IMG/VR virus record: IMGVR_UViG_3300032313_000663
Span: 1-54,303 of that record
Origin: a virus
Direction: 5' to 3' (one strand)
Length of the DNA: 54,303 nt
Below the pieces are notes generated by a model. It saw only the letters and a program-made list of their open reading frames with translations. It was not told where the DNA came from and did not search any database. Positions 1 to 54,303 of the stretch are shown here, in pieces. Position 1 is the stretch's first letter; every line of letters starts with the position of its first letter. A program made the position numbers and the translations under genes.

Positions 1-1
1 G

Positions 2-349
2 GGGGTGTTTCGCACGCTCTCAAGACTTGAGCCGCCGCGCAAGTACAAGTACATCGAGCATGCGGAGCGAAACGCGATCTACGCTGCTGCTGCTGCTGGC
101 ATCTGCACGCACGAGGCGACTCTTTACGCACCGTGGTTCTCGTGTGCAGACTGTGCTAGAGGCATCATTTGTGCCGGGATCAAGGAGGTCGTTGGTCTTG
201 CATCGCTTCGAGCGGCAACGCCTGAGCGATGGGAACGCGACATCGCGATGGCAGAGCAGATGATGCAAGAGGCCGGTGTCGCCACTCGTTGGCTCGCTGG
301 CACTGTTGGTGAGTCGATTCGATTCGATGACAAAGACATCTCCGTATAA
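2..349 (+). CDS. dCMP/cytidine deaminase family protein (5' truncated)
   Basis: The window starts inside this gene; the frame is open from base 2, leaving 115 residues. HAERNAI near residue 20 is the zinc ligand and catalytic glutamate motif of the deoxycytidylate/cytidine deaminase family. SCADC about 30 residues later supplies the two cysteine ligands (usually PCxxC, here with Ser in place of Pro). Phage members convert dCMP to dUMP and feed dTTP synthesis. The missing N-terminus should hold the first strand-helix unit of the fold. The gene is followed by a strong hairpin and faces the integrase. Family assignment is firm; the exact substrate (dCMP or another cytosine compound) is not shown. 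Confidence 0.85.
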   Translation, partial: GVFRTLSRLEPPRKYKYIEHAERNAIYAAAAAGICTHEATLYAPWFSCADCARGIICAGIKEVVGLASLRAATPERWERDIAMAEQMMQEAGVATRWLAGTVGESIRFDDKDISV

Positions 350-352
350 GTC

Positions 353-408
353 CTGCCGAGGGAGGGCGGCGTGACGCCCAGCCTACCCCGTCACGCCGCC
401 CCCGGCAG
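353..408. terminator. hairpin between convergent genes (bidirectional terminator candidate)
   Basis: A perfect 13-bp stem (364-376 with 389-401) is extended by an outer 6-bp stem (353-358 with 403-408) after an internal loop. It fills the gap between the deaminase stop and the integrase stop. There is no clear U-tract on either side, so termination strength is uncertain. Confidence 0.6.
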
Positions 409-414
409 GCAACC

Positions 415-1290
415 TCATTCACTGATCCTTGGCAGCACGTCGCAAGGCTTCGGTCCCGTTTCAATGAAACGAGGATCGACATAATACGCTTTGGCGATTC
501 TGGGCGATGAATGATCAAGCATCGCCGTTGCATCACCGCCACGAGCAGCGTAGTGAGTCGCTGCGCTGCGTCTAATCATGTGAAATTTCGTCTTGCGTCC
601 GCCGTCGAGGCCAGCACGCTTGACGATCCTTCCAAACGAATGCCAGAGCATGTTCTTGAACTTGTCCCAACTGAAGATTGCCTGACCCTGCTTCTTGCCA
701 CGGCACAACTGATCGACGAGGTGCTGAGTCTCAAGGGAGAGGGAATAGAGTTTGTCTCTCTTCCGTCCCTTTCGATACTCGCTCCTGACGAGCAGTTGAC
801 CTTGTTGATAGTCGAGGACTTGCGTCCCCATGATCGCGCCGACACGCTCAGCAGTCTCCCAAAGAACACTCACGAGTGCCCGAAAATAGAGACTCGTCGG
901 AACTCCATCGACAGTGCCGACCTCCTTGTCGGTCGCACGGATCAACGATCGAATCTGATCGATCGTCCACGCCGTCGGTATCCGTTCGGGCAGCGTTGCT
1001 GGTGGGACGCACGGTCGAGTCTTTAAGAGGCCACGGTCACAGGCGAAGCGAGCGAGACTCAGTAGCTGAGTCCTCTCCTTTTCGGCAGTGAACGCAGACC
1101 GTTCGCTGGCACGCTTCGCGAGGAAGCGTGCCAGCGTCAGGTCTTCCAAGTCATCGAGCGTCGGCTGACGTTCGAGCCACTTCGCAAAAGAGCGAAGGGT
1201 GCAGTGATAAAGCCTCGTGGTGTTTTCGGATTTCCCACGAAGCTTCAGCGGGGCATAGATCGTCTCAAAAAACTCAAGTAGCGAAATCAT
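415..1290 (-). CDS. int: tyrosine recombinase / phage integrase
   Basis: 291 residues. The N-terminal ~100 residues look like a SAM-like core-binding domain. The C-terminal catalytic domain shows the tyrosine recombinase signature: Arg in TAERVGAI, Lys in the RKGRKRDK hairpin, H-x-x-R in HMIRRSAATH, His in LDHSS and the nucleophile Tyr in AKAYYVDP. The ATG at 1290 was chosen because AGAAGGAGG lies 10 bases upstream; an in-frame start at 1317 lacks such a site. It should catalyse integration and excision, so the phage is probably temperate. No att core could be identified by eye. It is convergent with the deaminase. Confidence 0.92.
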   Translation of the reverse strand: MISLLEFFETIYAPLKLRGKSENTTRLYHCTLRSFAKWLERQPTLDDLEDLTLARFLAKRASERSAFTAEKERTQLLSLARFACDRGLLKTRPCVPPATLPERIPTAWTIDQIRSLIRATDKEVGTVDGVPTSLYFRALVSVLWETAERVGAIMGTQVLDYQQGQLLVRSEYRKGRKRDKLYSLSLETQHLVDQLCRGKKQGQAIFSWDKFKNMLWHSFGRIVKRAGLDGGRKTKFHMIRRSAATHYAARGGDATAMLDHSSPRIAKAYYVDPRFIETGPKPCDVLPRISE

Positions 1291-1434
1291 GGTGGTGTGT
1301 CCTCCTTCTGGTGCCACCGCATTGAAGTACTCCTAACGAGCGTCCTCAATATGGGTGGCAGAGTACACATCCGTGCAAAAAAGTTGACCCCCATGCGTAC
1401 CTTATTTGGGGGGGCAAGACTCACTTCTTGTAAG
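1291..1434. other. intergenic region upstream of integrase
   Basis: 144 bases between the integrase start and the neighbouring minus-strand stop. I see no convincing gene. On the minus strand there is a weak TTGCAC ... TATTGA pair with poor spacing. It is a plausible place for attP or for integrase control sites, but nothing in the sequence proves it. Confidence 0.4.
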
Positions 1435-1665
1435 TCACAGATCGGATATTCGGCAAGCTTTTCCAAACACGTCTGCCAGACCGTCCGCGAGAATCTCCGC
1501 CGCTTCTCGGCGAGTCTTCACACGTCCCGCAAAAATGTCGTCGATGAGCCAGACGACAATCTGGTCGACGATCACGTCGGCCTTCTTGTCGACCCCTCGA
1601 AGAAAACTCTTGCGGATCGTTTTTCGGATCGACTGCACAGACTTGGGGGCTTCCTTCGTTGCCAT
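1435..1665 (-). CDS. small protein beside integrase, unknown
   Basis: 76 residues, lysine/arginine-rich N-terminus (KSVQSIRKTIRKSFLRG), then an amphipathic helical stretch with VIVDQIVVWLIDDIF. I do not recognise a family. The ATG at 1665 is preceded by GGAGGAG with good spacing on the minus strand; the frame is open upstream but lacks another ribosome site. It lies upstream of int in the same direction and is divergent from the HTH gene at 1823, a position where excisionases or immunity proteins are often found. That role is only inferred from position. Confidence 0.6.
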   Translation of the reverse strand: MATKEAPKSVQSIRKTIRKSFLRGVDKKADVIVDQIVVWLIDDIFAGRVKTRREAAEILADGLADVFGKACRISDL

Positions 1666-1725
1666 GTCTCTCTCCTCCGTGGTGCCTCTTATCAGCCTTC
1701 CGGAACACCCTTCAGGCCCACGGTC

Positions 1726-1754
1726 AGAATCCTGTCCCCGCCACTTTTTGTCAA
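1726..1754 (-). promoter_or_regulatory. possible minus-strand promoter for the 1435-1665 gene
   Basis: On the minus strand a perfect TTGACA (1754-1749) is followed after 17 bases by GATTCT (1731-1726), a weak -10. It would give a leader of about 55 bases before the ATG at 1665. Confidence 0.4.
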
Positions 1755-1758
1755 CCGT

Positions 1759-1792
1759 ACAGCGGGTTTCTCGTCGAAACCCGCTGTTTTTT
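1759..1792 (+). terminator. rho-independent terminator
   Basis: An 11-bp perfect stem (1759-1769 with 1777-1787) with a 7-base loop is followed by a run of T. It reads on the + strand although no + strand gene lies just upstream. It may isolate the early operon from rightward transcription or end a short leader RNA. Confidence 0.75.
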
Positions 1793-1800
1793 AGGGCAAT

Positions 1801-1810
1801 GTACGGATAC
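1801..1810 (+). promoter_or_regulatory. GTACGGATAC box before HTH gene
   Basis: Copy of the GTMYGGANNC box seen before many genes in this window; here 13 bases before the ATG at 1823. CCGTAC, the reverse of its core, lies 46 bases upstream, so both strands of this divergent region carry it. Function unproven. Confidence 0.4.
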
Positions 1811-1822
1811 ATGGAGGGACAG

Positions 1823-2302
1823 ATGGCTAATTTCCACAGGCCGATTTCGATTCAGGAAGCAGCGGAAGCAATGGGGCTGACCAAGAGCGGGGTCGTGAAG
1901 GCAATCTCCTCTGAGAGACTTGTCGCGATCCCCCTCAGCGGCAGGGGCATGATGCTATCCTACGAGCAATGCCACGGGAAGAAATTCTCAGAGCCTGAGT
2001 TCCGCAAGCTCTGCCAGCGGTACATCGCCGTCCCAGACGCCTGCGACATCGTCCACAAGACGGACGCGATGGTGATGCGAGACCTCCGGTCTGGACGGAT
2101 CAAGGGCTTCAAGCTGAACGGCAGGGCGTGGGCTGTCGACCGGCGGTCTGCCGAGGAGGAGTGGAAGGACTACCTCGCCAACCCCGGACGTCGCGGCCAG
2201 CCTCGCCAGACAGGCATCAGTCGATCGCCGCGAGTGATCAGAAAGAAAAGCCCCTTGCGTGCCAAGAAGTCGACGCTAAGATCACGCCCCGGCAGCAAGT
2301 GA
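1823..2302 (+). CDS. HTH DNA-binding protein, probable regulator
   Basis: 159 residues with two helix-turn-helix-like segments: ISIQEAAEAMGLTKSGVVKA (about 7-26) and a second around YIAVPDACDIVHKTDAMVM (about 67-85), the latter followed by a basic region and an R/K-rich tail (positions 125-159). Start ATG 1823 follows GGAGGG. It is the first gene of the rightward early region and is divergent from the minus-strand integrase side, the usual place for a phage repressor or Cro-like protein. It is one candidate for the protein that reads the repeated operators further right. No family name can be given with certainty. Confidence 0.7.
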   Translation: MANFHRPISIQEAAEAMGLTKSGVVKAISSERLVAIPLSGRGMMLSYEQCHGKKFSEPEFRKLCQRYIAVPDACDIVHKTDAMVMRDLRSGRIKGFKLNGRAWAVDRRSAEEEWKDYLANPGRRGQPRQTGISRSPRVIRKKSPLRAKKSTLRSRPGSK

Positions 2303-2324
2303 GTGCTGCCTCTCCCTGCTCGCA

Positions 2325-2337
2325 ATAGTACGGATGC
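2325..2337 (+). promoter_or_regulatory. ATAGTACGGATGC box
   Basis: Box of the GTMYGGANNC family between the HTH gene and the DUF3310 gene, ending 4 bases before the ATG at 2342, so close that it may also act on translation. Confidence 0.4.
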
Positions 2338-2341
2338 GAAT

Positions 2342-2578
2342 ATGAGCAACGTCGACCACCCGGACCACTACCAGTCGTCCGAGTACGAGTGCATCGACGT
2401 GATCGAGTCGCTGGGGCTTTGCCCCGGCTTCTCGATCGGGAACGCGCTCAAGTACCTGTGGCGCGCGGGGAGGAAGGGGAACGACATCGAAGACCTTGAG
2501 AAGGCTCGATGGTATCTCGATCGAGAAATCGAACGGAGGAAGAGATGCGTGACACCGCAGTCGCCACCGCCATCGTGA
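2342..2578 (+). CDS. DUF3310 family protein
   Basis: 78 residues. DHPDHYQSSEYECIDVIE, then GFSIGNALKYLWRAGRKGN and EDLEKARWYLDREI, is the complete conserved pattern of DUF3310, a small family common in phages and sometimes annotated as a nucleotide kinase-like protein without proof. It is the first of a chain of overlapping small genes; the next start lies 34 bases inside its 3' end. The ribosome site is weak (GCGAAT), which contrasts with its neighbours. Confidence 0.85.
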   Translation: MSNVDHPDHYQSSEYECIDVIESLGLCPGFSIGNALKYLWRAGRKGNDIEDLEKARWYLDREIERRKRCVTPQSPPPS

Positions 2579-2754
2579 TCGCGTGCTTCGCGTTGGAGAC
2601 GTTCCTCTTCTCTATCGGCTGGAACCTCGCGTTGCCGTCGATCTTCGGCATGAAGCAGATCACGCTCGCCGAGTCTCTTGGGATGGTCGTCTTCCTGAAG
2701 ATCGCCGGTCTCCAATTTTTCCCTGTCGGTGCCCTGAAGAGAGCAATCAAATGA
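2545..2754 (+). CDS. small membrane protein
   Basis: 69 residues with two hydrophobic segments, about residues 5-24 (AVATAIVIACFALETFLFSI) and 41-58 (LGMVVFLKIAGLQFFPVG), so likely a two-pass inner-membrane protein. ATG 2545 follows GGAGGA. It overlaps the DUF3310 gene and ends in an ATGA overlap with the next. Function unknown. Confidence 0.7.
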   Translation: MRDTAVATAIVIACFALETFLFSIGWNLALPSIFGMKQITLAESLGMVVFLKIAGLQFFPVGALKRAIK

Positions 2755-2951
2755 AACCACGTGCATTCAAGTCTGACGTGTTCGTTGTGCGTGCCGAGTG
2801 CGTCGTTTCGGAGGACGGCGAGCGAACCGTCGACACGTCAATCGACCTGTTCGACGACGCGACGACGGCTGACGACTTGAAGCGTTACGGTCAGTGGCTT
2901 ATCAAGGCGAGCAAGTGGCTCAAGGAGAAGAGCAATGCCAAGTCTGTCTGA
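2751..2951 (+). CDS. small acidic protein, unknown
   Basis: 66 residues, soluble, beta-like N-terminus (SDVFVVRAECVVS) and a helical C-terminus (LKRYGQWLIKASKWLKEK). Coupled by ATGA to the membrane protein upstream and by a 17-base overlap to the MazG-like gene downstream. Not recognised. Confidence 0.65.
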   Translation: MKPRAFKSDVFVVRAECVVSEDGERTVDTSIDLFDDATTADDLKRYGQWLIKASKWLKEKSNAKSV

Positions 2952-3384
2952 AGAACTGCGTGTGATCGCGTGCTACAAGTCTGGCGGAGACCTGCACGAC
3001 AGGCTGAAAGCCGCCGACGAGGTGCAGAAGACTCAGGCGGCTGCACTCGTGCGTGCCGCCGACGAGATCGAGCGGCTTGGCAGCATCAAAGACTTGATTG
3101 GCAAGGTCGAGCAGTGGGGTCGCGATCGCTGCATCATCCCGAACAGCACGCCGCAGGCTCAGCTACTGAAGTCGATGAGCGAGATGGGCGAGCTTGCCGA
3201 CGCCACCCTGAAGAGTGACGTGCCCGAGATCGTCGACGGCGTTGGCGACGTCCTTGTGACGTTGATCCTCTACGCCGCCTTACAGAACCTCGACATCGAG
3301 GACTGTCTGGAGTCGGCCTACAACACGATCAAAGACCGTCGCGGCACGCTGACGACGGAAGGGGTATTCGTCAAAGATGCTTGA
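2935..3384 (+). CDS. MazG-like nucleotide pyrophosphohydrolase
   Basis: 149 residues. The segment from about residue 80 reads LLKSMSEMGELADATLKSDVPEIVDGVGDV with helices after it; the E-x-x-E ... E-x-x-D arrangement is that of the all-alpha NTP pyrophosphohydrolase (MazG/dUTPase-like) superfamily, which hydrolyses (d)NTPs or (p)ppGpp. The N-terminal 60 residues are helical and unlike MazG. Phage members are thought to adjust nucleotide or alarmone pools early in infection. Substrate not predictable. Confidence 0.75.
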   Translation: MPSLSEELRVIACYKSGGDLHDRLKAADEVQKTQAAALVRAADEIERLGSIKDLIGKVEQWGRDRCIIPNSTPQAQLLKSMSEMGELADATLKSDVPEIVDGVGDVLVTLILYAALQNLDIEDCLESAYNTIKDRRGTLTTEGVFVKDA

Positions 3385-3580
3385 CTGGCTCTTCAATCGC
3401 CGCGAGCTTCGCGAGCTTCGCGCCGAGGTGCAGCGTCGTCGTGCCTCGTATGTCGAACGCGAGACACGCATTCATATGCTTACGAAAGAGAACCAGCAGC
3501 AACGAGTGCTGATTGAGGCGTTGCGTGACGTGAACAAGTCTCTCGATGAGCGGCTGATTGCGATGGAGAAAGACAAGTGA
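3377..3580 (+). CDS. small coiled-coil protein
   Basis: 67 residues, almost wholly charged helix with heptad-like leucines (RRELRELRAEVQRRRASYVE ... LIEALRDVNKSLDERL), so a coiled coil. Overlaps the MazG-like gene by 8 bases and the next by 4 (GTGA). Function unknown. Confidence 0.65.
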   Translation: MLDWLFNRRELRELRAEVQRRRASYVERETRIHMLTKENQQQRVLIEALRDVNKSLDERLIAMEKDK

Positions 3581-3936
3581 GCCCAGAACTCGAAGAGAAG
3601 CTGTACGGCGACTTTCCTCTGCTATTCGCGAATCGCGAATATCGGCAAAGCCCAATGGTCTTCGGCTGCGAACACGGCGACGGCTGGCACGCGATCCTGC
3701 GAGAGGCTTGCGAGAAGATCGCCGCCCACACGTGCGAGCAACCGTTTCTCTTCGTTCAAGTCAAAGAGAAGTGGGGCACTCTCAGGCTCTACTACTCTGG
3801 CGGTGACGAGTACACGTCACGTGTGATCGGAGAGGCAGAGACCAAGAGTGCCAAGACGTGCGAGGGTTGCGGCCAGCCGGGCACGGCGAACAAGAGCGGC
3901 TGGATTTCAACCCTGTGCGATGGGTGCCGAAAATGA
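3577..3936 (+). CDS. phage protein with C-terminal zinc ribbon
   Basis: 119 residues from a GTG that overlaps the previous stop. Middle part: KEKWGTLRLYYSGGDEYTS; C-terminus: CEGCGQPG ... GWISTLCDGC, two CxxC knuckles of a zinc ribbon. This layout (KWG-LR-Y-G followed by CxxCGxPG and TLCxxC) recurs in many phage hypotheticals. Role unknown; nucleic-acid binding is plausible. Confidence 0.7.
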   Translation: MSPELEEKLYGDFPLLFANREYRQSPMVFGCEHGDGWHAILREACEKIAAHTCEQPFLFVQVKEKWGTLRLYYSGGDEYTSRVIGEAETKSAKTCEGCGQPGTANKSGWISTLCDGCRK

Positions 3937-4163
3937 CCCTCCCATACGAACGCACTCGTGCCGTCATCAACGCGAGAGAGTTTCTCTTCCGTCTGTCGAC
4001 GCCGTACATCGAGAACGGCATCAAGCGAATCCCGACGGCGGTTCGCGACGAGGCGAGGCGACTCTTGCGGCACTATCCCAGCGTCGTCGATCTAAAGTAC
4101 GCGAAGGATTCGTTCTCTGCCGAAGAGGCGGACAAGGTCATGGAGGAACGCGATGGATCGTAG
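3933..4163 (+). CDS. BPSL0761-like small protein
   Basis: 76 residues. MTLPYERTRAVINAREFLFR followed by VRDEARRLLRHYPSVVDL closely matches the pattern of the BPSL0761 family, small uncharacterised proteins common in proteobacterial phages and prophages. ATGA overlap with the upstream stop and 11-base overlap with the next gene. No function is known for the family. Confidence 0.75.
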   Translation: MTLPYERTRAVINAREFLFRLSTPYIENGIKRIPTAVRDEARRLLRHYPSVVDLKYAKDSFSAEEADKVMEERDGS

Positions 4164-4506
4164 AGGCTTTCTTGGTTCGCTGATGGCGGTGACGACGGCG
4201 ATCTCCAGCGGCTTGAAGCTGCCGACGGGTGCGGAGGTCGCGACTGGCAAGGCACTGCCGAAGCCGCTCGCCGTGCAGAACGATCTGCTCGCGATGCTCA
4301 AGGAGTGTCACGTTACTTCGATCTCATGTCACCAGACCTACGACGGATCGATGCACTACGAGGTCGAGTACGTTCACGCCCCCGGCGGCAAGAAGGGGGA
4401 AGACACTCTGATGGTCGAGACATACACAAAGAAGCTGCGTCCAGTTAACGTGAGCTACGCGATGACTGCGGGCGAACTTATGATGGTCACGGTGACGTGG
4501 GCATGA
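4153..4506 (+). CDS. protein with twin-arginine-like leader, unknown
   Basis: 117 residues. MDRRGFLGSLMAVTTAISSG has the RR-x-F-L core and a short hydrophobic stretch of a Tat-type signal, so the product may be exported folded or anchored. The remainder (LLAMLKECHVTSISCHQTYD ... VTVTW) is beta-rich with two cysteines and no recognised domain. A second gene with a similar leader is at 6096. Tat substrates are uncommon among phage early genes; the signal could also be a chance N-terminus. Confidence 0.65.
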   Translation: MDRRGFLGSLMAVTTAISSGLKLPTGAEVATGKALPKPLAVQNDLLAMLKECHVTSISCHQTYDGSMHYEVEYVHAPGGKKGEDTLMVETYTKKLRPVNVSYAMTAGELMMVTVTWA

Positions 4507-4757
4507 AACGTCTCGCCACCGTCGTCGGATTTTCCTTGATCTCCCTTGGCTTCTGCTTGGTGGCGTGGCCTGCCCCGCTCTTCACGCTCAACCAGCCGTA
4601 CCTAAATTGGTACATCATCAACGTCCTTGCGTGTCCGATCGATAAAGACTTGAGTGCCGGTGCTGCGTTGCCGTTTGTCTGGCTGTTCATGTCGATGCCT
4701 ATTGGCCTGTCGTGCATGGCAATCGGAGTCCTGATGTTTCACTGGGGCAAGTCATGA
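4503..4757 (+). CDS. small two-pass membrane protein
   Basis: 84 residues with hydrophobic segments at about 4-24 (LATVVGFSLISLGFCLVAWP) and 56-80 (LPFVWLFMSMPIGLSCMAIG). ATGA overlap with the preceding gene and with the next. Function unknown. Confidence 0.65.
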   Translation: MKRLATVVGFSLISLGFCLVAWPAPLFTLNQPYLNWYIINVLACPIDKDLSAGAALPFVWLFMSMPIGLSCMAIGVLMFHWGKS

Positions 4758-5065
4758 GCGACTTCGAGCAATTAAAGAAGTTCGCCGACGATCAGGCCAA
4801 GAGTCGCAAGGCGTGCGAGAACTGCGGCTGGTTTGCGGTTCGCAAGGAAGAGAAGACAGGCGAGTGCCACCGCTACCCCCCGTCTCACGCCACGATGGCT
4901 GACGACGAGTGGAAGCACCCCATCACGTCGCGAGACAACATCTGCGGCGAGTTCGTCCACAGGAGAACCGGCGACAGCTTTCAGCCTGATCCGTACAGGG
5001 CTGTTGCGGTCAGGCTTGCACGAGCGGAAGAGGAACTCGACAGACTGAGGAGGGGTGGCGAGTGA
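4754..5065 (+). CDS. small cysteine-cluster protein
   Basis: 103 residues. CENCGWFAVRKEEKTGECHR then NICGEF gives four cysteines in the order CxxC...C...C, a layout recurring in small phage proteins with a CxxCxWF ... CHRYPP ... CGEF pattern; probably a zinc or metal site. The C-terminus (VRLARAEEELDRLRR) is a short coiled coil. Function unknown. Confidence 0.65.
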   Translation: MSDFEQLKKFADDQAKSRKACENCGWFAVRKEEKTGECHRYPPSHATMADDEWKHPITSRDNICGEFVHRRTGDSFQPDPYRAVAVRLARAEEELDRLRRGGE

Positions 5066-5394
5066 GTGACCGTCCATTCGGCTTTGTGTCAAACGTGAAA
5101 TGCACCCGAGACGAAAACGGTCGCGTGACTATTCACTGGCCTGAAGGGGCAAGATCGACCGACATTTCGCGAGAAATGCTTGACGATATGGTCGATCGCC
5201 TGAACGAGCGATTGTGGATTTCTGTAAGCGAGCGATTGCCTGACGAGGACTGCCGAGTTCTTGGCTGGGACGGAGCCAGAGTGAGCGAAGTTCATTTTCA
5301 TTCGCGAGCGAAAGAATCCGAGCAGTGGAGTTCTCTTGCGGGGCATGAGTCGCCCTCTTTTTGGATGCCTCTACCTGAACCACCGGGATGGTGA
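5062..5394 (+). CDS. DUF551 domain protein
   Basis: 110 residues. WISVSERLPDEDCRVLGWDG at about 52-71 and the ending FWMPLPEPP are the start and end of the DUF551 domain, a small phage/prophage domain of unknown function. The N-terminal half is not recognised. GTG start overlaps the upstream stop (GTGA). A second DUF551-like protein is at 9127. Confidence 0.75.
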   Translation: MSDRPFGFVSNVKCTRDENGRVTIHWPEGARSTDISREMLDDMVDRLNERLWISVSERLPDEDCRVLGWDGARVSEVHFHSRAKESEQWSSLAGHESPSFWMPLPEPPGW

Positions 5395-5395
5395 C

Positions 5396-5797
5396 ATGAG
5401 CTACATCGACGACGAAAGCACGGTCTCGCTCTTGATCGGCAAGACGCTGGAATGCGTCGAGATGAATTACGACGAAGACGAGATTTACTTCTCTTGCACC
5501 GACGGCGAAGCGTTTCGATCGTATCACATGCAGGACTGCTGCGAGAGCGTGAGCGTTCACGACATTTCAGGGAGTTTGCAAGACCTGATCGGATCGCCAA
5601 TCGTTGAGGCTGAGGAAGTCATCGACAGCGAGAACTGGCTTTCCGACGATTCGAGACCGAGCGAATCGTTCACATGGACAACGCACAAGCTCAAAACTGC
5701 ATCTGGCGTCGAGGTTGTCGTGCGATGGCTGGGCGAGTCGAACGGGTACTACAGCGAGTCTGTTTACTTTCAGAGGACACACAAGCGAGGACAATAA
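5396..5797 (+). CDS. DUF7448-like phage protein
   Basis: 133 residues, acidic. LIGKTLECVEMNYDEDEIYF and later SYHMQDCCESVSVHDI then GSLQDLIGSPIVEAEE match the recurrent phage pattern H-x-QDCCE-x-V ... DL-G-PI--AEE that I associate with DUF7448; the name is from memory. No function known. The stop overlaps the next ATG (TAATG). Confidence 0.65.
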   Translation: MSYIDDESTVSLLIGKTLECVEMNYDEDEIYFSCTDGEAFRSYHMQDCCESVSVHDISGSLQDLIGSPIVEAEEVIDSENWLSDDSRPSESFTWTTHKLKTASGVEVVVRWLGESNGYYSESVYFQRTHKRGQ

Positions 5798-6096
5798 TGG
5801 ACATCGAACAACTGAAACTGGTTCTTGAAGCGATCAACGCCGCTGGCGGCGAGGCCAAGGAATTTGGCTTCTGGTGGCTAGCATGCCGGTCGCTTTCTCC
5901 TGTTCTGTGCTTCGTTTTCTTCATGACCGCACTCGTGATGATCGTGCGGACTATCAGCAGATTCATAAAGGTCGATCATGCGGCATACGAGATCGCTGGC
6001 GAGGTCGATTACGCTGTTCATTGCTATTGGGATCGACACGACACGGCCGCAGTGATCCAACGAATCCGAGACCTGAAGAAGAAGGCGGCTAAGTGA
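5797..6096 (+). CDS. single-pass membrane protein, unknown
   Basis: 99 residues with one strong transmembrane segment (about 33-52, LSPVLCFVFFMTALVMIVRT) and a helical, basic C-terminal tail (IQRIRDLKKKAAK). Translationally coupled on both sides. Function unknown. Confidence 0.65.
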   Translation: MDIEQLKLVLEAINAAGGEAKEFGFWWLACRSLSPVLCFVFFMTALVMIVRTISRFIKVDHAAYEIAGEVDYAVHCYWDRHDTAAVIQRIRDLKKKAAK

Positions 6097-6413
6097 TGAA
6101 CCGTCGCGGTTTTTTCGGCTGGCTCTCGTCGATCGCGGTTGCGTCGCGGCCTGCCCCCAAGCCCGAGCCGTGCCTGACGCCAGCGTATGCGGGATTCGAC
6201 GGTTCGTTTCGTCTTTACGGAGGAACCTACGGAAGCGGCTACTTGATCAAGCTTGCGAGGACATCCGCATCAAGTCCGGGGCGATGGAAAATCGACAAGG
6301 GCAGGATGGGCTACTGGCGAAACGACGACGGATCGGTATCGAAGTTGATCTGGAGAAACGCCGATGGCAAATTGTTCGATCTTCAGTTCGTGCCGATGGA
6401 GGAGCCGACATGA
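6096..6413 (+). CDS. second protein with RRGFFG leader, unknown
   Basis: 105 residues. MNRRGFFGWLSSIAVASRPA resembles the leader of the protein at 4153, but the hydrophobic part is short. The rest (YAGFDGSFRLYGGTYGSGYL ... SKLIWRNADGKLFDLQF) is beta-rich and glycine-rich. ATG 6096 was preferred to the GTG three bases upstream because it overlaps the previous TGA exactly. Function unknown. Confidence 0.6.
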   Translation: MNRRGFFGWLSSIAVASRPAPKPEPCLTPAYAGFDGSFRLYGGTYGSGYLIKLARTSASSPGRWKIDKGRMGYWRNDDGSVSKLIWRNADGKLFDLQFVPMEEPT

Positions 6414-7420
6414 AAAAGGACATTCTCCAAGTCATTCAAGACCTACTGAAGCACCGCACGGAAGACGCTGGCTGCTACGAGTTCGTACTTGAGGCGTGGA
6501 TTGAGGAAGCTGCCGCCGAGATCGAACGGCTGCGAAGCGGTGCGACATGCCCGCACGTGCGCGGCACCGTGACGCAGCATTGCTCGCTGAACTTCACGCT
6601 CACCGACGGGGAGCGGGAGGCGGTGGAGGCAGCCGTCCGAATCATTGACGCCCATGACGACGAGATGGACGGGTTCCCGTCAGGTGCTGCTGCCACGCTC
6701 CGCAAGCTGCTGGGGAGAACGAATCATGACGCTGTGCCGGAAGCGAGAGCCGCAGAGCCTGAGTCCTCAGTGCCACTGGGGAGCGGTGCGGCACCGGCAA
6801 ATACACAGACTGCTCCACCATGCGTGGAGACAGATGACCCACCGTCGAAAGGCGAGGGGCTTCATATTTCAGATTCCAGAACGCGACTCTCCGAAGCCGA
6901 GGTTGACGCTCTGGAATACGTCGTTGAGGAAGGCCGCATCGCCTGCATGGATGATTACGGCATCCTGCGGTCGCTGCTCGTCAGGTTGCGACCGAAATGG
7001 GAGAGCGAATCGTATGAGAAAGGCGACGAAATACGCACCAACGCTACTACGATTCGGGACACTACACCGGCTGTGGGTAGTGTGCAGCGTGATCTTATCG
7101 AACGCCTGCGAAGGTGGGTGGTCGCCACTGATGCCGTTCCTGCCTCCGACCTGATGGACGAAGCTGCGGACGAGATTGAGCGTCTCCGCGAGGCCATCCG
7201 CAGCCTAGCCGACCAAGATGCCACGCGGTCTGTTCGGGGCGGCAACGTGACTGGCGAGATGGAGTGTCAAGTTTTATTGCAACAAAACTTGACCGACGAG
7301 GAGCGGGAGGCGATTGAGTGGTTTGCGGAAGTGCGAAAGCCGCTGACCAGATTGACTCAGAGCCACAGCCGCGAAAAATACAAAGACACGCTTTGCGGGT
7401 TGCTGGAGCGGCTGAAATGA
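6410..7420 (+). CDS. multi-module helical protein made of repeated units
   Basis: 336 residues, unrecognised overall, but visibly built from modules. Two copies of an EAAAEIERLR / EAADEIERLR helix, two of LTDGEREAVEA / LTDEEREAIEW each ending in a leucine-rich tail (TLRKLLGR, LCGLLERLK), and one LSEAEVDALEYVVEEGRIA ... LLVRLRP unit. The same units recur in the next genes, and the DNA is duplicated (6719-6746, 6876-7006, 7009-7087). It may be a fusion of formerly separate small genes. Flexible linkers are Pro/Ala/Glu-rich. Function unknown. Confidence 0.65.
   Translation: MKKDILQVIQDLLKHRTEDAGCYEFVLEAWIEEAAAEIERLRSGATCPHVRGTVTQHCSLNFTLTDGEREAVEAAVRIIDAHDDEMDGFPSGAAATLRKLLGRTNHDAVPEARAAEPESSVPLGSGAAPANTQTAPPCVETDDPPSKGEGLHISDSRTRLSEAEVDALEYVVEEGRIACMDDYGILRSLLVRLRPKWESESYEKGDEIRTNATTIRDTTPAVGSVQRDLIERLRRWVVATDAVPASDLMDEAADEIERLREAIRSLADQDATRSVRGGNVTGEMECQVLLQQNLTDEEREAIEWFAEVRKPLTRLTQSHSREKYKDTLCGLLERLK
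6719..6746 (+). repeat. 28-bp exact repeat, copy 1
   Basis: Identical to 7540-7567 and in the same frame (NHDAVPEA), part of a larger duplicated tract. Confidence 0.85.
6876..7006 (+). repeat. diverged duplicated tract, copy 1 (LSEAE module)
   Basis: Closely similar to about 7636-7784; both encode LSEAE-[VI]-DALEYVVEEGRIA and (L/I)RLRP. Copy 2 carries a short insertion (GRVGTI) after SRTR. Confidence 0.75.
7009..7087 (+). repeat. diverged duplicated tract, copy 1 (GSVQ module)
   Basis: 79 bases similar to 8054-8132 (both begin ATCGTATGAG and end GTGTGCAG). In copy 1 it follows the LSEAE module directly; in copy 2 it lies about 270 bases further on in another gene. Confidence 0.75.
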
Positions 7421-7791
7421 CTGACCGTGACTACTTCGCCGCCGCTGCCCTAACTCGCGGGATGGGAGTTCTTGGCCGTGAGCAGATTGCAAAATCGTGC
7501 TACGAAATGGCCGACGCCATGCTCAGAGAGCGGGAGCAAACGAATCATGACGCTGTGCCGGAAGCGATAGCCGATGGGCAGGGACGGGATAGCCCGGACA
7601 CTCCTGACCACGTTGGCACCGGCGACATTCCAGTTTCCAGAACGCGAGGACGGGTAGGCACAATACTATCCGAGGCCGAAATCGACGCTCTGGAATACGT
7701 CGTCGAAGAGGGCCGCATCGCCAGCATGGACGACTACGGCATACTGCGGTCGTGGTTGATCAGGCTGCGGCCGGAATGGGAGAACACATGA
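7417..7791 (+). CDS. LSEAE-module protein, unknown
   Basis: 124 residues. N-terminal YFAAAALTRGMGVLGREQIA helix pair, a linker containing NHDAVPEAIADG, then LSEAEIDALEYVVEEGRIAS and IRLRPEWE. The linker and module are duplicated from, or into, the gene at 6410. ATGA overlaps at both ends. Function unknown. Confidence 0.6.
   Translation: MTDRDYFAAAALTRGMGVLGREQIAKSCYEMADAMLREREQTNHDAVPEAIADGQGRDSPDTPDHVGTGDIPVSRTRGRVGTILSEAEIDALEYVVEEGRIASMDDYGILRSWLIRLRPEWENT
7540..7567 (+). repeat. 28-bp exact repeat, copy 2
   Basis: Identical to 6719-6746. Confidence 0.85.
7636..7784 (+). repeat. diverged duplicated tract, copy 2 (LSEAE module)
   Basis: Partner of 6876-7006. Confidence 0.75.
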
Positions 7792-8399
7792 CACGAGAAA
7801 TCGGCCCGGAACTCGCCGCCCGCATCCGGCACGTTGCAGATAGCCTAGAGGCTATTGTGCGTGGCGAAGTCGATAGCCCGAATCCGTTCGCCGCCGCCTA
7901 CGCCGTCTATGTCAACGGAGAGTACGACTCGTCATACGGCCCCGACGCTATTGATGAGGCTCTGGAGATTGCCGCCGACTGCAACGGCGAGGTTGTGCCG
8001 CTGTACCGTACACCGCAGGCAAACGCTACACCGGGCGAGTGTAGCGTTCCCGGATCGTATGAGGAAAGCGACGAAAAACGCACGAACACTAATACGAATC
8101 GGGACACTCCACCAATAGGGGGTAGTGTGCAGGAAGAGGGTACGGTCGGCATGGCTGACATCGCTTATGAGGCTGCTGAGAATCTGCAAGGCGTCTGCAA
8201 GACGTTCGATCAGTGGTCGCGGGAGACGGCTGGCGTGATGCACCGGCTGGCGCGGCATATCGAAATGCTGGAGTCGCGAGTTCCTTCCGACGCAGAGCGA
8301 GAGGCGATTTCAATGGCGTACAGTCGCCTCACGGCGGATGCCAAGTACGGCGAAGTCGCGGCAACACTGAAGGCATTGTTGGAGCGCGTGCGTAAATGA
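7788..8399 (+). CDS. modular protein with VVPLY motif, unknown
   Basis: 203 residues. N-terminal part ends in GEVVPLYRTP, a short motif that closes many small phage proteins; the middle carries the 79-bp duplicated tract; the C-terminal third has a helical unit and PSDAEREAISMAYSR ... TLKALLERVRK, the same closing unit seen at 6410 and 8649. Function unknown. ATGA coupling to neighbours. Confidence 0.6.
   Translation: MTREIGPELAARIRHVADSLEAIVRGEVDSPNPFAAAYAVYVNGEYDSSYGPDAIDEALEIAADCNGEVVPLYRTPQANATPGECSVPGSYEESDEKRTNTNTNRDTPPIGGSVQEEGTVGMADIAYEAAENLQGVCKTFDQWSRETAGVMHRLARHIEMLESRVPSDAEREAISMAYSRLTADAKYGEVAATLKALLERVRK
8054..8132 (+). repeat. diverged duplicated tract, copy 2 (GSVQ module)
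   Basis: Partner of 7009-7087. Confidence 0.75.
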
Positions 8400-8638
8400 C
8401 ATCCAAACGGAAACCCATTGCGTGGTGCGTTGTAGACGAAAAGCGTTCGCCCATTCACCTATCGCACGTCTACAGAACAAAAGCAGAAGCCATGTGGTGG
8501 GGCGATTTCATTGCTGGCTATAGCGGCGAGCCGGTGCGGGTTATGCCGTTGTGCGCAGGGTTATCGATAGTGTTTCCGCCGAGAGGAAAGAAACAAAAAG
8601 GGCCGACAAAACTGTGGATTCCAAAACGTGTTTTGTAA
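8396..8638 (+). CDS. small protein, unknown
   Basis: 80 residues. KPIAWCVVDEKRSPIHLSHV then KAEAMWWGDFIAGYSGEPVR and VMPL resembles a shortened form of the AW...D...A...VVPLY proteins on either side. Lysine-rich C-terminal tail. ATGA overlap upstream. Function unknown. Confidence 0.6.
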   Translation: MTSKRKPIAWCVVDEKRSPIHLSHVYRTKAEAMWWGDFIAGYSGEPVRVMPLCAGLSIVFPPRGKKQKGPTKLWIPKRVL

Positions 8639-8648
8639 GGTGTGCGAA

Positions 8649-9035
8649 ATGAGCAAAGAACCCGCCGCATGGCTCGCCGTTGCCACTGATGGCAGCGAAA
8701 GCTCTGCCGTATACATTCTGAAAGAGCAGGCAGACGCCGCCGCCAGAGAGTGGGGCTGGACGGTCGTCCCGCTCTATGCGTTGCCATCACGGCGGGCTGA
8801 AGACGAAATCGCCATTGAAGCAGCGTGGGAACGCACCGGGCTAAAGCCCACATGGCCCGACGACGAGCCGGGGTGCGGCGTGAAGTATGCCCACGCGATG
8901 GCGGATGAGATTCTGCGGCTCCGTCTTACCGCAGAGGAGCGGGAGGCGGTTGAGGCGGCTATCTTCTCGTCTGAAGTGGAGGGCGAAAGGTTTTACGCCG
9001 CCACGCTTCGCTCGCTGCTGGAGCGGCTGAAATGA
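8649..9035 (+). CDS. VVPLY-type modular protein, unknown
   Basis: 128 residues. EPAAWLAVATDGSESSAVYI, AAREWGWTVVPLYALP, then LTAEEREAVEAAIFSS and TLRSLLERLK. It therefore joins the VVPLY unit and the EEREAVE...LLERLK unit that occur separately nearby. Start ATG 8649 is preceded by a weak AAGGTGTG. Function unknown. Confidence 0.6.
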   Translation: MSKEPAAWLAVATDGSESSAVYILKEQADAAAREWGWTVVPLYALPSRRAEDEIAIEAAWERTGLKPTWPDDEPGCGVKYAHAMADEILRLRLTAEEREAVEAAIFSSEVEGERFYAATLRSLLERLK

Positions 9036-9130
9036 ACCGAGGCGTGTGCCATAGGTGTGCAGGCCGATGGATGCGGTGCTGGAAGTGCCAAGTTGGCACG
9101 CTCCGCTCCCTGCTGGAGCGACTTAAATGA
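9032..9130 (+). CDS. tiny zinc-knuckle ORF with copied C-terminal module
   Basis: 32 residues. CHRCAG ... MRCWKC gives two CxxC pairs, and the ending TLRSLLERLK is identical in sequence to the end of the gene just upstream. Both its start and stop are exact ATGA overlaps (9032-9035 and 9127-9130), which argues that it is translated rather than being a gap. It could alternatively be the remnant of a duplicated gene whose middle was lost. Confidence 0.55.
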   Translation: MNRGVCHRCAGRWMRCWKCQVGTLRSLLERLK

Positions 9131-9609
9131 ACACCATCGACCGACGGGCTTACGAGGGAGACATCGTCTCTCGGCTTCGCCACTGGCGCGGGCTGCACCT
9201 CGCTCACAGCGGTGAGCTTTTCGAGGAGGCGGCTAATGAGATCGCTCGCCTTCGCGGTGACGCGCAGGTTGCGAGACTGCGTCTAGAAGCGGCGCAGGGA
9301 GAGAACGCCACGCTCACCGTTCCGTGGAGCGTCGCGGCTTCGACGAGCCACGCCAGCTACTACTCTGCCCCGGTGCTTCCAAAGGGATTCGAGCCGATCA
9401 GGCTCGACGGATGGATGCCGACGAGCCAGCGTCTCCCTCCAGACGGCGAGACCGTCCTCTGGTATGCCCCTGAAGACAAGTTCTGCAAGTGGCTGTTGGG
9501 CAAAAAAGAAGGCGGAGGCCTTGACTGGGGCGGCGATCTGAACAGCCCGCTCACCGTATACACGCACTGGCGACATCTTCCGGGTCCGCCGCCGCCGTCC
9601 GTAAAATGA
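9127..9609 (+). CDS. DUF551-like protein
   Basis: 160 residues. N-terminal helical part with LFEEAANEIARLRGDAQVAR (coiled coil related to the EIERLR units upstream), then GWMPTSQRLPPDGETVLWYA and, at the end, VYTHWRHLPGPPP: the opening W-P-S-x-RLP and closing THW--LP-PP of a DUF551 domain. Function unknown. Paralogue of the 5062 protein in this domain. Confidence 0.7.
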   Translation: MNTIDRRAYEGDIVSRLRHWRGLHLAHSGELFEEAANEIARLRGDAQVARLRLEAAQGENATLTVPWSVAASTSHASYYSAPVLPKGFEPIRLDGWMPTSQRLPPDGETVLWYAPEDKFCKWLLGKKEGGGLDWGGDLNSPLTVYTHWRHLPGPPPPSVK

Positions 9610-9615
9610 ACGTAG

Positions 9616-10305
9616 ATGCCCAAGCCACAACGAGTGAAAAAGTCTCGACCGAAGCAGCCGATAGACATCGAGCCGCTTCGCGAAGTCGAGGTCACGCCGC
9701 TCAACCGACAGCAAGACGCTGCCCTCAAGGCTATGTCTCGCTCGTCGATCTCGTTTCTTCTCGGCCCGGCCGGGACGGGCAAGACTCATCTCGCGTGCGG
9801 CTATGCTGCACGGTGCGTGGCTGACGGGCGTTTCGAGAGGATCATTCTCACACGTCCGATCGTCGAGGCTGGCGAGTCTCTCGGCTATCTGCCCGGCACG
9901 TTCGAGGAAAAAGCGGCTCCGTATCTGTTGCCGATCCACGACGCGCTCGATGCCGTGGCCGGTCGCACGGGTCGGCGTCGCGAGCAGATGCGTGCCGTTC
10001 TGCAAGTCGCGCCGCTCGCCTACATGCGAGGCCGCACGTTCAACCGCTCGATCATCGTCGTCGATGAGTCTCAGAACTGCACGCTCTCGCAGTTGAAACT
10101 CGTGATCTCAAGACTGGGCCGAGACTCGCAGATGATCCTGACTGGCGACCTCTCGCAGAGCGACCTTCGCAACCACGAACAGGCTCTCGGAACGGTAGTC
10201 AATAAACTTGAAGGCCTGCCGGGAGTCACCGTTTTCCGTTTCGACTCGACCGGGATTGTCCGCCACCCGATTCTTCAGGGTGTGCTGGATCGCCTCGAAA
10301 AATAG
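9616..10305 (+). CDS. phoH: PhoH-like ATPase
   Basis: 229 residues. Walker A GPAGTGKT at about 50-57, ILTRPIVEAGESLGYLPG in the middle and Walker B IIVVDESQNC are hallmark motifs of the PhoH family; TGDLSQSDL supplies the sensor-like motif. Length fits the short phage PhoH form lacking the N-terminal PIN domain. PhoH proteins bind ATP and have been linked to RNA handling; the phage role is not settled. Last gene of the early operon, followed by a terminator. Confidence 0.9.
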   Translation: MPKPQRVKKSRPKQPIDIEPLREVEVTPLNRQQDAALKAMSRSSISFLLGPAGTGKTHLACGYAARCVADGRFERIILTRPIVEAGESLGYLPGTFEEKAAPYLLPIHDALDAVAGRTGRRREQMRAVLQVAPLAYMRGRTFNRSIIVVDESQNCTLSQLKLVISRLGRDSQMILTGDLSQSDLRNHEQALGTVVNKLEGLPGVTVFRFDSTGIVRHPILQGVLDRLEK

Positions 10306-10320
10306 GCGTTTTTCGCTTTT
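10291..10320 (+). terminator. rho-independent terminator after phoH
   Basis: CGCCT (10291-10295) pairs with AGGCG (10304-10308) and is followed by TTTTTCGCTTTT. It overlaps the phoH stop codon and precedes promoter P1. Confidence 0.65.
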
Positions 10321-10330
10321 GTGTCATAGC
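10321..10330 (+). promoter_or_regulatory. GTGTCATAGC upstream box
   Basis: The same 10 bases occur at 17023-17032 and, with one change (GCGTCATAGC), at 17850-17859, each just upstream of an operator promoter. Possible activator or UP-type site. Confidence 0.4.
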
Positions 10331-10343
10331 GAGAGACTTACAC

Positions 10344-10372
10344 TTGACAATAGACTGACCTCAGTCTACCAT
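10344..10372 (+). promoter_or_regulatory. promoter P1 with operator in spacer
   Basis: TTGACA, 17-base spacer, TACCAT. The spacer holds AGACTGA-CC-TCAGTCT (10352-10367), a 7+2+7 inverted repeat reaching the first base of the -10. The start codon at 10415 is 43 bases after the -10, as in P5, P6 and P7. The sequence from -35 to +10 is nearly identical to P7. Confidence 0.85.
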
Positions 10373-10414
10373 AGGGGCACAGTCGAAATCACCCCTCAGC
10401 AAAGGAGTCCACCA

Positions 10415-11500
10415 GTGAACACAACTCTCGCCGCTCCCGCATGGAAGTCTTACTGCGTCGGCACCATCGTCCGCCTCGACGACGGCCGCAACTTCCAGAT
10501 CAACGAGATCAGCATTGTCCATACGGACCGTGGCTACAACTCCCGCCGGTTCACGCTCTCCGGCCCCGGCGGCAAGACGGTGGTCAAGAGCAGCCGTGGA
10601 ATCACCCTCTGGGTGGCAGGCTTGGAGAACGATCGGGGCGAGCCGACGCCCGCCCCGAAGCCGATCGCCAAGCCTCCGGTCTCGCCGGTCGTCACGACGG
10701 CGGGCAAGATTCAGCACGCCTACTTCGAGGCCTTGCTGCGGATCGTCAAGGCACGTCGCAACTCGTGGCTCTGCGGCCCGGCGGGCAGCGGTAAGACGAC
10801 GTCGGCCAGCGAGGTGGCGAAGCTTCTCGGCCTGCGTTTCTTTGCCAAGTCTGTCGGCCCGCAGGTGACCGAGTCGAGCCTGCTCGGCTATCAGGACGCC
10901 AACGGTAAGACTGTCCGGACGCAGCTTCGCGAGGCTTTCGAGCATGGGGGCGTCTTCCTGCTCGACGAGGTCGATGCCGCCTCGCCTGCCGTGCTGGTCG
11001 TGATCAACGCCCTGCTCGCCAACGGCGAGGCTTCCTTCCCCGACGCGGTCGTCGAGAAGCATCCGGACTTCGTGTTGATCGCCGGGGCGAACACGATCGG
11101 CCTCGGTGCGGATCGCCAGTACGTGGGACGTCAGCAGATCGACGCTGCCACGCTCGATCGGTTCGTCCTGCTCGACTGGCCCTACGATCCCCGGATCGAG
11201 GCGGCTGCGGCTGGCGTGGCCGTGTCGGCTGTGTCGGCATCCGTCTGCCCCTCCCCTTTCCGCTTCGAGGGCGAGGACGGTGCGGAGGCTCGCTGCTACA
11301 AGTACGTAGAGCGGGTCGTCGCGATCCGCAACGCCGTGGCGGGCTTCGGCAAGGCGGTCCGCGTGATCGTCAGCCCCCGCGCCTCGATCAACGGCACTGC
11401 CCTGATCCGGCAGGGCTTCTCGATCGACGATGCCCTGAACCTCTGCGTCTGGAAAGGTCTGGATACGGACACCCGGAAGAAGATCGAGGGGGCTTGCTAA
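10415..11500 (+). CDS. MoxR/CobS-type AAA+ ATPase
   Basis: 361 residues from GTG 10415 (AAAGGAG ten bases upstream). The N-terminal ~90 residues form a beta-rich unit (GTIVRLDDGRNFQINEIS). The AAA+ domain follows a proline-rich linker: Walker A GPAGSGKTT (about 128-136), Walker B VFLLDEVDAA, sensor-1 region LIAGANT and TLDRFVLLDWPYD. This is the pattern of MoxR/CobS ATPases, which act as remodelling motors usually paired with a vWA-domain partner. The next gene may be such a partner. First gene behind promoter P1. Confidence 0.85.
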   Translation: MNTTLAAPAWKSYCVGTIVRLDDGRNFQINEISIVHTDRGYNSRRFTLSGPGGKTVVKSSRGITLWVAGLENDRGEPTPAPKPIAKPPVSPVVTTAGKIQHAYFEALLRIVKARRNSWLCGPAGSGKTTSASEVAKLLGLRFFAKSVGPQVTESSLLGYQDANGKTVRTQLREAFEHGGVFLLDEVDAASPAVLVVINALLANGEASFPDAVVEKHPDFVLIAGANTIGLGADRQYVGRQQIDAATLDRFVLLDWPYDPRIEAAAAGVAVSAVSASVCPSPFRFEGEDGAEARCYKYVERVVAIRNAVAGFGKAVRVIVSPRASINGTALIRQGFSIDDALNLCVWKGLDTDTRKKIEGAC

Positions 11501-11522
11501 ACTACGGACCTCCGTGTATACT
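11494..11522 (+). promoter_or_regulatory. promoter P2 with operator in spacer
   Basis: TTGCTA, 17 bases, TATACT. Spacer operator ACGGA-CC-TCCGT (11504-11515), perfect 5+2+5 inverted repeat. The -35 overlaps the stop of the MoxR gene. Start codon of the next gene is 34 bases after the -10. Confidence 0.8.
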
Positions 11523-11555
11523 CAACCACCACCCCGCCAATCAGGAGACTTACCA

Positions 11556-12368
11556 GTGAAGATCGTTCAGAAGAATTTCGAGTCGTTCGACGAGTTCGTC
11601 GCCCAGTCGCTCGTGGTCCCGGCCAACTGCCGGTCGAGCCGCCGCACCAACTCGCCAAGCTTTCACGGCACGGCGAACTTTGAGGAGGCCGTCGCGATCG
11701 CTCGCACCGGCTGGCCGGAGGGGGCCAAGAGGGCGGTCGAGATCGGTGCCAGCGTGTCGTCTGCGGTTCGCGACGTGATCAATGCAAACGCCTCCGGCTA
11801 CGCTTGGGACGTCGCTGGGCAGTTCATCGACATCGGCCGATATCTAACCGGAGAGCCCGAGTGCTTCGGCACGACGATCGAGGAAACGGACGCGATCAAG
11901 AGCCCGGTCATTAAGCTCGTGGTCAACTTGTCGGCGAGTGCGTCTGTCGGTGCCGACACGCTGGTGGCTCGTGGAGTGGCCGTCGTCGCAGCCGTCGATA
12001 TCCTCGAAGCGGCGGGTCGTCGCGTTGAGGTCGTGGCAGCGACGGCTCACTGCTCGTACAGCACCCAGCTTGAGATTCGCATTCCGGTCAAGTCTGCCGG
12101 TCAGCCGCTCGACATCGACCGTCTGGCGTTCTGCTTGGCTCACCCGTCGTGCTACCGTCGCCTGATCTGGAGCATCTCGGAGCAGCACGGCGTGCTGCCC
12201 TCCGCCTGCACACCAGAGAGCGTGACCCCGGAGGGCGACGAGATCGCCACCCGGCACTTCTACGGTGCCGTCGACAAGTCTCGCCTGCTCGATGAGATCA
12301 AGTGGATTTGCGACCAGTGCGGAGTCGAGATTCCGCAGAAACAGATCGACGCTCTGGCCGCAGCCTGA
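11556..12368 (+). CDS. possible vWA-like partner of the MoxR ATPase (DUF7192-like)
   Basis: 270 residues from GTG 11556 (AGGAGACTTACCA upstream). CRSSRRTNSPSFHGTANFEE and AVAIARTGWPEGAKRAVEIG form a conserved phage N-terminal pattern (S/R-rich, F-GT, EA--LA--GW-EG) that I recall as DUF7192. The centre, VKLVVNLSASASVGADTLVA followed by RGVAVVAAVDILEAAGRRVE, resembles the first strand and helix of a vWA domain with the metal motif DxSxS changed to NxSxS. MoxR ATPases typically work with vWA proteins, and the gene is adjacent. The vWA reading is inference; gene reality is certain. Confidence 0.75.
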   Translation: MKIVQKNFESFDEFVAQSLVVPANCRSSRRTNSPSFHGTANFEEAVAIARTGWPEGAKRAVEIGASVSSAVRDVINANASGYAWDVAGQFIDIGRYLTGEPECFGTTIEETDAIKSPVIKLVVNLSASASVGADTLVARGVAVVAAVDILEAAGRRVEVVAATAHCSYSTQLEIRIPVKSAGQPLDIDRLAFCLAHPSCYRRLIWSISEQHGVLPSACTPESVTPEGDEIATRHFYGAVDKSRLLDEIKWICDQCGVEIPQKQIDALAAA

Positions 12369-12380
12369 TTGTCTGGATAC
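12368..12380 (+). promoter_or_regulatory. ATTGTCTGGATAC box
   Basis: GTMYGGANNC box directly after the stop of the 11556 gene; continues as CGTCACC. The ATG is 29 bases beyond the box. No -35 hexamer at normal distance. Confidence 0.5.
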
Positions 12381-12408
12381 CGTCACCGCCAGCCGAGGAG
12401 ACTAAGCA

Positions 12409-12657
12409 ATGCACCAGATCAAACCGACGACATCGTTCGCAGGGACGCCGCGAGACCGGATGGCAGACGCACTGGCGTCAGTCGCCAACGCTCTCGAAGC
12501 GGCTCAGAGGCTCATGGGCGAGGCGACTCCCCACGGGCGTGACTACCGTGATCAATCGCAGTGGGCGATCGATCGCAGCGAGTCGGATCGTCGCATCCGT
12601 CTCGTCGAGGAGTTGGTGCGGCAATACTGGGCCGAGGCAGTCTCGGCCCAAGAGTGA
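12409..12657 (+). CDS. small helical protein, unknown
   Basis: 82 residues, Ala/Glu/Arg-rich helices (DRMADALASVANALEAAQRL ... RLVEELVRQYWAEAVSAQE). ATG 12409, with GAGGAG upstream. Not recognised. Confidence 0.65.
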   Translation: MHQIKPTTSFAGTPRDRMADALASVANALEAAQRLMGEATPHGRDYRDQSQWAIDRSESDRRIRLVEELVRQYWAEAVSAQE

Positions 12658-12683
12658 TCAAACATCAACGAAAGGGACAAGAC

Positions 12684-12911
12684 ATGGGTGCCATACTTCG
12701 ATGGGGGACGGTGCAGATCAACAGGCAACAGGTCGATGCGGCCTGTGAGTTTTTTGCGGACGATCCGTATGCGGCGCACCGTGTTCGCAAAGACGCGGAG
12801 GACTACGCCGGGTACTGGTTCAATGTTGAGCTACCAGCGGACGATGCTCGCAAGCTTGCGGCGTTCTTCGGGAAGGCGTGCTACGAGCGGGATGGCAGCG
12901 TTGGCAACTGA
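12684..12911 (+). CDS. small protein, unknown
   Basis: 75 residues, mixed alpha/beta (ILRWGTVQINRQQVDAACEF ... AEDYAGYWFNVELPADDARK). AAAGGGACAAGAC precedes the ATG. Not recognised. Confidence 0.65.
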   Translation: MGAILRWGTVQINRQQVDAACEFFADDPYAAHRVRKDAEDYAGYWFNVELPADDARKLAAFFGKACYERDGSVGN

Positions 12912-12923
12912 GGAGACTTACTT

Positions 12924-13115
12924 GTGAAGACATACAGACTTCGAGACGTCCGCTACTGGTGCGACCGCGAGACTCGCGTCTGGTGGGCGGCGCGGTATGA
13001 CGCCGACGGCAACCAGATCGGGGACGCGATTCATGCGGCCACGTTCGACGGCATCCGCCGGGAGATCGACGCCTGCCTTGTCGAGAATTCCGAAAAAACC
13101 CCAAAATCACCGTGA
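12924..13115 (+). CDS. small protein, unknown
   Basis: 63 residues from GTG, with GAGGAGACTTACTT before it. RDVRYWCDRETRVWWAARYD is a tryptophan-rich, beta-like core. Last gene of the operon started by P2; promoter P3 follows. Confidence 0.6.
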   Translation: MKTYRLRDVRYWCDRETRVWWAARYDADGNQIGDAIHAATFDGIRREIDACLVENSEKTPKSP

Positions 13116-13125
13116 TTTAGACCAC

Positions 13126-13154
13126 TTGCAATGTACGGAGGTCCGTGCTATAAT
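13126..13154 (+). promoter_or_regulatory. promoter P3 with operator in spacer
   Basis: TTGCAA, 17 bases, consensus TATAAT. Spacer operator ACGGA-GG-TCCGT (13135-13146), the only site with a GG centre apart from P7. Start codon 44 bases after the -10. Confidence 0.85.
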
Positions 13155-13197
13155 GCAGGGGTCGAGACGAGACACCAGCCACAAAGGAGACTTACCA

Positions 13198-13545
13198 GTG
13201 AACAACGAAACTTACGGCGTGACAGCCAAGCGGATCGCGAAGGGCAGCAAGAAGGTCGTGGTCGTGACGTTCGCCGACGGGAGCCAGAAGACCCTCGGCG
13301 GGGCAAGGGCTGAGCGGGCCACTGCCGTGGTTATCTGCCAGAGTGCAAGGCCCGATTGGGGCGGCACAGAAGGCCACTGGGCGTACAATCTGCACGTCGT
13401 CGGTCTGCGGTCGGACGCCTCGAAAGCGGCGGCTGAGGCTCGCGGGCTGCTTCACCCGGCACCGCCCCGCCCCAGCCGCGTGGACCGCAACCCCTCTCCC
13501 CGCCCCCCGGCCCTCAAGGCCGCAGCCATCACGGTCGAAGACTGA
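13198..13545 (+). CDS. small protein, unknown
   Basis: 115 residues, GTG start behind AAAGGAGACTTACCA. Beta-rich core (KKVVVVTFADGSQKTLGGAR, HWAYNLHVVGLRSDASKAAA), then a proline/arginine-rich low-complexity tail (residues ~85-108). Not recognised. Sole gene between P3 and P4. Confidence 0.6.
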   Translation: MNNETYGVTAKRIAKGSKKVVVVTFADGSQKTLGGARAERATAVVICQSARPDWGGTEGHWAYNLHVVGLRSDASKAAAEARGLLHPAPPRPSRVDRNPSPRPPALKAAAITVED

Positions 13546-13549
13546 CCAC

Positions 13550-13578
13550 TTGACACTGTTCGGACCTCAGCATATACT
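13550..13578 (+). promoter_or_regulatory. promoter P4 with operator, for a leaderless message
   Basis: TTGACA, 17 bases, TATACT. Spacer operator TCGGA-CC-TCAGC (13560-13571), an imperfect inverted repeat. Only six bases separate the -10 from the ATG at 13585, so the expected transcription start falls on the start codon and no ribosome site is present. Confidence 0.8.
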
Positions 13579-13584
13579 TCCGTC

Positions 13585-13779
13585 ATGAGCAACATCACCA
13601 AGCAACTCGAAAAACTCGCAGCCGCCCCGGCGGGCACGCTGCGTCGGATCGCCAAGACGTGGGTCTTGTTCGTTCCGAAAAGCTACGGAGCCGCTCGATT
13701 CAGCATCGACGGCCAAGAGTTCGACATCGACGGTGCGGTCGCGAGACTCACCCAGACCAACGAAGGAGACGCCAAGTGA
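13585..13779 (+). CDS. small protein from a leaderless message, unknown
   Basis: 64 residues (SNITKQLEKLAAAPAGTLRR, then KSYGAARFSIDGQEFDIDGA). The ATG lies six bases after the -10 of P4, so translation should be leaderless, unlike the neighbours, which have AAAGGAG. Next gene overlaps by 4 bases (GTGA). Not recognised. Confidence 0.65.
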   Translation: MSNITKQLEKLAAAPAGTLRRIAKTWVLFVPKSYGAARFSIDGQEFDIDGAVARLTQTNEGDAK

Positions 13780-14027
13780 ACACTCAATTCCAAGTCGGCC
13801 AGACCTACCGCTGCCGGTCGATCTGCGACCACAACTGCATCTGGGACTACACCGTCGTCGCCCGGACGGCCAAGACGGTAGTCCTGCTCGAAGCGGAGCA
13901 TCCGGCTCGTCGCCGGTCGTCCTTCCGTTGCAAGATCAAGGTCCACGAAGGCGTCGAGACCGTCAGCCCGCAAGGCCGGTTCTCGTTCGCTCCCGTCCTG
14001 ACCGCTGAGAAGCTTGTCACCGCCTGA
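13776..14027 (+). CDS. small protein, unknown
   Basis: 83 residues, GTG start after GAAGGAGACGCCAA. Beta-rich (FQVGQTYRCRSICDHNCIWD, VVARTAKTVVLLEAEHPARR) with three cysteines close together. Compact small beta-barrel likely; not recognised. Confidence 0.65.
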   Translation: MNTQFQVGQTYRCRSICDHNCIWDYTVVARTAKTVVLLEAEHPARRRSSFRCKIKVHEGVETVSPQGRFSFAPVLTAEKLVTA

Positions 14028-14030
14028 ATT

Positions 14031-14040
14031 GTCCGGATAC
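14031..14040 (+). promoter_or_regulatory. GTCCGGATAC box
   Basis: Preceded by AATT and followed by ACTCGCC; 34 bases from box end to the GTG at 14074, the same distance as -10 to start in P2. Confidence 0.5.
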
Positions 14041-14073
14041 ACTCGCCACCCTCAAGACTCAAGGAGACTCCCA

Positions 14074-14892
14074 GTGAACACCATCTACATCAACCTGAAG
14101 TCGAAGTCGAACTACGCCGCCGAGACTCTGATCCTGTCGGAGAACGGCAGCGGCATCCTGATCGGTGACGCCCCTGCCTTCGCCGCCCAGTGGGGCAAGA
14201 CGAACGCCAGCCACGGCGTCAGCTACACCGTGACCAACGAGGCAGGCGACGTCCTTGCCAGCGAGACAGTCAGCATCGCGATCAAGCCGCTTGCAGACAC
14301 GCTGCGGCTCGACTCGCGGCACCAGTTCTTCGGCGTGCTGGAGGCTCTCCAGCAGTACGTGGACAACTGCGAAGACGCTGAGTACCTCATCGAGGACTCG
14401 AAGCACGAGGAGTTTCGGGCCAAGCTGGACGCCGTCGCCGCCCTGCGGGATCAACTCGACGACGTGCTGGCGTCTCTGGCGGACGCACCTAAGTTCAAGA
14501 TCGAGCCGAAGCCGGAGGTTGGCATCCCGCAGCCGAAGCAAGTCGAGTTGCACCTCGGCCCATCGGCGTCGTTCACGAAATACTCCAAGCGGGTCAAGGC
14601 GTTGGGCGGCAAGTACACCGACTGCCGTGGCAACACCTACAAGCGTTTCGTGACCCTGCCGTGGACCCCCGAAGGCCGCGAGTTGGCCGACAAGCTCGTC
14701 GCAGAGTTTGGCTGGAGCAAGGACACAACCCTGATCGTGCGTGGCGTCGACAGGTTCCGAAACAAGCACGTTCACGCTTGTGTGGTCGTTCATCACGTCG
14801 CCGCAAGCGAGGGCAACGCCTGCGAGCGGCTGCTCGCGAAGTACGAGGCCGCTTTCGAGCGAGCCTTCCCCGATTGTCTCGCAAGTGTTTAG
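14074..14892 (+). CDS. unknown 272-residue protein
   Basis: GTG start after CAAGGAGACTCCCA. N-terminal beta-rich domain (1-85), central helical region (LEALQQYVDNCEDAEYLIED ... LDAVAALRDQLDDVLASLAD, about 93-150), proline-rich linker, and a C-terminal unit beginning FTKYSKRVKALGGKYTDCRG. No family recognised. One of the largest proteins of this region; its C-terminal unit ends FGWSKDTTLIVRGVDRF. Behind the GTCCGGATAC box. Confidence 0.7.
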   Translation: MNTIYINLKSKSNYAAETLILSENGSGILIGDAPAFAAQWGKTNASHGVSYTVTNEAGDVLASETVSIAIKPLADTLRLDSRHQFFGVLEALQQYVDNCEDAEYLIEDSKHEEFRAKLDAVAALRDQLDDVLASLADAPKFKIEPKPEVGIPQPKQVELHLGPSASFTKYSKRVKALGGKYTDCRGNTYKRFVTLPWTPEGRELADKLVAEFGWSKDTTLIVRGVDRFRNKHVHACVVVHHVAASEGNACERLLAKYEAAFERAFPDCLASV

Positions 14893-14901
14893 TACGGACG
14901 C
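14892..14901 (+). promoter_or_regulatory. GTACGGACGC box
   Basis: Starts at the last base of the preceding TAG stop (TTTAGTACGGACGC) and continues CATCACC; 31 bases before the GTG at 14933. Confidence 0.55.
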
Positions 14902-14932
14902 CATCACCTCAAGACCGAAAGGAACCAAACCC

Positions 14933-15226
14933 GTGAACATCATCAAGCCCGGCCAGACCGTCTACATCATCCGTCGCTTCCCCTCGTGGGGTATCGAGGA
15001 CAACGTGGTCAAGCAAGTCTTGACCTACGACGGTCGCGAGTACAACGAGTCGCACGGCGACGACTGCTATATCGGCTTCAAGCACGCACGAGAGTGGCAC
15101 AAGCACGACGAGGTCTATGTGATTGAGAACGACGCCAAGCTGGCTCTCGCCGCCAAGCTTCGCGACGAGGCGAAGTCGCGCGTGGCGTGGGCAAAGAAAC
15201 TTGAAAAGGAGGTCGCCAATGCGTGA
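14933..15226 (+). CDS. small protein, unknown
   Basis: 97 residues from GTG 14933 (GAAAGGAACCAAACCC upstream). Beta N-terminus (IIKPGQTVYIIRRFPSWGIE), charged helical C-terminus (LALAAKLRDEAKSRVAWAKK). N-terminal part could be a small SH3-like fold. Not recognised. Confidence 0.65.
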   Translation: MNIIKPGQTVYIIRRFPSWGIEDNVVKQVLTYDGREYNESHGDDCYIGFKHAREWHKHDEVYVIENDAKLALAAKLRDEAKSRVAWAKKLEKEVANA

Positions 15227-15392
15227 ATGCCCCTGCGGCTCAGGCTGCAAAAGTTGGTGGGAGAACGACGCCCGTGGAATCCCACTGGCTCGCGTCTGCC
15301 CGAAGTGTCGAGCCCAGAAGCTCGCGAAGTTTCGACCCGAAGTGTTGACCAACCCTCAGTACGAGACCGACGAACCCATAGAAGGAGACTGA
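15219..15392 (+). CDS. small zinc-ribbon protein
   Basis: 57 residues. CPCGSGCKSWWENDARGI ... VCPKCRAQKL has five cysteines forming a probable zinc ribbon. ATG 15219 follows AAAAGGAGGTCGCC inside the upstream gene, an 8-base overlap. Function unknown. Confidence 0.65.
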   Translation: MRECPCGSGCKSWWENDARGIPLARVCPKCRAQKLAKFRPEVLTNPQYETDEPIEGD

Positions 15393-15395
15393 CCC

Positions 15396-15584
15396 GTGGA
15401 ACTCATCATCAAAATCAACCTCGACAACGACGCCTTCGTCGAGAGCAAGTTCGAGGTCGCACGCTGCCTCTCGAAGGTGGCTGGCGAAATCCTCGACACG
15501 CCGGGGCAAGGCTGCGTGAATAGCAGCGGCATCATCCGCGACTCGAACGGCAACGGCGTCGGACAGTGGGACATCATCGACTGA
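15396..15584 (+). CDS. small protein, unknown
   Basis: 62 residues, GTG after AGAAGGAGACTGACCC. IIKINLDNDAFVESKFEVAR then SNGNGVGQWDII resembles a short phage pattern (beta strand, D-ND-AF) seen in small hypotheticals. Function unknown. Confidence 0.6.
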   Translation: MELIIKINLDNDAFVESKFEVARCLSKVAGEILDTPGQGCVNSSGIIRDSNGNGVGQWDIID

Positions 15585-15586
15585 TA

Positions 15587-15596
15587 GTACGGACTC
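15587..15596 (+). promoter_or_regulatory. GTACGGACTC box
   Basis: Directly after a TGA-TAG pair; continues CATCACC; 30 bases before the ATG at 15627. Confidence 0.55.
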
Positions 15597-15626
15597 CATC
15601 ACCCATCACCTGAAAGGAACCCAGCA

Positions 15627-15842
15627 ATGTTTGTTTGGCCCAGCATCACCGGAAGAATCCAGTGTCAGAACAAGCCATTCTCGCCGATCGTCCCCGAGAC
15701 TCTCGGCGAGGCTGCGAGTCTCGAAAAGACCACGATCGAGTACCTGTGTTTGGCGGCGGTGTATCAGTTGCTCGAAGAGGGCAAGCTGACTCCCGCCGAC
15801 ATCCAGCAAGCATTTAAGCGAGGTGAATCTTCATCGTTGTGA
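15627..15842 (+). CDS. small protein, unknown
   Basis: 71 residues, ATG after GAAAGGAACCCAGCA. Helical second half (LEKTTIEYLCLAAVYQLLEE, then LTPADIQQAFKRG). Stop overlaps the next GTG. Confidence 0.6.
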   Translation: MFVWPSITGRIQCQNKPFSPIVPETLGEAASLEKTTIEYLCLAAVYQLLEEGKLTPADIQQAFKRGESSSL

Positions 15843-15925
15843 ACCCGGAACTCGTGAGACTCGCCACCGTGGCGCAAGTCCAACTTCGACAGGTCACTCT
15901 CAAGACTAAGGCGGTGCTGAAGTGA
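15839..15925 (+). CDS. tiny ORF, unknown
   Basis: 28 residues (MNPELVRLATVAQVQLRQVT plus a basic tail). It is held only by GTGA overlaps at both ends and AGGTGA upstream; without it there would be an 80-base gap inside a tightly packed operon. Could be a non-coding spacer. Confidence 0.45.
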   Translation: MNPELVRLATVAQVQLRQVTLKTKAVLK

Positions 15926-16200
15926 AACCATTCCGACTCTCAGCCAACTGGGTGGCCTACGCACACGGCCCGGCGGCGGACGATCGCCAGCCGTCGGCAG
16001 TCGAACTCTGCGACCTGATCACGGAGCGAGACTACGTGCTGGTGCCGGGCGACCGGCTCGACCTCATCAGGGAGATCATCGACGTGGCAGGCCTGTACTC
16101 GTCGGCCTACGGCGGCGACCGGGAGGAGAAGCTTCAGGCGGCACGGGCGAGGCAGTTGATTCAACGAGCGTGCAAGCACATCGAGGAGACAAGCAAGTGA
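15922..16200 (+). CDS. small helical protein, unknown
   Basis: 92 residues, GTG in a GTGA overlap. ELCDLITERDYVLVPGDRLD followed by long helices (EEKLQAARARQLIQRACKHI). Not recognised. Confidence 0.6.
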   Translation: MKPFRLSANWVAYAHGPAADDRQPSAVELCDLITERDYVLVPGDRLDLIREIIDVAGLYSSAYGGDREEKLQAARARQLIQRACKHIEETSK

Positions 16201-16469
16201 CTCAAATCGAAATAGGTCAGGTTGTGGCTACCCGTGGCGTGGCGGATTGGATGCAAGGCACGCACGAGGTCGCAGTCGCACGGGCGGTCTGGCGGCATCG
16301 GAATAGAGACTGGGGCAAGGTCTGCCCAGAAGACAAGGCGACGAACGACGAGGCCGTGCGTGACGGCAACCGGCTGCTCTCGTGCTACGAGGTAGGCGGG
16401 CGAGACTTGTGGGTGATCACGGAGTGGGACCGAAGTGTTACCACCATCCTTTTTCCGGAGGAATACTGA
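16197..16469 (+). CDS. small protein, unknown
   Basis: 90 residues, GTG in a GTGA overlap. QIEIGQVVATRGVADWMQGT, then AVWRHRNRDWGKVCPEDKAT and YEVGGRDLWVITEWDRSVTT; the second part resembles the phage pattern in which a protein reports W-D-LC--D---N--A---G-RLLS-Y---G---WIITE-D-S-TT-L-P-EY, common in Firmicutes and other phages. No function known. Confidence 0.7.
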   Translation: MTQIEIGQVVATRGVADWMQGTHEVAVARAVWRHRNRDWGKVCPEDKATNDEAVRDGNRLLSCYEVGGRDLWVITEWDRSVTTILFPEEY

Positions 16470-16900
16470 TGCAAGTAATGAAGCACGCCGTGTCCGTCGT
16501 GACTCGCGACGGCCACGAGGTCGAGTGGTTCGCAAACGAGAAGGACGCGTCTGCCTACGTGCAGCACGTCTACGGCCTGTCTCCGTATGACCTGATCGGC
16601 CACGAGAGCGTGTCGATCGGCGGCATCAGGGAGCCCCGCGCCGGTGATCTGGTCAAGACTCCAGAGGGGCTCGCGATGCTGGGCGGAGACGGGTCTGCGA
16701 CGCTCAACGCACGGACGTTCCGGGCCGGGCCACGAGTCTCGTGTTCTGGAGGCCCGGAAGTGCCCGTAGACGTCGACCGGCTGCGGCTCGTGGGTCTGGA
16801 GAGGGCTCAAGTCTGGCGGTGGGCAGACGGCTATCCTGCGGCCCATAACGACGGCTACTACGGCGTCACCGTGCCGGTCTGGGAGGAGGGAAAAGCATGA
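16469..16900 (+). CDS. unknown 143-residue protein
   Basis: ATG in a TGATG overlap, preceded by CCGGAGGAATAC. Beta-rich throughout (HAVSVVTRDGHEVEWFANEK, IREPRAGDLVKTPEGLAMLG, GYYGVTVPVWEEG). No family recognised. Confidence 0.6.
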   Translation: MQVMKHAVSVVTRDGHEVEWFANEKDASAYVQHVYGLSPYDLIGHESVSIGGIREPRAGDLVKTPEGLAMLGGDGSATLNARTFRAGPRVSCSGGPEVPVDVDRLRLVGLERAQVWRWADGYPAAHNDGYYGVTVPVWEEGKA

Positions 16901-17019
16901 ACAGGATCATCGAGTCCCTGCTCCTGATCCGACTGGGGCAGGAACTGGGGACGGACAGTCCACTTGCCCGAGCCGTTGCGGAATTGCTGGAACTGGCCGT
17001 AAAACAGGGATTTTTGTGA
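16897..17019 (+). CDS. small leucine-rich ORF, unknown
   Basis: 40 residues (MNRIIESLLLIRLGQELGTD ... AVAELLELAVKQGFL), an amphipathic helix pair. ATGA overlap and GGGAGGAGG upstream support translation. Last gene before P5. Confidence 0.55.
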   Translation: MNRIIESLLLIRLGQELGTDSPLARAVAELLELAVKQGFL

Positions 17020-17046
17020 ATTGTGTCATAGCAACTTGCCAAGGGC

Positions 17047-17075
17047 TTGACATACTACTGACCTCCGTCTATACT
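17047..17075 (+). promoter_or_regulatory. promoter P5 with operator in spacer
   Basis: TTGACA, 17 bases, TATACT. Operator ACTGA-CC-TCCGT (17057-17068). GTGTCATAGC lies upstream (17023-17032). Start codon 43 bases after the -10; the leader shares GTGAACGACACCT with that of P6. Confidence 0.85.
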
Positions 17076-17117
17076 TCGTGGGACGAGTGAACGACACCTC
17101 AGCCAAAGGAGCTACCA

Positions 17118-17858
17118 GTGAACGCCACCATCACCAGCTACACCGTCGATCAGGCCTTCTCCGCTCTTGACGCACTCAAGGCTATCAAGCCGAAGCACGA
17201 CACCATCTCGTCCTTCAGGGACGGTTTTGTGTTCTGCCCGGACGCTCAAGTGTCTGCCGCTTATCAAGCCGCTGCCAAGCGGCTCTTCGAGGTCGCCAAC
17301 TACTTCTACGCCACGTCGACCGGCTTCAAGTCTTTGAACGACTGCCTCGACGCTCAGGGGCACGGCTACCGCCCGACCTTCAACGAGGAGGGCGGCAGGG
17401 ACCGCGAGACGGTGTTTCTCGCCGAGGTGTACGATCTCGTCGCTGAGGCTCGTGGCCTGCCCCTCCGGGCCTACCGGCCGCAGCAGGCCAAGCCGGAGCC
17501 CAAGCCCGCCCTGACGCTCCAGTCGCTCAAGGCGAATCTCAAGCACCTCCGTGACGAGGCTCGCCGCGACGCCAAGTCGATCGATGCACGGTTCTTCCGT
17601 TCGAGCGGCACCGAGGTTCGCTTCGGCGGCGACGCCGACGTCGACTACTGCTTCGTTGGAGAGTGGAACGGCACTCTCAAGCAACTCAAGAGTCTGGCCG
17701 AGGACTGCCAGAGCCGGGGCGGCAAGATCGTGAGCCTCAGCGGGCACTGGAAGTGCGGCGACAACCTCGAAGACATCTTCGACCCGACCGACTGCGAGTG
17801 GGAAGTCAACCTGACCCCTGACGAGATTCTGGCGATCGGCAAGCGGTCCGCGTCATAG
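17118..17858 (+). CDS. unknown 246-residue protein
   Basis: GTG after CAAAGGAGCTACCA. N-terminal helical part (YTVDQAFSALDALKAIKPKH, FEVANYFYATSTGFKSLNDC), proline-rich linker near 118-128, a helical stretch (LQSLKANLKHLRDEARRDAK) and a beta-rich C-terminal unit (VDYCFVGEWNGTLKQLKSLA). No family recognised. Only gene between P5 and P6. Confidence 0.65.
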   Translation: MNATITSYTVDQAFSALDALKAIKPKHDTISSFRDGFVFCPDAQVSAAYQAAAKRLFEVANYFYATSTGFKSLNDCLDAQGHGYRPTFNEEGGRDRETVFLAEVYDLVAEARGLPLRAYRPQQAKPEPKPALTLQSLKANLKHLRDEARRDAKSIDARFFRSSGTEVRFGGDADVDYCFVGEWNGTLKQLKSLAEDCQSRGGKIVSLSGHWKCGDNLEDIFDPTDCEWEVNLTPDEILAIGKRSAS

Positions 17859-17861
17859 CAC

Positions 17862-17890
17862 TTGACAGTCTGCTGACGTCAGCATATACT
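17862..17890 (+). promoter_or_regulatory. promoter P6 with perfect operator palindrome
   Basis: TTGACA, 17 bases, TATACT. Spacer holds TGCTGACGTCAGCA (17871-17884), a perfect 14-bp palindrome. GCGTCATAGC sits just upstream. Start codon 43 bases after the -10. Confidence 0.85.
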
Positions 17891-17932
17891 CCGTGGACAA
17901 GTGAACGACACCTTCGAGCAAAGGAGCTACCC

Positions 17933-18262
17933 GTGAACAACATCAATCAACTCGCCGCGACCCTTGGCCTAACCATCGAGGAGTTCTACCGCGTCGAGGG
18001 CGACTGCCACCCGACGCTTCTCAGTGCGGTGAAGGCCGACGGCGTCGTCGCCCTGTACGCGAGAGACGCCGAAGGGCTGCTCGAAGGGTTGCTCAGCCTT
18101 AGCGACGACGAGCCGACCGGCTGCATCGACTGCGGCGACGTGGGCAACCACGTCCGCGACGACTGGGAGTTGCTCGACGGCAAGCGGCTGTGCTGCCACT
18201 GTGCCAGCGACCGGCTCAGCGACGGCGGCGTTCCACAAGACTGGCAGTTCGACGGCGAGTGA
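17933..18262 (+). CDS. zinc-knuckle protein, unknown
   Basis: 109 residues, GTG after AAAGGAGCTACCC. N-terminal helix (NINQLAATLGLTIEEFYRVE), middle VALYARDAEGLLEGLLSLSD, then CIDCGDVGNH ... LCCHCASDR, two CxxC knuckles. Probably binds zinc; role unknown. Confidence 0.65.
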   Translation: MNNINQLAATLGLTIEEFYRVEGDCHPTLLSAVKADGVVALYARDAEGLLEGLLSLSDDEPTGCIDCGDVGNHVRDDWELLDGKRLCCHCASDRLSDGGVPQDWQFDGE

Positions 18263-18306
18263 TCGAGACTTGAATCCCAACACACCACCAACCAGAGGAG
18301 ACTCCC

Positions 18307-18807
18307 GTGAACATCAGCATCTCAATCTGCCCGGCAAGTCTTGAGTTCGACAACGGCGACACCTATCACGAGGGACGGCTGCTCGCTGCCATTCGAGAGT
18401 TCATCGAGAAGAAGTACCCCGGCGCGACGATCTCGTGCCTCCAGATCGGCGACCGTCAGGGCGAATCGTTTGCGATCGTTGACGGCAGTCACGACGCTGG
18501 CGACGACTTGCTGGTGGAGTTCTACGAGAAGCACGGCAACGACGAAGACTTGTTTGTGGAGGACGAGGACGCCGAGCTTCGCCAGACCGGCATCGGCCTG
18601 TCGGCGGAGACTCTGTGCAACCTGAGCGGGCTCTCGCTCGAAGACTGGGGACTCGACGAGGACACCACGGTGATCGTGTTCCCCGGCAAGATCAACGCCA
18701 CGACGGCGTCTGGCTTGGGCATCCCCAACATCGCGGCAGGGGACGAGGCCTTGGAGAAGAAGGTCTGGGCGGCGGCGGTCAAGTGGCTGAAGGGAGGTGA
18801 CCAGTGA
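18307..18807 (+). CDS. unknown acidic protein
   Basis: 166 residues, GTG after AGAGGAGACTCCC. N-terminal half SICPASLEFDNGDTYHEGRL and YPGATISCLQIGDRQGESFA is alpha/beta; the centre is very acidic (HGNDEDLFVEDEDAELRQTG). No family recognised. GTGA overlap with the next gene, preceded by GGGAGGTGACCA. Confidence 0.6.
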   Translation: MNISISICPASLEFDNGDTYHEGRLLAAIREFIEKKYPGATISCLQIGDRQGESFAIVDGSHDAGDDLLVEFYEKHGNDEDLFVEDEDAELRQTGIGLSAETLCNLSGLSLEDWGLDEDTTVIVFPGKINATTASGLGIPNIAAGDEALEKKVWAAAVKWLKGGDQ

Positions 18808-19010
18808 GCGACAACGAAACCAACGACGACATCGCGTGGCGGCTCCTGCGGGAGGCTCGCTACGCCAAGCCGAGCCGGAAGGTCGAGGCGTGCCACCGGG
18901 CGGCGGCGTGGCTCGACGAGGGTCCGTGCGACGACGACGGGCTCCTCGACGAGATGCACGCGGAACTGGCGGAGATCGAGTTAGCAATCCCAGAGTGGCA
19001 AAGGAGGTGA
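18804..19010 (+). CDS. small helical protein, unknown
   Basis: 68 residues, acidic and helical (DDIAWRLLREARYAKPSRKV, LLDEMHAELAEIELAIPEWQ). Not recognised. Confidence 0.55.
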   Translation: MSDNETNDDIAWRLLREARYAKPSRKVEACHRAAAWLDEGPCDDDGLLDEMHAELAEIELAIPEWQRR

Positions 19011-19013
19011 CCA

Positions 19014-19319
19014 GTGACCGCAACACGTAAGTTTCTGGACGGCCTCGTCGAGGCCCGGCTGGTGGACGAAGAAATCTGGGCAGTGACGTGCAAGGGCATC
19101 GAGTTGGGCACGATCGAGCATCACCGGGGAGACCGGGACTGGATCGCGACCAATCGGTGGGAGATTCACGGCAGCAGGGTGAAGTACGGCTTCGCCGGTA
19201 CTCACCTGATGCACCGCTACTCTCACGGGTTCAACACTCTTGAGAGTGCCGTTACGGAACTGTGCCGGTGGAAGTCTGGAATGCTCATCACCCTCTTACC
19301 TGAAGGAGACGACAAGTGA
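19014..19319 (+). CDS. small protein, unknown
   Basis: 101 residues from GTG after AAAGGAGGTGACCA. Alpha/beta with paired strands (IWAVTCKGIELGTIEHHRGD, WEIHGSRVKYGFAGTHLMHR). GTGA overlap to the next gene. Not recognised. Confidence 0.6.
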   Translation: MTATRKFLDGLVEARLVDEEIWAVTCKGIELGTIEHHRGDRDWIATNRWEIHGSRVKYGFAGTHLMHRYSHGFNTLESAVTELCRWKSGMLITLLPEGDDK

Positions 19320-19585
19320 ACACCGTCTACACCCCTGAAGCCCTTGAGCGAAGCGTTGCCAAGGGCAAGTACAAGACTTGCCTCTTGCGAGACCTCAGTA
19401 AGACCGACACCGACGACGCGTTCGTCTTCGTGTTTCCGTCGCCTGACTTGATCAACGCCGAGAACGGCGACGGCAACTTCCTCGAAGTCTGGGACTACGA
19501 CCGCGACCTGTCGAGCGTCACCACGAGCCGTGGCGACATCGCGACCACGCCCGAGACCGTCATCTACTACACGTGGGAGGACTGA
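19316..19585 (+). CDS. small acidic protein, unknown
   Basis: 89 residues. YTPEALERSVAKGKYKTCLL, DDAFVFVFPSPDLINAENGD; mixed alpha/beta. GAAGGAGACGACAA precedes the GTG. Confidence 0.6.
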   Translation: MNTVYTPEALERSVAKGKYKTCLLRDLSKTDTDDAFVFVFPSPDLINAENGDGNFLEVWDYDRDLSSVTTSRGDIATTPETVIYYTWED

Positions 19586-19587
19586 GC

Positions 19588-19791
19588 ATGAAGAAGTGGA
19601 GAGTCCGTAGCTGGAAGACTCACAACGCCAGAACCCTTCGAGGGGCGGTGATCAAGCTCATGGTTCACAACGAGGTGATCGCGGCACAGATCAAGACCGA
19701 TGCGTTGCGTTTTTTCTACGAGAAGCACCCGGAGGATCGCGACGGGCTGACCGTCACGGCGTCTCCGCTGAAAGTGAGGACAGGGACATGA
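19588..19791 (+). CDS. small basic protein, unknown
   Basis: 67 residues, basic (MKKWRVRSWKTHNARTLRGA). Possible nucleic-acid binder from charge alone. ATG 19588 after GGGAGGACTGAGC; the in-frame upstream codons belong to the previous gene. ATGA overlap with the next. Confidence 0.6.
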   Translation: MKKWRVRSWKTHNARTLRGAVIKLMVHNEVIAAQIKTDALRFFYEKHPEDRDGLTVTASPLKVRTGT

Positions 19792-20060
19792 GCAACGAAT
19801 TCATCACGACTGACCACGCCTACGACACGCTCGACTTGCTGCGGCGCAGCGTCGAAGACTTAACGTCGCTCCGGCGGATTCTCCGCCGCGCACGGCGTCA
19901 GGGCAAAAGCGTTCACCCCGGCAAGTCTCGTGAGACGCTCTCGTCGTGCATTGCCGACCTGATTGAGTCTTGCGCCCACCTGTCGCAGGGCGACGACGCC
20001 GACCGGATCGATTTGAGCAAGGAACTGGCGGCACGCATCATCAAGGAGGACTTGCAGTGA
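19788..20060 (+). CDS. small helical protein, unknown
   Basis: 90 residues, helical; a basic loop (LRRILRRARRQGKSVHPGKS) lies between two helices. GTGA overlap downstream. Not recognised. Confidence 0.6.
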   Translation: MSNEFITTDHAYDTLDLLRRSVEDLTSLRRILRRARRQGKSVHPGKSRETLSSCIADLIESCAHLSQGDDADRIDLSKELAARIIKEDLQ

Positions 20061-20284
20061 GCAACGACGACCGCCTGACGGGAGACGATCAGCAACTTCT
20101 GGACGATTGCGTTAACCACTTGCGGGGCACCATCCGACTGCGGGTGCCGGTCAGCATCTGCGGCTCAGTCCGTACTTGGATGCACAGGTACCTCGTCGGC
20201 GTGGGCTTGCTGTGGGGACAAGCTGCCGAGACAAACGAATACGAGAGACTTGTTTCTCTGGTCAAGCAAAGGGTCGAAGCATGA
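20057..20284 (+). CDS. small protein, unknown
   Basis: 75 residues, GTG after CAAGGAGGACTTGCA. Helical (LTGDDQQLLDDCVNHLRGTI ... NEYERLVSLVKQRVEA). Overlaps the next ATG. Confidence 0.55.
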   Translation: MSNDDRLTGDDQQLLDDCVNHLRGTIRLRVPVSICGSVRTWMHRYLVGVGLLWGQAAETNEYERLVSLVKQRVEA

Positions 20285-20583
20285 GTCTCCCCCTCTATCC
20301 CGGTGCATCTCCGTGCGTCGGATCAGGCTACTGCTGCAAGGTGCGTCCGTGCCCGTTTGGCGAGGGGACGCCGTGCGTGCATCTCGTGCCGGTCGACGGG
20401 CTGCGGTACACGTGCGGCATCGCGGAGGAGATCATGACGAAGCCGGGATGGGAACTCTCGCCAGCGTTCGGCGCGGGCTGCTCGTCGACGCTTTTCAACT
20501 CTGACCGAGACCGGATAATTCGCTTGGCTCGCCAGCACAGTACGGATACCATCACCACAACCATAGAAAGGACAATCGAGTGA
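20281..20583 (+). CDS. cysteine-cluster protein
   Basis: 100 residues. CVGSGYCCKVRPCPFGEGTP, PCVHL, YTCGI and GAGCSS give eight cysteines. The G-YCCK--PC-FG pattern is that of small phage and bacterial Cys-cluster proteins presumed to bind a metal or Fe-S centre. Function unknown. The GTACGGATAC box (20540) lies inside its 3' end. Confidence 0.65.
   Translation: MSLPLYPGASPCVGSGYCCKVRPCPFGEGTPCVHLVPVDGLRYTCGIAEEIMTKPGWELSPAFGAGCSSTLFNSDRDRIIRLARQHSTDTITTTIERTIE
20540..20549 (+). promoter_or_regulatory. GTACGGATAC box
   Basis: Inside the 3' end of the Cys-cluster gene; continues CATCACC; 30 bases before the GTG at 20580. Its presence within coding sequence means the following gene can be controlled separately. 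Confidence 0.5.
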
Positions 20584-20966
20584 GAAAGAAACGCACAGTC
20601 GCCAAACAGGTCAACGACCCCCTGAAGTACGTGCGGGAGTTCGCACCGTCGCTCACGGTGGCACGGGCAAGTCTCCTGCCGTTTGAAGACCTGATCATGG
20701 CCGAGTCTGCCGGGCCTCAGAACGGCGACCCGGAGGAGCCCTACTTCGAGATCACGATCGACACGATCCAGTACGGCCCCGACGCACGTGTTCTGGCTCA
20801 CGTGACGGCGGAGGCCGTGACAATGACCATCGTCGAACTGCTGTTCGACGAGGACGGAGAAGTCGAAGACGATTTCGAGATGGACTCTTGGAAGTGCAGC
20901 CTCGAAGGGCTGTGGGAGTATCTGCGGCAACTGCCACGCCCTGCCCGATCGTTTTGCCGCCGTTGA
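20580..20966 (+). CDS. unknown protein
   Basis: 128 residues, GTG (GAAAGGACAATCGA upstream). Basic N-terminus (MRKKRTVAKQVNDPLKYVRE), beta-rich middle (YFEITIDTIQYGPDARVLAH) and acidic stretch (DEDGEVEDDFEMD). Not recognised. Confidence 0.6.
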   Translation: MRKKRTVAKQVNDPLKYVREFAPSLTVARASLLPFEDLIMAESAGPQNGDPEEPYFEITIDTIQYGPDARVLAHVTAEAVTMTIVELLFDEDGEVEDDFEMDSWKCSLEGLWEYLRQLPRPARSFCRR

Positions 20967-21013
20967 TTTAATCGGCCGACATCGTAACAATAACGTCAGA
21001 GGAGACCCATATC

Positions 21014-21307
21014 GTGACCGCACCACTTGTCACTCCGCCGATCGCCAAACTCGTGTTGACTCGCGAGGCTGCAAAGATTCTCGAATGCTCCATGCGTCAG
21101 GTTCGCGCTCTTGCCGTTGCTGGCAAGATCAAGTCGTGGCCGCTTGGCCCGAAGTCTTTCGCGTATGACCTCGAAGAGCTACAGGCTCGCAAGTCCACGC
21201 TCGCCGCTGGCCGGAAAGCCGGGACGATCCGGGGGGCACTGCCGCAGGGATTTAAGGCCGACATCGCCCCGCAAGACCGGGTCAAGAAGAAGGCCAAGAA
21301 AAAATAA
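21014..21307 (+). CDS. excisionase/MerR-type HTH DNA-binding protein
   Basis: 97 residues, GTG after AGAGGAGACCCATATC. LTREAAKILECSMRQVRALA followed by VAGKIKSWPLGPKSFAYDLE is a winged HTH of the MerR/excisionase (helix-turn-helix 17) type; the C-terminus is lysine-rich (VKKKAKKK). Candidates for its role are excision or reading one of the repeated control sites. It is followed by a terminator-like hairpin and promoter P7. Confidence 0.75.
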   Translation: MTAPLVTPPIAKLVLTREAAKILECSMRQVRALAVAGKIKSWPLGPKSFAYDLEELQARKSTLAAGRKAGTIRGALPQGFKADIAPQDRVKKKAKKK

Positions 21308-21312
21308 TCGCA

Positions 21313-21336
21313 AAACCCCTGTTTTCACGGGGGTTT
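21313..21336 (+). terminator. terminator-like hairpin
   Basis: AAACCCC (21313-21319) pairs with GGGGTTT (21330-21336), loop of 10 bases, no long T run beyond the stem. It follows the HTH gene stop by six bases. Confidence 0.5.
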
Positions 21337-21343
21337 CTGCCTA

Positions 21344-21372
21344 TTGACAATAGACTGAGGTCCGTATACCAT
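21344..21372 (+). promoter_or_regulatory. promoter P7 with operator in spacer
   Basis: TTGACA, 17 bases, TACCAT. Operator ACTGA-GG-TCCGT (21354-21365). Bases from -35 to about +10 match P1 almost completely, including the ACCATAGGGGCACAGTC tail. Start codon 43 bases after the -10. Confidence 0.85.
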
Positions 21373-21414
21373 AGGGGCACAGTCAAACGACACCTCGAAC
21401 CAAAGGAGCCTCCC

Positions 21415-22185
21415 GTGAACGCCAACTTCTTCCGCAACTCGACGCTTGAGAAGCCAGCCAAGAACCGCCGCTGCCCGTGCAGCCGCTGTGGCGGCAGTGG
21501 CATCTTCTACATTCACGGCACGTGCTTCCGCTGCGGCGGAAGCAGAGTCGATCCCACCTATCTGACATGGGCCTACCCCGCCGCGTGGACCGACGAGCAG
21601 TGTCAGGCTCACGTTGACTCGCTTAACGCCAAGAACGCCGCCGCCCGCGACCGGGCTGCTGCCAAGAAGAAGGCCAAGACCGACGCGATCTACTCCGCCA
21701 ACGTCGCCCGCTGCCCGGCTCTGGCCCGGCTCACAGACGACGACTTCCGGGGCCAGTTCGACGGCTTCGTGATCGACATCCGGGCCAAGTCTTTCTCGTT
21801 CGCCCTGTCCGATCGTCAGGCTGACGCCCTGACGCGGGCCGTCGAGGCTAAGGACGCGTTCCTTGCCCGGCGGGCGGCTCAGAAGGCCGAGGCGATCGCC
21901 AACGCCAAGCCGATCCCGGCAGGGCGTGTCGAGATCGAGGGCACGGTCCTGTCGATCAAGGAGTACAGCCTGACCGTCGGCTACAACACGAACGTCACGA
22001 GCCTCAAGGCTCTGATCCAGTGCGACGGCTACAAGCTGTTTGGCACCTTGCCCGCCAGCATCGTCGAGGAAGCCAAGGTGGGCGACCGGGTCAGCCTGAC
22101 CGCGACCGTGAAGGAGAAGGAAGCTGGCTTCGGCACCTACAGCCGTCCGACCGGCGGCGAGATTCTGGTGCCCGTCACCGCTTGA
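21415..22185 (+). CDS. DnaJ-type zinc-finger plus OB-like protein
   Basis: 256 residues, GTG after AAAGGAGCCTCCC. CPCSRCGGSGIF ... CFRCGGSR (about 20-43) is a CxxCxGxG zinc unit as in DnaJ. A helical middle follows, and the last ~85 residues (GRVEIEGTVLSIKEYSLTVG ... LKALIQCDGYKLFGTLPASI, VGDRVSLTATV) look like an OB fold. This architecture recurs in phages; a nucleic-acid-binding role is likely, the exact task unknown. First gene behind P7. Confidence 0.7.
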   Translation: MNANFFRNSTLEKPAKNRRCPCSRCGGSGIFYIHGTCFRCGGSRVDPTYLTWAYPAAWTDEQCQAHVDSLNAKNAAARDRAAAKKKAKTDAIYSANVARCPALARLTDDDFRGQFDGFVIDIRAKSFSFALSDRQADALTRAVEAKDAFLARRAAQKAEAIANAKPIPAGRVEIEGTVLSIKEYSLTVGYNTNVTSLKALIQCDGYKLFGTLPASIVEEAKVGDRVSLTATVKEKEAGFGTYSRPTGGEILVPVTA

Positions 22186-22192
22186 CCGAATT

Positions 22193-22202
22193 GTCTGGAC
22201 TC
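22193..22202 (+). promoter_or_regulatory. GTCTGGACTC box
   Basis: Seven bases after the previous stop; continues GTTTACC; 37 bases before the ATG at 22240. Confidence 0.5.
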
Positions 22203-22239
22203 GTTTACCATCCCACCCCCAACGAAGGAGAGATCACCG

Positions 22240-22653
22240 ATGAGCTTCACAGCATTCCACTGCACGTGCCAGAAGTGCGGCAAGCGGTTCTGGGCTTACC
22301 CCAACCGCAAGGGGTCGAGCGGCACCTATCCAAAGTTCTGCTCGCGTGCCTGCTACACGGCAGACGTGAAGCAGACGGCGGAGTGCAACCGTCTCAGGCG
22401 TGAGCGGAAAGAGCAGTCGACCGTTCGCGTCCCGGCCAAGTTCTACAGAGATCACGACGAGCGCGGCTGCGAGCCGGTCAAGAGGTCGAGCCGGTTCGTC
22501 TGGCTTCTGCCATCCGATCCCGGCCTCGATGAACTGCTCGACGACGCACGGCACTATGCAGACCCGGACTCATTCGGCAGCGAGTACGCAGACCTGAGAC
22601 GGTCCGCAGCGGCGACGGTCAAGGCGATCGAGGCGGCGAAGGTCAGCAAGTAA
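22240..22653 (+). CDS. zinc-finger protein, unknown
   Basis: 137 residues. CTCQKCGKRFWAYPNRKGSS ... KFCSRACY is a CxxC...CxxxC zinc finger near the N-terminus like those in phage HNH-associated proteins, but no HNH core follows. C-terminal part helical. ATG after GAAGGAGAGATCACCG. Confidence 0.6.
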   Translation: MSFTAFHCTCQKCGKRFWAYPNRKGSSGTYPKFCSRACYTADVKQTAECNRLRRERKEQSTVRVPAKFYRDHDERGCEPVKRSSRFVWLLPSDPGLDELLDDARHYADPDSFGSEYADLRRSAAATVKAIEAAKVSK

Positions 22654-22679
22654 CACCACCAACAGCAAAGGGGCTACCA

Positions 22680-22934
22680 GTGAACAGCTACGCAATCATC
22701 AACGACACGGCGGTCCTCGATCAGGCCCTGAGCCTCTGCCGAGGCAGCTACCAGCGTGACATCCTCTTGGGTCGCGAGTCTCTGTCTGGCTCGACGCTCA
22801 AGGGAAAGGCCAAGGGCTACGGCGGCAGATATAAGGCGTCCGCCGCCTCGATCTTGCGGAAGTGCCAACTCGCCGGTCTCGCGGTTCGCGAGGAGGCCGG
22901 TCTGCGGGGCAAGCGACTCGTCGTCGTCGGTTAG
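22680..22934 (+). CDS. small basic protein, unknown
   Basis: 84 residues, GTG after AAAGGGGCTACCA. Helix-rich with a glycine/lysine loop (LKGKAKGYGGRYKASAASIL) and a C-terminal helix-strand (KCQLAGLAVREEAGLRGKRL); could be a small HTH. Not recognised. Confidence 0.6.
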   Translation: MNSYAIINDTAVLDQALSLCRGSYQRDILLGRESLSGSTLKGKAKGYGGRYKASAASILRKCQLAGLAVREEAGLRGKRLVVVG

Positions 22935-22943
22935 TACGGACTC
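22934..22943 (+). promoter_or_regulatory. GTACGGACTC box
   Basis: Begins at the last base of the preceding TAG; continues ATTCACC; 29 bases before the GTG at 22973. Confidence 0.55.
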
Positions 22944-22972
22944 ATTCACCCTCAACGGCAAAGGAGACACCA

Positions 22973-23272
22973 GTGAACATCGTTTTAGACGCCGACACGA
23001 GCGACTGCCCCGGTGCGATCTGCAAGGTGCTGAACTCGACCGAGTCACGCTCGATCCTCGTGCAGCAAGACACCGACGCGCCGGGCGTGGCGTCTGCATT
23101 CGGTTGGTCGCCCCGGTACGTGACGTCGATCGCGGGGTGCAGGCACCTCACGACCGACGGCACGGTCGACTGCCAAGAGTGCGGCGTGAAGGCGATCCAG
23201 TTCATCGAGTCTGCGATCGAGTTCTTGAACGACAACGACGGGGCCGTCGCGGACGACCCCGGCTACTTCTAA
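22973..23272 (+). CDS. small protein, unknown
   Basis: 99 residues, GTG after CAAAGGAGACACCA. SILVQQDTDAPGVASAFGWS and HLTTDGTVDCQECGVKAIQF; a single CxxC. Acidic tail. Resembles recurrent phage pattern with V-QTDWD-PG-A--FGW in actinobacteriophages. Function unknown. Confidence 0.65.
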   Translation: MNIVLDADTSDCPGAICKVLNSTESRSILVQQDTDAPGVASAFGWSPRYVTSIAGCRHLTTDGTVDCQECGVKAIQFIESAIEFLNDNDGAVADDPGYF

Positions 23273-23282
23273 GGAGACGCCA

Positions 23283-23642
23283 GTGAAGCTTCCAGATCAT
23301 CTGTCAGTGTTCGAGGGCGACCTGTGGGACAACCGCAGCAAGCCGAGCAGGGTCGTGCGGTCGAGCTACAGCAAGCACGTGCGAGACATCAAGACTGCGG
23401 AAGACGTGAAGGCGTGCCTCCGGGCCGGGCCTTACGCGTGGCCGGGTGGGTATGCGTGCTTCTTCATCACGAGCGACGGTGCGGTGCTGTCGTTCGAGGC
23501 GGCAAAGAAGGGCTTCTTGCAGATCATCTGCTCGCTGAAGGAAGGCGATCACGGCACTGGCTGGCACATCTGCGGTCTGGGCTGCACGGCGGACGAGGAC
23601 GAGACGCCAGTATGCGAACACACGGGCAAGGCAATCGACTAA
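23283..23642 (+). CDS. unknown protein
   Basis: 119 residues, GTG after TAAGGAGACGCCA. TAEDVKACLRAGPYAWPGGY and CFFITSDGAVLSFEAAKKGF, ending GLGCTADEDETPVCEHTGKA. The AGPYAWPGGYP-YFIT-DG--L-F-----E pattern recurs in phage hypotheticals. Function unknown. Confidence 0.65.
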   Translation: MKLPDHLSVFEGDLWDNRSKPSRVVRSSYSKHVRDIKTAEDVKACLRAGPYAWPGGYACFFITSDGAVLSFEAAKKGFLQIICSLKEGDHGTGWHICGLGCTADEDETPVCEHTGKAID

Positions 23643-23654
23643 AGGAGGTGGGCT

Positions 23655-24002
23655 GTGGAGAAGATCGACATCGGTAACGCGACGATCCTGCTCGATGCAG
23701 TGGACACGGACCGCGACGGGCGGACCGTCTACGGCTACTCGATCAGGATCGGTGGAGTCGAGCCGACGCATCAGGCTCGCGACCTGAAAAGCGGCTGTCA
23801 GGGCGGCACGGAGCGGGAGGGACTTGCGAGTCTCCTGTCGTTCCTGTCGGCAGCAGCCGAGTCTCGGCAGTACCGGGAACGGACTGGACGAGAGGGCGAC
23901 AACGAGGACTTGTTCCCGCCGGAGATCGTTGACTGGGCGTGCCAGTACAGCGACGAGATTGCGGTGGCATCGATCGAACTTGAAGGAGGTGACCAGTGTT
24001 GA
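23655..24002 (+). CDS. unknown protein
   Basis: 115 residues, GTG after AAAGGAGGTGGGCT. Beta N-terminus (IDIGNATILLDAVDTDRDGR), helical and acidic C-terminus. 7-base overlap with the next gene. Not recognised. Confidence 0.6.
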   Translation: MEKIDIGNATILLDAVDTDRDGRTVYGYSIRIGGVEPTHQARDLKSGCQGGTEREGLASLLSFLSAAAESRQYRERTGREGDNEDLFPPEIVDWACQYSDEIAVASIELEGGDQC

Positions 24003-24256
24003 ATGTTCGCGTCGAACATACGGATACGTTCGCTGGCGAAGCAAACTACGGCTGGGTTCACCGGCACGAGTTTGAGGCGGTCGACAACGCAAGCCGCAGG
24101 ACACTCGTGCGGCGAGCGAAGGCGGAGTGCGGGCTTACGAACGAGCCGTGCGACGTCATTGAATGGGGAGACGAGATCACGATCAAGCCTCGTGGGCTTC
24201 ATCAGATCGTCTTCGTTACTTGTGAGACGAAAGAGGACACCAATGAGCAAGAGTAA
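23996..24256 (+). CDS. small protein, unknown
   Basis: 86 residues, GTG 23996 after GAAGGAGGTGACCA (a TTG three bases later is possible). Beta-rich (VRVEHTDTFAGEANYGWVHR, LHQIVFVTCETKED). EHTDTFAGEANY...  matches a recurrent plasmid/phage pattern; no function known. Overlaps next ATG by 14 bases. Confidence 0.6.
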   Translation: MLNVRVEHTDTFAGEANYGWVHRHEFEAVDNASRRTLVRRAKAECGLTNEPCDVIEWGDEITIKPRGLHQIVFVTCETKEDTNEQE

Positions 24257-24614
24257 GAACCTGATCCACGTGATTCACCCGTACTGGGACCAAGGCAGTC
24301 TCGTGTTCGACGACCCGAGCGTGGGGCTCGAAGGCGAGCCGTTCGTTGCCGGTGCCGACATTGCCTTGGGCGTGCTGGCCTCGGCGGTGAAGGGATGCAA
24401 GAAGGAGTTCACTCTCGTGTTCAGCCATCTCGCGTTCCCGGGTCACCAACTGAAGGCGACTCGCGGCAAGGCTGAGGCTGGCGGCTACTGGTATCACTGG
24501 GACGCGATCGGCATCGACGGATGGCTGTGCCCGGCACTGTTCAAGTATTTCGACAAGGCACCCAAGAGCATCTACGTGCAGATCACACCTCGACAAAAGA
24601 AAGAGGTGAAGTAG
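24243..24614 (+). CDS. DUF6717-like protein
   Basis: 123 residues. IHVIHPYWDQGSLVFDDPSV, GLEGEPFVAGADIALGVLAS, YWYHWDAIGIDGWLCPALFK, YFDKAPKSIYV. The VFDD--VGL--EPFVAG and GWLCPALF-YF--AP--IYV elements fit a small uncharacterised family I recall as DUF6717. No known function. Stop shares a base with the next GTG. Confidence 0.65.
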   Translation: MSKSKNLIHVIHPYWDQGSLVFDDPSVGLEGEPFVAGADIALGVLASAVKGCKKEFTLVFSHLAFPGHQLKATRGKAEAGGYWYHWDAIGIDGWLCPALFKYFDKAPKSIYVQITPRQKKEVK

Positions 24615-24916
24615 TGAAACTCGTCAGGGAAGACACGTATCGCGTCAGCGAGCGAGTCCTAATTACTCGCGGCGATCGGTTCACGGCCACGGGAGGGCCA
24701 TATTGGAAGTCGAAGGACGGCACGAAGGTGCCGCTCAAAAGTTACGGACCCTATACGTTCCACGCCCACGTGAAGCGTGGTGCTGTTGAGTGGATCGAGT
24801 GTCTCGACAAAGACGGCTGCTTCGCTGTTCTGCACGTCGCAGGGCGAAGGAAGCGGATCGACGGATCGCTTGTGGCAAGACCCTATACCGTGAAAGGAAA
24901 AAAACGTAGGGCTTGA
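24614..24916 (+). CDS. small basic protein, unknown
   Basis: 100 residues, GTG after AAGAGGTGAAGTA. Beta-rich (RVSERVLITRGDRFTATGGP, YTFHAHVKRGAVEWIECLDK) with a basic C-terminus. Last gene before P8. Confidence 0.6.
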   Translation: MKLVREDTYRVSERVLITRGDRFTATGGPYWKSKDGTKVPLKSYGPYTFHAHVKRGAVEWIECLDKDGCFAVLHVAGRRKRIDGSLVARPYTVKGKKRRA

Positions 24917-24941
24917 CCCAAACTCCTGACCTCCGTACAAT
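24913..24941 (+). promoter_or_regulatory. promoter P8 with operator shifted toward the -10
   Basis: TTGACC, 17 bases, TACAAT. Operator CCTGA-CC-TCCGT (24925-24936), displaced two bases toward the -10 relative to most others. Drives the DUF932 gene; start codon 42 bases after the -10. Confidence 0.8.
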
Positions 24942-24983
24942 CTTGCAACTGGTTTCAATCACTTTCAATTTAGGAGCAGACAC

Positions 24984-25712
24984 ATGACCTTGATTCTTCA
25001 CTGCGGTGCAAAGGCCGCGACTCGCGAAGAGGTGGACGCCGTTGCCACCCCGGATAGTACGGAAACGTGGACCCCGATCGCGCACGGCGAGATTGCCGAT
25101 GCGGTCGAGCGGTCGCTCATCGGCACGGGGCTCGCCCCGAAGTCGGTGGATTACGGACTGACGAAGGACGGACTGCGTCTGTTCGGGCTGTACACCCTCG
25201 CGGGTGACCATCCTGACTACGCCCTGACGGTGGGTTTCAGGAACAGCCACGATAAGTCGTTTGCGGCAAGTGTGTGCTGTGGCAGTCGAGTGTTCGTGTG
25301 CGACAATCTCGCCTTCGCTGGCGAGGTCACGATCAGCAGCAAGCACACGAAGCATCTGCGGAGCAGGCTGACTCGGATCGTGTCCGAGGCGGTCGAGAAG
25401 CTGACCGTCAAGCGTCAGCTTGTCGAGCGTCGGATTGCTCTCTACAAGGAGACGGAAGTGGCCTCTCAGGCTCACCTCCACGACCTCGTGCTGCGTTCGT
25501 TCCGCGCCGACGCGATCCCGGCTCAGGCGATCAGCAAGGTGATCGCTGAGTTCGAGGCTCCGCGTCACCCGGAGTTCCGCGACTGGAATCTCTGGAACTT
25601 GCAGAACGCGTTCACCGAGACTCTCAAGAGTTACGGCGAAATCGAGCGTCGGACGATCCGGCTCAACGGCGTCCTCGACACCGAGATCGGAGACAAGCTC
25701 CTCGCGGTGTAG
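24984..25712 (+). CDS. DUF932 domain protein
   Basis: 242 residues. The run from TWTPIAHGEIADAVERSLIG through YGLTKDGLRLFGLYTL, LTVGFRNSHDKSFAASVCCG and VFVCDNLAFAGEVTISSKHT is the DUF932 pattern (phage/plasmid-like protein family). These are widespread on plasmids and phages, sometimes near recombination genes; no biochemical role is settled. It has its own operator promoter (P8) and is followed by a hairpin, so it forms a single-gene unit. Confidence 0.8.
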   Translation: MTLILHCGAKAATREEVDAVATPDSTETWTPIAHGEIADAVERSLIGTGLAPKSVDYGLTKDGLRLFGLYTLAGDHPDYALTVGFRNSHDKSFAASVCCGSRVFVCDNLAFAGEVTISSKHTKHLRSRLTRIVSEAVEKLTVKRQLVERRIALYKETEVASQAHLHDLVLRSFRADAIPAQAISKVIAEFEAPRHPEFRDWNLWNLQNAFTETLKSYGEIERRTIRLNGVLDTEIGDKLLAV

Positions 25713-25721
25713 TCTGGAAGT
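25712..25721 (+). promoter_or_regulatory. GTCTGGAAGT box
   Basis: At the DUF932 stop; continues GTTCACC. A nearly identical tract (GTCTGGAAGTGTTTACC) is at 27822 inside the start of the exonuclease gene, and GTACGGAAGCGGTTACC is at 37715. Confidence 0.45.
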
Positions 25722-25726
25722 GTTCA

Positions 25727-25757
25727 CCCGGCGGGCGGCAACTTCGCCCCCGCCGGG
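25727..25757. terminator. hairpin after DUF932 gene
   Basis: CCCGGCGGG (25727-25735) pairs with CCCGCCGGG (25749-25757); no T-tract. Confidence 0.5.
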
Positions 25758-25778
25758 CACCATCACGGAGGGAAAATC

Positions 25779-26108
25779 ATGGCACGACGAGACCCAAAAC
25801 TGACATACCAAAACTTCGGCAAATTCCGCCACACGTGGATTCACGAGGCGGACCGGATCGTCATGGATTGCGAGGAGTTTGTCGCTCAGCCGCCGTCGGT
25901 CAGTCCACAGTCTGCCCGCCACTGGAGGCGAGCCGCCAAGCTTTACGAGCGTGCTGCGGACTTCTACCGGCGTGCCGGGCTGGGAATCATGTCGATCAAC
26001 TCGTGGAAGAACGCTGAGGCGTGCTACGCGTCCCTCCACATGGCAGACGATCAAGAGCGTTGTCGGTTGAAGAGTGTTTCTATCCCTGTGTATTACGAGG
26101 AGGACTGA
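25779..26108 (+). CDS. unknown protein
   Basis: 109 residues, ATG after ACGGAGGGAAAATC. Helical, TPR-like spacing (ARHWRRAAKLYERAADFYRR, then AGLGIMSINSWKNAEACYAS). Not recognised. Confidence 0.6.
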   Translation: MARRDPKLTYQNFGKFRHTWIHEADRIVMDCEEFVAQPPSVSPQSARHWRRAAKLYERAADFYRRAGLGIMSINSWKNAEACYASLHMADDQERCRLKSVSIPVYYEED

Positions 26109-26111
26109 CGC

Positions 26112-26411
26112 ATGGAAGTGGGACAAAAGGTCTGGACGTCGACGGTTTTCAGCCACGGGCATGACTCGCCCTACGTGTACATCACCGAGAGGACCGTGGT
26201 CGCGGTGACTGACGCCGGGGTTGTTGTCGATGCGAAGAACCACCCGACGATCGTCGAGCAGGAGTCGAAGCTCTACACGAGCAAGGCAGACGCGGCTGCG
26301 GCTGCGATCGACAAGCTCCTCCTCGACCGTCAAGTGGTGGCGGTCAAGTACGAAGCAGAGATCGAGAAGCTGAAAAAAATTCGCTTGCAGGACGCGAGTG
26401 TCTCGGTATAG
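26112..26411 (+). CDS. small protein, unknown
   Basis: 99 residues, ATG after GAGGAGGACTGACGC. N-terminal beta part (VGQKVWTSTVFSHGHDSPYV), C-terminal coiled coil (AAAAAIDKLLLDRQVVAVKY ... EIEKLKKIR). The promoter for the next operon lies in its last codons. Confidence 0.6.
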   Translation: MEVGQKVWTSTVFSHGHDSPYVYITERTVVAVTDAGVVVDAKNHPTIVEQESKLYTSKADAAAAAIDKLLLDRQVVAVKYEAEIEKLKKIRLQDASVSV

Positions 26412-26412
26412 T
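26385..26412 (+). promoter_or_regulatory. promoter without operator, before replication genes
   Basis: TTGCAG, 16-base spacer, TATAGT. It lacks the ACTGA-type inverted repeat, so the replication operon may be expressed independently of the operator-bound regulator. Confidence 0.6.
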
Positions 26413-26432
26413 TTCGGATCACATAACACAAA

Positions 26433-26442
26433 GTACGGATAC
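26433..26442 (+). promoter_or_regulatory. GTACGGATAC box
   Basis: Lies in the short leader six bases before the helicase ATG, where it may affect translation more than transcription. Confidence 0.4.
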
Positions 26443-26447
26443 GCAGA

Positions 26448-27815
26448 ATGGCTTCAAGGAAGAAGCCGTGGCCGCATCAGGCGGCTGCGGTGGCGTGGCT
26501 TCTCGCACGCCTATACGGGTTTCTGAATCACGAAATGGGCTGCGGCAAGACGCTTGTAGCCATTTTGGCGACGGCAGGATGCCGAAACACGCTCGTAGTC
26601 TGCCCGATTGCAGTCGGACCAGCATGGATTGCACAGGTCGCATCATCGGGCGACTCTCGCCGGGTCTGCCTAGCCGTCGAAGGATCGGCGGCTAGGCGGG
26701 CCGAGCGTATCAAAGAGGCTCTTTCGAGCGACGAGCCGACGATCGTAGTCATCAACTACGATTCCGTCTGGAGGCCTGAGATCGCGAAAGTGATCGCAGG
26801 GACTCAGTGGGACGCGATCATTCTCGACGAGTCTCACCGGATTAAGTCTCACACGGGCAAGGCCTCGAAGTTCTTGTGCAAGCTGGCGGAACGTCAGCCG
26901 CAGGCCAAGAGGCTCTGTCTTTCCGGTACTCCGACTCCGAAAGACCCGCTCGACTGGTACGCACAAATCAAGTTTCTTGACCCCGGGATTCTTGGCTGCT
27001 CGTACCCGGCTTTCCGCAATCGGATCGCCAACACTCACCCGAAATATCCGGGCTGGATCACCGGCTTCAAGCAGGATGGTCTCGACGCTCTCCGCGAGCG
27101 GATAGACCAGCACGTGCATCGAGTCAAGAGCGACGACGTCCTCGACCTACCCGAGGCGATCCACACGGTGATCGAGGTGGAAATCACCGGAAAAACCAGA
27201 CAGTTCTACGACTCGCTCGAAAACGACATGATCGCGTTTCTCGACGGCGAGCCGGTGACGGCTGCGAATCAGCTTGTCGTGGTCAGCAGACTTCGCACGG
27301 CGGCGGGCGGCTACAGTCGCATCGACGGCGGCAGTGAGTTCCAGTTGATCGACGGGACGCCTGCCAAGTCTTTGACGTTCGCGGACTGGCTCGAAGACTT
27401 CCCGCAACGCACGCCTCTCGTGGTTTTCTGCTCGTTCGTCCGCGACATCGAAGAGGTCGTCTCCCAGTGTCGCAAGGCAGGCAGGAGCGTGTCTCAGCTA
27501 CGCGGGGGCACGAACCAACTTTCCGAATGGCAGGCCGGTGAGACGGACGTGATCGTGATCCAGCAGCAGTCTGGCGGTGCGGGGATCGACTGCACGAGGG
27601 CCAGCCACTGCGTGTACTACAGCGTCGGCCACAGCTTGGGCGACTTCGACCAAAGCCTCGCGAGGCTCCGCAGGCCGGGCCAGAAACACACGTGCCGCTA
27701 CTACCACTTTGTTGTGAAGAACACGGTGGAGGAGACGATCTACGCCGCACTGCAAAACAAGAGAGACGTGGTTGAGGAAGTTCTATCGAGGCTGACAAGG
27801 AGGGTCGCGAAATGA
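26448..27815 (+). CDS. SNF2/DEAD-like superfamily 2 helicase
   Basis: 455 residues. Motif I MGCGKTL (about 30-36), motif II DESH in AIILDESHRIK, motif III LSGTP, then in the second RecA domain VVFCSF, GTNQLSEWQAGETDVIVIQQ (motif V region with QQQSGGAGID) and motif VI QSLARLRRPGQ. This is the compact phage SNF2-type ATPase, usually found in replication/recombination modules. It should translocate on DNA; partners probably include the exonuclease encoded by the next gene, which overlaps by 4 bases. Confidence 0.9.
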   Translation: MASRKKPWPHQAAAVAWLLARLYGFLNHEMGCGKTLVAILATAGCRNTLVVCPIAVGPAWIAQVASSGDSRRVCLAVEGSAARRAERIKEALSSDEPTIVVINYDSVWRPEIAKVIAGTQWDAIILDESHRIKSHTGKASKFLCKLAERQPQAKRLCLSGTPTPKDPLDWYAQIKFLDPGILGCSYPAFRNRIANTHPKYPGWITGFKQDGLDALRERIDQHVHRVKSDDVLDLPEAIHTVIEVEITGKTRQFYDSLENDMIAFLDGEPVTAANQLVVVSRLRTAAGGYSRIDGGSEFQLIDGTPAKSLTFADWLEDFPQRTPLVVFCSFVRDIEEVVSQCRKAGRSVSQLRGGTNQLSEWQAGETDVIVIQQQSGGAGIDCTRASHCVYYSVGHSLGDFDQSLARLRRPGQKHTCRYYHFVVKNTVEETIYAALQNKRDVVEEVLSRLTRRVAK

Positions 27816-28633
27816 GTGATAGTCTGGAAGTGTTTACCGACATGAGCAATGAGACCTATCACGGGCGAAAGTCGCACGTGAGCCGGTCGCAGGCGAGTCG
27901 GTATCGAGGTGTTCGCGGAGGGCGAGCGCAGCGTTACGAGGAGGTGAAGGGTGGCAAGCTATTCGAGGGCAATGCCGGGACGTCTTTCGGGACGCTCGTG
28001 GACGTCGCCTTCGAGGCTGAGGCTCGTGGTCTCGACTGGCGGAGCCGGTGTGCTGTCGCGCCGCCGGAGGTGCTGACATCGAACGGCCAGCGGCGTGGCA
28101 ACGCGTTCGCGGCGTGGAAAGAGAGCCTTCCGCCCGGTGCGTTGGAGTGCAGCGTGGCCGACTTCGTGAAGGTCGCCGACATCATCGAGTCTCTCAAGGA
28201 ACACAAGATCGCTCGTCAGTTGCTGGAGTCGATCAAGCACACGCAGTACAGCGTGTTCTGGAAGGACGAGGACGGGCACGACCGCAAGGCACGACCTGAC
28301 GGCTTGAACGACGACGAGTGGTTTGACTTGAAGACGACGAGCAGCGAGTTCAGCAAGCTCAAGTATTCGTTCCGCGAGTTTGCCTATGACTGGCAGGCAG
28401 CTTGGTATCTGGACAGTGCGATCGCCGCAGGATGGAAGCCTTTCAGATTCCGCTTCATCGTTGTCCAGACTTTCGCTCCGTATGACGTCGCTGTCTTTAG
28501 TCTCGAAGACGAGGCGATCGAGAACGCTCGTCACGAGATCAGGAAGACTCTGGCAGACATGAAGCACCGTCGCGAGACGGGAGTCTACGTGCCTGATCAA
28601 TATCACGCGGAGCAAGTGTTGGAGTTGGGTTGA
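27812..28633 (+). CDS. RecE/PD-(D/E)XK-type exonuclease
   Basis: 273 residues. YHGRKSHVSRSQASRYRGVR at the start, AGTSFGTLVDVAFEAEARGL, then KARPDGLNDDEWFDLKTTSS and the closing FAYDWQAAWYLDSAI: the order of the RecE-like PD-(D/E)XK exonuclease, with Asp in RPDG, D-x-K in FDLKT and Gln in the YDWQAAWY motif. Such enzymes resect 5' ends to give 3' single strands for annealing. The following SSB-like gene would handle that product. ATGA coupling to the helicase. Confidence 0.88.
   Translation: MSDSLEVFTDMSNETYHGRKSHVSRSQASRYRGVRGGRAQRYEEVKGGKLFEGNAGTSFGTLVDVAFEAEARGLDWRSRCAVAPPEVLTSNGQRRGNAFAAWKESLPPGALECSVADFVKVADIIESLKEHKIARQLLESIKHTQYSVFWKDEDGHDRKARPDGLNDDEWFDLKTTSSEFSKLKYSFREFAYDWQAAWYLDSAIAAGWKPFRFRFIVVQTFAPYDVAVFSLEDEAIENARHEIRKTLADMKHRRETGVYVPDQYHAEQVLELG
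27822..27831 (+). promoter_or_regulatory. GTCTGGAAGT box inside the exonuclease start
   Basis: Coding bases 11-20 of the exonuclease gene; followed by GTTTACC. Extended match to 25712 (TAGTCTGGAAGTGTT) suggests either a functional site or a small sequence duplication. Confidence 0.35.
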
Positions 28634-28689
28634 TTGTCGAGTCGGACTGTCTGACTCGATTTGTTCGGTAGGCAAGGAGGATCATCATC

Positions 28690-29433
28690 ATGGCGAATGC
28701 CATCGCGACGGTAGGTAGTTTCGGTCTGTCGGTCAGCGGAGACGATTTCCGCAGGAACGAGCAGACGATCGTGAAGATTCCCGGCGGCGGGATCACGAAG
28801 TGGTCGTGGTCGACCATACTCGGCGATCAGGTGGAGAGCGAGATCACTGGCGTGATCGTGGCTCTCACCGAGGTGCAGCACGACCTGTGGCCTCACACGG
28901 GTCAGGCTTCTGAGAAGTCGAGCCCGTACATGCGGAGCCTCGACGGCAAGACGGCGAAGATCGTGGGGGCTGACTCCGGCGACCTCGACGTCAAGCACAT
29001 CGAAGCGGCGAGGATCGAGGGCACCGAATTTTTCGACTGCTCGAAGATCAAGTATTTCCTGTGGGAGAAGCAGGGCGATCGAAACATCCCGCCGCGTGCC
29101 AACGCGACGAGTACGATCGGCATCCTCCGCGCGGGAGACTCGGCTCCTCTTTTCATCCGGCTGTCGAAGACCTCGTCGCCGAAGGTGCAGGAGTTCGCTC
29201 GTCGGCTGCGTGGTCAGGGCGTGCAGCCCTATCAGGCGATCGTGAGTCTCGGTCTGGAGGCTGTGAAGGGTGCGAAGGCGACCTACAGCCGCGTGGTGCC
29301 GAAGTTCGTCAGCCCGGCCCCGGCGGAGATGGTCGACGCGTTTCGTAGCTACTTCGAGCAAGTCTCGCCGAAACTGCGTGGCTCGATGGAACTCTACGTG
29401 GGCAAGGAATCGCTCGACGCGGTTCCCTTCTGA
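28690..29433 (+). CDS. probable ssDNA-binding/recombination protein (diverged family)
   Basis: 247 residues, ATG after CAAGGAGGATCATCATC. IVKIPGGGITKWSWSTILGD, ESEITGVIVALTEVQHDLWP, SPYMRSLDG, then IPPRANATSTIGIL and VQPYQAIVSLGLEAVKGAKA, YSRVVPKF. This order matches a common phage family located in recombination modules; typical members have CxxC zinc pairs and a KaCK motif in the middle, which are absent here. SSB-like function is inferred from context. Confidence 0.65.
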   Translation: MANAIATVGSFGLSVSGDDFRRNEQTIVKIPGGGITKWSWSTILGDQVESEITGVIVALTEVQHDLWPHTGQASEKSSPYMRSLDGKTAKIVGADSGDLDVKHIEAARIEGTEFFDCSKIKYFLWEKQGDRNIPPRANATSTIGILRAGDSAPLFIRLSKTSSPKVQEFARRLRGQGVQPYQAIVSLGLEAVKGAKATYSRVVPKFVSPAPAEMVDAFRSYFEQVSPKLRGSMELYVGKESLDAVPF

Positions 29434-29439
29434 TCGATA

Positions 29440-29449
29440 GTACGGACTC
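29440..29449 (+). promoter_or_regulatory. GTACGGACTC box
   Basis: Five bases after the TGA of the SSB-like gene (ATAGTACGGACTC); continues GTGTTC and runs into a strong hairpin, unlike other copies. Confidence 0.45.
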
Positions 29450-29460
29450 GTGTTCTTTTT

Positions 29461-29500
29461 GCCCGGCCGGTGTGGGGCTGTCCCCACCGGCCGGGCATTT
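29461..29500. terminator. strong GC-rich hairpin before the primase gene
   Basis: GCCCGGCCGG (29461-29470) pairs with CCGGCCGGGC (29487-29496), with an inner TGGGG/CCCCA stem; T runs on both sides (TTTTT before, ATTT after). Confidence 0.7.
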
Positions 29501-29532
29501 CTCACCATTTTTCATCAATCCAAGGAGGTTTT

Positions 29533-31131
29533 GTGGAGTACCGCGCACAGGAAGTGTTTCAGGCGGCGGCGGCAGTCGCAGGCAAGGGCTGGAAGGTCGT
29601 CAAGCTTTACGGCGTCAAGGACGACGCCACGTGTACGTGCCACCGTGGGGCTCAGTGCCCAACTCCGGGCAAGCACCCGGCCGGTGGTGCAGACTGGCAG
29701 AATCGTGCCACCGACGACGAGGACAAAATCTCTGAGTGGTTCGACTACTCTGACACGAGCCAGAGCGACCGAGTCAACGTCGGCGTGAGACTTGGCGAGT
29801 CCAGCGGCATCATCGACGTCGAGGTCGACGGCCCGGAGGCCGAGGAGACCCTGCGAAAGTATGGTCTCGACAAGATCGCGACCCCAACCTACCGGGCGTC
29901 TCGTGGATGCCACCGGATTTTCAAGTACGAGGACGATCTTCCTGACGTCGGAGTCGTGAAGGTCGACCAGCTTGAGGTGAGACTTGGCGGCGGCGGTAAG
30001 GCCGCTCAGTCCGTCATGCCATCGTCTTGGCATCGGACGGGCATCCAATACTTGTGGCTCCCCGGCCTGTCTCTGGAAGAGGTTGAACCGGCACCACTGC
30101 CACCAGAGTTCCGGGCGGCTGTGAAGGCCAACAGCAAGCAAGGCGGCAGCGGGGCCGTCGCTCAGGCCGTGCAGGCGATCATCGGAGAGGTTCAGGTGCC
30201 GATCGGGAATCGGCACGGATACTTGGTCGGCGTCGCCTCGTGGCTGTGCGGCAACCTGAAGAGGCACTTGCCCGAGGATCGCACCATCGTCACGAACCTC
30301 CTGCTCGCCCAGAACAGGTCTCTGCCCTCGCCAAAGGCTCCTGAAGAGGTCATGCGGATCGCCGCAGACCAGTTCGAGTATTACCGGATGCGTGCCGAGG
30401 AGCGTCGCAATAACCGCGAACGTCCGTTCGAGGCCTACGGTCTGGAGTGGAACTTAGAGAGCCGCGAGTGGGATGCCGGGACGTGGTCGCTCACGATCAT
30501 CCGCTCCGATCCTGTCGAGTACCGTCTCACGTTCCCTCACGAGGGGCGTGTTGTCAGCGTCTCGATGAACGAGACTCAAATCTACAACCCTGTCGTCGTG
30601 TCATCGCTCATCCTGTCTGCCAGCACGAACATCGACATGATGGTGCCGTACTCGGACGCGTGGAAGCTTCTTTGGATGGGAGGGCGGGTTCGCGACGGAG
30701 ACGGCTGGAGGAACGTGGTCTCGCTCCGGGCGAGGCTGATCCAAGACGCCGAGGTCGAGACGCCTTCGCTCGACTCCTGCATCTGGAGCCAGCACGCAGC
30801 CATCCTGAGAGGCTATCTGAGGCCGTTCAGCCGGTCAGACGACGACGAGAACGACCCTCCGTGTGCCGACGGCACGCCAAAGTGGATCAAGAAGGGCGGA
30901 AGCTGGCTCCTGTACTTCAAGTGGCAGGAAATGCTCAGGGCTGCGTGGCGGACCGTCTCCGTGCCGATCACGGTCGAGCAGGAGCGGACCCTGAAGAGGA
31001 AAATCCTCGAAGTCACAGGCGAGAAGGACTTCAAGGAGGCGGGCTTCCACCACAACGGCGAGAGTCTGGGCAAGTTCAAGGTCTGGACCGACGCCCATAT
31101 CAACGCGCTCGACCAACTCACCGGGGCTTGA
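29533..31131 (+). CDS. primase-polymerase (Prim-Pol) protein
   Basis: 532 residues, GTG after CAAGGAGGTTTT. The N-terminal ~200 residues fit the bifunctional primase/polymerase domain: GKGWKVVKLYG, CPTPGKHP, NVGVRLGESSGIIDVEVDGP with the D-x-x-x-D metal motif, TPTYRASRGCHRIFKY and KAAQSVMPSSWH. The C-terminal 300 residues hold no AAA/D5 helicase Walker motif that I can see; MVPYSDAWKLLWMGGRVRDG is unrecognised. It should prime, perhaps also extend, DNA. No other DNA polymerase is visible in the window. Confidence 0.82.
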   Translation: MEYRAQEVFQAAAAVAGKGWKVVKLYGVKDDATCTCHRGAQCPTPGKHPAGGADWQNRATDDEDKISEWFDYSDTSQSDRVNVGVRLGESSGIIDVEVDGPEAEETLRKYGLDKIATPTYRASRGCHRIFKYEDDLPDVGVVKVDQLEVRLGGGGKAAQSVMPSSWHRTGIQYLWLPGLSLEEVEPAPLPPEFRAAVKANSKQGGSGAVAQAVQAIIGEVQVPIGNRHGYLVGVASWLCGNLKRHLPEDRTIVTNLLLAQNRSLPSPKAPEEVMRIAADQFEYYRMRAEERRNNRERPFEAYGLEWNLESREWDAGTWSLTIIRSDPVEYRLTFPHEGRVVSVSMNETQIYNPVVVSSLILSASTNIDMMVPYSDAWKLLWMGGRVRDGDGWRNVVSLRARLIQDAEVETPSLDSCIWSQHAAILRGYLRPFSRSDDDENDPPCADGTPKWIKKGGSWLLYFKWQEMLRAAWRTVSVPITVEQERTLKRKILEVTGEKDFKEAGFHHNGESLGKFKVWTDAHINALDQLTGA

Positions 31132-31315
31132 TCGCGATCTCTCTATATAGGGAGGTTTCATTTTTTAAATCGAAAATATGAGGTATGGGGTATTACACGT
31201 CAAAGTGCGGAATGTAACCCCAAACCAGATAAGGATTTGTGTCTTATATAGTGCAATACCCCGAGCGAATCATGTCGGGGTTGCGGAGGTATGACTTACC
31301 AAGGAGATGGAGAAG
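31132..31315. other. AT-rich non-coding segment A (origin candidate)
   Basis: About 180 bases without a gene. It contains CTATATAGGG (31143-31152), GGGGTATT (31187-31194), TATATAG (31245-31251), AATACCCC (31255-31262), and a CCCCGA/TCGGGG hairpin (31259-31264 with 31275-31280). The first and fourth types recur in segment B near terS. Its base composition is clearly lower in G+C than the flanks. Position between primase and helicase suggests an origin or a control region. Confidence 0.6.
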
Positions 31316-32983
31316 ATGGGCAAGGTAGAGAGGCATATTGGCGGTCCGGGCACCGGAAAGACCCGGCTGATCCTCGATCGGCTCAGCGAGACGAAGCGAG
31401 AGTTTAGTTTGTCGATCGACGAGATAGCTCTTTGCACATTCACCCGTGCGGGCAGGCAGGAGCTATCGGAGCGGGCTGCGGCGGAGTGGGGCTGCGACCC
31501 GGAGTCGCTGACCAAGCATGGGTGGTTCCGGACCGCCCACTCGATCTCTCACCGTCAGTGCCACGTCGAGGAGGGGCAGCTTCTCCAAGGATCGGAAGGG
31601 GCCGAGTGGATTGGCGAAGTCGTCGGAGGGAAGGTCGCCACTCGGTACGACGCTCGAAGCCGTGAGGTCAGCTTCGTGTCTGGCGAGAGCGACAACACTC
31701 TGACCCGCGCCCTCGCCGCGTGGGACTTGGCACGAGCCAACATGACCAGCCTGAAGGCAGTCCTGCGACGCTGGGCTGCGGCAGGAGAACACGTGCCAGA
31801 CTCGCACGCAGTCGCGAGGTACATCGAGAAGTACGAAACAGCCAAGCGGAGGCAGGGTCGGCTCGACTACACCGACATCATTGCGAAGTTTGCAGGGATC
31901 AGGTTCACCATCGACGGCCCGGAGGAAACCCTGCCCGAGGGCGAAGTCCCGGCTGGCATAAAGGCTCTGGCGATCGACGAGGCTCAGGACTCGTCGGTGC
32001 TGGTCGATCGCGTCTGCCGCCGTCTTGCTGAGAGTCCGTCGATCGAGCGAGTCTTCCTGAGCGGTGACGCGTACCAGAGCATCTACTCATTCAACGGCTC
32101 TGACTATCGGCTCTTCCTGAACTGGGAGGCGGAGGAGTTTATCATGCCACGCTCTTACCGATGCCCGCCTGTCGTGATGGAGCTTGGCGAGCGTTGTATC
32201 CGCCGTATGCGTCACGGCTACCGCGATAGGCGGATTCAGCCTGCGGAACACACTGGGCGTGTCAGGCGAGTCTCTCAGGCACGGCAGGCGATCGATGCCA
32301 TAAAGCCAGACGAGTCTGTGCTGATCCTTGGCCGATGCGGATTCGCACTGAGCGAGTACGAAGACATCCTCAAGAGCAAGCACGTTCCGTACACGTGGAT
32401 CGACAGAGTCGGCAGTGCCTCGGAAATGTCTGGATACAGTTGCTTGTGGTCTCTCCAGCATGGCAAGCCCGTCCACCACGACGACTGGGCCAACGCGATC
32501 GCGATGATCCCTGCGGAAGACGTCAGGCTCGGCCAGTTGCTTGTTCGTGGCGAAAAGGCAGCGTGGAAGAAGGGGCTCCGTTCCAACGTGGACGTGATCC
32601 TTCCGACCGACGAGCACCTGACTCTCGCCGGAGCGACGGAGGCGTTCGCTGGCCTGATCCGCAACGGTAGCTGGCACGAGTACCTCGACAAGTCTCACTC
32701 GAAGAAGGCAAGCCGCTGGGTCGAGGCTGCGAAGAGGTTTGGCCCGGACACTGCCTGCAATCCGAAGGTCCGCCTGTCAACGATCCACAGTGCCAAAGGG
32801 TGCGAGGGGGACACGGTGATTCTCTCGACGATCTCAAGCCCTGCCGTGGAGCGAGGTCGTCAGGAGGTCGACGACATCCACGACGAGGAGTGCCGCGTGA
32901 ACTACGTGGCCGTGACTCGTGCCCGGAAAGACTTGTGGATCGTCAACGACGGCGGCAAGTTTGCGATGGAGATTCCCGCATGA
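31316..32983 (+). CDS. UvrD/Rep-type superfamily 1 helicase
   Basis: 555 residues. Motif I GGPGTGKT (about 8-15), motif Ia-like IALCTFTRAG, motif II LAIDEAQDSS, motif III LSGDAYQSIYSFNGS, motif IV YRCPP, and the C-terminal motifs V and VI, LSTIHSAKGCEGDTVILST and VNYVAVTRARK. ATG 31316 is preferred to 31307 because AAGGAG then lies nine bases upstream. It is a 3'-5' type DNA helicase for replication or recombination. It ends in an ATGA overlap with the next gene. Confidence 0.92.
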   Translation: MGKVERHIGGPGTGKTRLILDRLSETKREFSLSIDEIALCTFTRAGRQELSERAAAEWGCDPESLTKHGWFRTAHSISHRQCHVEEGQLLQGSEGAEWIGEVVGGKVATRYDARSREVSFVSGESDNTLTRALAAWDLARANMTSLKAVLRRWAAAGEHVPDSHAVARYIEKYETAKRRQGRLDYTDIIAKFAGIRFTIDGPEETLPEGEVPAGIKALAIDEAQDSSVLVDRVCRRLAESPSIERVFLSGDAYQSIYSFNGSDYRLFLNWEAEEFIMPRSYRCPPVVMELGERCIRRMRHGYRDRRIQPAEHTGRVRRVSQARQAIDAIKPDESVLILGRCGFALSEYEDILKSKHVPYTWIDRVGSASEMSGYSCLWSLQHGKPVHHDDWANAIAMIPAEDVRLGQLLVRGEKAAWKKGLRSNVDVILPTDEHLTLAGATEAFAGLIRNGSWHEYLDKSHSKKASRWVEAAKRFGPDTACNPKVRLSTIHSAKGCEGDTVILSTISSPAVERGRQEVDDIHDEECRVNYVAVTRARKDLWIVNDGGKFAMEIPA

Positions 32984-33447
32984 ACCAGCTTTTCGACACG
33001 TCTCCGATCGAGGACGAGGACGGCAAAAAGAAGAAGAAGGGCAAGAAGAAGCAGCCCGAGCCGCAGCACGTCACGACCTACCGGCGAGAGCCTGACGTTG
33101 AGTTGGCCCAGCCCGGCTACCTCGCCAGCATCGAGGGTCACTACTCGTGCGACCGCTGCGGGCTGACGACTCTCGACCTGATTGACGTCCGTGGCACGAA
33201 GTGGCTCGTAATGTGCGGCTGGTGGTGTCTGCACTCGTGGCTCGTGGACCCGATCCCCGGCCTGCTCGACAAAGAGGATCGCAAGCAAGCCCCGGACGCG
33301 TTTGTCATGCGAGACGGTCTCTTTAGCGGCAAGACTTTCGACGAGATCGCTGCTGCCGGTGGCCGGGCCTACATCGAGTCTCTGCCTGTCGTGTCGAAGA
33401 GACAGGCTGTCAAAGACGCCGCGAAAAAATGGCTTGACAGTCATTGA
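32980..33447 (+). CDS. unknown protein with lysine-rich N-terminus
   Basis: 155 residues. Lys-rich stretch (DGKKKKKGKKKQPEPQHVTT), then CDRCGLTTLDLIDVRGTKWL, CGWWCLHSWLVDPIP (a CxxC..C..C cluster) and a C-terminal DAFVMRDGLFSGKTFDEIAA ... QAVKDAAKKWL, the last resembling the short DGR-GKT--EV motif of phage proteins. May bind nucleic acid with a metal site. Coupled to the helicase. Confidence 0.65.
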   Translation: MNQLFDTSPIEDEDGKKKKKGKKKQPEPQHVTTYRREPDVELAQPGYLASIEGHYSCDRCGLTTLDLIDVRGTKWLVMCGWWCLHSWLVDPIPGLLDKEDRKQAPDAFVMRDGLFSGKTFDEIAAAGGRAYIESLPVVSKRQAVKDAAKKWLDSH

Positions 33448-33450
33448 ATA

Positions 33451-33460
33451 GTACGGATAC
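33451..33460 (+). promoter_or_regulatory. GTACGGATAC box
   Basis: Just after the preceding stop (GAATAGTACGGATAC), 33 bases before the ferritin-like ATG; continues TCACCCC. Confidence 0.55.
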
Positions 33461-33493
33461 TCACCCCCACACCGCATCTCAAAAGGAGTTGAT

Positions 33494-33961
33494 ATGCCCA
33501 AGCCTCTGCCCGGCGTCGTTGACGCTCTTCAGGCCTCTCTCAGGAATCACTGGACGCAAATCGCGGCCTACGAGACTCAGGCGTCTCACTTCGCACGATG
33601 GGGATATTCCCAGCTTGGCGTGGCGTTTCAGGACTACGCGGTTGAGGAGCGTGACCACGCGAAGAAGCTGATCGACCGTCTGGAGTTCTTCGACTCCCAG
33701 CCCACCTACGAGTTCGAGCAGCCGCTGTGGCCCCGTCATGACTTCGAGGGAATCCTCGAAGTGAACTACGTGTTCGAGACCACGACGGCCAACACAGAAC
33801 GGTCTGGATACCTTCTCTGCGTTGAACTGGGTGACGCCGAGACTGCGGCGATCTTCGCCGACCTCCTGAAGGGCAGCGAAGACGGCATGGCAGAGATCGA
33901 GGCCACGCGTCTCGTGATCGACCAGATTGGCCTCGACAACTATCTGGCGGATCGCACGTGA
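33494..33961 (+). CDS. bacterioferritin-like protein
   Basis: 155 residues, ATG after AAAAGGAGTTGAT. Length and four-helix layout follow bacterioferritin: LQASLRNHWTQIAAYETQAS, HFARWGY, YAVEERDHAKKLIDRLEFFD and the closing DQIGLDNYL. In a by-eye alignment, Glu-51 and His-54 of the ferroxidase site are kept (EERDHA), the haem Met-52 is Arg, Glu-18 is His, and His-130 is Gly. So it may be a DPS/bacterioferritin fold with altered iron chemistry. Host gene capture is likely. Behind a GTACGGATAC box. Confidence 0.8.
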   Translation: MPKPLPGVVDALQASLRNHWTQIAAYETQASHFARWGYSQLGVAFQDYAVEERDHAKKLIDRLEFFDSQPTYEFEQPLWPRHDFEGILEVNYVFETTTANTERSGYLLCVELGDAETAAIFADLLKGSEDGMAEIEATRLVIDQIGLDNYLADRT

Positions 33962-34110
33962 AGCGACTTTGCAACCGCTGCAACGCGGAGAAGACGTCCA
34001 ACGCACCGTGCGAGAAGTGCGGGTGCCAAGAGTTCCGAATCATCGGACCACCATGTCCGTCAGGTGCTGCATATCACGGCACCGTTGGTAGCCAAGCCGG
34101 TGTTGGCTGA
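33958..34110 (+). CDS. small zinc-ribbon protein
   Basis: 50 residues from a GTG overlapping the ferritin-like stop. CNRCNAEKTSNAPCEKCGCQ has the CxxC...CxxC pattern of a mini zinc ribbon, followed by a glycine-rich end. Function unknown; could act as a small rubredoxin-like or nucleic-acid-binding protein beside the ferritin. Confidence 0.6.
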   Translation: MKRLCNRCNAEKTSNAPCEKCGCQEFRIIGPPCPSGAAYHGTVGSQAGVG

Positions 34111-34192
34111 TAACCCCGGCTGTCGAGGCGAGTGTTTAGCTCTTTTCCGCTTGTGACTCGATCGTCTGCCTCACGTTACGAGGCCCATACAC

Positions 34193-34441
34193 ATGATGGA
34201 CGACCTAGCAGAAATCAACCCTGAAGCCCTGCTCGCCGACGGCCTCGAAAAGGCTTTCGTTGGCTACACCGTCAATCACCACCACGCTCACGTCGCTGTG
34301 TATGACGTGCAGAGGTGCGTCGACATTCTCGTCGAGCGTGATGGCATGACTCACGAGGGTGCTGAAGAGTACCTGTCGTTTAACACCCTTGGTTGTTACG
34401 TGGGGCCGAATGGGCCGATTTACGTGAGGATGACCGCATGA
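34193..34441 (+). CDS. small protein, unknown
   Basis: 82 residues. VDILVERDGMTHEGAEEYLS and FNTLGCYVGPNGPIYV: this is the recurrent small phage pattern V--L-ERDGM--EEA-E---FN--GAYVG---P----. No function known. An 82-base gap without a gene precedes it. ATGA overlap with the HNH gene. Confidence 0.7.
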   Translation: MMDDLAEINPEALLADGLEKAFVGYTVNHHHAHVAVYDVQRCVDILVERDGMTHEGAEEYLSFNTLGCYVGPNGPIYVRMTA

Positions 34442-35232
34442 AGTCAGACAAGCGAAAAAGAGCGGGCATTTCGTCGAAGACTCGTTGGGATGTTTTTCGC
34501 AGGGATGGTTTTAAGTGCATCTACTGCGGCTCCTGCGAGGAGCTTGTTATAGACCACGTAGACCCATTTGCCCGTGGAGGCATTGACTCACAAGACAATT
34601 TTGCGACGGCCTGTAGGAGGTGCAACTCAGGGAAGCGAGACAAAGTTCTTGTGCCTCCGCTTGCTGTAAATCAGGAATTTTTTGACGAGCAAAGGGTCGT
34701 GAGTTCTGGTGTTTCGTATAGAAACCACCTGCACAAAGACTGGGGCCAAGCCCTTCAGCACGCAGATTGTTTTTCTGCGGTCGAATACATCGCAGACAAA
34801 AAACTTTGCCAAGGGGCAGATTTCAGTATGTGTTCGATGCTCACAGGACAAAGGCGGTACATGCGGGTTGTTATCGCCAGCATGTGCGACGAGCGTTCGC
34901 CTGAGCAGCAGAACAAAATACGCGAAGCGGTTTCTAGGGCGTTGAACAGAGATAAAACAATCCTTCTGATTGGGTCTCCGTTTTACTTCTACGCGATGGT
35001 AATCGATTTGTATTACCCGGAGTCGCCATGCGTTGGTCAACTAACAGACAGTCTGACGCTGTCAGATCGGACTATAGATCGTTCTGATCTCGAAGAGTGG
35101 CTCTCTCTCACCGAGGAAGATTTTGTGGAGCCTGCTGACGCTTTTTACCTCAAAGCCAGAAGTTTCCCTTGGAGGAAACGCATGGACGAGATTTACGAGG
35201 GTTCTTGTGCAATACGAAATAAAAGCAATTGA
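34438..35232 (+). CDS. HNH endonuclease
   Basis: 264 residues. WDVFRRDGFKCIYCGSCEEL, VIDHVDPFARGGIDSQDNFA, TACRRCNSGKRDK: a full HNH nuclease core with two CxxC zinc pairs, catalytic His and Asn, within the first 75 residues. The other 190 residues are helical and unrecognised. G+C is clearly lower than in neighbours, and the codon choice differs, so the gene looks recently acquired (for example a homing-type endonuclease). First of a nuclease run. Confidence 0.85.
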   Translation: MKSDKRKRAGISSKTRWDVFRRDGFKCIYCGSCEELVIDHVDPFARGGIDSQDNFATACRRCNSGKRDKVLVPPLAVNQEFFDEQRVVSSGVSYRNHLHKDWGQALQHADCFSAVEYIADKKLCQGADFSMCSMLTGQRRYMRVVIASMCDERSPEQQNKIREAVSRALNRDKTILLIGSPFYFYAMVIDLYYPESPCVGQLTDSLTLSDRTIDRSDLEEWLSLTEEDFVEPADAFYLKARSFPWRKRMDEIYEGSCAIRNKSN

Positions 35233-35767
35233 GACAAAGTACAAGGGCATCTTGTTTCGTTCGCGCCTTGAAGCCAAGTGGGCGTGCTTCTTCGACCTTC
35301 TGGGGTGGAAGTGGAGGTATGAGCCAGCAGACTTCAACGGATGGATTCCTGACTTCGCCATTTATGGAGCAGATTGCGTCTATGTCGAGGTGAAGCCTGT
35401 AATCGATTTCCCTACTGACGTTGCTGAGAAGATAGACGCCAGCGGTTGCAGGAATGAAGTTTTGATTCTTGGTGAGCTTGGACCGGAACTCGGTAGTGAA
35501 GACTATTGGTTTCGTTTGGGCTGGCTGAGAGAAGTTAATCATTACGATGAGGCTTCGGCTCCTGATTTTTTATGGGATGAAGCTGTGCTGGGGAGGTGGG
35601 AGGCAGGAAAGGGTTCTATTGGATTTTGTCATTCCGGCATTGCATTTTCGGACAGAATTTCTGGCGGGTACGACGGGGGATGCTTCGGCGAATTGCCGCT
35701 GCATTGGGATGAGATAGATGAGTTGTGGGCTGCTGCCTGTAACTCGACTCGCTGGAAGCCTCGCTAA
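35207..35767 (+). CDS. PD-(D/E)XK nuclease-like protein
   Basis: 186 residues. GTG 35207 (GAGGGTTCTT upstream) was chosen; the frame is open further upstream but would overlap the HNH gene more. YKGILFRSRLEAKWACFFDL, KWRYEPADF, IPDFAIYGADCVYVEVKP: R-SRLEA-WA-FFD-LG--W-YEP ... PDF ... VEVK is a recurrent phage PD-(D/E)XK pattern with D and E-x-K. Low G+C like the HNH gene before it; the two probably moved together. Confidence 0.75.
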   Translation: MQYEIKAIETKYKGILFRSRLEAKWACFFDLLGWKWRYEPADFNGWIPDFAIYGADCVYVEVKPVIDFPTDVAEKIDASGCRNEVLILGELGPELGSEDYWFRLGWLREVNHYDEASAPDFLWDEAVLGRWEAGKGSIGFCHSGIAFSDRISGGYDGGCFGELPLHWDEIDELWAAACNSTRWKPR

Positions 35768-35782
35768 AGGCAAGGAAGCCTC

Positions 35783-36523
35783 ATGTCCGTAAAATCCCTC
35801 GCCAAAAAACACATCGCATACACCGACCTCCTCAACGAGTTCGAGTCCCCGTTTTCGTCGAACAAGGTCACCGGCCACTCCCTGAATTTCCCGATCATCA
35901 ACAGTTGCACGCCGACGATCGTCTGTGCCGAGACGTGCTACTTCGCGAAGGGGCCATCCACTTGGACGGCTTCTCTCAAGAAGCAGCACCGCCTCATGAA
36001 CTCGATCAAAGCCTCGCCGACGCACATGGCTGTGATTATCGCCGACTGGACTCGTCGACTGAAGCTCGACTTCGTTCGCTGGAACGGCGGCGGAGACTTG
36101 TTCGCCGAGAGCGTCGACTGCATCAACCGGGCCGCGCCGCTCATGCCGACGATCCCGCAGTGGATCGTGAGTAGGAAGCCCAAGCTGGCGGCGGCGATCG
36201 AGCCTGCCTCGAACGTCTACGTGCATTTCTCGGTCGACAAGACGTCATGGGATCGTCTCGAAGAGATGCAGAGCCTTGCCCCGGCCGGGCTGCAATGGTT
36301 TTGGTCTTACCAGTGCGATAAGGGCGAGACTCCGCCAGACCCGATGGTCGCGCCGGTGATCTTCCGCGACGGCTACGATCCAAAAGGCGGGGAATTGTAC
36401 GGAAACGACTGCCCGCTCAATGCAAACGAAGATATCGCAGGCGTCTGCGGCAAATGCCAGCGTTGCTTTAACGGCTGGGCAATTGAGGGGGCAAAGGAAT
36501 GCCTGTCTCAGACACGGCGTTAG
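35783..36523 (+). CDS. GP88-like phage protein
   Basis: 246 residues. NFPIINSCTPTIVCAETCYF, AKGPSTWTASLKKQHRLMNS, FVRWNGGGDLFAESVDCINR, IPQWIVSRKPKLAAAI, and a Cys cluster NDCPLNANEDIAGVCGKCQR. This is the order of the mycobacteriophage GP88-like family (N-terminal C-x6-C-x3-C, R---GGD, C-terminal CPxN-C--C--C). Function is unknown; the cysteines suggest a metal or Fe-S cluster. G+C returns to the genome norm here. Confidence 0.75.
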   Translation: MSVKSLAKKHIAYTDLLNEFESPFSSNKVTGHSLNFPIINSCTPTIVCAETCYFAKGPSTWTASLKKQHRLMNSIKASPTHMAVIIADWTRRLKLDFVRWNGGGDLFAESVDCINRAAPLMPTIPQWIVSRKPKLAAAIEPASNVYVHFSVDKTSWDRLEEMQSLAPAGLQWFWSYQCDKGETPPDPMVAPVIFRDGYDPKGGELYGNDCPLNANEDIAGVCGKCQRCFNGWAIEGAKECLSQTRR

Positions 36524-36885
36524 GAGAGGTCGGTCGGCTGCTCGCGTCGGCGGAGATGCTTTTGCACGGCATATCTGCAACTCGACCAGAGTGCGACGTC
36601 GGCGTCGACATCGTGGCTGTGTTTGGTCAGAAAGCGTGTCGCGTTCAGGTGAAGTCAGTGCGAGATCACAAGCCATCACCGCGAACTAAAGCACACAAGT
36701 TCAAGATTCGGCGGTCGAGGACTGGTGGCGTCTATGCAAACCATGAGATCGACGCGTTTGTGTTTGTCAGCATCGCAAGTAAGTCGTTTTGGGTGGTCCC
36801 AGTGAGCGACCTGAATCTTTCGGCACACGCCGTTTTTCATCACCCCGGATCGCGATGGCACAACGCGTGGCACTTACTGAAATGA
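36499..36885 (+). CDS. PD-(D/E)XK endonuclease-like protein (DUF4365-type)
   Basis: 128 residues. GEVGRLLASAEMLLHGISAT, then DVGVDIVAVFGQKACRVQVK and SVRDH: helix with Glu, followed by G-DI and Q-V-K-S, the core of PD-(D/E)XK proteins of the group-I-intron-endonuclease-like/DUF4365 type. It overlaps the GP88-like gene by 25 bases. Probably a DNA nuclease; target unknown. Confidence 0.7.
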   Translation: MPVSDTALGEVGRLLASAEMLLHGISATRPECDVGVDIVAVFGQKACRVQVKSVRDHKPSPRTKAHKFKIRRSRTGGVYANHEIDAFVFVSIASKSFWVVPVSDLNLSAHAVFHHPGSRWHNAWHLLK

Positions 36886-37169
36886 CACTCGAAACCACCA
36901 TCACGAGGTCGATTGTGACGCTCGCGAAAGCGAAGGGGTGGTGGACGTTCAAGATTGCTGGCGGGCCGATGCAGATGGCTGGAGTTCCAGACTTGTTGAC
37001 AGTGAAGCATGGACGAGCGGTGTTCCTCGAAGTGAAGCAGCCGGGCAAGAAGTCTCGCCCGCTTCAAGTGCAGAGGATGAAAGAGATACGCGAGATCGGC
37101 GGAGCCGTCGCGGAAGTGGTCACGAGCAGGGCTGAGGCAGAAAGGATTCTCGATGCGAACGATGTATGA
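36882..37169 (+). CDS. VRR-NUC domain nuclease
   Basis: 95 residues. GWWTFKIAGGPMQMAGVPDL, then GRAVFLEVKQPGKKSRPLQV: the G-PD ... E-x-K active site and Q of the VRR-NUC (PD-(D/E)XK) family, at the usual length of stand-alone phage members (about 90-100). These act on DNA junctions or replication intermediates. ATGA overlap with the gene before. Confidence 0.88.
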   Translation: MTLETTITRSIVTLAKAKGWWTFKIAGGPMQMAGVPDLLTVKHGRAVFLEVKQPGKKSRPLQVQRMKEIREIGGAVAEVVTSRAEAERILDANDV

Positions 37170-37596
37170 GACAGAGGCCGATCTAAGCAACGAGGCTGCG
37201 GTCCGCAGCTACGTGGCTCAGACCTTCTCTGCCGAAGTCAACAAGGTGCCGCTCAGCTACGGCGTCGACTCGATGGTCTCCGTGGACGGCAAGCTCGTGG
37301 CGTGGCTGGAGATCAAGTGCAGGCCCGGCATGACGTGGGGGCAGTATCCGGACGTCATGATTTCCGTCCTGAAGCTGCGGGCAGCGGCTGGGCTGAAGGC
37401 CTCGACCGGCATCGACACGCACTTCGTCGTGGCCGACTCTTGCGGCGTCATCAAGAGTGCGAACCTCTGCAAGACTTCGCCTGATTGGATCAAGTACGGC
37501 GGCAGGACCGCCCAGACACGAGACCCGGCCGACATCGAGCCCGTCTGTCACATACCTCTCGAACAGTTCACGGAGGGCACGCCGTGGGGTCAATAA
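37153..37596 (+). CDS. PD-(D/E)XK-like protein
   Basis: 147 residues. ADLSNEAAVRSYVAQTFSAE, then YGVDSMVSVDGKLVAWLEIK and CR: helix-Glu, D at VDSM and E-I-K form a probable PD-(D/E)XK core. ATG 37153 or 37162 are both possible; both overlap the VRR-NUC gene. Role unknown. Confidence 0.65.
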   Translation: MRTMYETEADLSNEAAVRSYVAQTFSAEVNKVPLSYGVDSMVSVDGKLVAWLEIKCRPGMTWGQYPDVMISVLKLRAAAGLKASTGIDTHFVVADSCGVIKSANLCKTSPDWIKYGGRTAQTRDPADIEPVCHIPLEQFTEGTPWGQ

Positions 37597-37709
37597 CAAC
37601 ACGTGAGACTTGGCCTCCAGAGCCGCCGAATAAGCCACCCAAACACTGGGAATGGCAGATCGTCGACGGCGTCAAAAAACTCGTCCCGATCAAGAAAAAA
37701 ACCCCTTGA
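37584..37709 (+). CDS. small proline/lysine-rich ORF
   Basis: 41 residues from GTG 37584 with CGGAGGGCACGCC before it, overlapping the previous gene by 13 bases. PPEPPNKPPKHWEWQIVDGV and a C-terminal KKK. Not recognised; support is the ribosome site and tight packing. Confidence 0.5.
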   Translation: MGSITTRETWPPEPPNKPPKHWEWQIVDGVKKLVPIKKKTP

Positions 37710-37733
37710 CGATAGTACGGAAGCGGTTACCTT
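37706..37733 (+). promoter_or_regulatory. promoter containing a GTACGGAAGC box
   Basis: TTGACG (37706-37711), 16 bases, TACCTT (37728-37733). The box GTACGGAAGC (37715-37724) fills the spacer and its trailing TTACC enters the -10. This is the only box copy with a recognisable -35, and it resembles P1/P7 (TACCAT). The ATG at 37734 follows the -10 directly, so initiation codon use with this -10 would require a start further down or a different hexamer. Confidence 0.4.
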
Positions 37734-38138
37734 ATGCGAGCATTCACGACGACCGTCGGACAACTGAGCCTCATCGATGCCGAGTGCATCATCACGAGGC
37801 TCACATGGCCGAAGTCGGAGTTTCAGGTCGAGGTCAAGGAAAAGACTTCGACCACTCCGGTGGCGATCGTGAGGACGGATCAGGAGCGAGTAGCGGCATG
37901 GACGGCGACGCACTACTGGCGAGGTATGCAGACGCTGGAGGGATTCACCAATCCCGCCTGTCGTCGTCGCGGCCTTGCTCGCGCGGCAGCGAGTCTGCTT
38001 ATCGCCGACTGCTCCATCGATCCACGCGAAACACTGGCAGTCTTCTCACCGCAGTGCGTTTCAATAGCGACTGCGTTGGGTTGTAGGGACGTTCGTCTGT
38101 ACGAGCGTCGTGGTAAGGAGTGGGTCCAGAATTCTTAA
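37734..38138 (+). CDS. GNAT-like acetyltransferase
   Basis: 134 residues. The end, NPACRRRGLARAAASLLIAD, carries the R-x-x-G-x-A acetyl-CoA loop and helix of GNAT proteins, then CVSIATALGCRDVRLYERRG as the closing strand unit. The first half is a short beta part. Phage GNATs can modify host proteins or toxins; substrate unknown. The ATG immediately follows a promoter-like element, and no AAGGAG site is present, so the true start may be further in. Confidence 0.6.
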   Translation: MRAFTTTVGQLSLIDAECIITRLTWPKSEFQVEVKEKTSTTPVAIVRTDQERVAAWTATHYWRGMQTLEGFTNPACRRRGLARAAASLLIADCSIDPRETLAVFSPQCVSIATALGCRDVRLYERRGKEWVQNS

Positions 38139-38154
38139 AGCCAAGGAGGGCTAT

Positions 38155-38535
38155 ATGTTTCTCTTGCTGTTGATTGCGTTGATGGGCGGTGGCGATTGCA
38201 CAAATCTGACTGAGGCTGAGTCGCAGGTCGTCGCCGAGACGAACTCTGCTCGTGCTGAGGCCGGTCTTCCGCCTCTTGTCGTCGACTGCCGACTGATGGG
38301 CCGGGCTCGTCGTCACGCGGCTCGCATGGCGAACGAGGGTTTCTTCGCACATTCAAACGGTGCGACGGAAAACATCGCTACAGGCCAGCCTCACGCTGTG
38401 GCTGTGGTTCGCACGTGGCTGAACAGTCCCGGCCACCGGGCGAACATCATGAGCCGCAGCAGCACTCGAATCGGAGTCGCTGGCTTCGTTGGCCGCGACG
38501 GAAAAATCTACTGGGTGCAGCAGTTCTCGCACTAA
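38155..38535 (+). CDS. secreted CAP-domain (SCP-like) protein
   Basis: 126 residues, ATG after CCAAGGAGGGCTAT. Hydrophobic leader MFLLLLIALMGGGDC (possible lipobox-like LMGGGDC). CAP motifs: VVAETNSARAEAGLPPLVVD, ARRHAARMA, TENIA, TWLNSPGHRANI and YWVQQFSH, giving the His-Glu-Glu-His-type cleft (H in RRHAA, E in TENIA, H in PGHR). CAP proteins are exported and common in bacteria; in a phage the role is unknown, possibly envelope interaction. Confidence 0.85.
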   Translation: MFLLLLIALMGGGDCTNLTEAESQVVAETNSARAEAGLPPLVVDCRLMGRARRHAARMANEGFFAHSNGATENIATGQPHAVAVVRTWLNSPGHRANIMSRSSTRIGVAGFVGRDGKIYWVQQFSH

Positions 38536-38550
38536 ACACCGTCCCCTCCG

Positions 38551-38598
38551 GTGGTCCCGCCGTCGCTTCATCGGGTAGGTGGAGCGGCGGTGGGCCAC
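38551..38598. other. intergenic hairpin
   Basis: GTGG-T-CCCGCCG (38551-38562) pairs with CGGTGGGCCAC (38588-38598) with one bulge and one wobble. It lies in the 118-base gap between the CAP and HTH genes; no other gene is evident there. Confidence 0.35.
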
Positions 38599-38653
38599 TC
38601 TGGAACATCTTGCGGAGCATTCATGATTTTCGACTTTTTCAGGAGGTTTTTCG

Positions 38654-39025
38654 GTGGAAAAGAAAGTCAAGTACATCAAGAGTCGACTCGACCTGACGCA
38701 GAGGCGCGCGGAGGCGACGTTTCAGTACCTCCAGTCCCACTGGACGGTGTCGCGGGTGGCGGACATTGCGAAGCATCTAAAACTGTCGGAGACGACGGTC
38801 CGCAGCATCGCTCGAAAAATCGATCTCGGCCCAAGACCCGAAAAGGCATCGCATCTCGACCCCACGCCAGAACAGATAGAAAGACGAGCAGCCGCGATTC
38901 GCAGGACGTGGAGCCCAGAGGAGCGAGCAAGAAGAGACCTTCGCGGGCGAAGCGAGGCGGGCCGGGGACGTCTGGTAGTTAGTCTCTTCACCGAAGCACC
39001 GTCATTCTCAAGGAACTCACTGTGA
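38654..39025 (+). CDS. HTH protein, regulator or terminase-like
   Basis: 123 residues, GTG after AGGAGGTTTTTCG. VADIAKHLKLSETTVRSIAR is a clear HTH (about 35-54), then KIDLG and the helix PTPEQIERRAAAIRRTWSPE, ending EERARRDL. The layout HTH, LGL, P-x-E-I-R, W-S/T-x-EER-x-RR is shared with the protein at 41121. I believe this layout is common in planctomycete genomes. Function: DNA binding, target unknown. ATGA-type (GTGA) overlap with the next gene. Confidence 0.7.
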   Translation: MEKKVKYIKSRLDLTQRRAEATFQYLQSHWTVSRVADIAKHLKLSETTVRSIARKIDLGPRPEKASHLDPTPEQIERRAAAIRRTWSPEERARRDLRGRSEAGRGRLVVSLFTEAPSFSRNSL

Positions 39026-39612
39026 ACATCGAATTTTGGCTCACTGATCCCGTGCTGAATGCGATCAACGGACTAGCCTCCAAGTCTCTGGCGGTTGACG
39101 TTGGTGCGAACGTAGGCACGTGGGCTGTCCCGCTTTGCGAGATGTTTGACGAGGTGCTGGCCTTCGAGCCAGACGAGCGAAACTACTCTCAGATTCCGAC
39201 GATCGAGAACCTCACTGTCGTCAGGGCTGCTGTGTCGGATCAGACTGGCGAGACGCCGTTCTTCGTTCGGTCCTCGTCCGGGCATAACTCGATCCTCGAA
39301 GTGCATCCGATCGGCGGCGAGGGCATGGCTCCAGTACCTGTCGTCGAGGAGAAGACCGTCTCGTGCTTCTCTCTTGACGACGCGTGCGGCAACGGTGCCG
39401 ACTTCGTGAAGATCGACATCGAGGGCGGCGAGGTGCTTGCGTTGCAGGGCTGCGTGGACGTGCTGAAGTGGCAGCGGTCCGTCTTCCTCGTCGAGTGCCA
39501 CGACACGTTTAGCGACGTCGAGCGTGAGCTTGCCCGCCTTGGCAAGCGTGTCACTCGAATCCCACACCCGCTCGTCGCCCATCCCGGTCACTGCTGGGCA
39601 ATCGGCGAATGA
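39022..39612 (+). CDS. FkbM-family methyltransferase
   Basis: 196 residues, GTG overlap start. Motif I AVDVGANVGTWAVPL (about 25-39), acidic loop VLAFEPDE, VRAAVSDQTGETPFFV, FSLDDACGNGADFVKIDIEG and the closing VFLVECHD: standard order of FkbM SAM-dependent methyltransferases, which O-methylate sugars or glycans. Length is short but complete. It begins a three-gene glycan set with two glycosyltransferase-like genes. Confidence 0.88.
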   Translation: MNIEFWLTDPVLNAINGLASKSLAVDVGANVGTWAVPLCEMFDEVLAFEPDERNYSQIPTIENLTVVRAAVSDQTGETPFFVRSSSGHNSILEVHPIGGEGMAPVPVVEEKTVSCFSLDDACGNGADFVKIDIEGGEVLALQGCVDVLKWQRSVFLVECHDTFSDVERELARLGKRVTRIPHPLVAHPGHCWAIGE

Positions 39613-40274
39613 TCCTCGTCTCGCAGTCTTACAATCCACAGTCTGAGCATCGGAAACAAGAGCTTCAGAAGGTAAGGCTGCACAACGAGACTTCAGGACT
39701 GTTCGATCGAGTCGAGTATCTTGACGCTGGCGATCGGACAATCTCCTTCAGCGAGCTACACGAACACTGCCTTTCCAAGTATCGCGGCAAGTGGTGTGCG
39801 ATCGCGAACAGCGACATCACGTTCAACGCCACGGCCTATATGCTGAAAGGCCTGAAGAGGGCTGGCAGGCTCGTGGCGTTGACCCGATGGGATACCCACT
39901 ACGGCCCACGATTCATAGGTCACCAGTCTGAAGACAAATTCTTCAGCGGATCGCAGGACTCGTGGGCGTTTATGGCAGGCTCGCTGCCCCCTCTGACGAT
40001 CGACATACCGCTCGCTGTCATGGGGTGTGATCAAGTCATCGCTGGCTGGGCGTGCATGGGCGGTGTTGAGGTGATCGACCCCGCACTGTCTATCAAGACG
40101 ACTCACGTTCACGAGCTAGACGACCGACCTACCGACCGCCCGGCGGCGTCTGGATTCTTTGGTTATCCGCACCTCACGACGATGCACACGAGCGGAGAAG
40201 TTCTCTGCCACGAGTGGCCTCGTGCTGATGGGGAATGGGAGTACGAATGGCGACTATATCGCTACGGGAAATAG
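39609..40274 (+). CDS. glycosyltransferase-like protein (GT-A type)
   Basis: 221 residues. MILVSQSYNPQSEHRKQELQ, RTISFSELHEHCLSKYRGKW, CAIANSDITFNATAYML: NSDI serves as the D-x-D-like metal motif of GT-A enzymes that resemble family-2-type galactosyl-like proteins. SQDSWAFMAGSLPPLTIDIP and VMGCDQVIAGWACMGG form the acceptor part. ATGA overlap with FkbM. Sugar and acceptor unknown. Confidence 0.65.
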   Translation: MILVSQSYNPQSEHRKQELQKVRLHNETSGLFDRVEYLDAGDRTISFSELHEHCLSKYRGKWCAIANSDITFNATAYMLKGLKRAGRLVALTRWDTHYGPRFIGHQSEDKFFSGSQDSWAFMAGSLPPLTIDIPLAVMGCDQVIAGWACMGGVEVIDPALSIKTTHVHELDDRPTDRPAASGFFGYPHLTTMHTSGEVLCHEWPRADGEWEYEWRLYRYGK

Positions 40275-41224
40275 AGCAGCATCACCCGGACCTGTTGCTG
40301 CCACCTGACGAGGAGTTCGCCAACTACTACGGCGAGTTTGCCGACGTCGGCCTAGAGAAGGCCAAGTCTCTCAGGGTCGCGTTTGTGGCGATCTGCCGCA
40401 ACGCGATGCCGTTCCTGCCGTTCACGATGCAGTACGTGCAGGCGGCGGGCGAGTGCTTCGACGACTACCGGGTGTTCGTCTACGAGAACGACTCGACCGA
40501 CGGCACGAAAGATTTTCTGTACCAGTGGTCGGACGGCGAGCGCACGTTCTGCTCGCTTCGGGACAACGGCAGGCCTCACCTGAACTCGACGAAGCACGCC
40601 TCGCGGACGATGGCTCTGGCAGAGTACCGCAACGCGTGTCGCAAGTGGGTCGACGGCAACTCAATGGACTTCGACTACGTGATCGTGTTCGACACGGACC
40701 CGTGGGGAGGCTTCAGCGTCGGCGGAATCTTGAACACGATCGGACGGATGGAGACTCGCGATCATCTCTGGACGTCAGGCATGGCGAGCTACTCTTGGTG
40801 CGAATGGGGTCCGCCGGTCTGGTCGAGGCCGACTCTGTGCCACTACGACGCTTGGGCGTGCCGCTGGACGGGATGGAAAGAGCGTCAGGACATGCTCTGG
40901 TTCCACCTCTGGCACCCGCCTGTCGGGTCACCGCCCGTGAAGGTGAACTCCGCCTTCGGCCAGCTTGCTGTCTATCGCGAGAAGAGCTTCCTGATGGGCG
41001 TTTACTCTGGCGACGACTGCGAGCATGTGCCGTTTCACCGATCTATGGGGGGCGAGTTCTTCCTGAACCCGTCAATGCGATGCGTTTCTTTCTGGATTCC
41101 GGAGGGGGCAAGGATGCCCAATGGCTCGATCGACGACGACAATTTGCACGGCGACGTTTGCGGCGATGTGGACCGCAGGGACGCCGACCCGGATCATCAG
41201 CCAGACGCTGAAGATATCCGCTGA
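40247..41224 (+). CDS. glycosyltransferase (GT-A, DxD)
   Basis: 325 residues, ATG 40247 with GGGAGTACGA before it, 28-base overlap. SLRVAFVAICRNAMPFLPFT, YRVFVYENDSTDGTKDFLYQ, DYVIVFDTDPWGG (D-x-D) and DHLWTSGMASYSWCEWG: GT-A fold similar to small galactosyl/mannosyltransferase-like families. C-terminal end is disordered and acidic. Together with its two neighbours it could modify host LPS (blocking superinfection) or virion proteins. Confidence 0.75.
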   Translation: MATISLREIEQHHPDLLLPPDEEFANYYGEFADVGLEKAKSLRVAFVAICRNAMPFLPFTMQYVQAAGECFDDYRVFVYENDSTDGTKDFLYQWSDGERTFCSLRDNGRPHLNSTKHASRTMALAEYRNACRKWVDGNSMDFDYVIVFDTDPWGGFSVGGILNTIGRMETRDHLWTSGMASYSWCEWGPPVWSRPTLCHYDAWACRWTGWKERQDMLWFHLWHPPVGSPPVKVNSAFGQLAVYREKSFLMGVYSGDDCEHVPFHRSMGGEFFLNPSMRCVSFWIPEGARMPNGSIDDDNLHGDVCGDVDRRDADPDHQPDAEDIR

Positions 41225-41519
41225 CCGCTGCGACACGACCCGCAAACAGCTTGGCCTCGCGAGACGCGAGAGTTGGCACGGGTCGAAGACCGGCCACAGG
41301 AAGGCCTACTTGCCGAGCGAGGACGAGATCAGGCAGAAGTGCCTCGAATTTCAGGCGGGTTGGACGGACGAAGAACGCGAGCGTCGTCGAGTCGGGGGCG
41401 TCGTGAAGCACGTCCCATACGAGGCTCCTGTCGTTCCCGAGAGCCTGTTCCGCTTTTCGGACGACGACGAGTCCGGTCCGCAAACCTTTCTCGAAGGCCT
41501 GATCGATACTTCAGGGTGA
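41121..41519 (+). CDS. HTH protein, paralogue of 38654
   Basis: 132 residues starting inside the glycosyltransferase gene (104-base overlap; ATG 41121 after GGAGGGGGCAAGGATGCCC; ATG 41166 is an alternative). FAAMWTAGTPTRIISQTLKI then SADRCDTTRKQLGLARRESW is an HTH, followed by PSEDEIRQKCLEFQAGWTDE and ERERRRVGG. It shares its architecture with the 38654 protein. DNA binding likely; target unknown. Confidence 0.65.
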   Translation: MARSTTTICTATFAAMWTAGTPTRIISQTLKISADRCDTTRKQLGLARRESWHGSKTGHRKAYLPSEDEIRQKCLEFQAGWTDEERERRRVGGVVKHVPYEAPVVPESLFRFSDDDESGPQTFLEGLIDTSG

Positions 41520-41547
41520 TCGCTGTCGGTTGCTAGGCTGAAAACGT

Positions 41548-41769
41548 ATGGGCCAACTCCACGTTTACGCGAGGCTTTTTCTCGCTGCTGGCGACGACCG
41601 GGCACGGGCTCAAGTGTTCGCCGAGGCGGTGGAGTGGCTTGAACACACGGCCGAGACCACGATCGAAACGGGCCTAAAAACCCGTATTTTTGCGATTCTC
41701 TGCACCCAAGAGGGTGCTGACTTTCTCCGCTGGGCGACCGCGAATGACGCTGAAAACGGCCACTCTTGA
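41548..41769 (+). CDS. small helical protein, unknown
   Basis: 73 residues, helical (QLHVYARLFLAAGDDRARAQ, VFAEAVEWLEHTAETTIETG). No clear ribosome site (GAAAACGT). Not recognised. Confidence 0.5.
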   Translation: MGQLHVYARLFLAAGDDRARAQVFAEAVEWLEHTAETTIETGLKTRIFAILCTQEGADFLRWATANDAENGHS

Positions 41770-42106
41770 GCGAGTTTTGTCGGGGATGCTGATCTCCGAC
41801 AGGCTCTGGCTCAAGTCTATCTACGAATCAACGCGGGACGTCGTGAAGGCCGACGGTCTCGTCGATGATCCCACGATCGTTACGCTCGCAGACTGGGTAA
41901 AAATCCATCGATCGATCCAGAGATTCATCTGGTCTGGCCTCTCGACCGTCTGCCCCGGCATCTATCCGGACCTGATTGCGGCAATCGACAGGGAGGTTGC
42001 CCTGTCTCTGGAGCCTTGCGGCGGGAAAGTCACCCCTGACGTGCGTCGGCGGCTTGTCTCTTCCCTCGACCGCATCGCGTGGGCTGGTCTCGGAGGTGAC
42101 GAGTAA
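41744..42106 (+). CDS. unknown protein
   Basis: 120 residues, ATG 41744 overlapping the previous gene by 26 bases; ATG 41789 is also possible. Helical (RVLSGMLISDRLWLKSIYES, DWVKIHRSIQRFIWSGLSTV). Not recognised. It ends in a TAATG overlap with the next. Confidence 0.55.
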   Translation: MTLKTATLERVLSGMLISDRLWLKSIYESTRDVVKADGLVDDPTIVTLADWVKIHRSIQRFIWSGLSTVCPGIYPDLIAAIDREVALSLEPCGGKVTPDVRRRLVSSLDRIAWAGLGGDE

Positions 42107-42477
42107 TGGTCGCCGACTCCGCCATCACCGCTGCGAACGAGGCTCCGGGGCTTTCCGAGAAGGTGAAGGCCTACGTGCAGCGAGCCAAAGAGCTTGCCTC
42201 GGACGGCTTGAGCGTGGCGGACTTCGCTGAACTGGCGACGTCGCTCCTGAGACTTGTCGTGTCGGCACTCGACTCGATCCCGGCCGACGGCGAGCAGAAG
42301 AAAATCTGGGCTGTAGCGGCTGTCGCGACCTTGTTTGACGCCGTCTCCGACAAGTGTGTGCCGATCTATTTCACGCCTTTCTGGATTGTTTCCCGTCCGA
42401 CGTTTCGAGCGATCGTTCTGCTCGCGGCAGGCGGCGTTGTCGAGTCTCTTATCCCGATCGTGAGGGCTTCCAAGTGA
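42106..42477 (+). CDS. unknown protein with hydrophobic C-terminus
   Basis: 123 residues. N-terminal helices (PGLSEKVKAYVQRAKELASD), middle LATSLLRLVVSALDSIPADG, and C-terminal hydrophobic stretch (PFWIVSRPTFRAIVLLAAGG, VVESLIPIV). Could associate with the membrane. First of a set of small membrane-associated proteins around the papain-like protease. Function unknown; holin-like role is only a possibility. Confidence 0.6.
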   Translation: MVADSAITAANEAPGLSEKVKAYVQRAKELASDGLSVADFAELATSLLRLVVSALDSIPADGEQKKIWAVAAVATLFDAVSDKCVPIYFTPFWIVSRPTFRAIVLLAAGGVVESLIPIVRASK

Positions 42478-42749
42478 TTTTCCTGCTCATCATCGCCGCA
42501 GCCGTGGCTCTCCTTCTGTGGCCCGAGTCGAAGGCTTCTGTGCCTGCCACCGCGAAGCCTGTCCCGCTGCCGTCGATCGACGTGCCTGCGATCCCGCAGC
42601 CGCCGAAGGCACCGAGCTACCGCAGTGCGATCGAGAGTCTTGCCGCAGTCCGGAGCCGCCTGATCGCGACCGACACGCTCGACGACAAGGCGAAGGCGGC
42701 GATCAATGAACTCACGTTATGTCTCGTGGCTGGGAGCGACAAGGAATGA
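42474..42749 (+). CDS. membrane-anchored protein with proline-rich linker
   Basis: 91 residues, GTG overlap start. N-terminal TM segment (IFLLIIAAAVALLLWPESKA), Pro-rich linker (PLPSIDVPAIPQPPKAPSYR), helical C-terminus. Layout resembles an inner-membrane spanin-like protein, but no proof. ATGA overlap with the next gene. Confidence 0.6.
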   Translation: MIFLLIIAAAVALLLWPESKASVPATAKPVPLPSIDVPAIPQPPKAPSYRSAIESLAAVRSRLIATDTLDDKAKAAINELTLCLVAGSDKE

Positions 42750-43213
42750 CGACTCTTCAACGGCAGATCGCAGCGGGGTGCCTCGTAGCACTCGCGTTGA
42801 TCGTGTGGGTGGCTTCACTCGGACGCGACGATTCAGGTCCGAATCCGGGGCCAGTGCCTCCGACAGGCCTAGTCCTTCGCGGCCTCTTCGTCGGCCCCAA
42901 CTCTTCGAGCGACGCCTCCATGCTTTCCGCCCTCACCGCAGAGATCGGCGACTGCATCGAGTACGACGGGACGCTGCCTGATCCTCGCCTGAAGACAGGC
43001 GTCGCGTTCGACGATCTCAGGATCGCTGCTCGTGAGGCCCGGATGCGTGGCGAGAGCCTCGGTGCCCGTCAGCCGAAGGTCAAGGAAGCGATTCACTCTT
43101 ACCTCGACGAGACCGTCGGGACGTCTGGCGGACCTGTAACGCCTGCGGAGCGAGCCAAGTGGGTCGCCGCCATGAAGGACATCTCAAGGGCTTGTTCTGA
43201 TGCCGCGAAGTAG
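42746..43213 (+). CDS. membrane-anchored protein, unknown
   Basis: 155 residues. TM segment at about 7-24 (QIAAGCLVALALIVWVASLG), a Pro/Gly-rich spacer (GPNPGPVPPTGLVLRGLFVG), then a helical periplasmic-like domain. Its C-terminus overlaps the protease gene by 14 bases. Possibly works with the protease at the envelope. Confidence 0.6.
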   Translation: MTTLQRQIAAGCLVALALIVWVASLGRDDSGPNPGPVPPTGLVLRGLFVGPNSSSDASMLSALTAEIGDCIEYDGTLPDPRLKTGVAFDDLRIAAREARMRGESLGARQPKVKEAIHSYLDETVGTSGGPVTPAERAKWVAAMKDISRACSDAAK

Positions 43214-44306
43214 GATCACAGTTTCGGCTCTCGTCACAGTGATCGTCGTGTCGTTCATCGGCGCGCTCGTTCAACTGGCGACGTTCCGTCTGGCGAATCA
43301 CATTGAGAACAACTTCGGTTACCAGCCTAATCCGGCTGGCCTGAAAGAGTTCCTCGGTGAACTCAAGGAGCCGACTTTTGCTCAGGCTGGTGCCGACGCC
43401 GTGAAGAAGGCGAAGGGCAAGGATGTGTACCTTTATCGGTACGCGGATCAGGCTCATCGCAAGGTCTACGGAACGCCGTTTGAGGCTTGGAATCAGGGCT
43501 CTGCTGGCACGTGCGTGAGCTTTGGGTGGGGACTCGGAGCGTACATCGGCCAGAGCGTTGATTACGCGACGGGCTCGCTGCCGAATGCACCACTTGAATG
43601 CGACACGTCCGGAATTTACGGCGGAAGTCGAACAGCCGGAAGAATGCCTCCCGTGAATGGAAACGCGGGATTCTCAGACGGCAGCTACGGCGCGGCTGCG
43701 GCGAGGTGGGTCGCTGGCAAGTGCAAGCAGACGGGCATAGGCGGGATTCTGTACAAGCAAAAGTACGGAAGCACTGACCTGACCAACTACTCGATTCCGC
43801 GATCGCGCGAGTGGGGAAACTCTGGAGTGCCGCTCGATCTCGCGAAGGAGGCGAACAAGCACACTGCAAAAGCAGTCGCCCAAGTCTCCACGTGGGAGGA
43901 ACTTAGCGCGGCACTTGAGTCAGGTTATTGCGTCCCGATCTGCTCGAACGTCGGCTTCGCTGCGACGAACGTCAGGGATGAGGACGGCCTGCTTCCAAGG
44001 GGGTCGCAGTGGTCGCACTGCATGCTCATAGCAGGAATTCGTCACGCCGCCAATGCCCCCGAGAACGGCATGAAGCGTCCCCGCGACTGTGCGCTCATTA
44101 TCAATTCTTGGGGCACCCGGTGGGTCGTCGGCGGAAAGCTTCCCGCCGATCAGCCAGACGGAAGCTTCTGGGCTGAACGCAAAGACGTCGAGGCGATCCT
44201 CGCCCAAGGCGATTCATTCGCGATCGGCGGGGTGAGTGGATTCGCGTATCGAGACTTGGATCACGGCGGATGGCTGCAACCGGGAGCGAACGATGAAAGT
44301 AAGTGA
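43200..44306 (+). CDS. membrane-anchored papain-like (C1A) cysteine protease
   Basis: 368 residues. N-terminal TM segment (ITVSALVTVIVVSFIGALVQ), then the papain order: FEAWNQGSAGTCVSFGWGLG with catalytic Gln-Cys, SQWSHCMLIAGI with catalytic His, and ALIINSWGTRW with catalytic Asn and the NSWG signature. So a complete C1A-type catalytic triad. The protein should be held at the membrane facing outward. Among small membrane proteins it might act in lysis, entry or host-protein cleavage; no peptidoglycan hydrolase is visible in the window. Confidence 0.82.
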   Translation: MPRSRITVSALVTVIVVSFIGALVQLATFRLANHIENNFGYQPNPAGLKEFLGELKEPTFAQAGADAVKKAKGKDVYLYRYADQAHRKVYGTPFEAWNQGSAGTCVSFGWGLGAYIGQSVDYATGSLPNAPLECDTSGIYGGSRTAGRMPPVNGNAGFSDGSYGAAAARWVAGKCKQTGIGGILYKQKYGSTDLTNYSIPRSREWGNSGVPLDLAKEANKHTAKAVAQVSTWEELSAALESGYCVPICSNVGFAATNVRDEDGLLPRGSQWSHCMLIAGIRHAANAPENGMKRPRDCALIINSWGTRWVVGGKLPADQPDGSFWAERKDVEAILAQGDSFAIGGVSGFAYRDLDHGGWLQPGANDESK

Positions 44307-44553
44307 CCGCAACGTGTTGATCGCTGGTCTCGTCTGTCTCGCCATCGGCTGGTGGCTCGCGTCGTCGCCAGCGTCTCCGATCAGGCCTGAGACAGAGCCA
44401 CGCCGCCCCGTTCTACGCTTCGTCGCACGAGTCGCGAAGACGTTTCTCTGGGTGATGATGGTCGCCGAGCGACCGCCGCAAGAGGCAAACATCGTTCACG
44501 CCCGCATCGACTCCGAGGGACATCAAGTCTTGAACCACGGTCAGGGGTGGTGA
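44293..44553 (+). CDS. small membrane protein
   Basis: 86 residues with hydrophobic segments at about 8-23 (VLIAGLVCLAIGWWLA) and 46-58 (VAKTFLWVMMVAE). Overlaps the protease gene by 14 bases. Function unknown. Confidence 0.6.
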   Translation: MKVSDRNVLIAGLVCLAIGWWLASSPASPIRPETEPRRPVLRFVARVAKTFLWVMMVAERPPQEANIVHARIDSEGHQVLNHGQGW

Positions 44554-44554
44554 C

Positions 44555-44713
44555 GTGAAAGAGAACATCTACAGCATCAGAAACCAAGAGTTTCGCTTCC
44601 CGGTTCCGTGGTGGACTTACGTGGTCGCGCTTGTCATCGCTCCGTTTTCTCTGTTCGTAGCTGCGGCGTGGTGTCTGGACGTTCAACGGCAGCACGTGGA
44701 GGTATCGAAATGA
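44555..44713 (+). CDS. small single-pass membrane protein
   Basis: 52 residues from GTG 44555 (CAGGGGTGGTGAC before it). TM segment WWTYVVALVIAPFSLFVAAA at about 19-38. ATGA overlap with the next start. Size and charge resemble small lysis-region proteins; function unknown. Confidence 0.6.
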   Translation: MKENIYSIRNQEFRFPVPWWTYVVALVIAPFSLFVAAAWCLDVQRQHVEVSK

Positions 44714-44844
44714 CCTCGCTATGGTCTTGGATCGCCGCAATCTTGACGTCTCTGTCTGCGGACCCTCACGCGATGAACGTCGAGGCTCCGAAGGCTGCTG
44801 CCGCAGTGACTGTCGCCTACGCCTCATTCGCGACGGAGAAGTGA
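44710..44844 (+). CDS. small hydrophobic protein, unknown
   Basis: 44 residues (MTSLWSWIAAILTSLSADPH and EAPKAAAAVTVAYASFATEK); signal-like or membrane-surface helix. GTGGAGGTATCGAA before the ATG. Confidence 0.55.
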   Translation: MTSLWSWIAAILTSLSADPHAMNVEAPKAAAAVTVAYASFATEK

Positions 44845-44845
44845 A

Positions 44846-45196
44846 TTGGCTGACTACGCATTACTGCCGCAGAACTTAAATCTTTCCTTCATAAGAGGGG
44901 ACGAATTCTGGTTCACCGTGGACGCGGATATCAACCTGACTGGCTACACGTTCTCGTCGTCGATCTACAAAGTCACGAGCGTCGTTAACGGCGTGATCAC
45001 AGGGACTCAAGAGGTCGCTCAGTTCACGATCACTCCGATCGATCTCACTACCGGGAGACTCAACCTGTCTCTCCAAGAGAATCAGACCGCCGCTCTCAGC
45101 ACCACCGACACGCTTCGTTGGTACTTTCGATGGGTCGGTCCGGGCGTTGTGACTCGTACCGTTCTGTCTGGCAAGCTGACGCCGGGGGACGCGTGA
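44846..45196 (+). CDS. BppU/tail-fibre N-terminal-like protein
   Basis: 116 residues from TTG 44846 (CGGAGAAGTGAA before it). LNLSFIRGDEFWFTVDADIN, LTGYTFSSSIYKVTSVVNGV, FTITPIDLTTGRLNLSLQEN, QTAALSTTDTLRWYFRWVGP, TRTVLSGKLTPGDA: this RGD-F, DLTGYT, TG-L-L-L---QTA-L, W-l---P--G---T-L-G pattern belongs to BppU N-terminal-like baseplate or fibre-joining proteins. Paralogue of the protein at 49289. First gene of the fibre region. Confidence 0.75.
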   Translation: MADYALLPQNLNLSFIRGDEFWFTVDADINLTGYTFSSSIYKVTSVVNGVITGTQEVAQFTITPIDLTTGRLNLSLQENQTAALSTTDTLRWYFRWVGPGVVTRTVLSGKLTPGDA

Positions 45197-45197
45197 C

Positions 45198-47324
45198 ATG
45201 AGCGACGTCATCGTCAACATCACGCCTCCTGCTCCGATCGAGCTTCTGTACTCGCAGGGCGGTGCTGTGGGTCCGCAGGGTCAGACGGGAAGCGTGGGAC
45301 CAGTCGGCCCTACGAACAGACTCGTCGTGGGCACGGTCACTTCTGGTACGGCAGCTTCCGCGACCATCAGTGCCCAGACTGTGGCGAACGGAACAGCGAC
45401 TCAGACTCTGAATCTCGTCCTCCCCCAAGGCGAGACCGGAAGTCAGGGCATTCAGGGAGTCGTGGGACCAGCCGGTCCTGTCAATGTCCTGTCTGTGGGC
45501 AGTGTTGAGACGACTTCGGCGACTACCGCGTCGATCTCGATAACCGGGACGGCACCGTCGCAAGTCATCTCTTTTGTAGTGCCTCGCGGGCCGCAGGGAA
45601 TTCAGGGCGAAGTCGGTCCGTTCATGAGCGTCCAAGTGGGCGGAGTGACGACTGGCGCATCCGGCACAAACGCGAAGGTCGAGACGGTCACAGCCGGTGG
45701 CACGGTGACCTTGAACTTCACCATTCCTCGCGGTGCGGACGCCACTGCAAACCTCGCCGACGAGACTCCTCAGCCACTTGGAATAGCGAGCGTTGGTTCG
45801 GCCCTAAAAGCCGCACGTGCTGACCACGTGCATTCAGTCCCAGCCATTTCATTCGGTTCGTTGACTGGGGTGCCACTCACGTTCAGCCCATCCGCCCACA
45901 CTCACGCCGTAAGCGACGTCGCGAACTTGCAGGCGGCACTGGACTCGAAGCAGCCTGCCGGGAGCTACGCCACGCTCGTAAACGGAGCCGTACCGTCGTC
46001 AATGTTACCGGGCTTTGTCGACGACATTATCGAGTACGCGACTCTCAGTGCCTTCCCGGCAACGAATGATGTTGGCAAGATTTACACGGCGATCGATACG
46101 CGGAAAATCTACCGATGGTCAGGGACTGGCTACGTTGAGATTTCTCCATCCCCCGGCACGACGACTGACGTGCCTGAAGGGACGAATCTCTACCACACGA
46201 CTGCACGTGCCGCAGCAGCAGCACCAGTTCAGAGCGTTTCGGGCCGCACGGGCTCGATCTCGATCACGAAAAGCGACGTGGGTCTCGACAACGTCCCAAA
46301 CACAGACGCAACGGCGAGGGCAAATCACACTGGCACCCAGACGGCATCGACGATCAGCGACTTCGCCGCCGAGGCTGCGAAGTACGGCCCCGTCACCAGC
46401 GTGTCGGGCCGCACGGGTGTCATCACGCTCGCCCAGCTTGGCAGTTCCGGCACCGCGTCAGCATCGACGTTCCTGCGAGGGGATGGGCAGTGGACTGCGG
46501 CGGGTGGCACTAACATCGTCGAGTCGGCCACGGCGGCGGGCTTCCCGGCGACGGGGGCCAGCAGCACTCTGTATATCGCCACTGATGCCAACCGCGTTTT
46601 CAGATTTGATGCGTCTGGCGTATATGTCGAGGTCGGCCCCGGTGCAGTTGCTGCGGTCGGCGGTGGTGGCGCGGGCGGCACGACAGACCCGCTCTGGTCG
46701 AGCGTTCGTCTGCTCTTGCCGCTGGACGCCAACACCTACGACTACCGCTCGGGCCAAGGCAGCACTGTTACGGCTTTCGGCAGTGCAGCGATTGCCAGCA
46801 GTTCGCCAAAGTTCGGCGCAGGTTGTTTGTTTCTCGACGGCAACTCCGACTATTTGCAAGTCGTGGACGGGTTCAACTACATCGTCCCGGGCACAGGCGA
46901 CTTCACTATTGAGGCGTGGGCGCGGCCAGCATTTTTGTCGGCAGAAGCGAACTATGTGTTCGAGGCGCGAGAAACTCAAGTCGCAGGGTACGGCGTCTAC
47001 CTCAATAGCAGCAGCACCGTAGTGGTTGCGTCGTCGTCTGCAACTTCGCTGATAACGGGGGCAGCCCTGTCTACAGGCCAATGGCACCACGTTGCCCTAT
47101 GCCGCGCGAGCGGGACGCTGCGGCTGTTTATCAACGGCACCGTGGCGGGCACGCCCGTTGCGAATACAACAAACTTCGCATCGAACAGACTGCTGATCGG
47201 TCGCTCGCTGTCTGACAGTACGCCGTTCTGGTTCGACGGCAACATTGACGACGTGCGCTACACGTCGGCAGCACGGTATACGAGCAACTTCTCAGTGGCG
47301 ACTGCGGCATTTCCGACAAGCTGA
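45198..47324 (+). CDS. tail fibre: collagen-like repeats plus LamG domain
   Basis: 708 residues. Residues ~20-45 and ~83-95 have GPQGQTGSVGPVGP and GETGSQGIQGVVGPAGP collagen-like triplets, with beta repeats (TVTSGTAASATISAQTVANG) between. Middle: HADHVHS-type repeats and VSGRTGSISITKSDVGLDNV, typical of phage fibre shafts. A FPATGASSTLYIATDANRVF module follows, shared with neighbours. The C-terminal ~215 residues (TIEAWARPAF, GQWHHVALCRASGTLRLFIN) are a LamG/concanavalin-type domain, likely binding glycan. Confidence 0.88.
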   Translation: MSDVIVNITPPAPIELLYSQGGAVGPQGQTGSVGPVGPTNRLVVGTVTSGTAASATISAQTVANGTATQTLNLVLPQGETGSQGIQGVVGPAGPVNVLSVGSVETTSATTASISITGTAPSQVISFVVPRGPQGIQGEVGPFMSVQVGGVTTGASGTNAKVETVTAGGTVTLNFTIPRGADATANLADETPQPLGIASVGSALKAARADHVHSVPAISFGSLTGVPLTFSPSAHTHAVSDVANLQAALDSKQPAGSYATLVNGAVPSSMLPGFVDDIIEYATLSAFPATNDVGKIYTAIDTRKIYRWSGTGYVEISPSPGTTTDVPEGTNLYHTTARAAAAAPVQSVSGRTGSISITKSDVGLDNVPNTDATARANHTGTQTASTISDFAAEAAKYGPVTSVSGRTGVITLAQLGSSGTASASTFLRGDGQWTAAGGTNIVESATAAGFPATGASSTLYIATDANRVFRFDASGVYVEVGPGAVAAVGGGGAGGTTDPLWSSVRLLLPLDANTYDYRSGQGSTVTAFGSAAIASSSPKFGAGCLFLDGNSDYLQVVDGFNYIVPGTGDFTIEAWARPAFLSAEANYVFEARETQVAGYGVYLNSSSTVVVASSSATSLITGAALSTGQWHHVALCRASGTLRLFINGTVAGTPVANTTNFASNRLLIGRSLSDSTPFWFDGNIDDVRYTSAARYTSNFSVATAAFPTS

Positions 47325-47342
47325 CACTCAGGGCACTCCACC

Positions 47343-48293
47343 ATGCCATTTTCTTTCCCAGCATCACCAGCACTCAACGCGACCTCAACCCAAAACGGGC
47401 GAGAGTACCGCTACGCCGGTAACAACACATGGGAACTCGTCGCCGCGAGCGGTGGCGGCGGCGGCTCGGGCAGCATCGTCACCGCAGCGACAGTCGCAGG
47501 ATTCCCCGCGACGGGTGCATCGGGCACGCTGTACCTCGCTACGGACACGGCTCGCGCCTACATCTGGGCGGGTGCCTACGTCGAGGCTGGTGTGAGTGGC
47601 GGCGGCACCGACACTGAGTTGCGTGCGTTGTTCACGCCCGGCGCGCCGACGAGCGTGACTCCCACGGCGGGCAACGCACAGGTGTCGCTCGCGTGGACTG
47701 CGCCAACCGTTCTTTCTGTCACTCCAATAACGGACTACACCGTTCAGTTCAGCAGCAACAGCGGCTCAACGTGGACGACGTTCACTCGGTCGGCGTCCAC
47801 TGCGACGAGCGCAACCGTCACGGGGCTGACCAACGGCACGGCGTATGTGTTCCGCGTGTCGGCGGTGAATGGCGTTGGAACAGGAAGCTACTCGGCGGCG
47901 AGCAGTGCCGTTACGCCTGCGGCTGCATCGGCCTCGCTGGCTGTCGCTACGGCTGGAAGCGGCTCTGGAAGTTGGTCGGGGGCTGGAACTCAATCCTCGC
48001 CGTTTGTTCGATCAGCCGTTGGCTGGTCTGGATCAGGCAACTGGGTTGCCGACCCAGTATTTACTGCCAGCGGTAGCGGCTCTGTGCGTATTTCGTGGGC
48101 GAGTCGCGCGCAGGCTGGAGACGCAGACCCGGCACTGTATGTGCAGAAAAACAACACCACAGTCCAGACTCTGGCGTGGTCTAGCAGCGGTGCCTCAATC
48201 ACTCCGGTGAGCGTGGTGGCTGGCGATACAGTGCGACTCGTGACTGAGAACGTAGGCCAACAACTGACAACAGTATCCGCGTGGATTCAGTAA
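47343..48293 (+). CDS. fibre-type protein with FN3 domain
   Basis: 316 residues. N-terminal MPFSFPASPALNATSTQNGR and TWELVAASGGG module shared with the protein at 48308; FPATGASGTLYLATDTARAY module; a fibronectin type III domain (PGAPTSVTPTAGNAQVSLAW ... TGLTNGTAYVFRVSAVNGVG, about 99-198); C-terminal beta-sandwich (SWASRAQAGDADPALYVQKN). Likely a host-binding component of the virion. Confidence 0.85.
   Translation: MPFSFPASPALNATSTQNGREYRYAGNNTWELVAASGGGGGSGSIVTAATVAGFPATGASGTLYLATDTARAYIWAGAYVEAGVSGGGTDTELRALFTPGAPTSVTPTAGNAQVSLAWTAPTVLSVTPITDYTVQFSSNSGSTWTTFTRSASTATSATVTGLTNGTAYVFRVSAVNGVGTGSYSAASSAVTPAAASASLAVATAGSGSGSWSGAGTQSSPFVRSAVGWSGSGNWVADPVFTASGSGSVRISWASRAQAGDADPALYVQKNNTTVQTLAWSSSGASITPVSVVAGDTVRLVTENVGQQLTTVSAWIQ
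47430..47458 (+). repeat. 29-bp exact repeat, copy 1
   Basis: Identical to 48392-48420, both coding for WELVAASGG; marks the boundary where the shared N-terminal module ends. Confidence 0.85.
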
Positions 48294-48307
48294 GTAGGAG
48301 ATAGCAC

Positions 48308-49237
48308 ATGCCCTTAAGCTTTCCCAGTAGCCCTAGCGTGGGCCAACAATCGACACAGAACGGCCGCACCTACTCGTGGACGGGCTATGCGTGGGAACTC
48401 GTCGCCGCGAGCGGTGGCGGCTCTGGCCTGTCATGGTCAGCCGTGCCAGCCTCCGCGACGGCAAGCGGCACGGCGGGGCAGATAGCGTATGACGGCGACA
48501 ACGGGTTTTTCTACGTTGCGACGGCTACGAATACTTGGAAGCGTGCGGCGATATCAACGTGGACGCTTGATCCGCATTGGCAAAACGTCTCGCTACTACT
48601 GAACGGCGACGGCAACCTCACAGATCTCTCCACCAATAACACATCAATTACAGCGTATGGCAACGTCGCAGCGACAGGGTCGGCGAAGTATGGCAGCGGC
48701 TCAATGACGTTTGACGGCAGCGGCGATTACCTTGCAATGACAGGGCCGCAGTTTGCGTTTGGCACGGCGGACTTCACTATGGAGGCGTGGTTGTTTGTAG
48801 ACAGCCACAACAACGGGTGGCGGACTATTATGGGGGCTTCGACCGATCCGCCCTCAAACGTTGTCGCACCACGGCTTATTCTCTCTGCTGCGTCCGGTGG
48901 CGAGGTAACCAACGGTCTTAAGCTAGACGTGTGGGACGGGTCAACAGGCACGGCGATCAGGGACTCTGTAGCGTTCCCAACGGGGGAGTGGGTCCACATT
49001 GCTCTTGTCCGACAGTCTGGCACGGCAAGGCTTTACAGAGGCGGCGTGCAGGTCGGCAGCACATCAATGACGAGGCAGCTTGCCCGTGAGCAGTTTTTCA
49101 TAGGCAGAGGCTACGACAACGTAGATGGAGAGTACTTCGCGGGGAGAATCGACGACCTGCGAATCACCAAGGGCATTTGCCGCTATCCCGATGGCACCAC
49201 ATTCACGCCAAGCACAACGGCATTTCCTAATGCGTGA
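48308..49237 (+). CDS. fibre-type protein with LamG domain
   Basis: 309 residues. MPLSFPSSPSVGQQSTQNGR and AWELVAASGGG module as in the previous gene, then a LamG/concanavalin-like domain: LLLNGDGNLTDLSTNNTSIT, YLAMTGPQFAFGTADFTMEA, GEWVHIALVRQSGTARLYRG, FAGRIDDLRITKGICRYPDG. The domain is related to the C-terminus of the 45198 fibre. ATG after AGTAGGAGATAGCAC. Glycan binding expected. Confidence 0.85.
   Translation: MPLSFPSSPSVGQQSTQNGRTYSWTGYAWELVAASGGGSGLSWSAVPASATASGTAGQIAYDGDNGFFYVATATNTWKRAAISTWTLDPHWQNVSLLLNGDGNLTDLSTNNTSITAYGNVAATGSAKYGSGSMTFDGSGDYLAMTGPQFAFGTADFTMEAWLFVDSHNNGWRTIMGASTDPPSNVVAPRLILSAASGGEVTNGLKLDVWDGSTGTAIRDSVAFPTGEWVHIALVRQSGTARLYRGGVQVGSTSMTRQLAREQFFIGRGYDNVDGEYFAGRIDDLRITKGICRYPDGTTFTPSTTAFPNA
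48392..48420 (+). repeat. 29-bp exact repeat, copy 2
   Basis: Partner of 47430-47458. Confidence 0.85.
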
Positions 49238-49288
49238 CGCGAAGAACCTCGCGTGTGAGATCGGGTACGCGATTGAAGGAGTGACGCG

Positions 49289-49615
49289 ATGAGCAGCACA
49301 TACAACCAGTTACCGGGCACGATGAATTTGGCGTTCCGTCGCTCAAATGACTTCGCCACACTCATCGACTTCGACGGCACGACACTTGTCGGTTACACCG
49401 TCACGGCGAGCGTAAAAAGCCTCGTCACCGGAGCGACCGTGGTGCCGTTCACGACGAGCATCACCGACGCCTCGGCGGGACAGGTCAACATTGCTCTGAC
49501 CGACACGCAGACCGCCGCTCTCGCGGCTGGCACCTACGGCTGGCAGCTTGACTGGGTCGCTCCCGGCAGCGTGCAGCGGACGGCTCTCAGTGGCACCGTG
49601 GAGGTCTACGCATGA
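49289..49615 (+). CDS. BppU-like protein, paralogue of 44846
   Basis: 108 residues. TMNLAFRRSNDFATLIDFDG, TTLVGYTVTASVKSLVTGAT, ASAGQVNIALTDTQTAALAA, GTYGWQLDWVAPGSVQRTAL: the same order as the 44846 protein, a second copy of the fibre-joining domain. GAAGGAGTGACGCG precedes the ATG. It starts a second fibre set (49289-52124) arranged like the first. Confidence 0.75.
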   Translation: MSSTYNQLPGTMNLAFRRSNDFATLIDFDGTTLVGYTVTASVKSLVTGATVVPFTTSITDASAGQVNIALTDTQTAALAAGTYGWQLDWVAPGSVQRTALSGTVEVYA

Positions 49616-49899
49616 CACAGATCACAGCGAGCGTCTCGGCCCAGCCGATTACGGCCAGCGTCAACGCCTCGGGGAGCATCTCCGCGAGCGTGGGCTCGTC
49701 AGTCGTCGAGGCATCGGCAGGCGGCGGCATCGGGCCGCAGGGTCCGCAGGGCGTGATCGGCCCTCCCGGCAACGCACTTTCTGCGGCGAGCGACGTGCAG
49801 TTGAGCGGGGTCGCCGAAGGCGACGTGCTGCGGTACTCGAACAGCAAGTGGCGAAACTACCCCGAAGGCGACATCGTAATCGACGGGCAGAATTTTTAA
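49612..49899 (+). CDS. small collagen-like fibre protein
   Basis: 95 residues. Serine/alanine beta repeats (ITASVSAQPITASVNASGSI), GIGPQGPQGVIGPPG collagen triplets, then VAEGDVLRYSNSKWRNYPEG, a common fibre tip-proximal motif (GD-L-Y----W-N). ATGA overlap with 49289. Corresponds to the start of the 45198 fibre. Confidence 0.75.
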   Translation: MTQITASVSAQPITASVNASGSISASVGSSVVEASAGGGIGPQGPQGVIGPPGNALSAASDVQLSGVAEGDVLRYSNSKWRNYPEGDIVIDGQNF

Positions 49900-49908
49900 G
49901 GAGCAATC

Positions 49909-50616
49909 ATGGCGAATCGTCTTAGGCTGAAGCGTAGAGTCTCAGGCAATGCGGGGTCGCCCGCGACACTCTTGAACGGCGAGGTTGCCTACAACGAGGT
50001 CTCGGATCAGCTTTGGTACGGCAAGGGCTTGGGGCAGGATGGCAACGCCACCAGCGTGATCTGCATCGGCGGCGAAGGCACATACGCCACGAAGAGCCAT
50101 GTCGCCTCGGCGGTCGCTGCGGTTGACGTTTCCTCGCAGCTTGCCAACTACCTGACCACGGCGAATGCGGCGACGACCTACCTGACGATCTCGTCGGCGA
50201 GCAGCACCTACCTCTCGCAGTCGAGTGCGAGCAGCACATATGCGCCTCTGGCGTCTCCAGCACTGACCGGCTCGCCAACCGCCCCGAATCAGACCGCTGG
50301 CGACTCTTCGACGAAGATCGCGAACACCTCGTTCGTCATGACGGCTGTGGCGAATCTGGTGGCGAGTGCCCCAGAGGCACTCAACACACTGGCAGAACTC
50401 GCGACCGCTTTGGGTTCAGACGCCTCGTTCTCCACGACGATCAGCAACAGCATCGGCGGCAAGCTCGCCAAGGCCAGCAACCTTTCTGATCTCACTGACG
50501 CGACCACGGCCCGCACGAACCTCGGCCTCGGCACGATGGCGACTCAGGCGTCGAGCAACGTGAACATCACTGGTGGCAGCATCGACAATATCACGATCGA
50601 CTCAGGAACCTTTTGA
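49909..50616 (+). CDS. tail fibre shaft protein
   Basis: 235 residues, ATG after TAAGGAGCAATC. N-terminal LRLKRRVSGNAGSPATLLNG, EVAYNEVSDQLWYGKG: head-like motif of fibre proteins (KRR--G-AG-P--L--GE-A-NE--D-LYYG). Repeats TYAPLASPALTGSPTAPN and NLSDLTDATTARTNLGLGTM are well-known phage fibre repeats. It ends in NVNITGGSIDNITID, a beta-helix-type ending. Confidence 0.85.
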   Translation: MANRLRLKRRVSGNAGSPATLLNGEVAYNEVSDQLWYGKGLGQDGNATSVICIGGEGTYATKSHVASAVAAVDVSSQLANYLTTANAATTYLTISSASSTYLSQSSASSTYAPLASPALTGSPTAPNQTAGDSSTKIANTSFVMTAVANLVASAPEALNTLAELATALGSDASFSTTISNSIGGKLAKASNLSDLTDATTARTNLGLGTMATQASSNVNITGGSIDNITIDSGTF

Positions 50617-50618
50617 TC

Positions 50619-50954
50619 GTGGCAAACGTCGTCCGCAACCCGTACAGCAACACGGCTGGCAATGTGCCCAGTTCGCTGGGGAACGGCGTCCTCGCCGTGA
50701 ATCAAGCTGACGGCAGGCTGTTCTACCGCAATGGTGCCGGGTCTGTGACGACGTTCTCGTCGATCGCGTCGTTCGCGACCACAGGGTCGTTCCCGGCAGT
50801 CGGTTTGGCGAATTTGCTGTACCTCGCGTCCGATAGCTCTCGCGCCTATCAGTTCGTGGGCGGGGTATACATAGAGGTCGGCGTGTCTGGTGGCGGCAGT
50901 AGCGGCGGCACAGAAACAGACTCACTTCATCCTTTCCTTCTGATGGGAGGCTAA
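50619..50954 (+). CDS. fibre-associated protein
   Basis: 111 residues. GTG 50619 chosen (TTG 50613 also possible); AGGAACC upstream. NPYSNTAGNVPSSLGNGVLA, VNQADGRLFYRNGAG repeats the fibre N-terminal motif, then SFPAVGLANLLYLASDSSRA and YQFVGGVYIEVGVSGGG, the same module as in 45198 and 47343. Possible small fibre component. Confidence 0.7.
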   Translation: MANVVRNPYSNTAGNVPSSLGNGVLAVNQADGRLFYRNGAGSVTTFSSIASFATTGSFPAVGLANLLYLASDSSRAYQFVGGVYIEVGVSGGGSSGGTETDSLHPFLLMGG

Positions 50955-50955
50955 T

Positions 50956-51285
50956 GTGCCACAGGCTCACAAAGTTCTTGGGCAAAGCAACCCAACTGCG
51001 ACGACGCTGACAACGCTCTACACAGTGGCGTCTTCCACTAACGTCATTGTGTCAACGATCTCGATTTGCAACCAAGCGGCGGCGTCAGCGACTTACAGGA
51101 TTGCAATTCGACCGGCTGGCGCAACGGCGACGGCAGTTCATTACCTCGTCTTTGATTCTGTGATCCCGGCTAACGACACAATCACACTGACGCTTGGCTT
51201 GACGCTAGCGGCAACCGATGTAATTAGCGTCTACGCAAGTTCTGCCACGGTATCGTTCCATGCCTACGGCGTAGAGATCACATGA
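50956..51285 (+). CDS. beta-rich virion protein
   Basis: 109 residues, GTG after GGGAGGCTAAT. KVLGQSNPTATTLTTLYTVA, TNVIVSTISICNQAAASATY, RIAIRPAG, PANDTITLTLGLTLAATDVI. This is the small beta-sandwich seen in many phage tail/fibre clusters (K-LGQ--P-A-T-T-LYT-). Overlaps next ATG. Confidence 0.75.
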   Translation: MPQAHKVLGQSNPTATTLTTLYTVASSTNVIVSTISICNQAAASATYRIAIRPAGATATAVHYLVFDSVIPANDTITLTLGLTLAATDVISVYASSATVSFHAYGVEIT

Positions 51286-52124
51286 GCCGCAGACTAACAA
51301 GCTCTACATCACTGCGAGGTGCTGCCCTCTCGCCGTTGACGTGGCCTGCGAGGGTTCTTGTTCAGTATTTGATCGCTGGCGGTGGCGGCAGCGGCGGAGC
51401 GGGGCCGCGTGCTGCCGCTGGAGGTGCTGGGGGTGTGTTGACAGGGATATTTCCGGCTACTCCCGGCGTCAGCTACTCTTTCGTTATTGGCGGTGGCGGA
51501 TCACTGGCGTTTGCGCATGGTTCCGGCAATGCAACGCCGGGAACTGCTGGCACGGCGTCTACGGCATTTGGCTTAACTGCATTAGGGGGAGGTCTGGGTG
51601 CTGGCGGCGACGGCTCCATCTCCGGTGGCTTTGGCGCGAGCGGTGGCGGCGCGTGGGCGAGCGGTGCCGCAGGCATAGGATCAGTCGCGCAGGGATTTCG
51701 GGGCGGGTTCGGGGCCAATAGTGGCGTGTACGGCACAGGCGGCGGCGGCGGAGCAGGCGGAGCGGGCGGAAGTGGCACATCATCCGCGAGCGGCAATGGC
51801 GGTGCCGGAATCAATAGCACCATCACAGGCAGTTCAGTCGGCTACGGCGGAGGCGGCAGCGGCGCAAACTTCTCGTCGGCAACCGCTGGGTCTGCATCGG
51901 CGGGCGGCGGCTCAGGACGCAACACTTCGCCCAGCAATCAATCTGCTGCGCAAGGCACTGCGAACCGAGGCGGCGGTGGCGGCAGTGGAGGCAGTGGAGG
52001 ATCGGGCGTGGTCATCCTGCGCAGCACATCGCCAGCGATTGAGACTACCGGATCGCCAACAGTCAGCAACGCTGGCACAGACTATGTCTACACGTTCACG
52101 GGCAGCGGGAGCATCACGTTTTAA
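51282..52124 (+). CDS. glycine-rich tail-tip protein
   Basis: 280 residues. Nearly the whole length is glycine-rich (GGGGSGGAGPRAAAGGAGGV, GTGGGGGAGGAGGSGTSSAS), ending GGSGGSGVVILRST and YVYTFTGSGSITF. This is the phage glycine-rich adhesin-like domain with the typical end GGSGVVI-R and a closing W/Y-TFT-SG--TF. Glycine-rich tips form receptor-binding loops in some phages. ATGA with the previous gene. Confidence 0.82.
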   Translation: MSRRLTSSTSLRGAALSPLTWPARVLVQYLIAGGGGSGGAGPRAAAGGAGGVLTGIFPATPGVSYSFVIGGGGSLAFAHGSGNATPGTAGTASTAFGLTALGGGLGAGGDGSISGGFGASGGGAWASGAAGIGSVAQGFRGGFGANSGVYGTGGGGGAGGAGGSGTSSASGNGGAGINSTITGSSVGYGGGGSGANFSSATAGSASAGGGSGRNTSPSNQSAAQGTANRGGGGGSGGSGGSGVVILRSTSPAIETTGSPTVSNAGTDYVYTFTGSGSITF

Positions 52125-52417
52125 TGGCACACTTCGCTGAACTTGACGAAAACAACGTCGTCGCGTCTGTAGCCGTGGTATCCAACACGGTGCTTCTCGT
52201 TGACGGCGTTGAGGTTGAGTCGAAAGGCGTTGACCTCATGGAGTCGATCACCGGGCACAGGCGTTGGAAGCAAACGTCATACAGCGGAAGGTTAAGGTGC
52301 AACTACGCAGGCATCGGCATGACCTACCGCGAAGACATTGACGCCTTCGTGCCGCCATGCCCCGGCGAGGGCTGGACGCTGGACGAGTCGACAGGCGAGT
52401 GGGTGCAGCCGCAGTAA
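52124..52417 (+). CDS. fibre-region protein (MAHFAELDENN family)
   Basis: 97 residues. MAHFAELDENNVVASVAVVS, DLMESITGHRRWKQTSYSGR, YAGIGMTYREDIDAFVPPCP, GWTLDESTGEW: small phage family common beside fibre genes, especially in cyano- and pelagiphages. Role unknown; perhaps fibre assembly or a small structural protein. TAATG overlap with the gene upstream. Confidence 0.75.
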   Translation: MAHFAELDENNVVASVAVVSNTVLLVDGVEVESKGVDLMESITGHRRWKQTSYSGRLRCNYAGIGMTYREDIDAFVPPCPGEGWTLDESTGEWVQPQ

Positions 52418-52468
52418 TGCTATTTGCGTCAGACGCGGTGCGTGGCAGAACACTCTAGGAGCAAATAC

Positions 52469-52612
52469 ATGCCATTCTTCAGCATCCCAGCCACGCTCTC
52501 CGGTGCTCCGTATGTCGAGCGGACGCACCCGATGTTGATTCCGCTCGCGGCGGCTCTCGGTCTGTCTGAGGCTCAGGTCGATCAGGCGTTTGTCGAGGCG
52601 GCGAGCATTTGA
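52469..52612 (+). CDS. small protein, unknown
   Basis: 47 residues, ATG after TAGGAGCAAATAC. PFFSIPATLSGAPYVERTHP then LGLSEAQVDQAFVEAASI. Recurs in form near phage fibre clusters only as far as I can tell from pattern; function unknown. Confidence 0.55.
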   Translation: MPFFSIPATLSGAPYVERTHPMLIPLAAALGLSEAQVDQAFVEAASI

Positions 52613-52722
52613 GCAAAATCCTAGCCGCCATAGCGATTGCCATAGCCATAGTCGCTCAAGCTCTCATGTTCGCTGCTGAGGCTATCGGAGACATGAGCGA
52701 TGAGTGGAACTCCGATCTCTAA
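52609..52722 (+). CDS. tiny membrane/leader peptide
   Basis: 37 residues from TTG 52609, overlapping the previous stop. ILAAIAIAIAIVAQALMFAA is one strong hydrophobic helix, followed by an acidic tail. May be a small lysis-related or leader peptide. Not recognised. Confidence 0.5.
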   Translation: MSKILAAIAIAIAIVAQALMFAAEAIGDMSDEWNSDL

Positions 52723-52822
52723 GGAGCAACTCGCAACTCGTGGAGTGTGCTGTGGCATGAGATGCTTGAACTGCCCATACATACCTAAGCACCAAGGAGG
52801 CTCTCGTGTTCTCAATTCTTAG
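52700..52822 (+). CDS. DUF5522-like small Cys protein
   Basis: 40 residues. RGVCCGMRCLNCPYIPKH carries the CCG--C-NCPY pattern of the DUF5522 family, a short bacterial Cys-rich domain of unknown function. It overlaps the gene before it by 23 bases and the start of the next by 17. No clear ribosome site, but the motif is too specific to ignore. Confidence 0.6.
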   Translation: MSGTPISKEQLATRGVCCGMRCLNCPYIPKHQGGSRVLNS

Positions 52823-53051
52823 CTGGCTGATCTATGGAGTGATTGTGGGTGGCATTGCGAGGGCCATCTACAAGGGTGACACTCCTCCGGGCTGGATTCC
52901 CACCATTGCCACAGGGGTGGCAGGCTCTGTTTTGGGTGGCATGATCCACTCCATGATCTCAGGGGGCAGACAAGACTCTGCCGGGATCGTTTTTGGAGTG
53001 ATTGGAGGCATTCTGGCCTGCTATCTCTACTCGAAGTGGCAGAATGCCTGA
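52806..53051 (+). CDS. GlsB/YeaQ/YmgE-type membrane protein
   Basis: 81 residues, GTG after CAAGGAGGCTCTC. LSWLIYGVIVGGIARAIYKG, GWIPTIATGVAGSVLGGMIH, SAGIVFGVIGGILACYLYSK: three hydrophobic segments with the GW---I--G--G---G pattern of the transglycosylase-associated (GlsB/YeaQ) family. Members are small stress-related membrane proteins in bacteria. Lower G+C than the fibre genes, as for the next gene. Confidence 0.78.
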   Translation: MFSILSWLIYGVIVGGIARAIYKGDTPPGWIPTIATGVAGSVLGGMIHSMISGGRQDSAGIVFGVIGGILACYLYSKWQNA

Positions 53052-53325
53052 GCGATTTGGCTTCTTCAAGCCCAAGAAGCCCCCTATCAGGAAGAAAGGC
53101 CCAAGCTTCTCTCAGAGGTATGGGCCAGAATGGGAAGCTATCAGACTTCAAGTCTTAGTGAGAGACAATTGGCAATGCAGGCATTGTGGGAGAGTTTGTG
53201 GAGATAGGTGGGAAGCACAAGTTGACCACATTGTGCCACTTAGGCAATCTGAGAATCACTCAGAAGAGAATCTCCAGACTCTGTGCATCAGATGCCATCT
53301 CAAGAAGACTCAGCAAGGCCTCTAG
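53044..53325 (+). CDS. HNH endonuclease next to terminase
   Basis: 93 residues, ATG 53044 overlapping the gene before it by 8 bases. IRLQVLVRDNWQCRHCGRVC, AQVDHIVPLRQSENHSEENL, QTLCIRCHLKKT: complete HNH core with two CxxC pairs, His and Asn. Small HNH proteins located just before terS/terL in HK97-type phages assist terminase cutting during packaging; position here fits that role. Lower G+C than average. Confidence 0.88.
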   Translation: MPERFGFFKPKKPPIRKKGPSFSQRYGPEWEAIRLQVLVRDNWQCRHCGRVCGDRWEAQVDHIVPLRQSENHSEENLQTLCIRCHLKKTQQGL

Positions 53326-53775
53326 CTCTCGATTTAAGACAGTTCTGAATAGTCTGGGTATGGGGACACCCTTTTCGAGAAGTGGGCTTTGTAGCTCATT
53401 TAATGCAATACCCCAATACCCCATTTTTCTTCTATATAGGGCCAATTTGAAAAAATCTCCAGAAATGGGGTTTTTGGGGTATTGGGGTTTTTACCTTTGT
53501 TTTTCTCGAAGAAAACACAGAAAAAAGTAATACCCCAATTCGCGGAATCGGGGTATGAGGGGTTTTGGTTTTGGTCCCTATATAGAAAAGTCGCTTGCAA
53601 AGCTGGATTCGACTTTACGGCTTTTGCCAAGAGGTTCATACTCGCATGCAGACGCGAAAGTAGGCCCACTCCGGGGGAGTATCGTTTTCCCCAGCGTTTT
53701 ACGCTTACCGGCCCACACCGGGCCGAACCGTGAGCGGCTGCAAAAAAATCAGGAGGGGCTTTTTGCCCCTAAAAC
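53326..53775. other. 450-base structured AT-rich non-coding segment B (cos/pac candidate)
   Basis: No gene supported. It holds CCCCAATACCCC (53411-53422) paired with GGGGTATTGGGG (53476-53487), a 12-bp perfect inverted repeat spanning CTATATAGGG (53432-53441); a TTTTCT/AGAAAA stem near 53510; TACCCCAATTC/GAATCGGGGTA (53531-53541 with 53545-53555, one mismatch); and CCCTATATAG (53576-53585), the inverse of the first box. The place between HNH and TerS is where cos sites occur in HK97-type phages. Confidence 0.6.
53754..53770 (+). promoter_or_regulatory. hairpin covering the terS ribosome site
   Basis: AGGGGC (53754-53759) pairs with GCCCCT (53765-53770) around a TTTTT loop. It takes part of the AGGAGG site (53751-53756), while the ATG lies at 53776. 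Folding would both mask the site and shorten its 19-base distance to the start codon. Confidence 0.5.
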
Positions 53776-54240
53776 ATGGGTCGCCCGCCGATCCCCACAG
53801 CCATCAAGATCGTTCGCGGCAACCCCGGCCAGAGACCGATCAACACTGATGAGCCTCAGCCGCCACCGGCCGACTGCACGCCGCCTGAGACTCTCAGCGA
53901 CGTCGGCGTGGAAAAATGGCTTGAGCTTACAGACTTGCTCAGTAGGATGGGCGTGTTTACCCTCGCAGATCGCAGCGCGATCGAGAGGTACTGCTTGCTC
54001 CACGAGCAATGGATGATCGTGGTAAAGCACGTTCGAGAGAACGGAATGACGCAAGTCACGCAGACTGGATACAGCCAACTGACCGCAGAGGGGTCACTGT
54101 TCAAGAGTTTGCCGGGCGATCTGCTCAAGTTAGAGCAGCAGTTCGGCATGACTCCGGCAGCGAGGTCTAGTCTCAAGGTAACGGATGCCGCTGCCCCCGC
54201 CGATCCGCTTGACGCGTTTGTCAAAAGCAGACGCGCTTAG
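53776..54240 (+). CDS. terS: terminase small subunit, P27 family
   Basis: 154 residues. MGRPPIPTAIKIVRGNPGQR, PINTDEPQPP, then KWLELTDLLSRMGVFTLADR, SAIERYCLLHEQWMIVVKHV and TAEGSLFKSLPGDLLKLEQQ, FGMTPAARSSLKV: the P27-like small terminase order (GRPP-P---K---GNPG, D---L--YC-----W, ---FG-TP--R). It should recognise packaging sites and recruit TerL, whose gene overlaps by 56 bases. Confidence 0.93.
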   Translation: MGRPPIPTAIKIVRGNPGQRPINTDEPQPPPADCTPPETLSDVGVEKWLELTDLLSRMGVFTLADRSAIERYCLLHEQWMIVVKHVRENGMTQVTQTGYSQLTAEGSLFKSLPGDLLKLEQQFGMTPAARSSLKVTDAAAPADPLDAFVKSRRA

Positions 54241-54303
54241 TCAGGGTCTCGACTACTACTTCGACCAGCGAAAAGCCGACCACGCCGTCAGCTTCTTCGA
54301 GAA
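54185..54303 (+). CDS. terL: terminase large subunit (3' truncated by window end)
   Basis: First 39 residues only, from ATG 54185. SQGLDYYFDQRKADHAVSFF is the usual beginning of large terminases (G-YYFD---AD-AV-FFE), ahead of the ATPase domain outside the window. No ribosome site was assigned; strong overlap with terS suggests coupled translation. Confidence 0.75.
   Translation, partial: MPLPPPIRLTRLSKADALSQGLDYYFDQRKADHAVSFFE

What the first reader, a model, noticed from the sequence alone, without database searches (positions are those of the whole stretch)
10344..24941. Eight promoters share an inverted-repeat operator placed exactly inside the 17-bp spacer
Seen: P1 10344, P2 11494, P3 13126, P4 13550, P5 17047, P6 17862, P7 21344 and P8 24913 all have -35 and -10 hexamers 17 bases apart, and each spacer contains (A/G/T/C)C(T/G)GA-NN-TC(C/A)G(T/C), symmetrical with 5+2+5 bases; P1 has 7+2+7 and P6 is a 14-bp perfect palindrome. 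P1 and P7 are near copies, P5 and P6 share leader sequence, and four have exactly 43 bases from -10 to start codon. Inference: one dimeric repressor, probably phage-encoded (candidates 1823-2302 and 21014-21307), shuts down at least eight operons by covering the spacer, or these are duplicated, movable regulatory cassettes. This is like a distributed immunity network, but the operators sit in the promoters rather than in genes.
Basis: partly seen in the sequence, partly recalled or inferred. Interest (0 to 1): 0.8.

Follow-up and report, generated by a model that had tools for sequence, protein, structure and literature searches.

The report
Phage early promoters sharing repressor sites
An uncultivated phage puts the same small mirror-symmetric DNA site inside eight of its early promoters, and its relatives put different sites at the same spots, which suggests one phage repressor and its whole set of switches changing recognition sequence together.

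Summary
Eight of the ten TTGNNN-N17-TANNNT sequences on the + strand of the window carry C[TG]GA-NN-TC[AC]G in the spacer; 200 shuffles gave none. Uncultivated relatives have the same arrangement with other spacer sites: GCCTA-SS-TNGGC, CACCGR-NN-YCGGTG, TGTGACGTCGCA, CCGGACGTCTG, ACCGACGTCGGT, GCGACGTCGC. In clear orthologous promoters the leader stays 67-93% identical while the spacer falls to 41-59%; phages sharing an operator type keep spacers 76-100% identical. P8's unusual offset persists through three operator types, so sites change in place. The best candidate regulator is gene A (21014-21307), a BldC/Xis/SoxR-like winged-HTH protein. In all 15 gene A loci examined it lies 32-65 bp upstream of an operator-bearing promoter, and in several types its own promoter carries a weakened matching operator. 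Binding, repression and immunity are inferred, not shown. Dispersed phage operators are known (BPs, L5, phiC31); new here are the spacer placement at nearly every strong early promoter, several operator types switched as sets, and the candidate family.

The parts
10344..10372 (+). P1, operator CTGACCTCAG at 10355-10364; drives the CobS-like AAA gene at 10415
11494..11522 (+). P2, operator CGGACCTCCG at 11505-11514; drives the DUF7192 gene at 11556
13126..13154 (+). P3, operator CGGAGGTCCG at 13136-13145
13550..13578 (+). P4, operator CGGACCTCAG at 13561-13570; only 6 bases to the ATG at 13585, probably a leaderless mRNA
17047..17075 (+). P5, operator CTGACCTCCG at 17058-17067
17862..17890 (+). 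P6, operator CTGACGTCAG at 17873-17882, perfect 14-bp palindrome
21344..21372 (+). P7, operator CTGAGGTCCG at 21355-21364; near copy of P1, directly downstream of gene A
24913..24941 (+). P8, operator CTGACCTCCG at 24926-24935, centred 5 bp rather than 7 bp upstream of the -10; the offset is kept in relatives
20963..20991 (+). Probable promoter of gene A (TTGATT-17-AACAAT) with a degenerate operator core, GCCGACATCGT, in the spacer
21014..21307 (+). Gene A, 97-aa winged-HTH protein (BldC/Xis/SoxR-like), best candidate for the operator-binding repressor
21310..21340 (+). GC-rich inverted repeat (AAACCCC...GGGGTTT) between gene A and P7, a possible terminator; not reported by the terminator scan
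   Evidence: sequence; not found
1823..2302 (+). Gene B, 159-aa protein with two tandem winged-HTH domains (TraN-like); rival candidate regulator
415..1317 (-). Tyrosine integrase, the sign that the phage is temperate

Best explanation
Eight early promoters of a temperate, uncultivated phage each carry one binding site for the same phage-encoded dimeric repressor in the 17-bp spacer between -35 and -10. Bound there, the repressor keeps RNA polymerase off, so one protein can silence the early region at once (inferred). The repressor is most likely gene A (21014-21307), a small MerR/Xis-like winged-HTH protein that also limits its own expression through a weakened operator in its own promoter (inferred). 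Related phages keep the promoters but have changed the recognition sequence of the whole set of sites, as expected if repressor and operators diverge together into different immunity types. Shown: the sites, their placement, their replacement as sets, and the position of gene A. Inferred: binding, repression, role in lysogeny.
For: 8 of 10 strict + strand promoters carry the site, 0 in 200 shuffles. Same placement with other palindromes in relatives, 7-10 copies in class III. Spacer changed while leader is conserved in orthologous promoters; spacers conserved between phages of one operator type. P8 offset kept across classes I, II and IV. Gene A lies 32-65 bp upstream of an operator-bearing promoter in all 15 loci examined, and its own promoter holds a degraded class-matched operator in classes II, III and VII. 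Gene A folds as a winged HTH nearest to BldC, phage Xis and SoxR. G21 and class III share the half-site ACCGA and the helix motif SM[GS]H[LIV]R although their gene B proteins are only 40% identical. Integrase present.
Against: No binding data. Class I and class II gene A proteins share the helix motif SMRQVR although their operators differ, so residues elsewhere must discriminate. Operator promoters are dense here, so gene A's adjacency to one is weaker evidence than it looks. Class V sites are poorly palindromic. The Pfam match of gene A is below the curated cut-off (18 against 27) and the Foldseek E-values are weak (best 0.022). Most of the other small early genes were screened for HTH motifs only by eye, and the record lacks part of the genome, where another repressor could lie.
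Confidence: 0.58

Rival explanations
1. The sites bind gene A, but gene A is an early-to-late shut-off factor of lytic growth (Cro-like), not the lysogeny repressor. Lysogeny is kept by gene B or by a protein in the missing part of the genome.
For: Gene A lies within the early region on the lytic strand, with a strong promoter of its own in G2 and G6 (TTGACA-17-GATAAT) and a weakened operator, so it would be made early and accumulate. Gene B sits beside the integrase, a common place for lysogeny regulators.
Against: Distinct operator types in close relatives are what immunity selection produces; a pure lytic shut-off factor has less reason to diverge. The data do not exclude it.
Confidence: 0.2
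2. Gene B (1823-2302), the tandem winged-HTH protein by the integrase, is the repressor that binds the spacer palindromes.
For: DNA-binding fold, present throughout the clade (29 loci), next to the integrase, resembles the transfer repressor TraN.
Against: Its second recognition helix (TDA[MAS]VMRD) is nearly invariant among classes I, II and III, whose operators differ. Gene B of G21 groups with class V and VII phages although its operator matches class III. A monomeric tandem protein suits an asymmetric site better, and an asymmetric motif, GTNYGGAY, occurs in gene B's own leader.
Confidence: 0.1
3. The spacer sites bind a MerR-type activator that makes the promoters work, rather than a repressor.
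For: Gene A has a MerR-superfamily fold, and MerR proteins bind palindromes in promoter spacers (PMC9909328).
Against: MerR activation acts on 19-20 bp spacers (PMC9909328); here the spacers are 16-17 bp with near-consensus hexamers, which should need no activation.
Confidence: 0.06
4. A host regulator binds the sites, or the promoters are mobile cassettes copied around the genome without a dedicated phage regulator.
For: P1 and P7 are near copies and P5/P6 share leader sequence.
Against: Orthologous promoters keep individual leaders and the odd P8 offset while the operator changes. Close relatives (for example window and G2, CobS 92% identical) have different operator sets, which a shared host factor would not produce, though the hosts are unknown.
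Confidence: 0.06

Closest known systems
Mycobacteriophage BPs gp33 repressor and its dispersed operators (PMC4557955)
   Same: A 12-bp palindrome between -35 and -10 of the early lytic promoter, and several dispersed operators at further promoters, bound by one small phage repressor
   Different: BPs has about five loci, and a full operator made of two 12-bp half sites; its repressor gene holds attP. Here there are 8-10 promoters with single 12-14 bp sites, and the candidate gene is not at the attachment site
Cluster A mycobacteriophage (L5/Bxb1) repressor, operators and stoperators (PMC6550527, PMC9283540)
   Same: Many sites per genome in one orientation, consensus differing between heteroimmune relatives
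   Different: L5 sites are asymmetric, bound by a monomer, and mostly outside promoters; here they are palindromic and inside promoter spacers
Streptomyces phage phiC31 repressor sites (dispersed sites mentioned in PMC4557955; the rest from general knowledge)
   Same: Dispersed inverted-repeat repressor sites, with the repressor transcribed in the same direction as the lytic genes
   Different: phiC31 uses repressor isoforms, and its details were not available in the library searched
MerR-family regulators and minimal relatives BldC, Xis, CvkR (PMC9909328, PMC5859096, PMC9938897)
   Same: Gene A is predicted to share the winged-HTH fold, and MerR proteins bind palindromes in promoter spacers
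   Different: Spacer is 16-17 bp instead of 19-20 bp; gene A is 97 aa with no recognised effector domain; BldC binds direct repeats
Cluster K mycobacteriophage start-associated sequences with extended inverted repeats (PMC3203893)
   Same: Repeated inverted repeats upstream of a subset of genes, with consensus differing between subclusters
   Different: 17-bp repeats with a variable gap tied to translation starts, not placed in a promoter spacer

Membership tests
Dispersed-operator phage repressor systems in the broad sense (BPs, phiC31, L5) | Several copies of one binding-site type at lytic promoters of one phage | tested here: met
   8 sites in the window, 7-10 in class III relatives
Dispersed-operator phage repressor systems in the broad sense (BPs, phiC31, L5) | A phage protein that binds the sites and represses | not testable with these tools
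   Needs gel shift and reporter assays; gene A is the candidate
Cluster A stoperator system | Asymmetric sites, mostly outside promoters | tested here: not met
   All eight sites are palindromic and lie in promoter spacers
Cluster A stoperator system | Site consensus differs between related phages as a set | tested here: met
   Classes I-VII
BPs gp33 type | Palindromic operator between -35 and -10 of the early promoter | tested here: met
BPs gp33 type | attP inside the repressor gene (integration-dependent immunity) | tested here: inconclusive
   Gene A lies about 20 kb from the integrase, but attP was not mapped and the repressor's identity is unproven
BPs gp33 type | Full operator of two 12-bp half sites with a variable gap | not tested
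   No systematic search for a second site beside each palindrome
MerR family (gene A) | N-terminal winged-HTH fold | tested here: met
   AlphaFold model, nearest folds BldC, Xis, SoxR, but weak E-values and HTH_17 below the Pfam cut-off
MerR family (gene A) | 19-20 bp promoter spacer | tested here: not met
   Spacers are 16-17 bp
MerR family (gene A) | C-terminal coiled coil and effector domain | tested here: inconclusive
   Only 97 aa; predicted helix 52-68 followed by a lower-confidence tail

The most novel reading that the evidence does not exclude
A clade of uncultivated temperate phages uses a minimal MerR-superfamily winged-HTH protein as its immunity repressor, acting on the spacers of 8-12 early promoters, and the repressor and its entire operator set have switched specificity together several times while the promoters themselves stayed in place.
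Probability: 0.33. Interest if true: 0.75.

Novelty: new variant of a known kind. Interest (0 to 1): 0.58.

Why it matters
How a repressor with many operators can change its recognition sequence without losing control is a poorly understood step in the evolution of phage immunity (stated as such in PMC6550527). Here orthologous promoters in close relatives show the same sites with different operator sequences and intact flanks, so intermediate repressors and operators could be tested directly. It would also add a family of small repressors and matched 17-bp-spacer promoters of different specificities, useful as orthogonal gene switches.

Tried and rejected
Chance: rejected by shuffles. Cultured phages: no megablast match to the 10-25 kb region, no match to gene B, and only a weak 34% hit to gene A in Pseudomonas phage Lu11. 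Bacterial genomes: two scans of GTDB contigs, with CobS and gene B alignments, found no relative, so the host is unknown. An IMG/VR scan with the strict class I promoter pattern gave 11 single matches that were not followed up. G10 and G11, distant CobS hits, showed no spacer operator set. No tRNA genes in the window. The terminator scan found fewer hits than shuffles and did not flag the repeat after gene A. Literature on phiC31 was not in the library as a direct paper. Whole-protein identity of gene A does not track operator class: window and G2 are 62% identical with different operators, G3 and G7 52% identical with the same operator; only the recognition helix tracks it in part. Two failed calls were simple input errors.
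Full report
Observation. All eight promoters are in the sequence as described. The palindrome core CKGANNTCMG alone is only mildly enriched in the window (12 against 7.0 expected), but its placement is not chance: of ten + strand sequences fitting TTGNNN-N17-TANNNT in 54,303 bases, eight contain it in the spacer, and 200 dinucleotide shuffles contain none. An independent consensus scan of 10.2-25.1 kb lists 12 promoter-like sites against 2.0 expected, and P1-P8 head the list.

Setting. The window is the complete database record of an uncultivated virus. Nearly all genes are on the + strand. A tyrosine integrase on the - strand at 415-1317 indicates a temperate phage. The region holds a PhoH-like gene (9616-10305), a CobS-like AAA gene after P1, a DUF7192 gene after P2, and helicases at 26448 and 31307. 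No cultured phage or GTDB genome gave a close relative, so the host is unknown.

Relatives. CobS, gene A and gene B searches brought in IMG/VR relatives, which were read in full or in part. Labels: G2 = L023-026, G3 = L027-031, G5 = L051, G6 = L052-054, G7 = L055-056, G8 = L057-061, G9 = L062-064, G12 = L113-114, G13 = L115-116, G14 = L117-118, G21 = L119-120, G23 = L121-122, G16 = L123. They have strong early promoters with a repeated spacer site of different sequence. Class I (window): ACKGA-SS-TCMGT. Class II (G2, G6): GCCTA-SS-TNGGC, for example GGCCTACGTAGGCC. Class III (G3, G7, G8, G9): CACCGR-NN-YCGGTG, 7-10 copies each by a fixed pattern. Class IV (G12): TGTGACGTCGCA. Class V (G13, G14; less symmetric): CCGGACGTCTG and CTGGCATCCCC. 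Class VI (G21): ACCGACGTCGGT. Class VII (G23): GCGACGTCGC. Most share a GA-SS-TC centre. Classes III and VI have the same half-site, so the number of distinct specificities is six or seven, with class V the least certain. G5 has a class I-like variant, GCTGACCTCTGC.

Operators change in place. Comparing clear orthologous promoters of the window with those of G2 and G6 (P1, P2, P4, P8 and the promoter of gene A), the 45 bases downstream are 67-93% identical (in P1 the upstream 25 bases are 88-92%), while the spacer is 41-59% identical. Between G2 and G6, which share an operator type, spacers are 76-100% identical. The pairing was done by leader similarity; several other pairs (P3, P5, P6, P7) are paralogous or uncertain and are not used. 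P8 is centred 5 bp upstream of the -10 rather than 7, and its orthologs with class II and class IV operators keep that offset. Sites therefore change sequence without moving, which speaks against mobile cassettes and for selection by a changing protein.

Which protein. The helix-turn-helix genes found in the window by the searches made are A (21014-21307) and B (1823-2302); most other small early and left-arm genes were inspected only by eye. Gene A: in all 15 loci examined (some from near-identical phages) its stop codon is followed within 32-65 bp by an operator-bearing promoter, although its genomic position differs between classes. G8 has a second copy, also before an operator promoter. 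Because operator promoters are dense in this region, the linkage is supportive, not decisive. The promoter of gene A carries a degraded operator of the matching type: CACCGACAGCGGAG, CACCGATCCAGGAG or CATCGGTGG in class III, TCCTATCTCACG in class II, CACGACGACGGAG in class VII. In classes I and IV only the core is recognisable, and in classes V and VI none was seen. Gene A is more diverged between the window and G2 (62-66%) than most neighbours (79-94%). AlphaFold gives a winged HTH (pLDDT 74.8) whose nearest solved folds are BldC, phage Xis and SoxR, with weak E-values. G21 and class III share the half-site ACCGA and the helix motif SM[GS]H[LIV]R, although their B proteins are only 40% identical and G21's B groups with classes V and VII. 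Against A: classes I and II share the helix SMRQVR although their operators differ. Gene B is a predicted tandem winged-HTH protein resembling TraN, a monomeric transfer repressor (PMC10877727). Its second recognition helix is nearly unchanged among classes I-III, so it is the weaker candidate for the palindromes.

Mechanism. Hexamers near consensus with 17-bp spacing should work unaided, and a dimer in the spacer would exclude polymerase. MerR-type activation needs 19-20 bp spacers (PMC9909328), so repression is the likelier outcome. This is inference from anatomy. Whether gene A keeps lysogeny or shuts down early genes during lytic growth cannot be decided here.

Comparison. BPs gp33 has a 12-bp palindrome between -35 and -10 of PR and several dispersed operators (PMC4557955). 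Cluster A phages have dispersed asymmetric stoperators that differ between heteroimmune relatives (PMC6550527). The present case is the same kind of thing, with spacer placement at nearly every strong early promoter, several specificities, and a different candidate protein family. It is filed as a new variant of a known kind.

Noticed in passing
window 1800, 2327, 12370, 14030, 14891, 15586, 20539, 22192, 22933, 26432, 29439, 33450, and ten phages including relatives: A second, asymmetric motif [AT]GT[AC][CT]GGA[CT], mostly in one orientation and often 30-50 bases before start codons, 4-9 times more frequent than in shuffles in ten phages and conserved across all operator classes. It sits in gene B's own leader; a stoperator-like site or a promoter element are both possible.
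   Followed up: partly
window 10321, 17023, 17850; also G2, G3, G6, G7, G8, G9, G13, G14: An upstream element GYGTCATA ends either 4-7 or 15-17 bp before the -35 of many operator promoters, two positions about one helical turn apart, as an activator site might.
   Followed up: partly
window 1712-1754: TGTCCCCGCCAC, shared with G2 and G3 between integrase and gene B, looks like the 3' end of a tRNA gene and may be the attP core.
   Followed up: no
window 13550-13585; G6 4771: P4 lies 6 bases from its ATG, so its mRNA is probably leaderless; the same arrangement is kept in G6.
   Followed up: no
window 1823-2302 and 29 loci: Gene B is a predicted tandem (pseudo-dimeric) winged-HTH protein resembling TraN, conserved across a wide clade of uncultivated phages.
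   Followed up: partly
window 1435-1662, - strand: A small conserved gene (about 76 aa, 80% identical in G2) between the integrase and gene B, of unknown function.
   Followed up: no
window 6709-8132: Internal duplications of 44-136 bp at 80-89% identity within the left-arm genes.
   Followed up: no
L084: A 22.8-kb contig with a gene B 100% identical to the window's, probably the same species and reaching beyond the window's left end.
   Followed up: no
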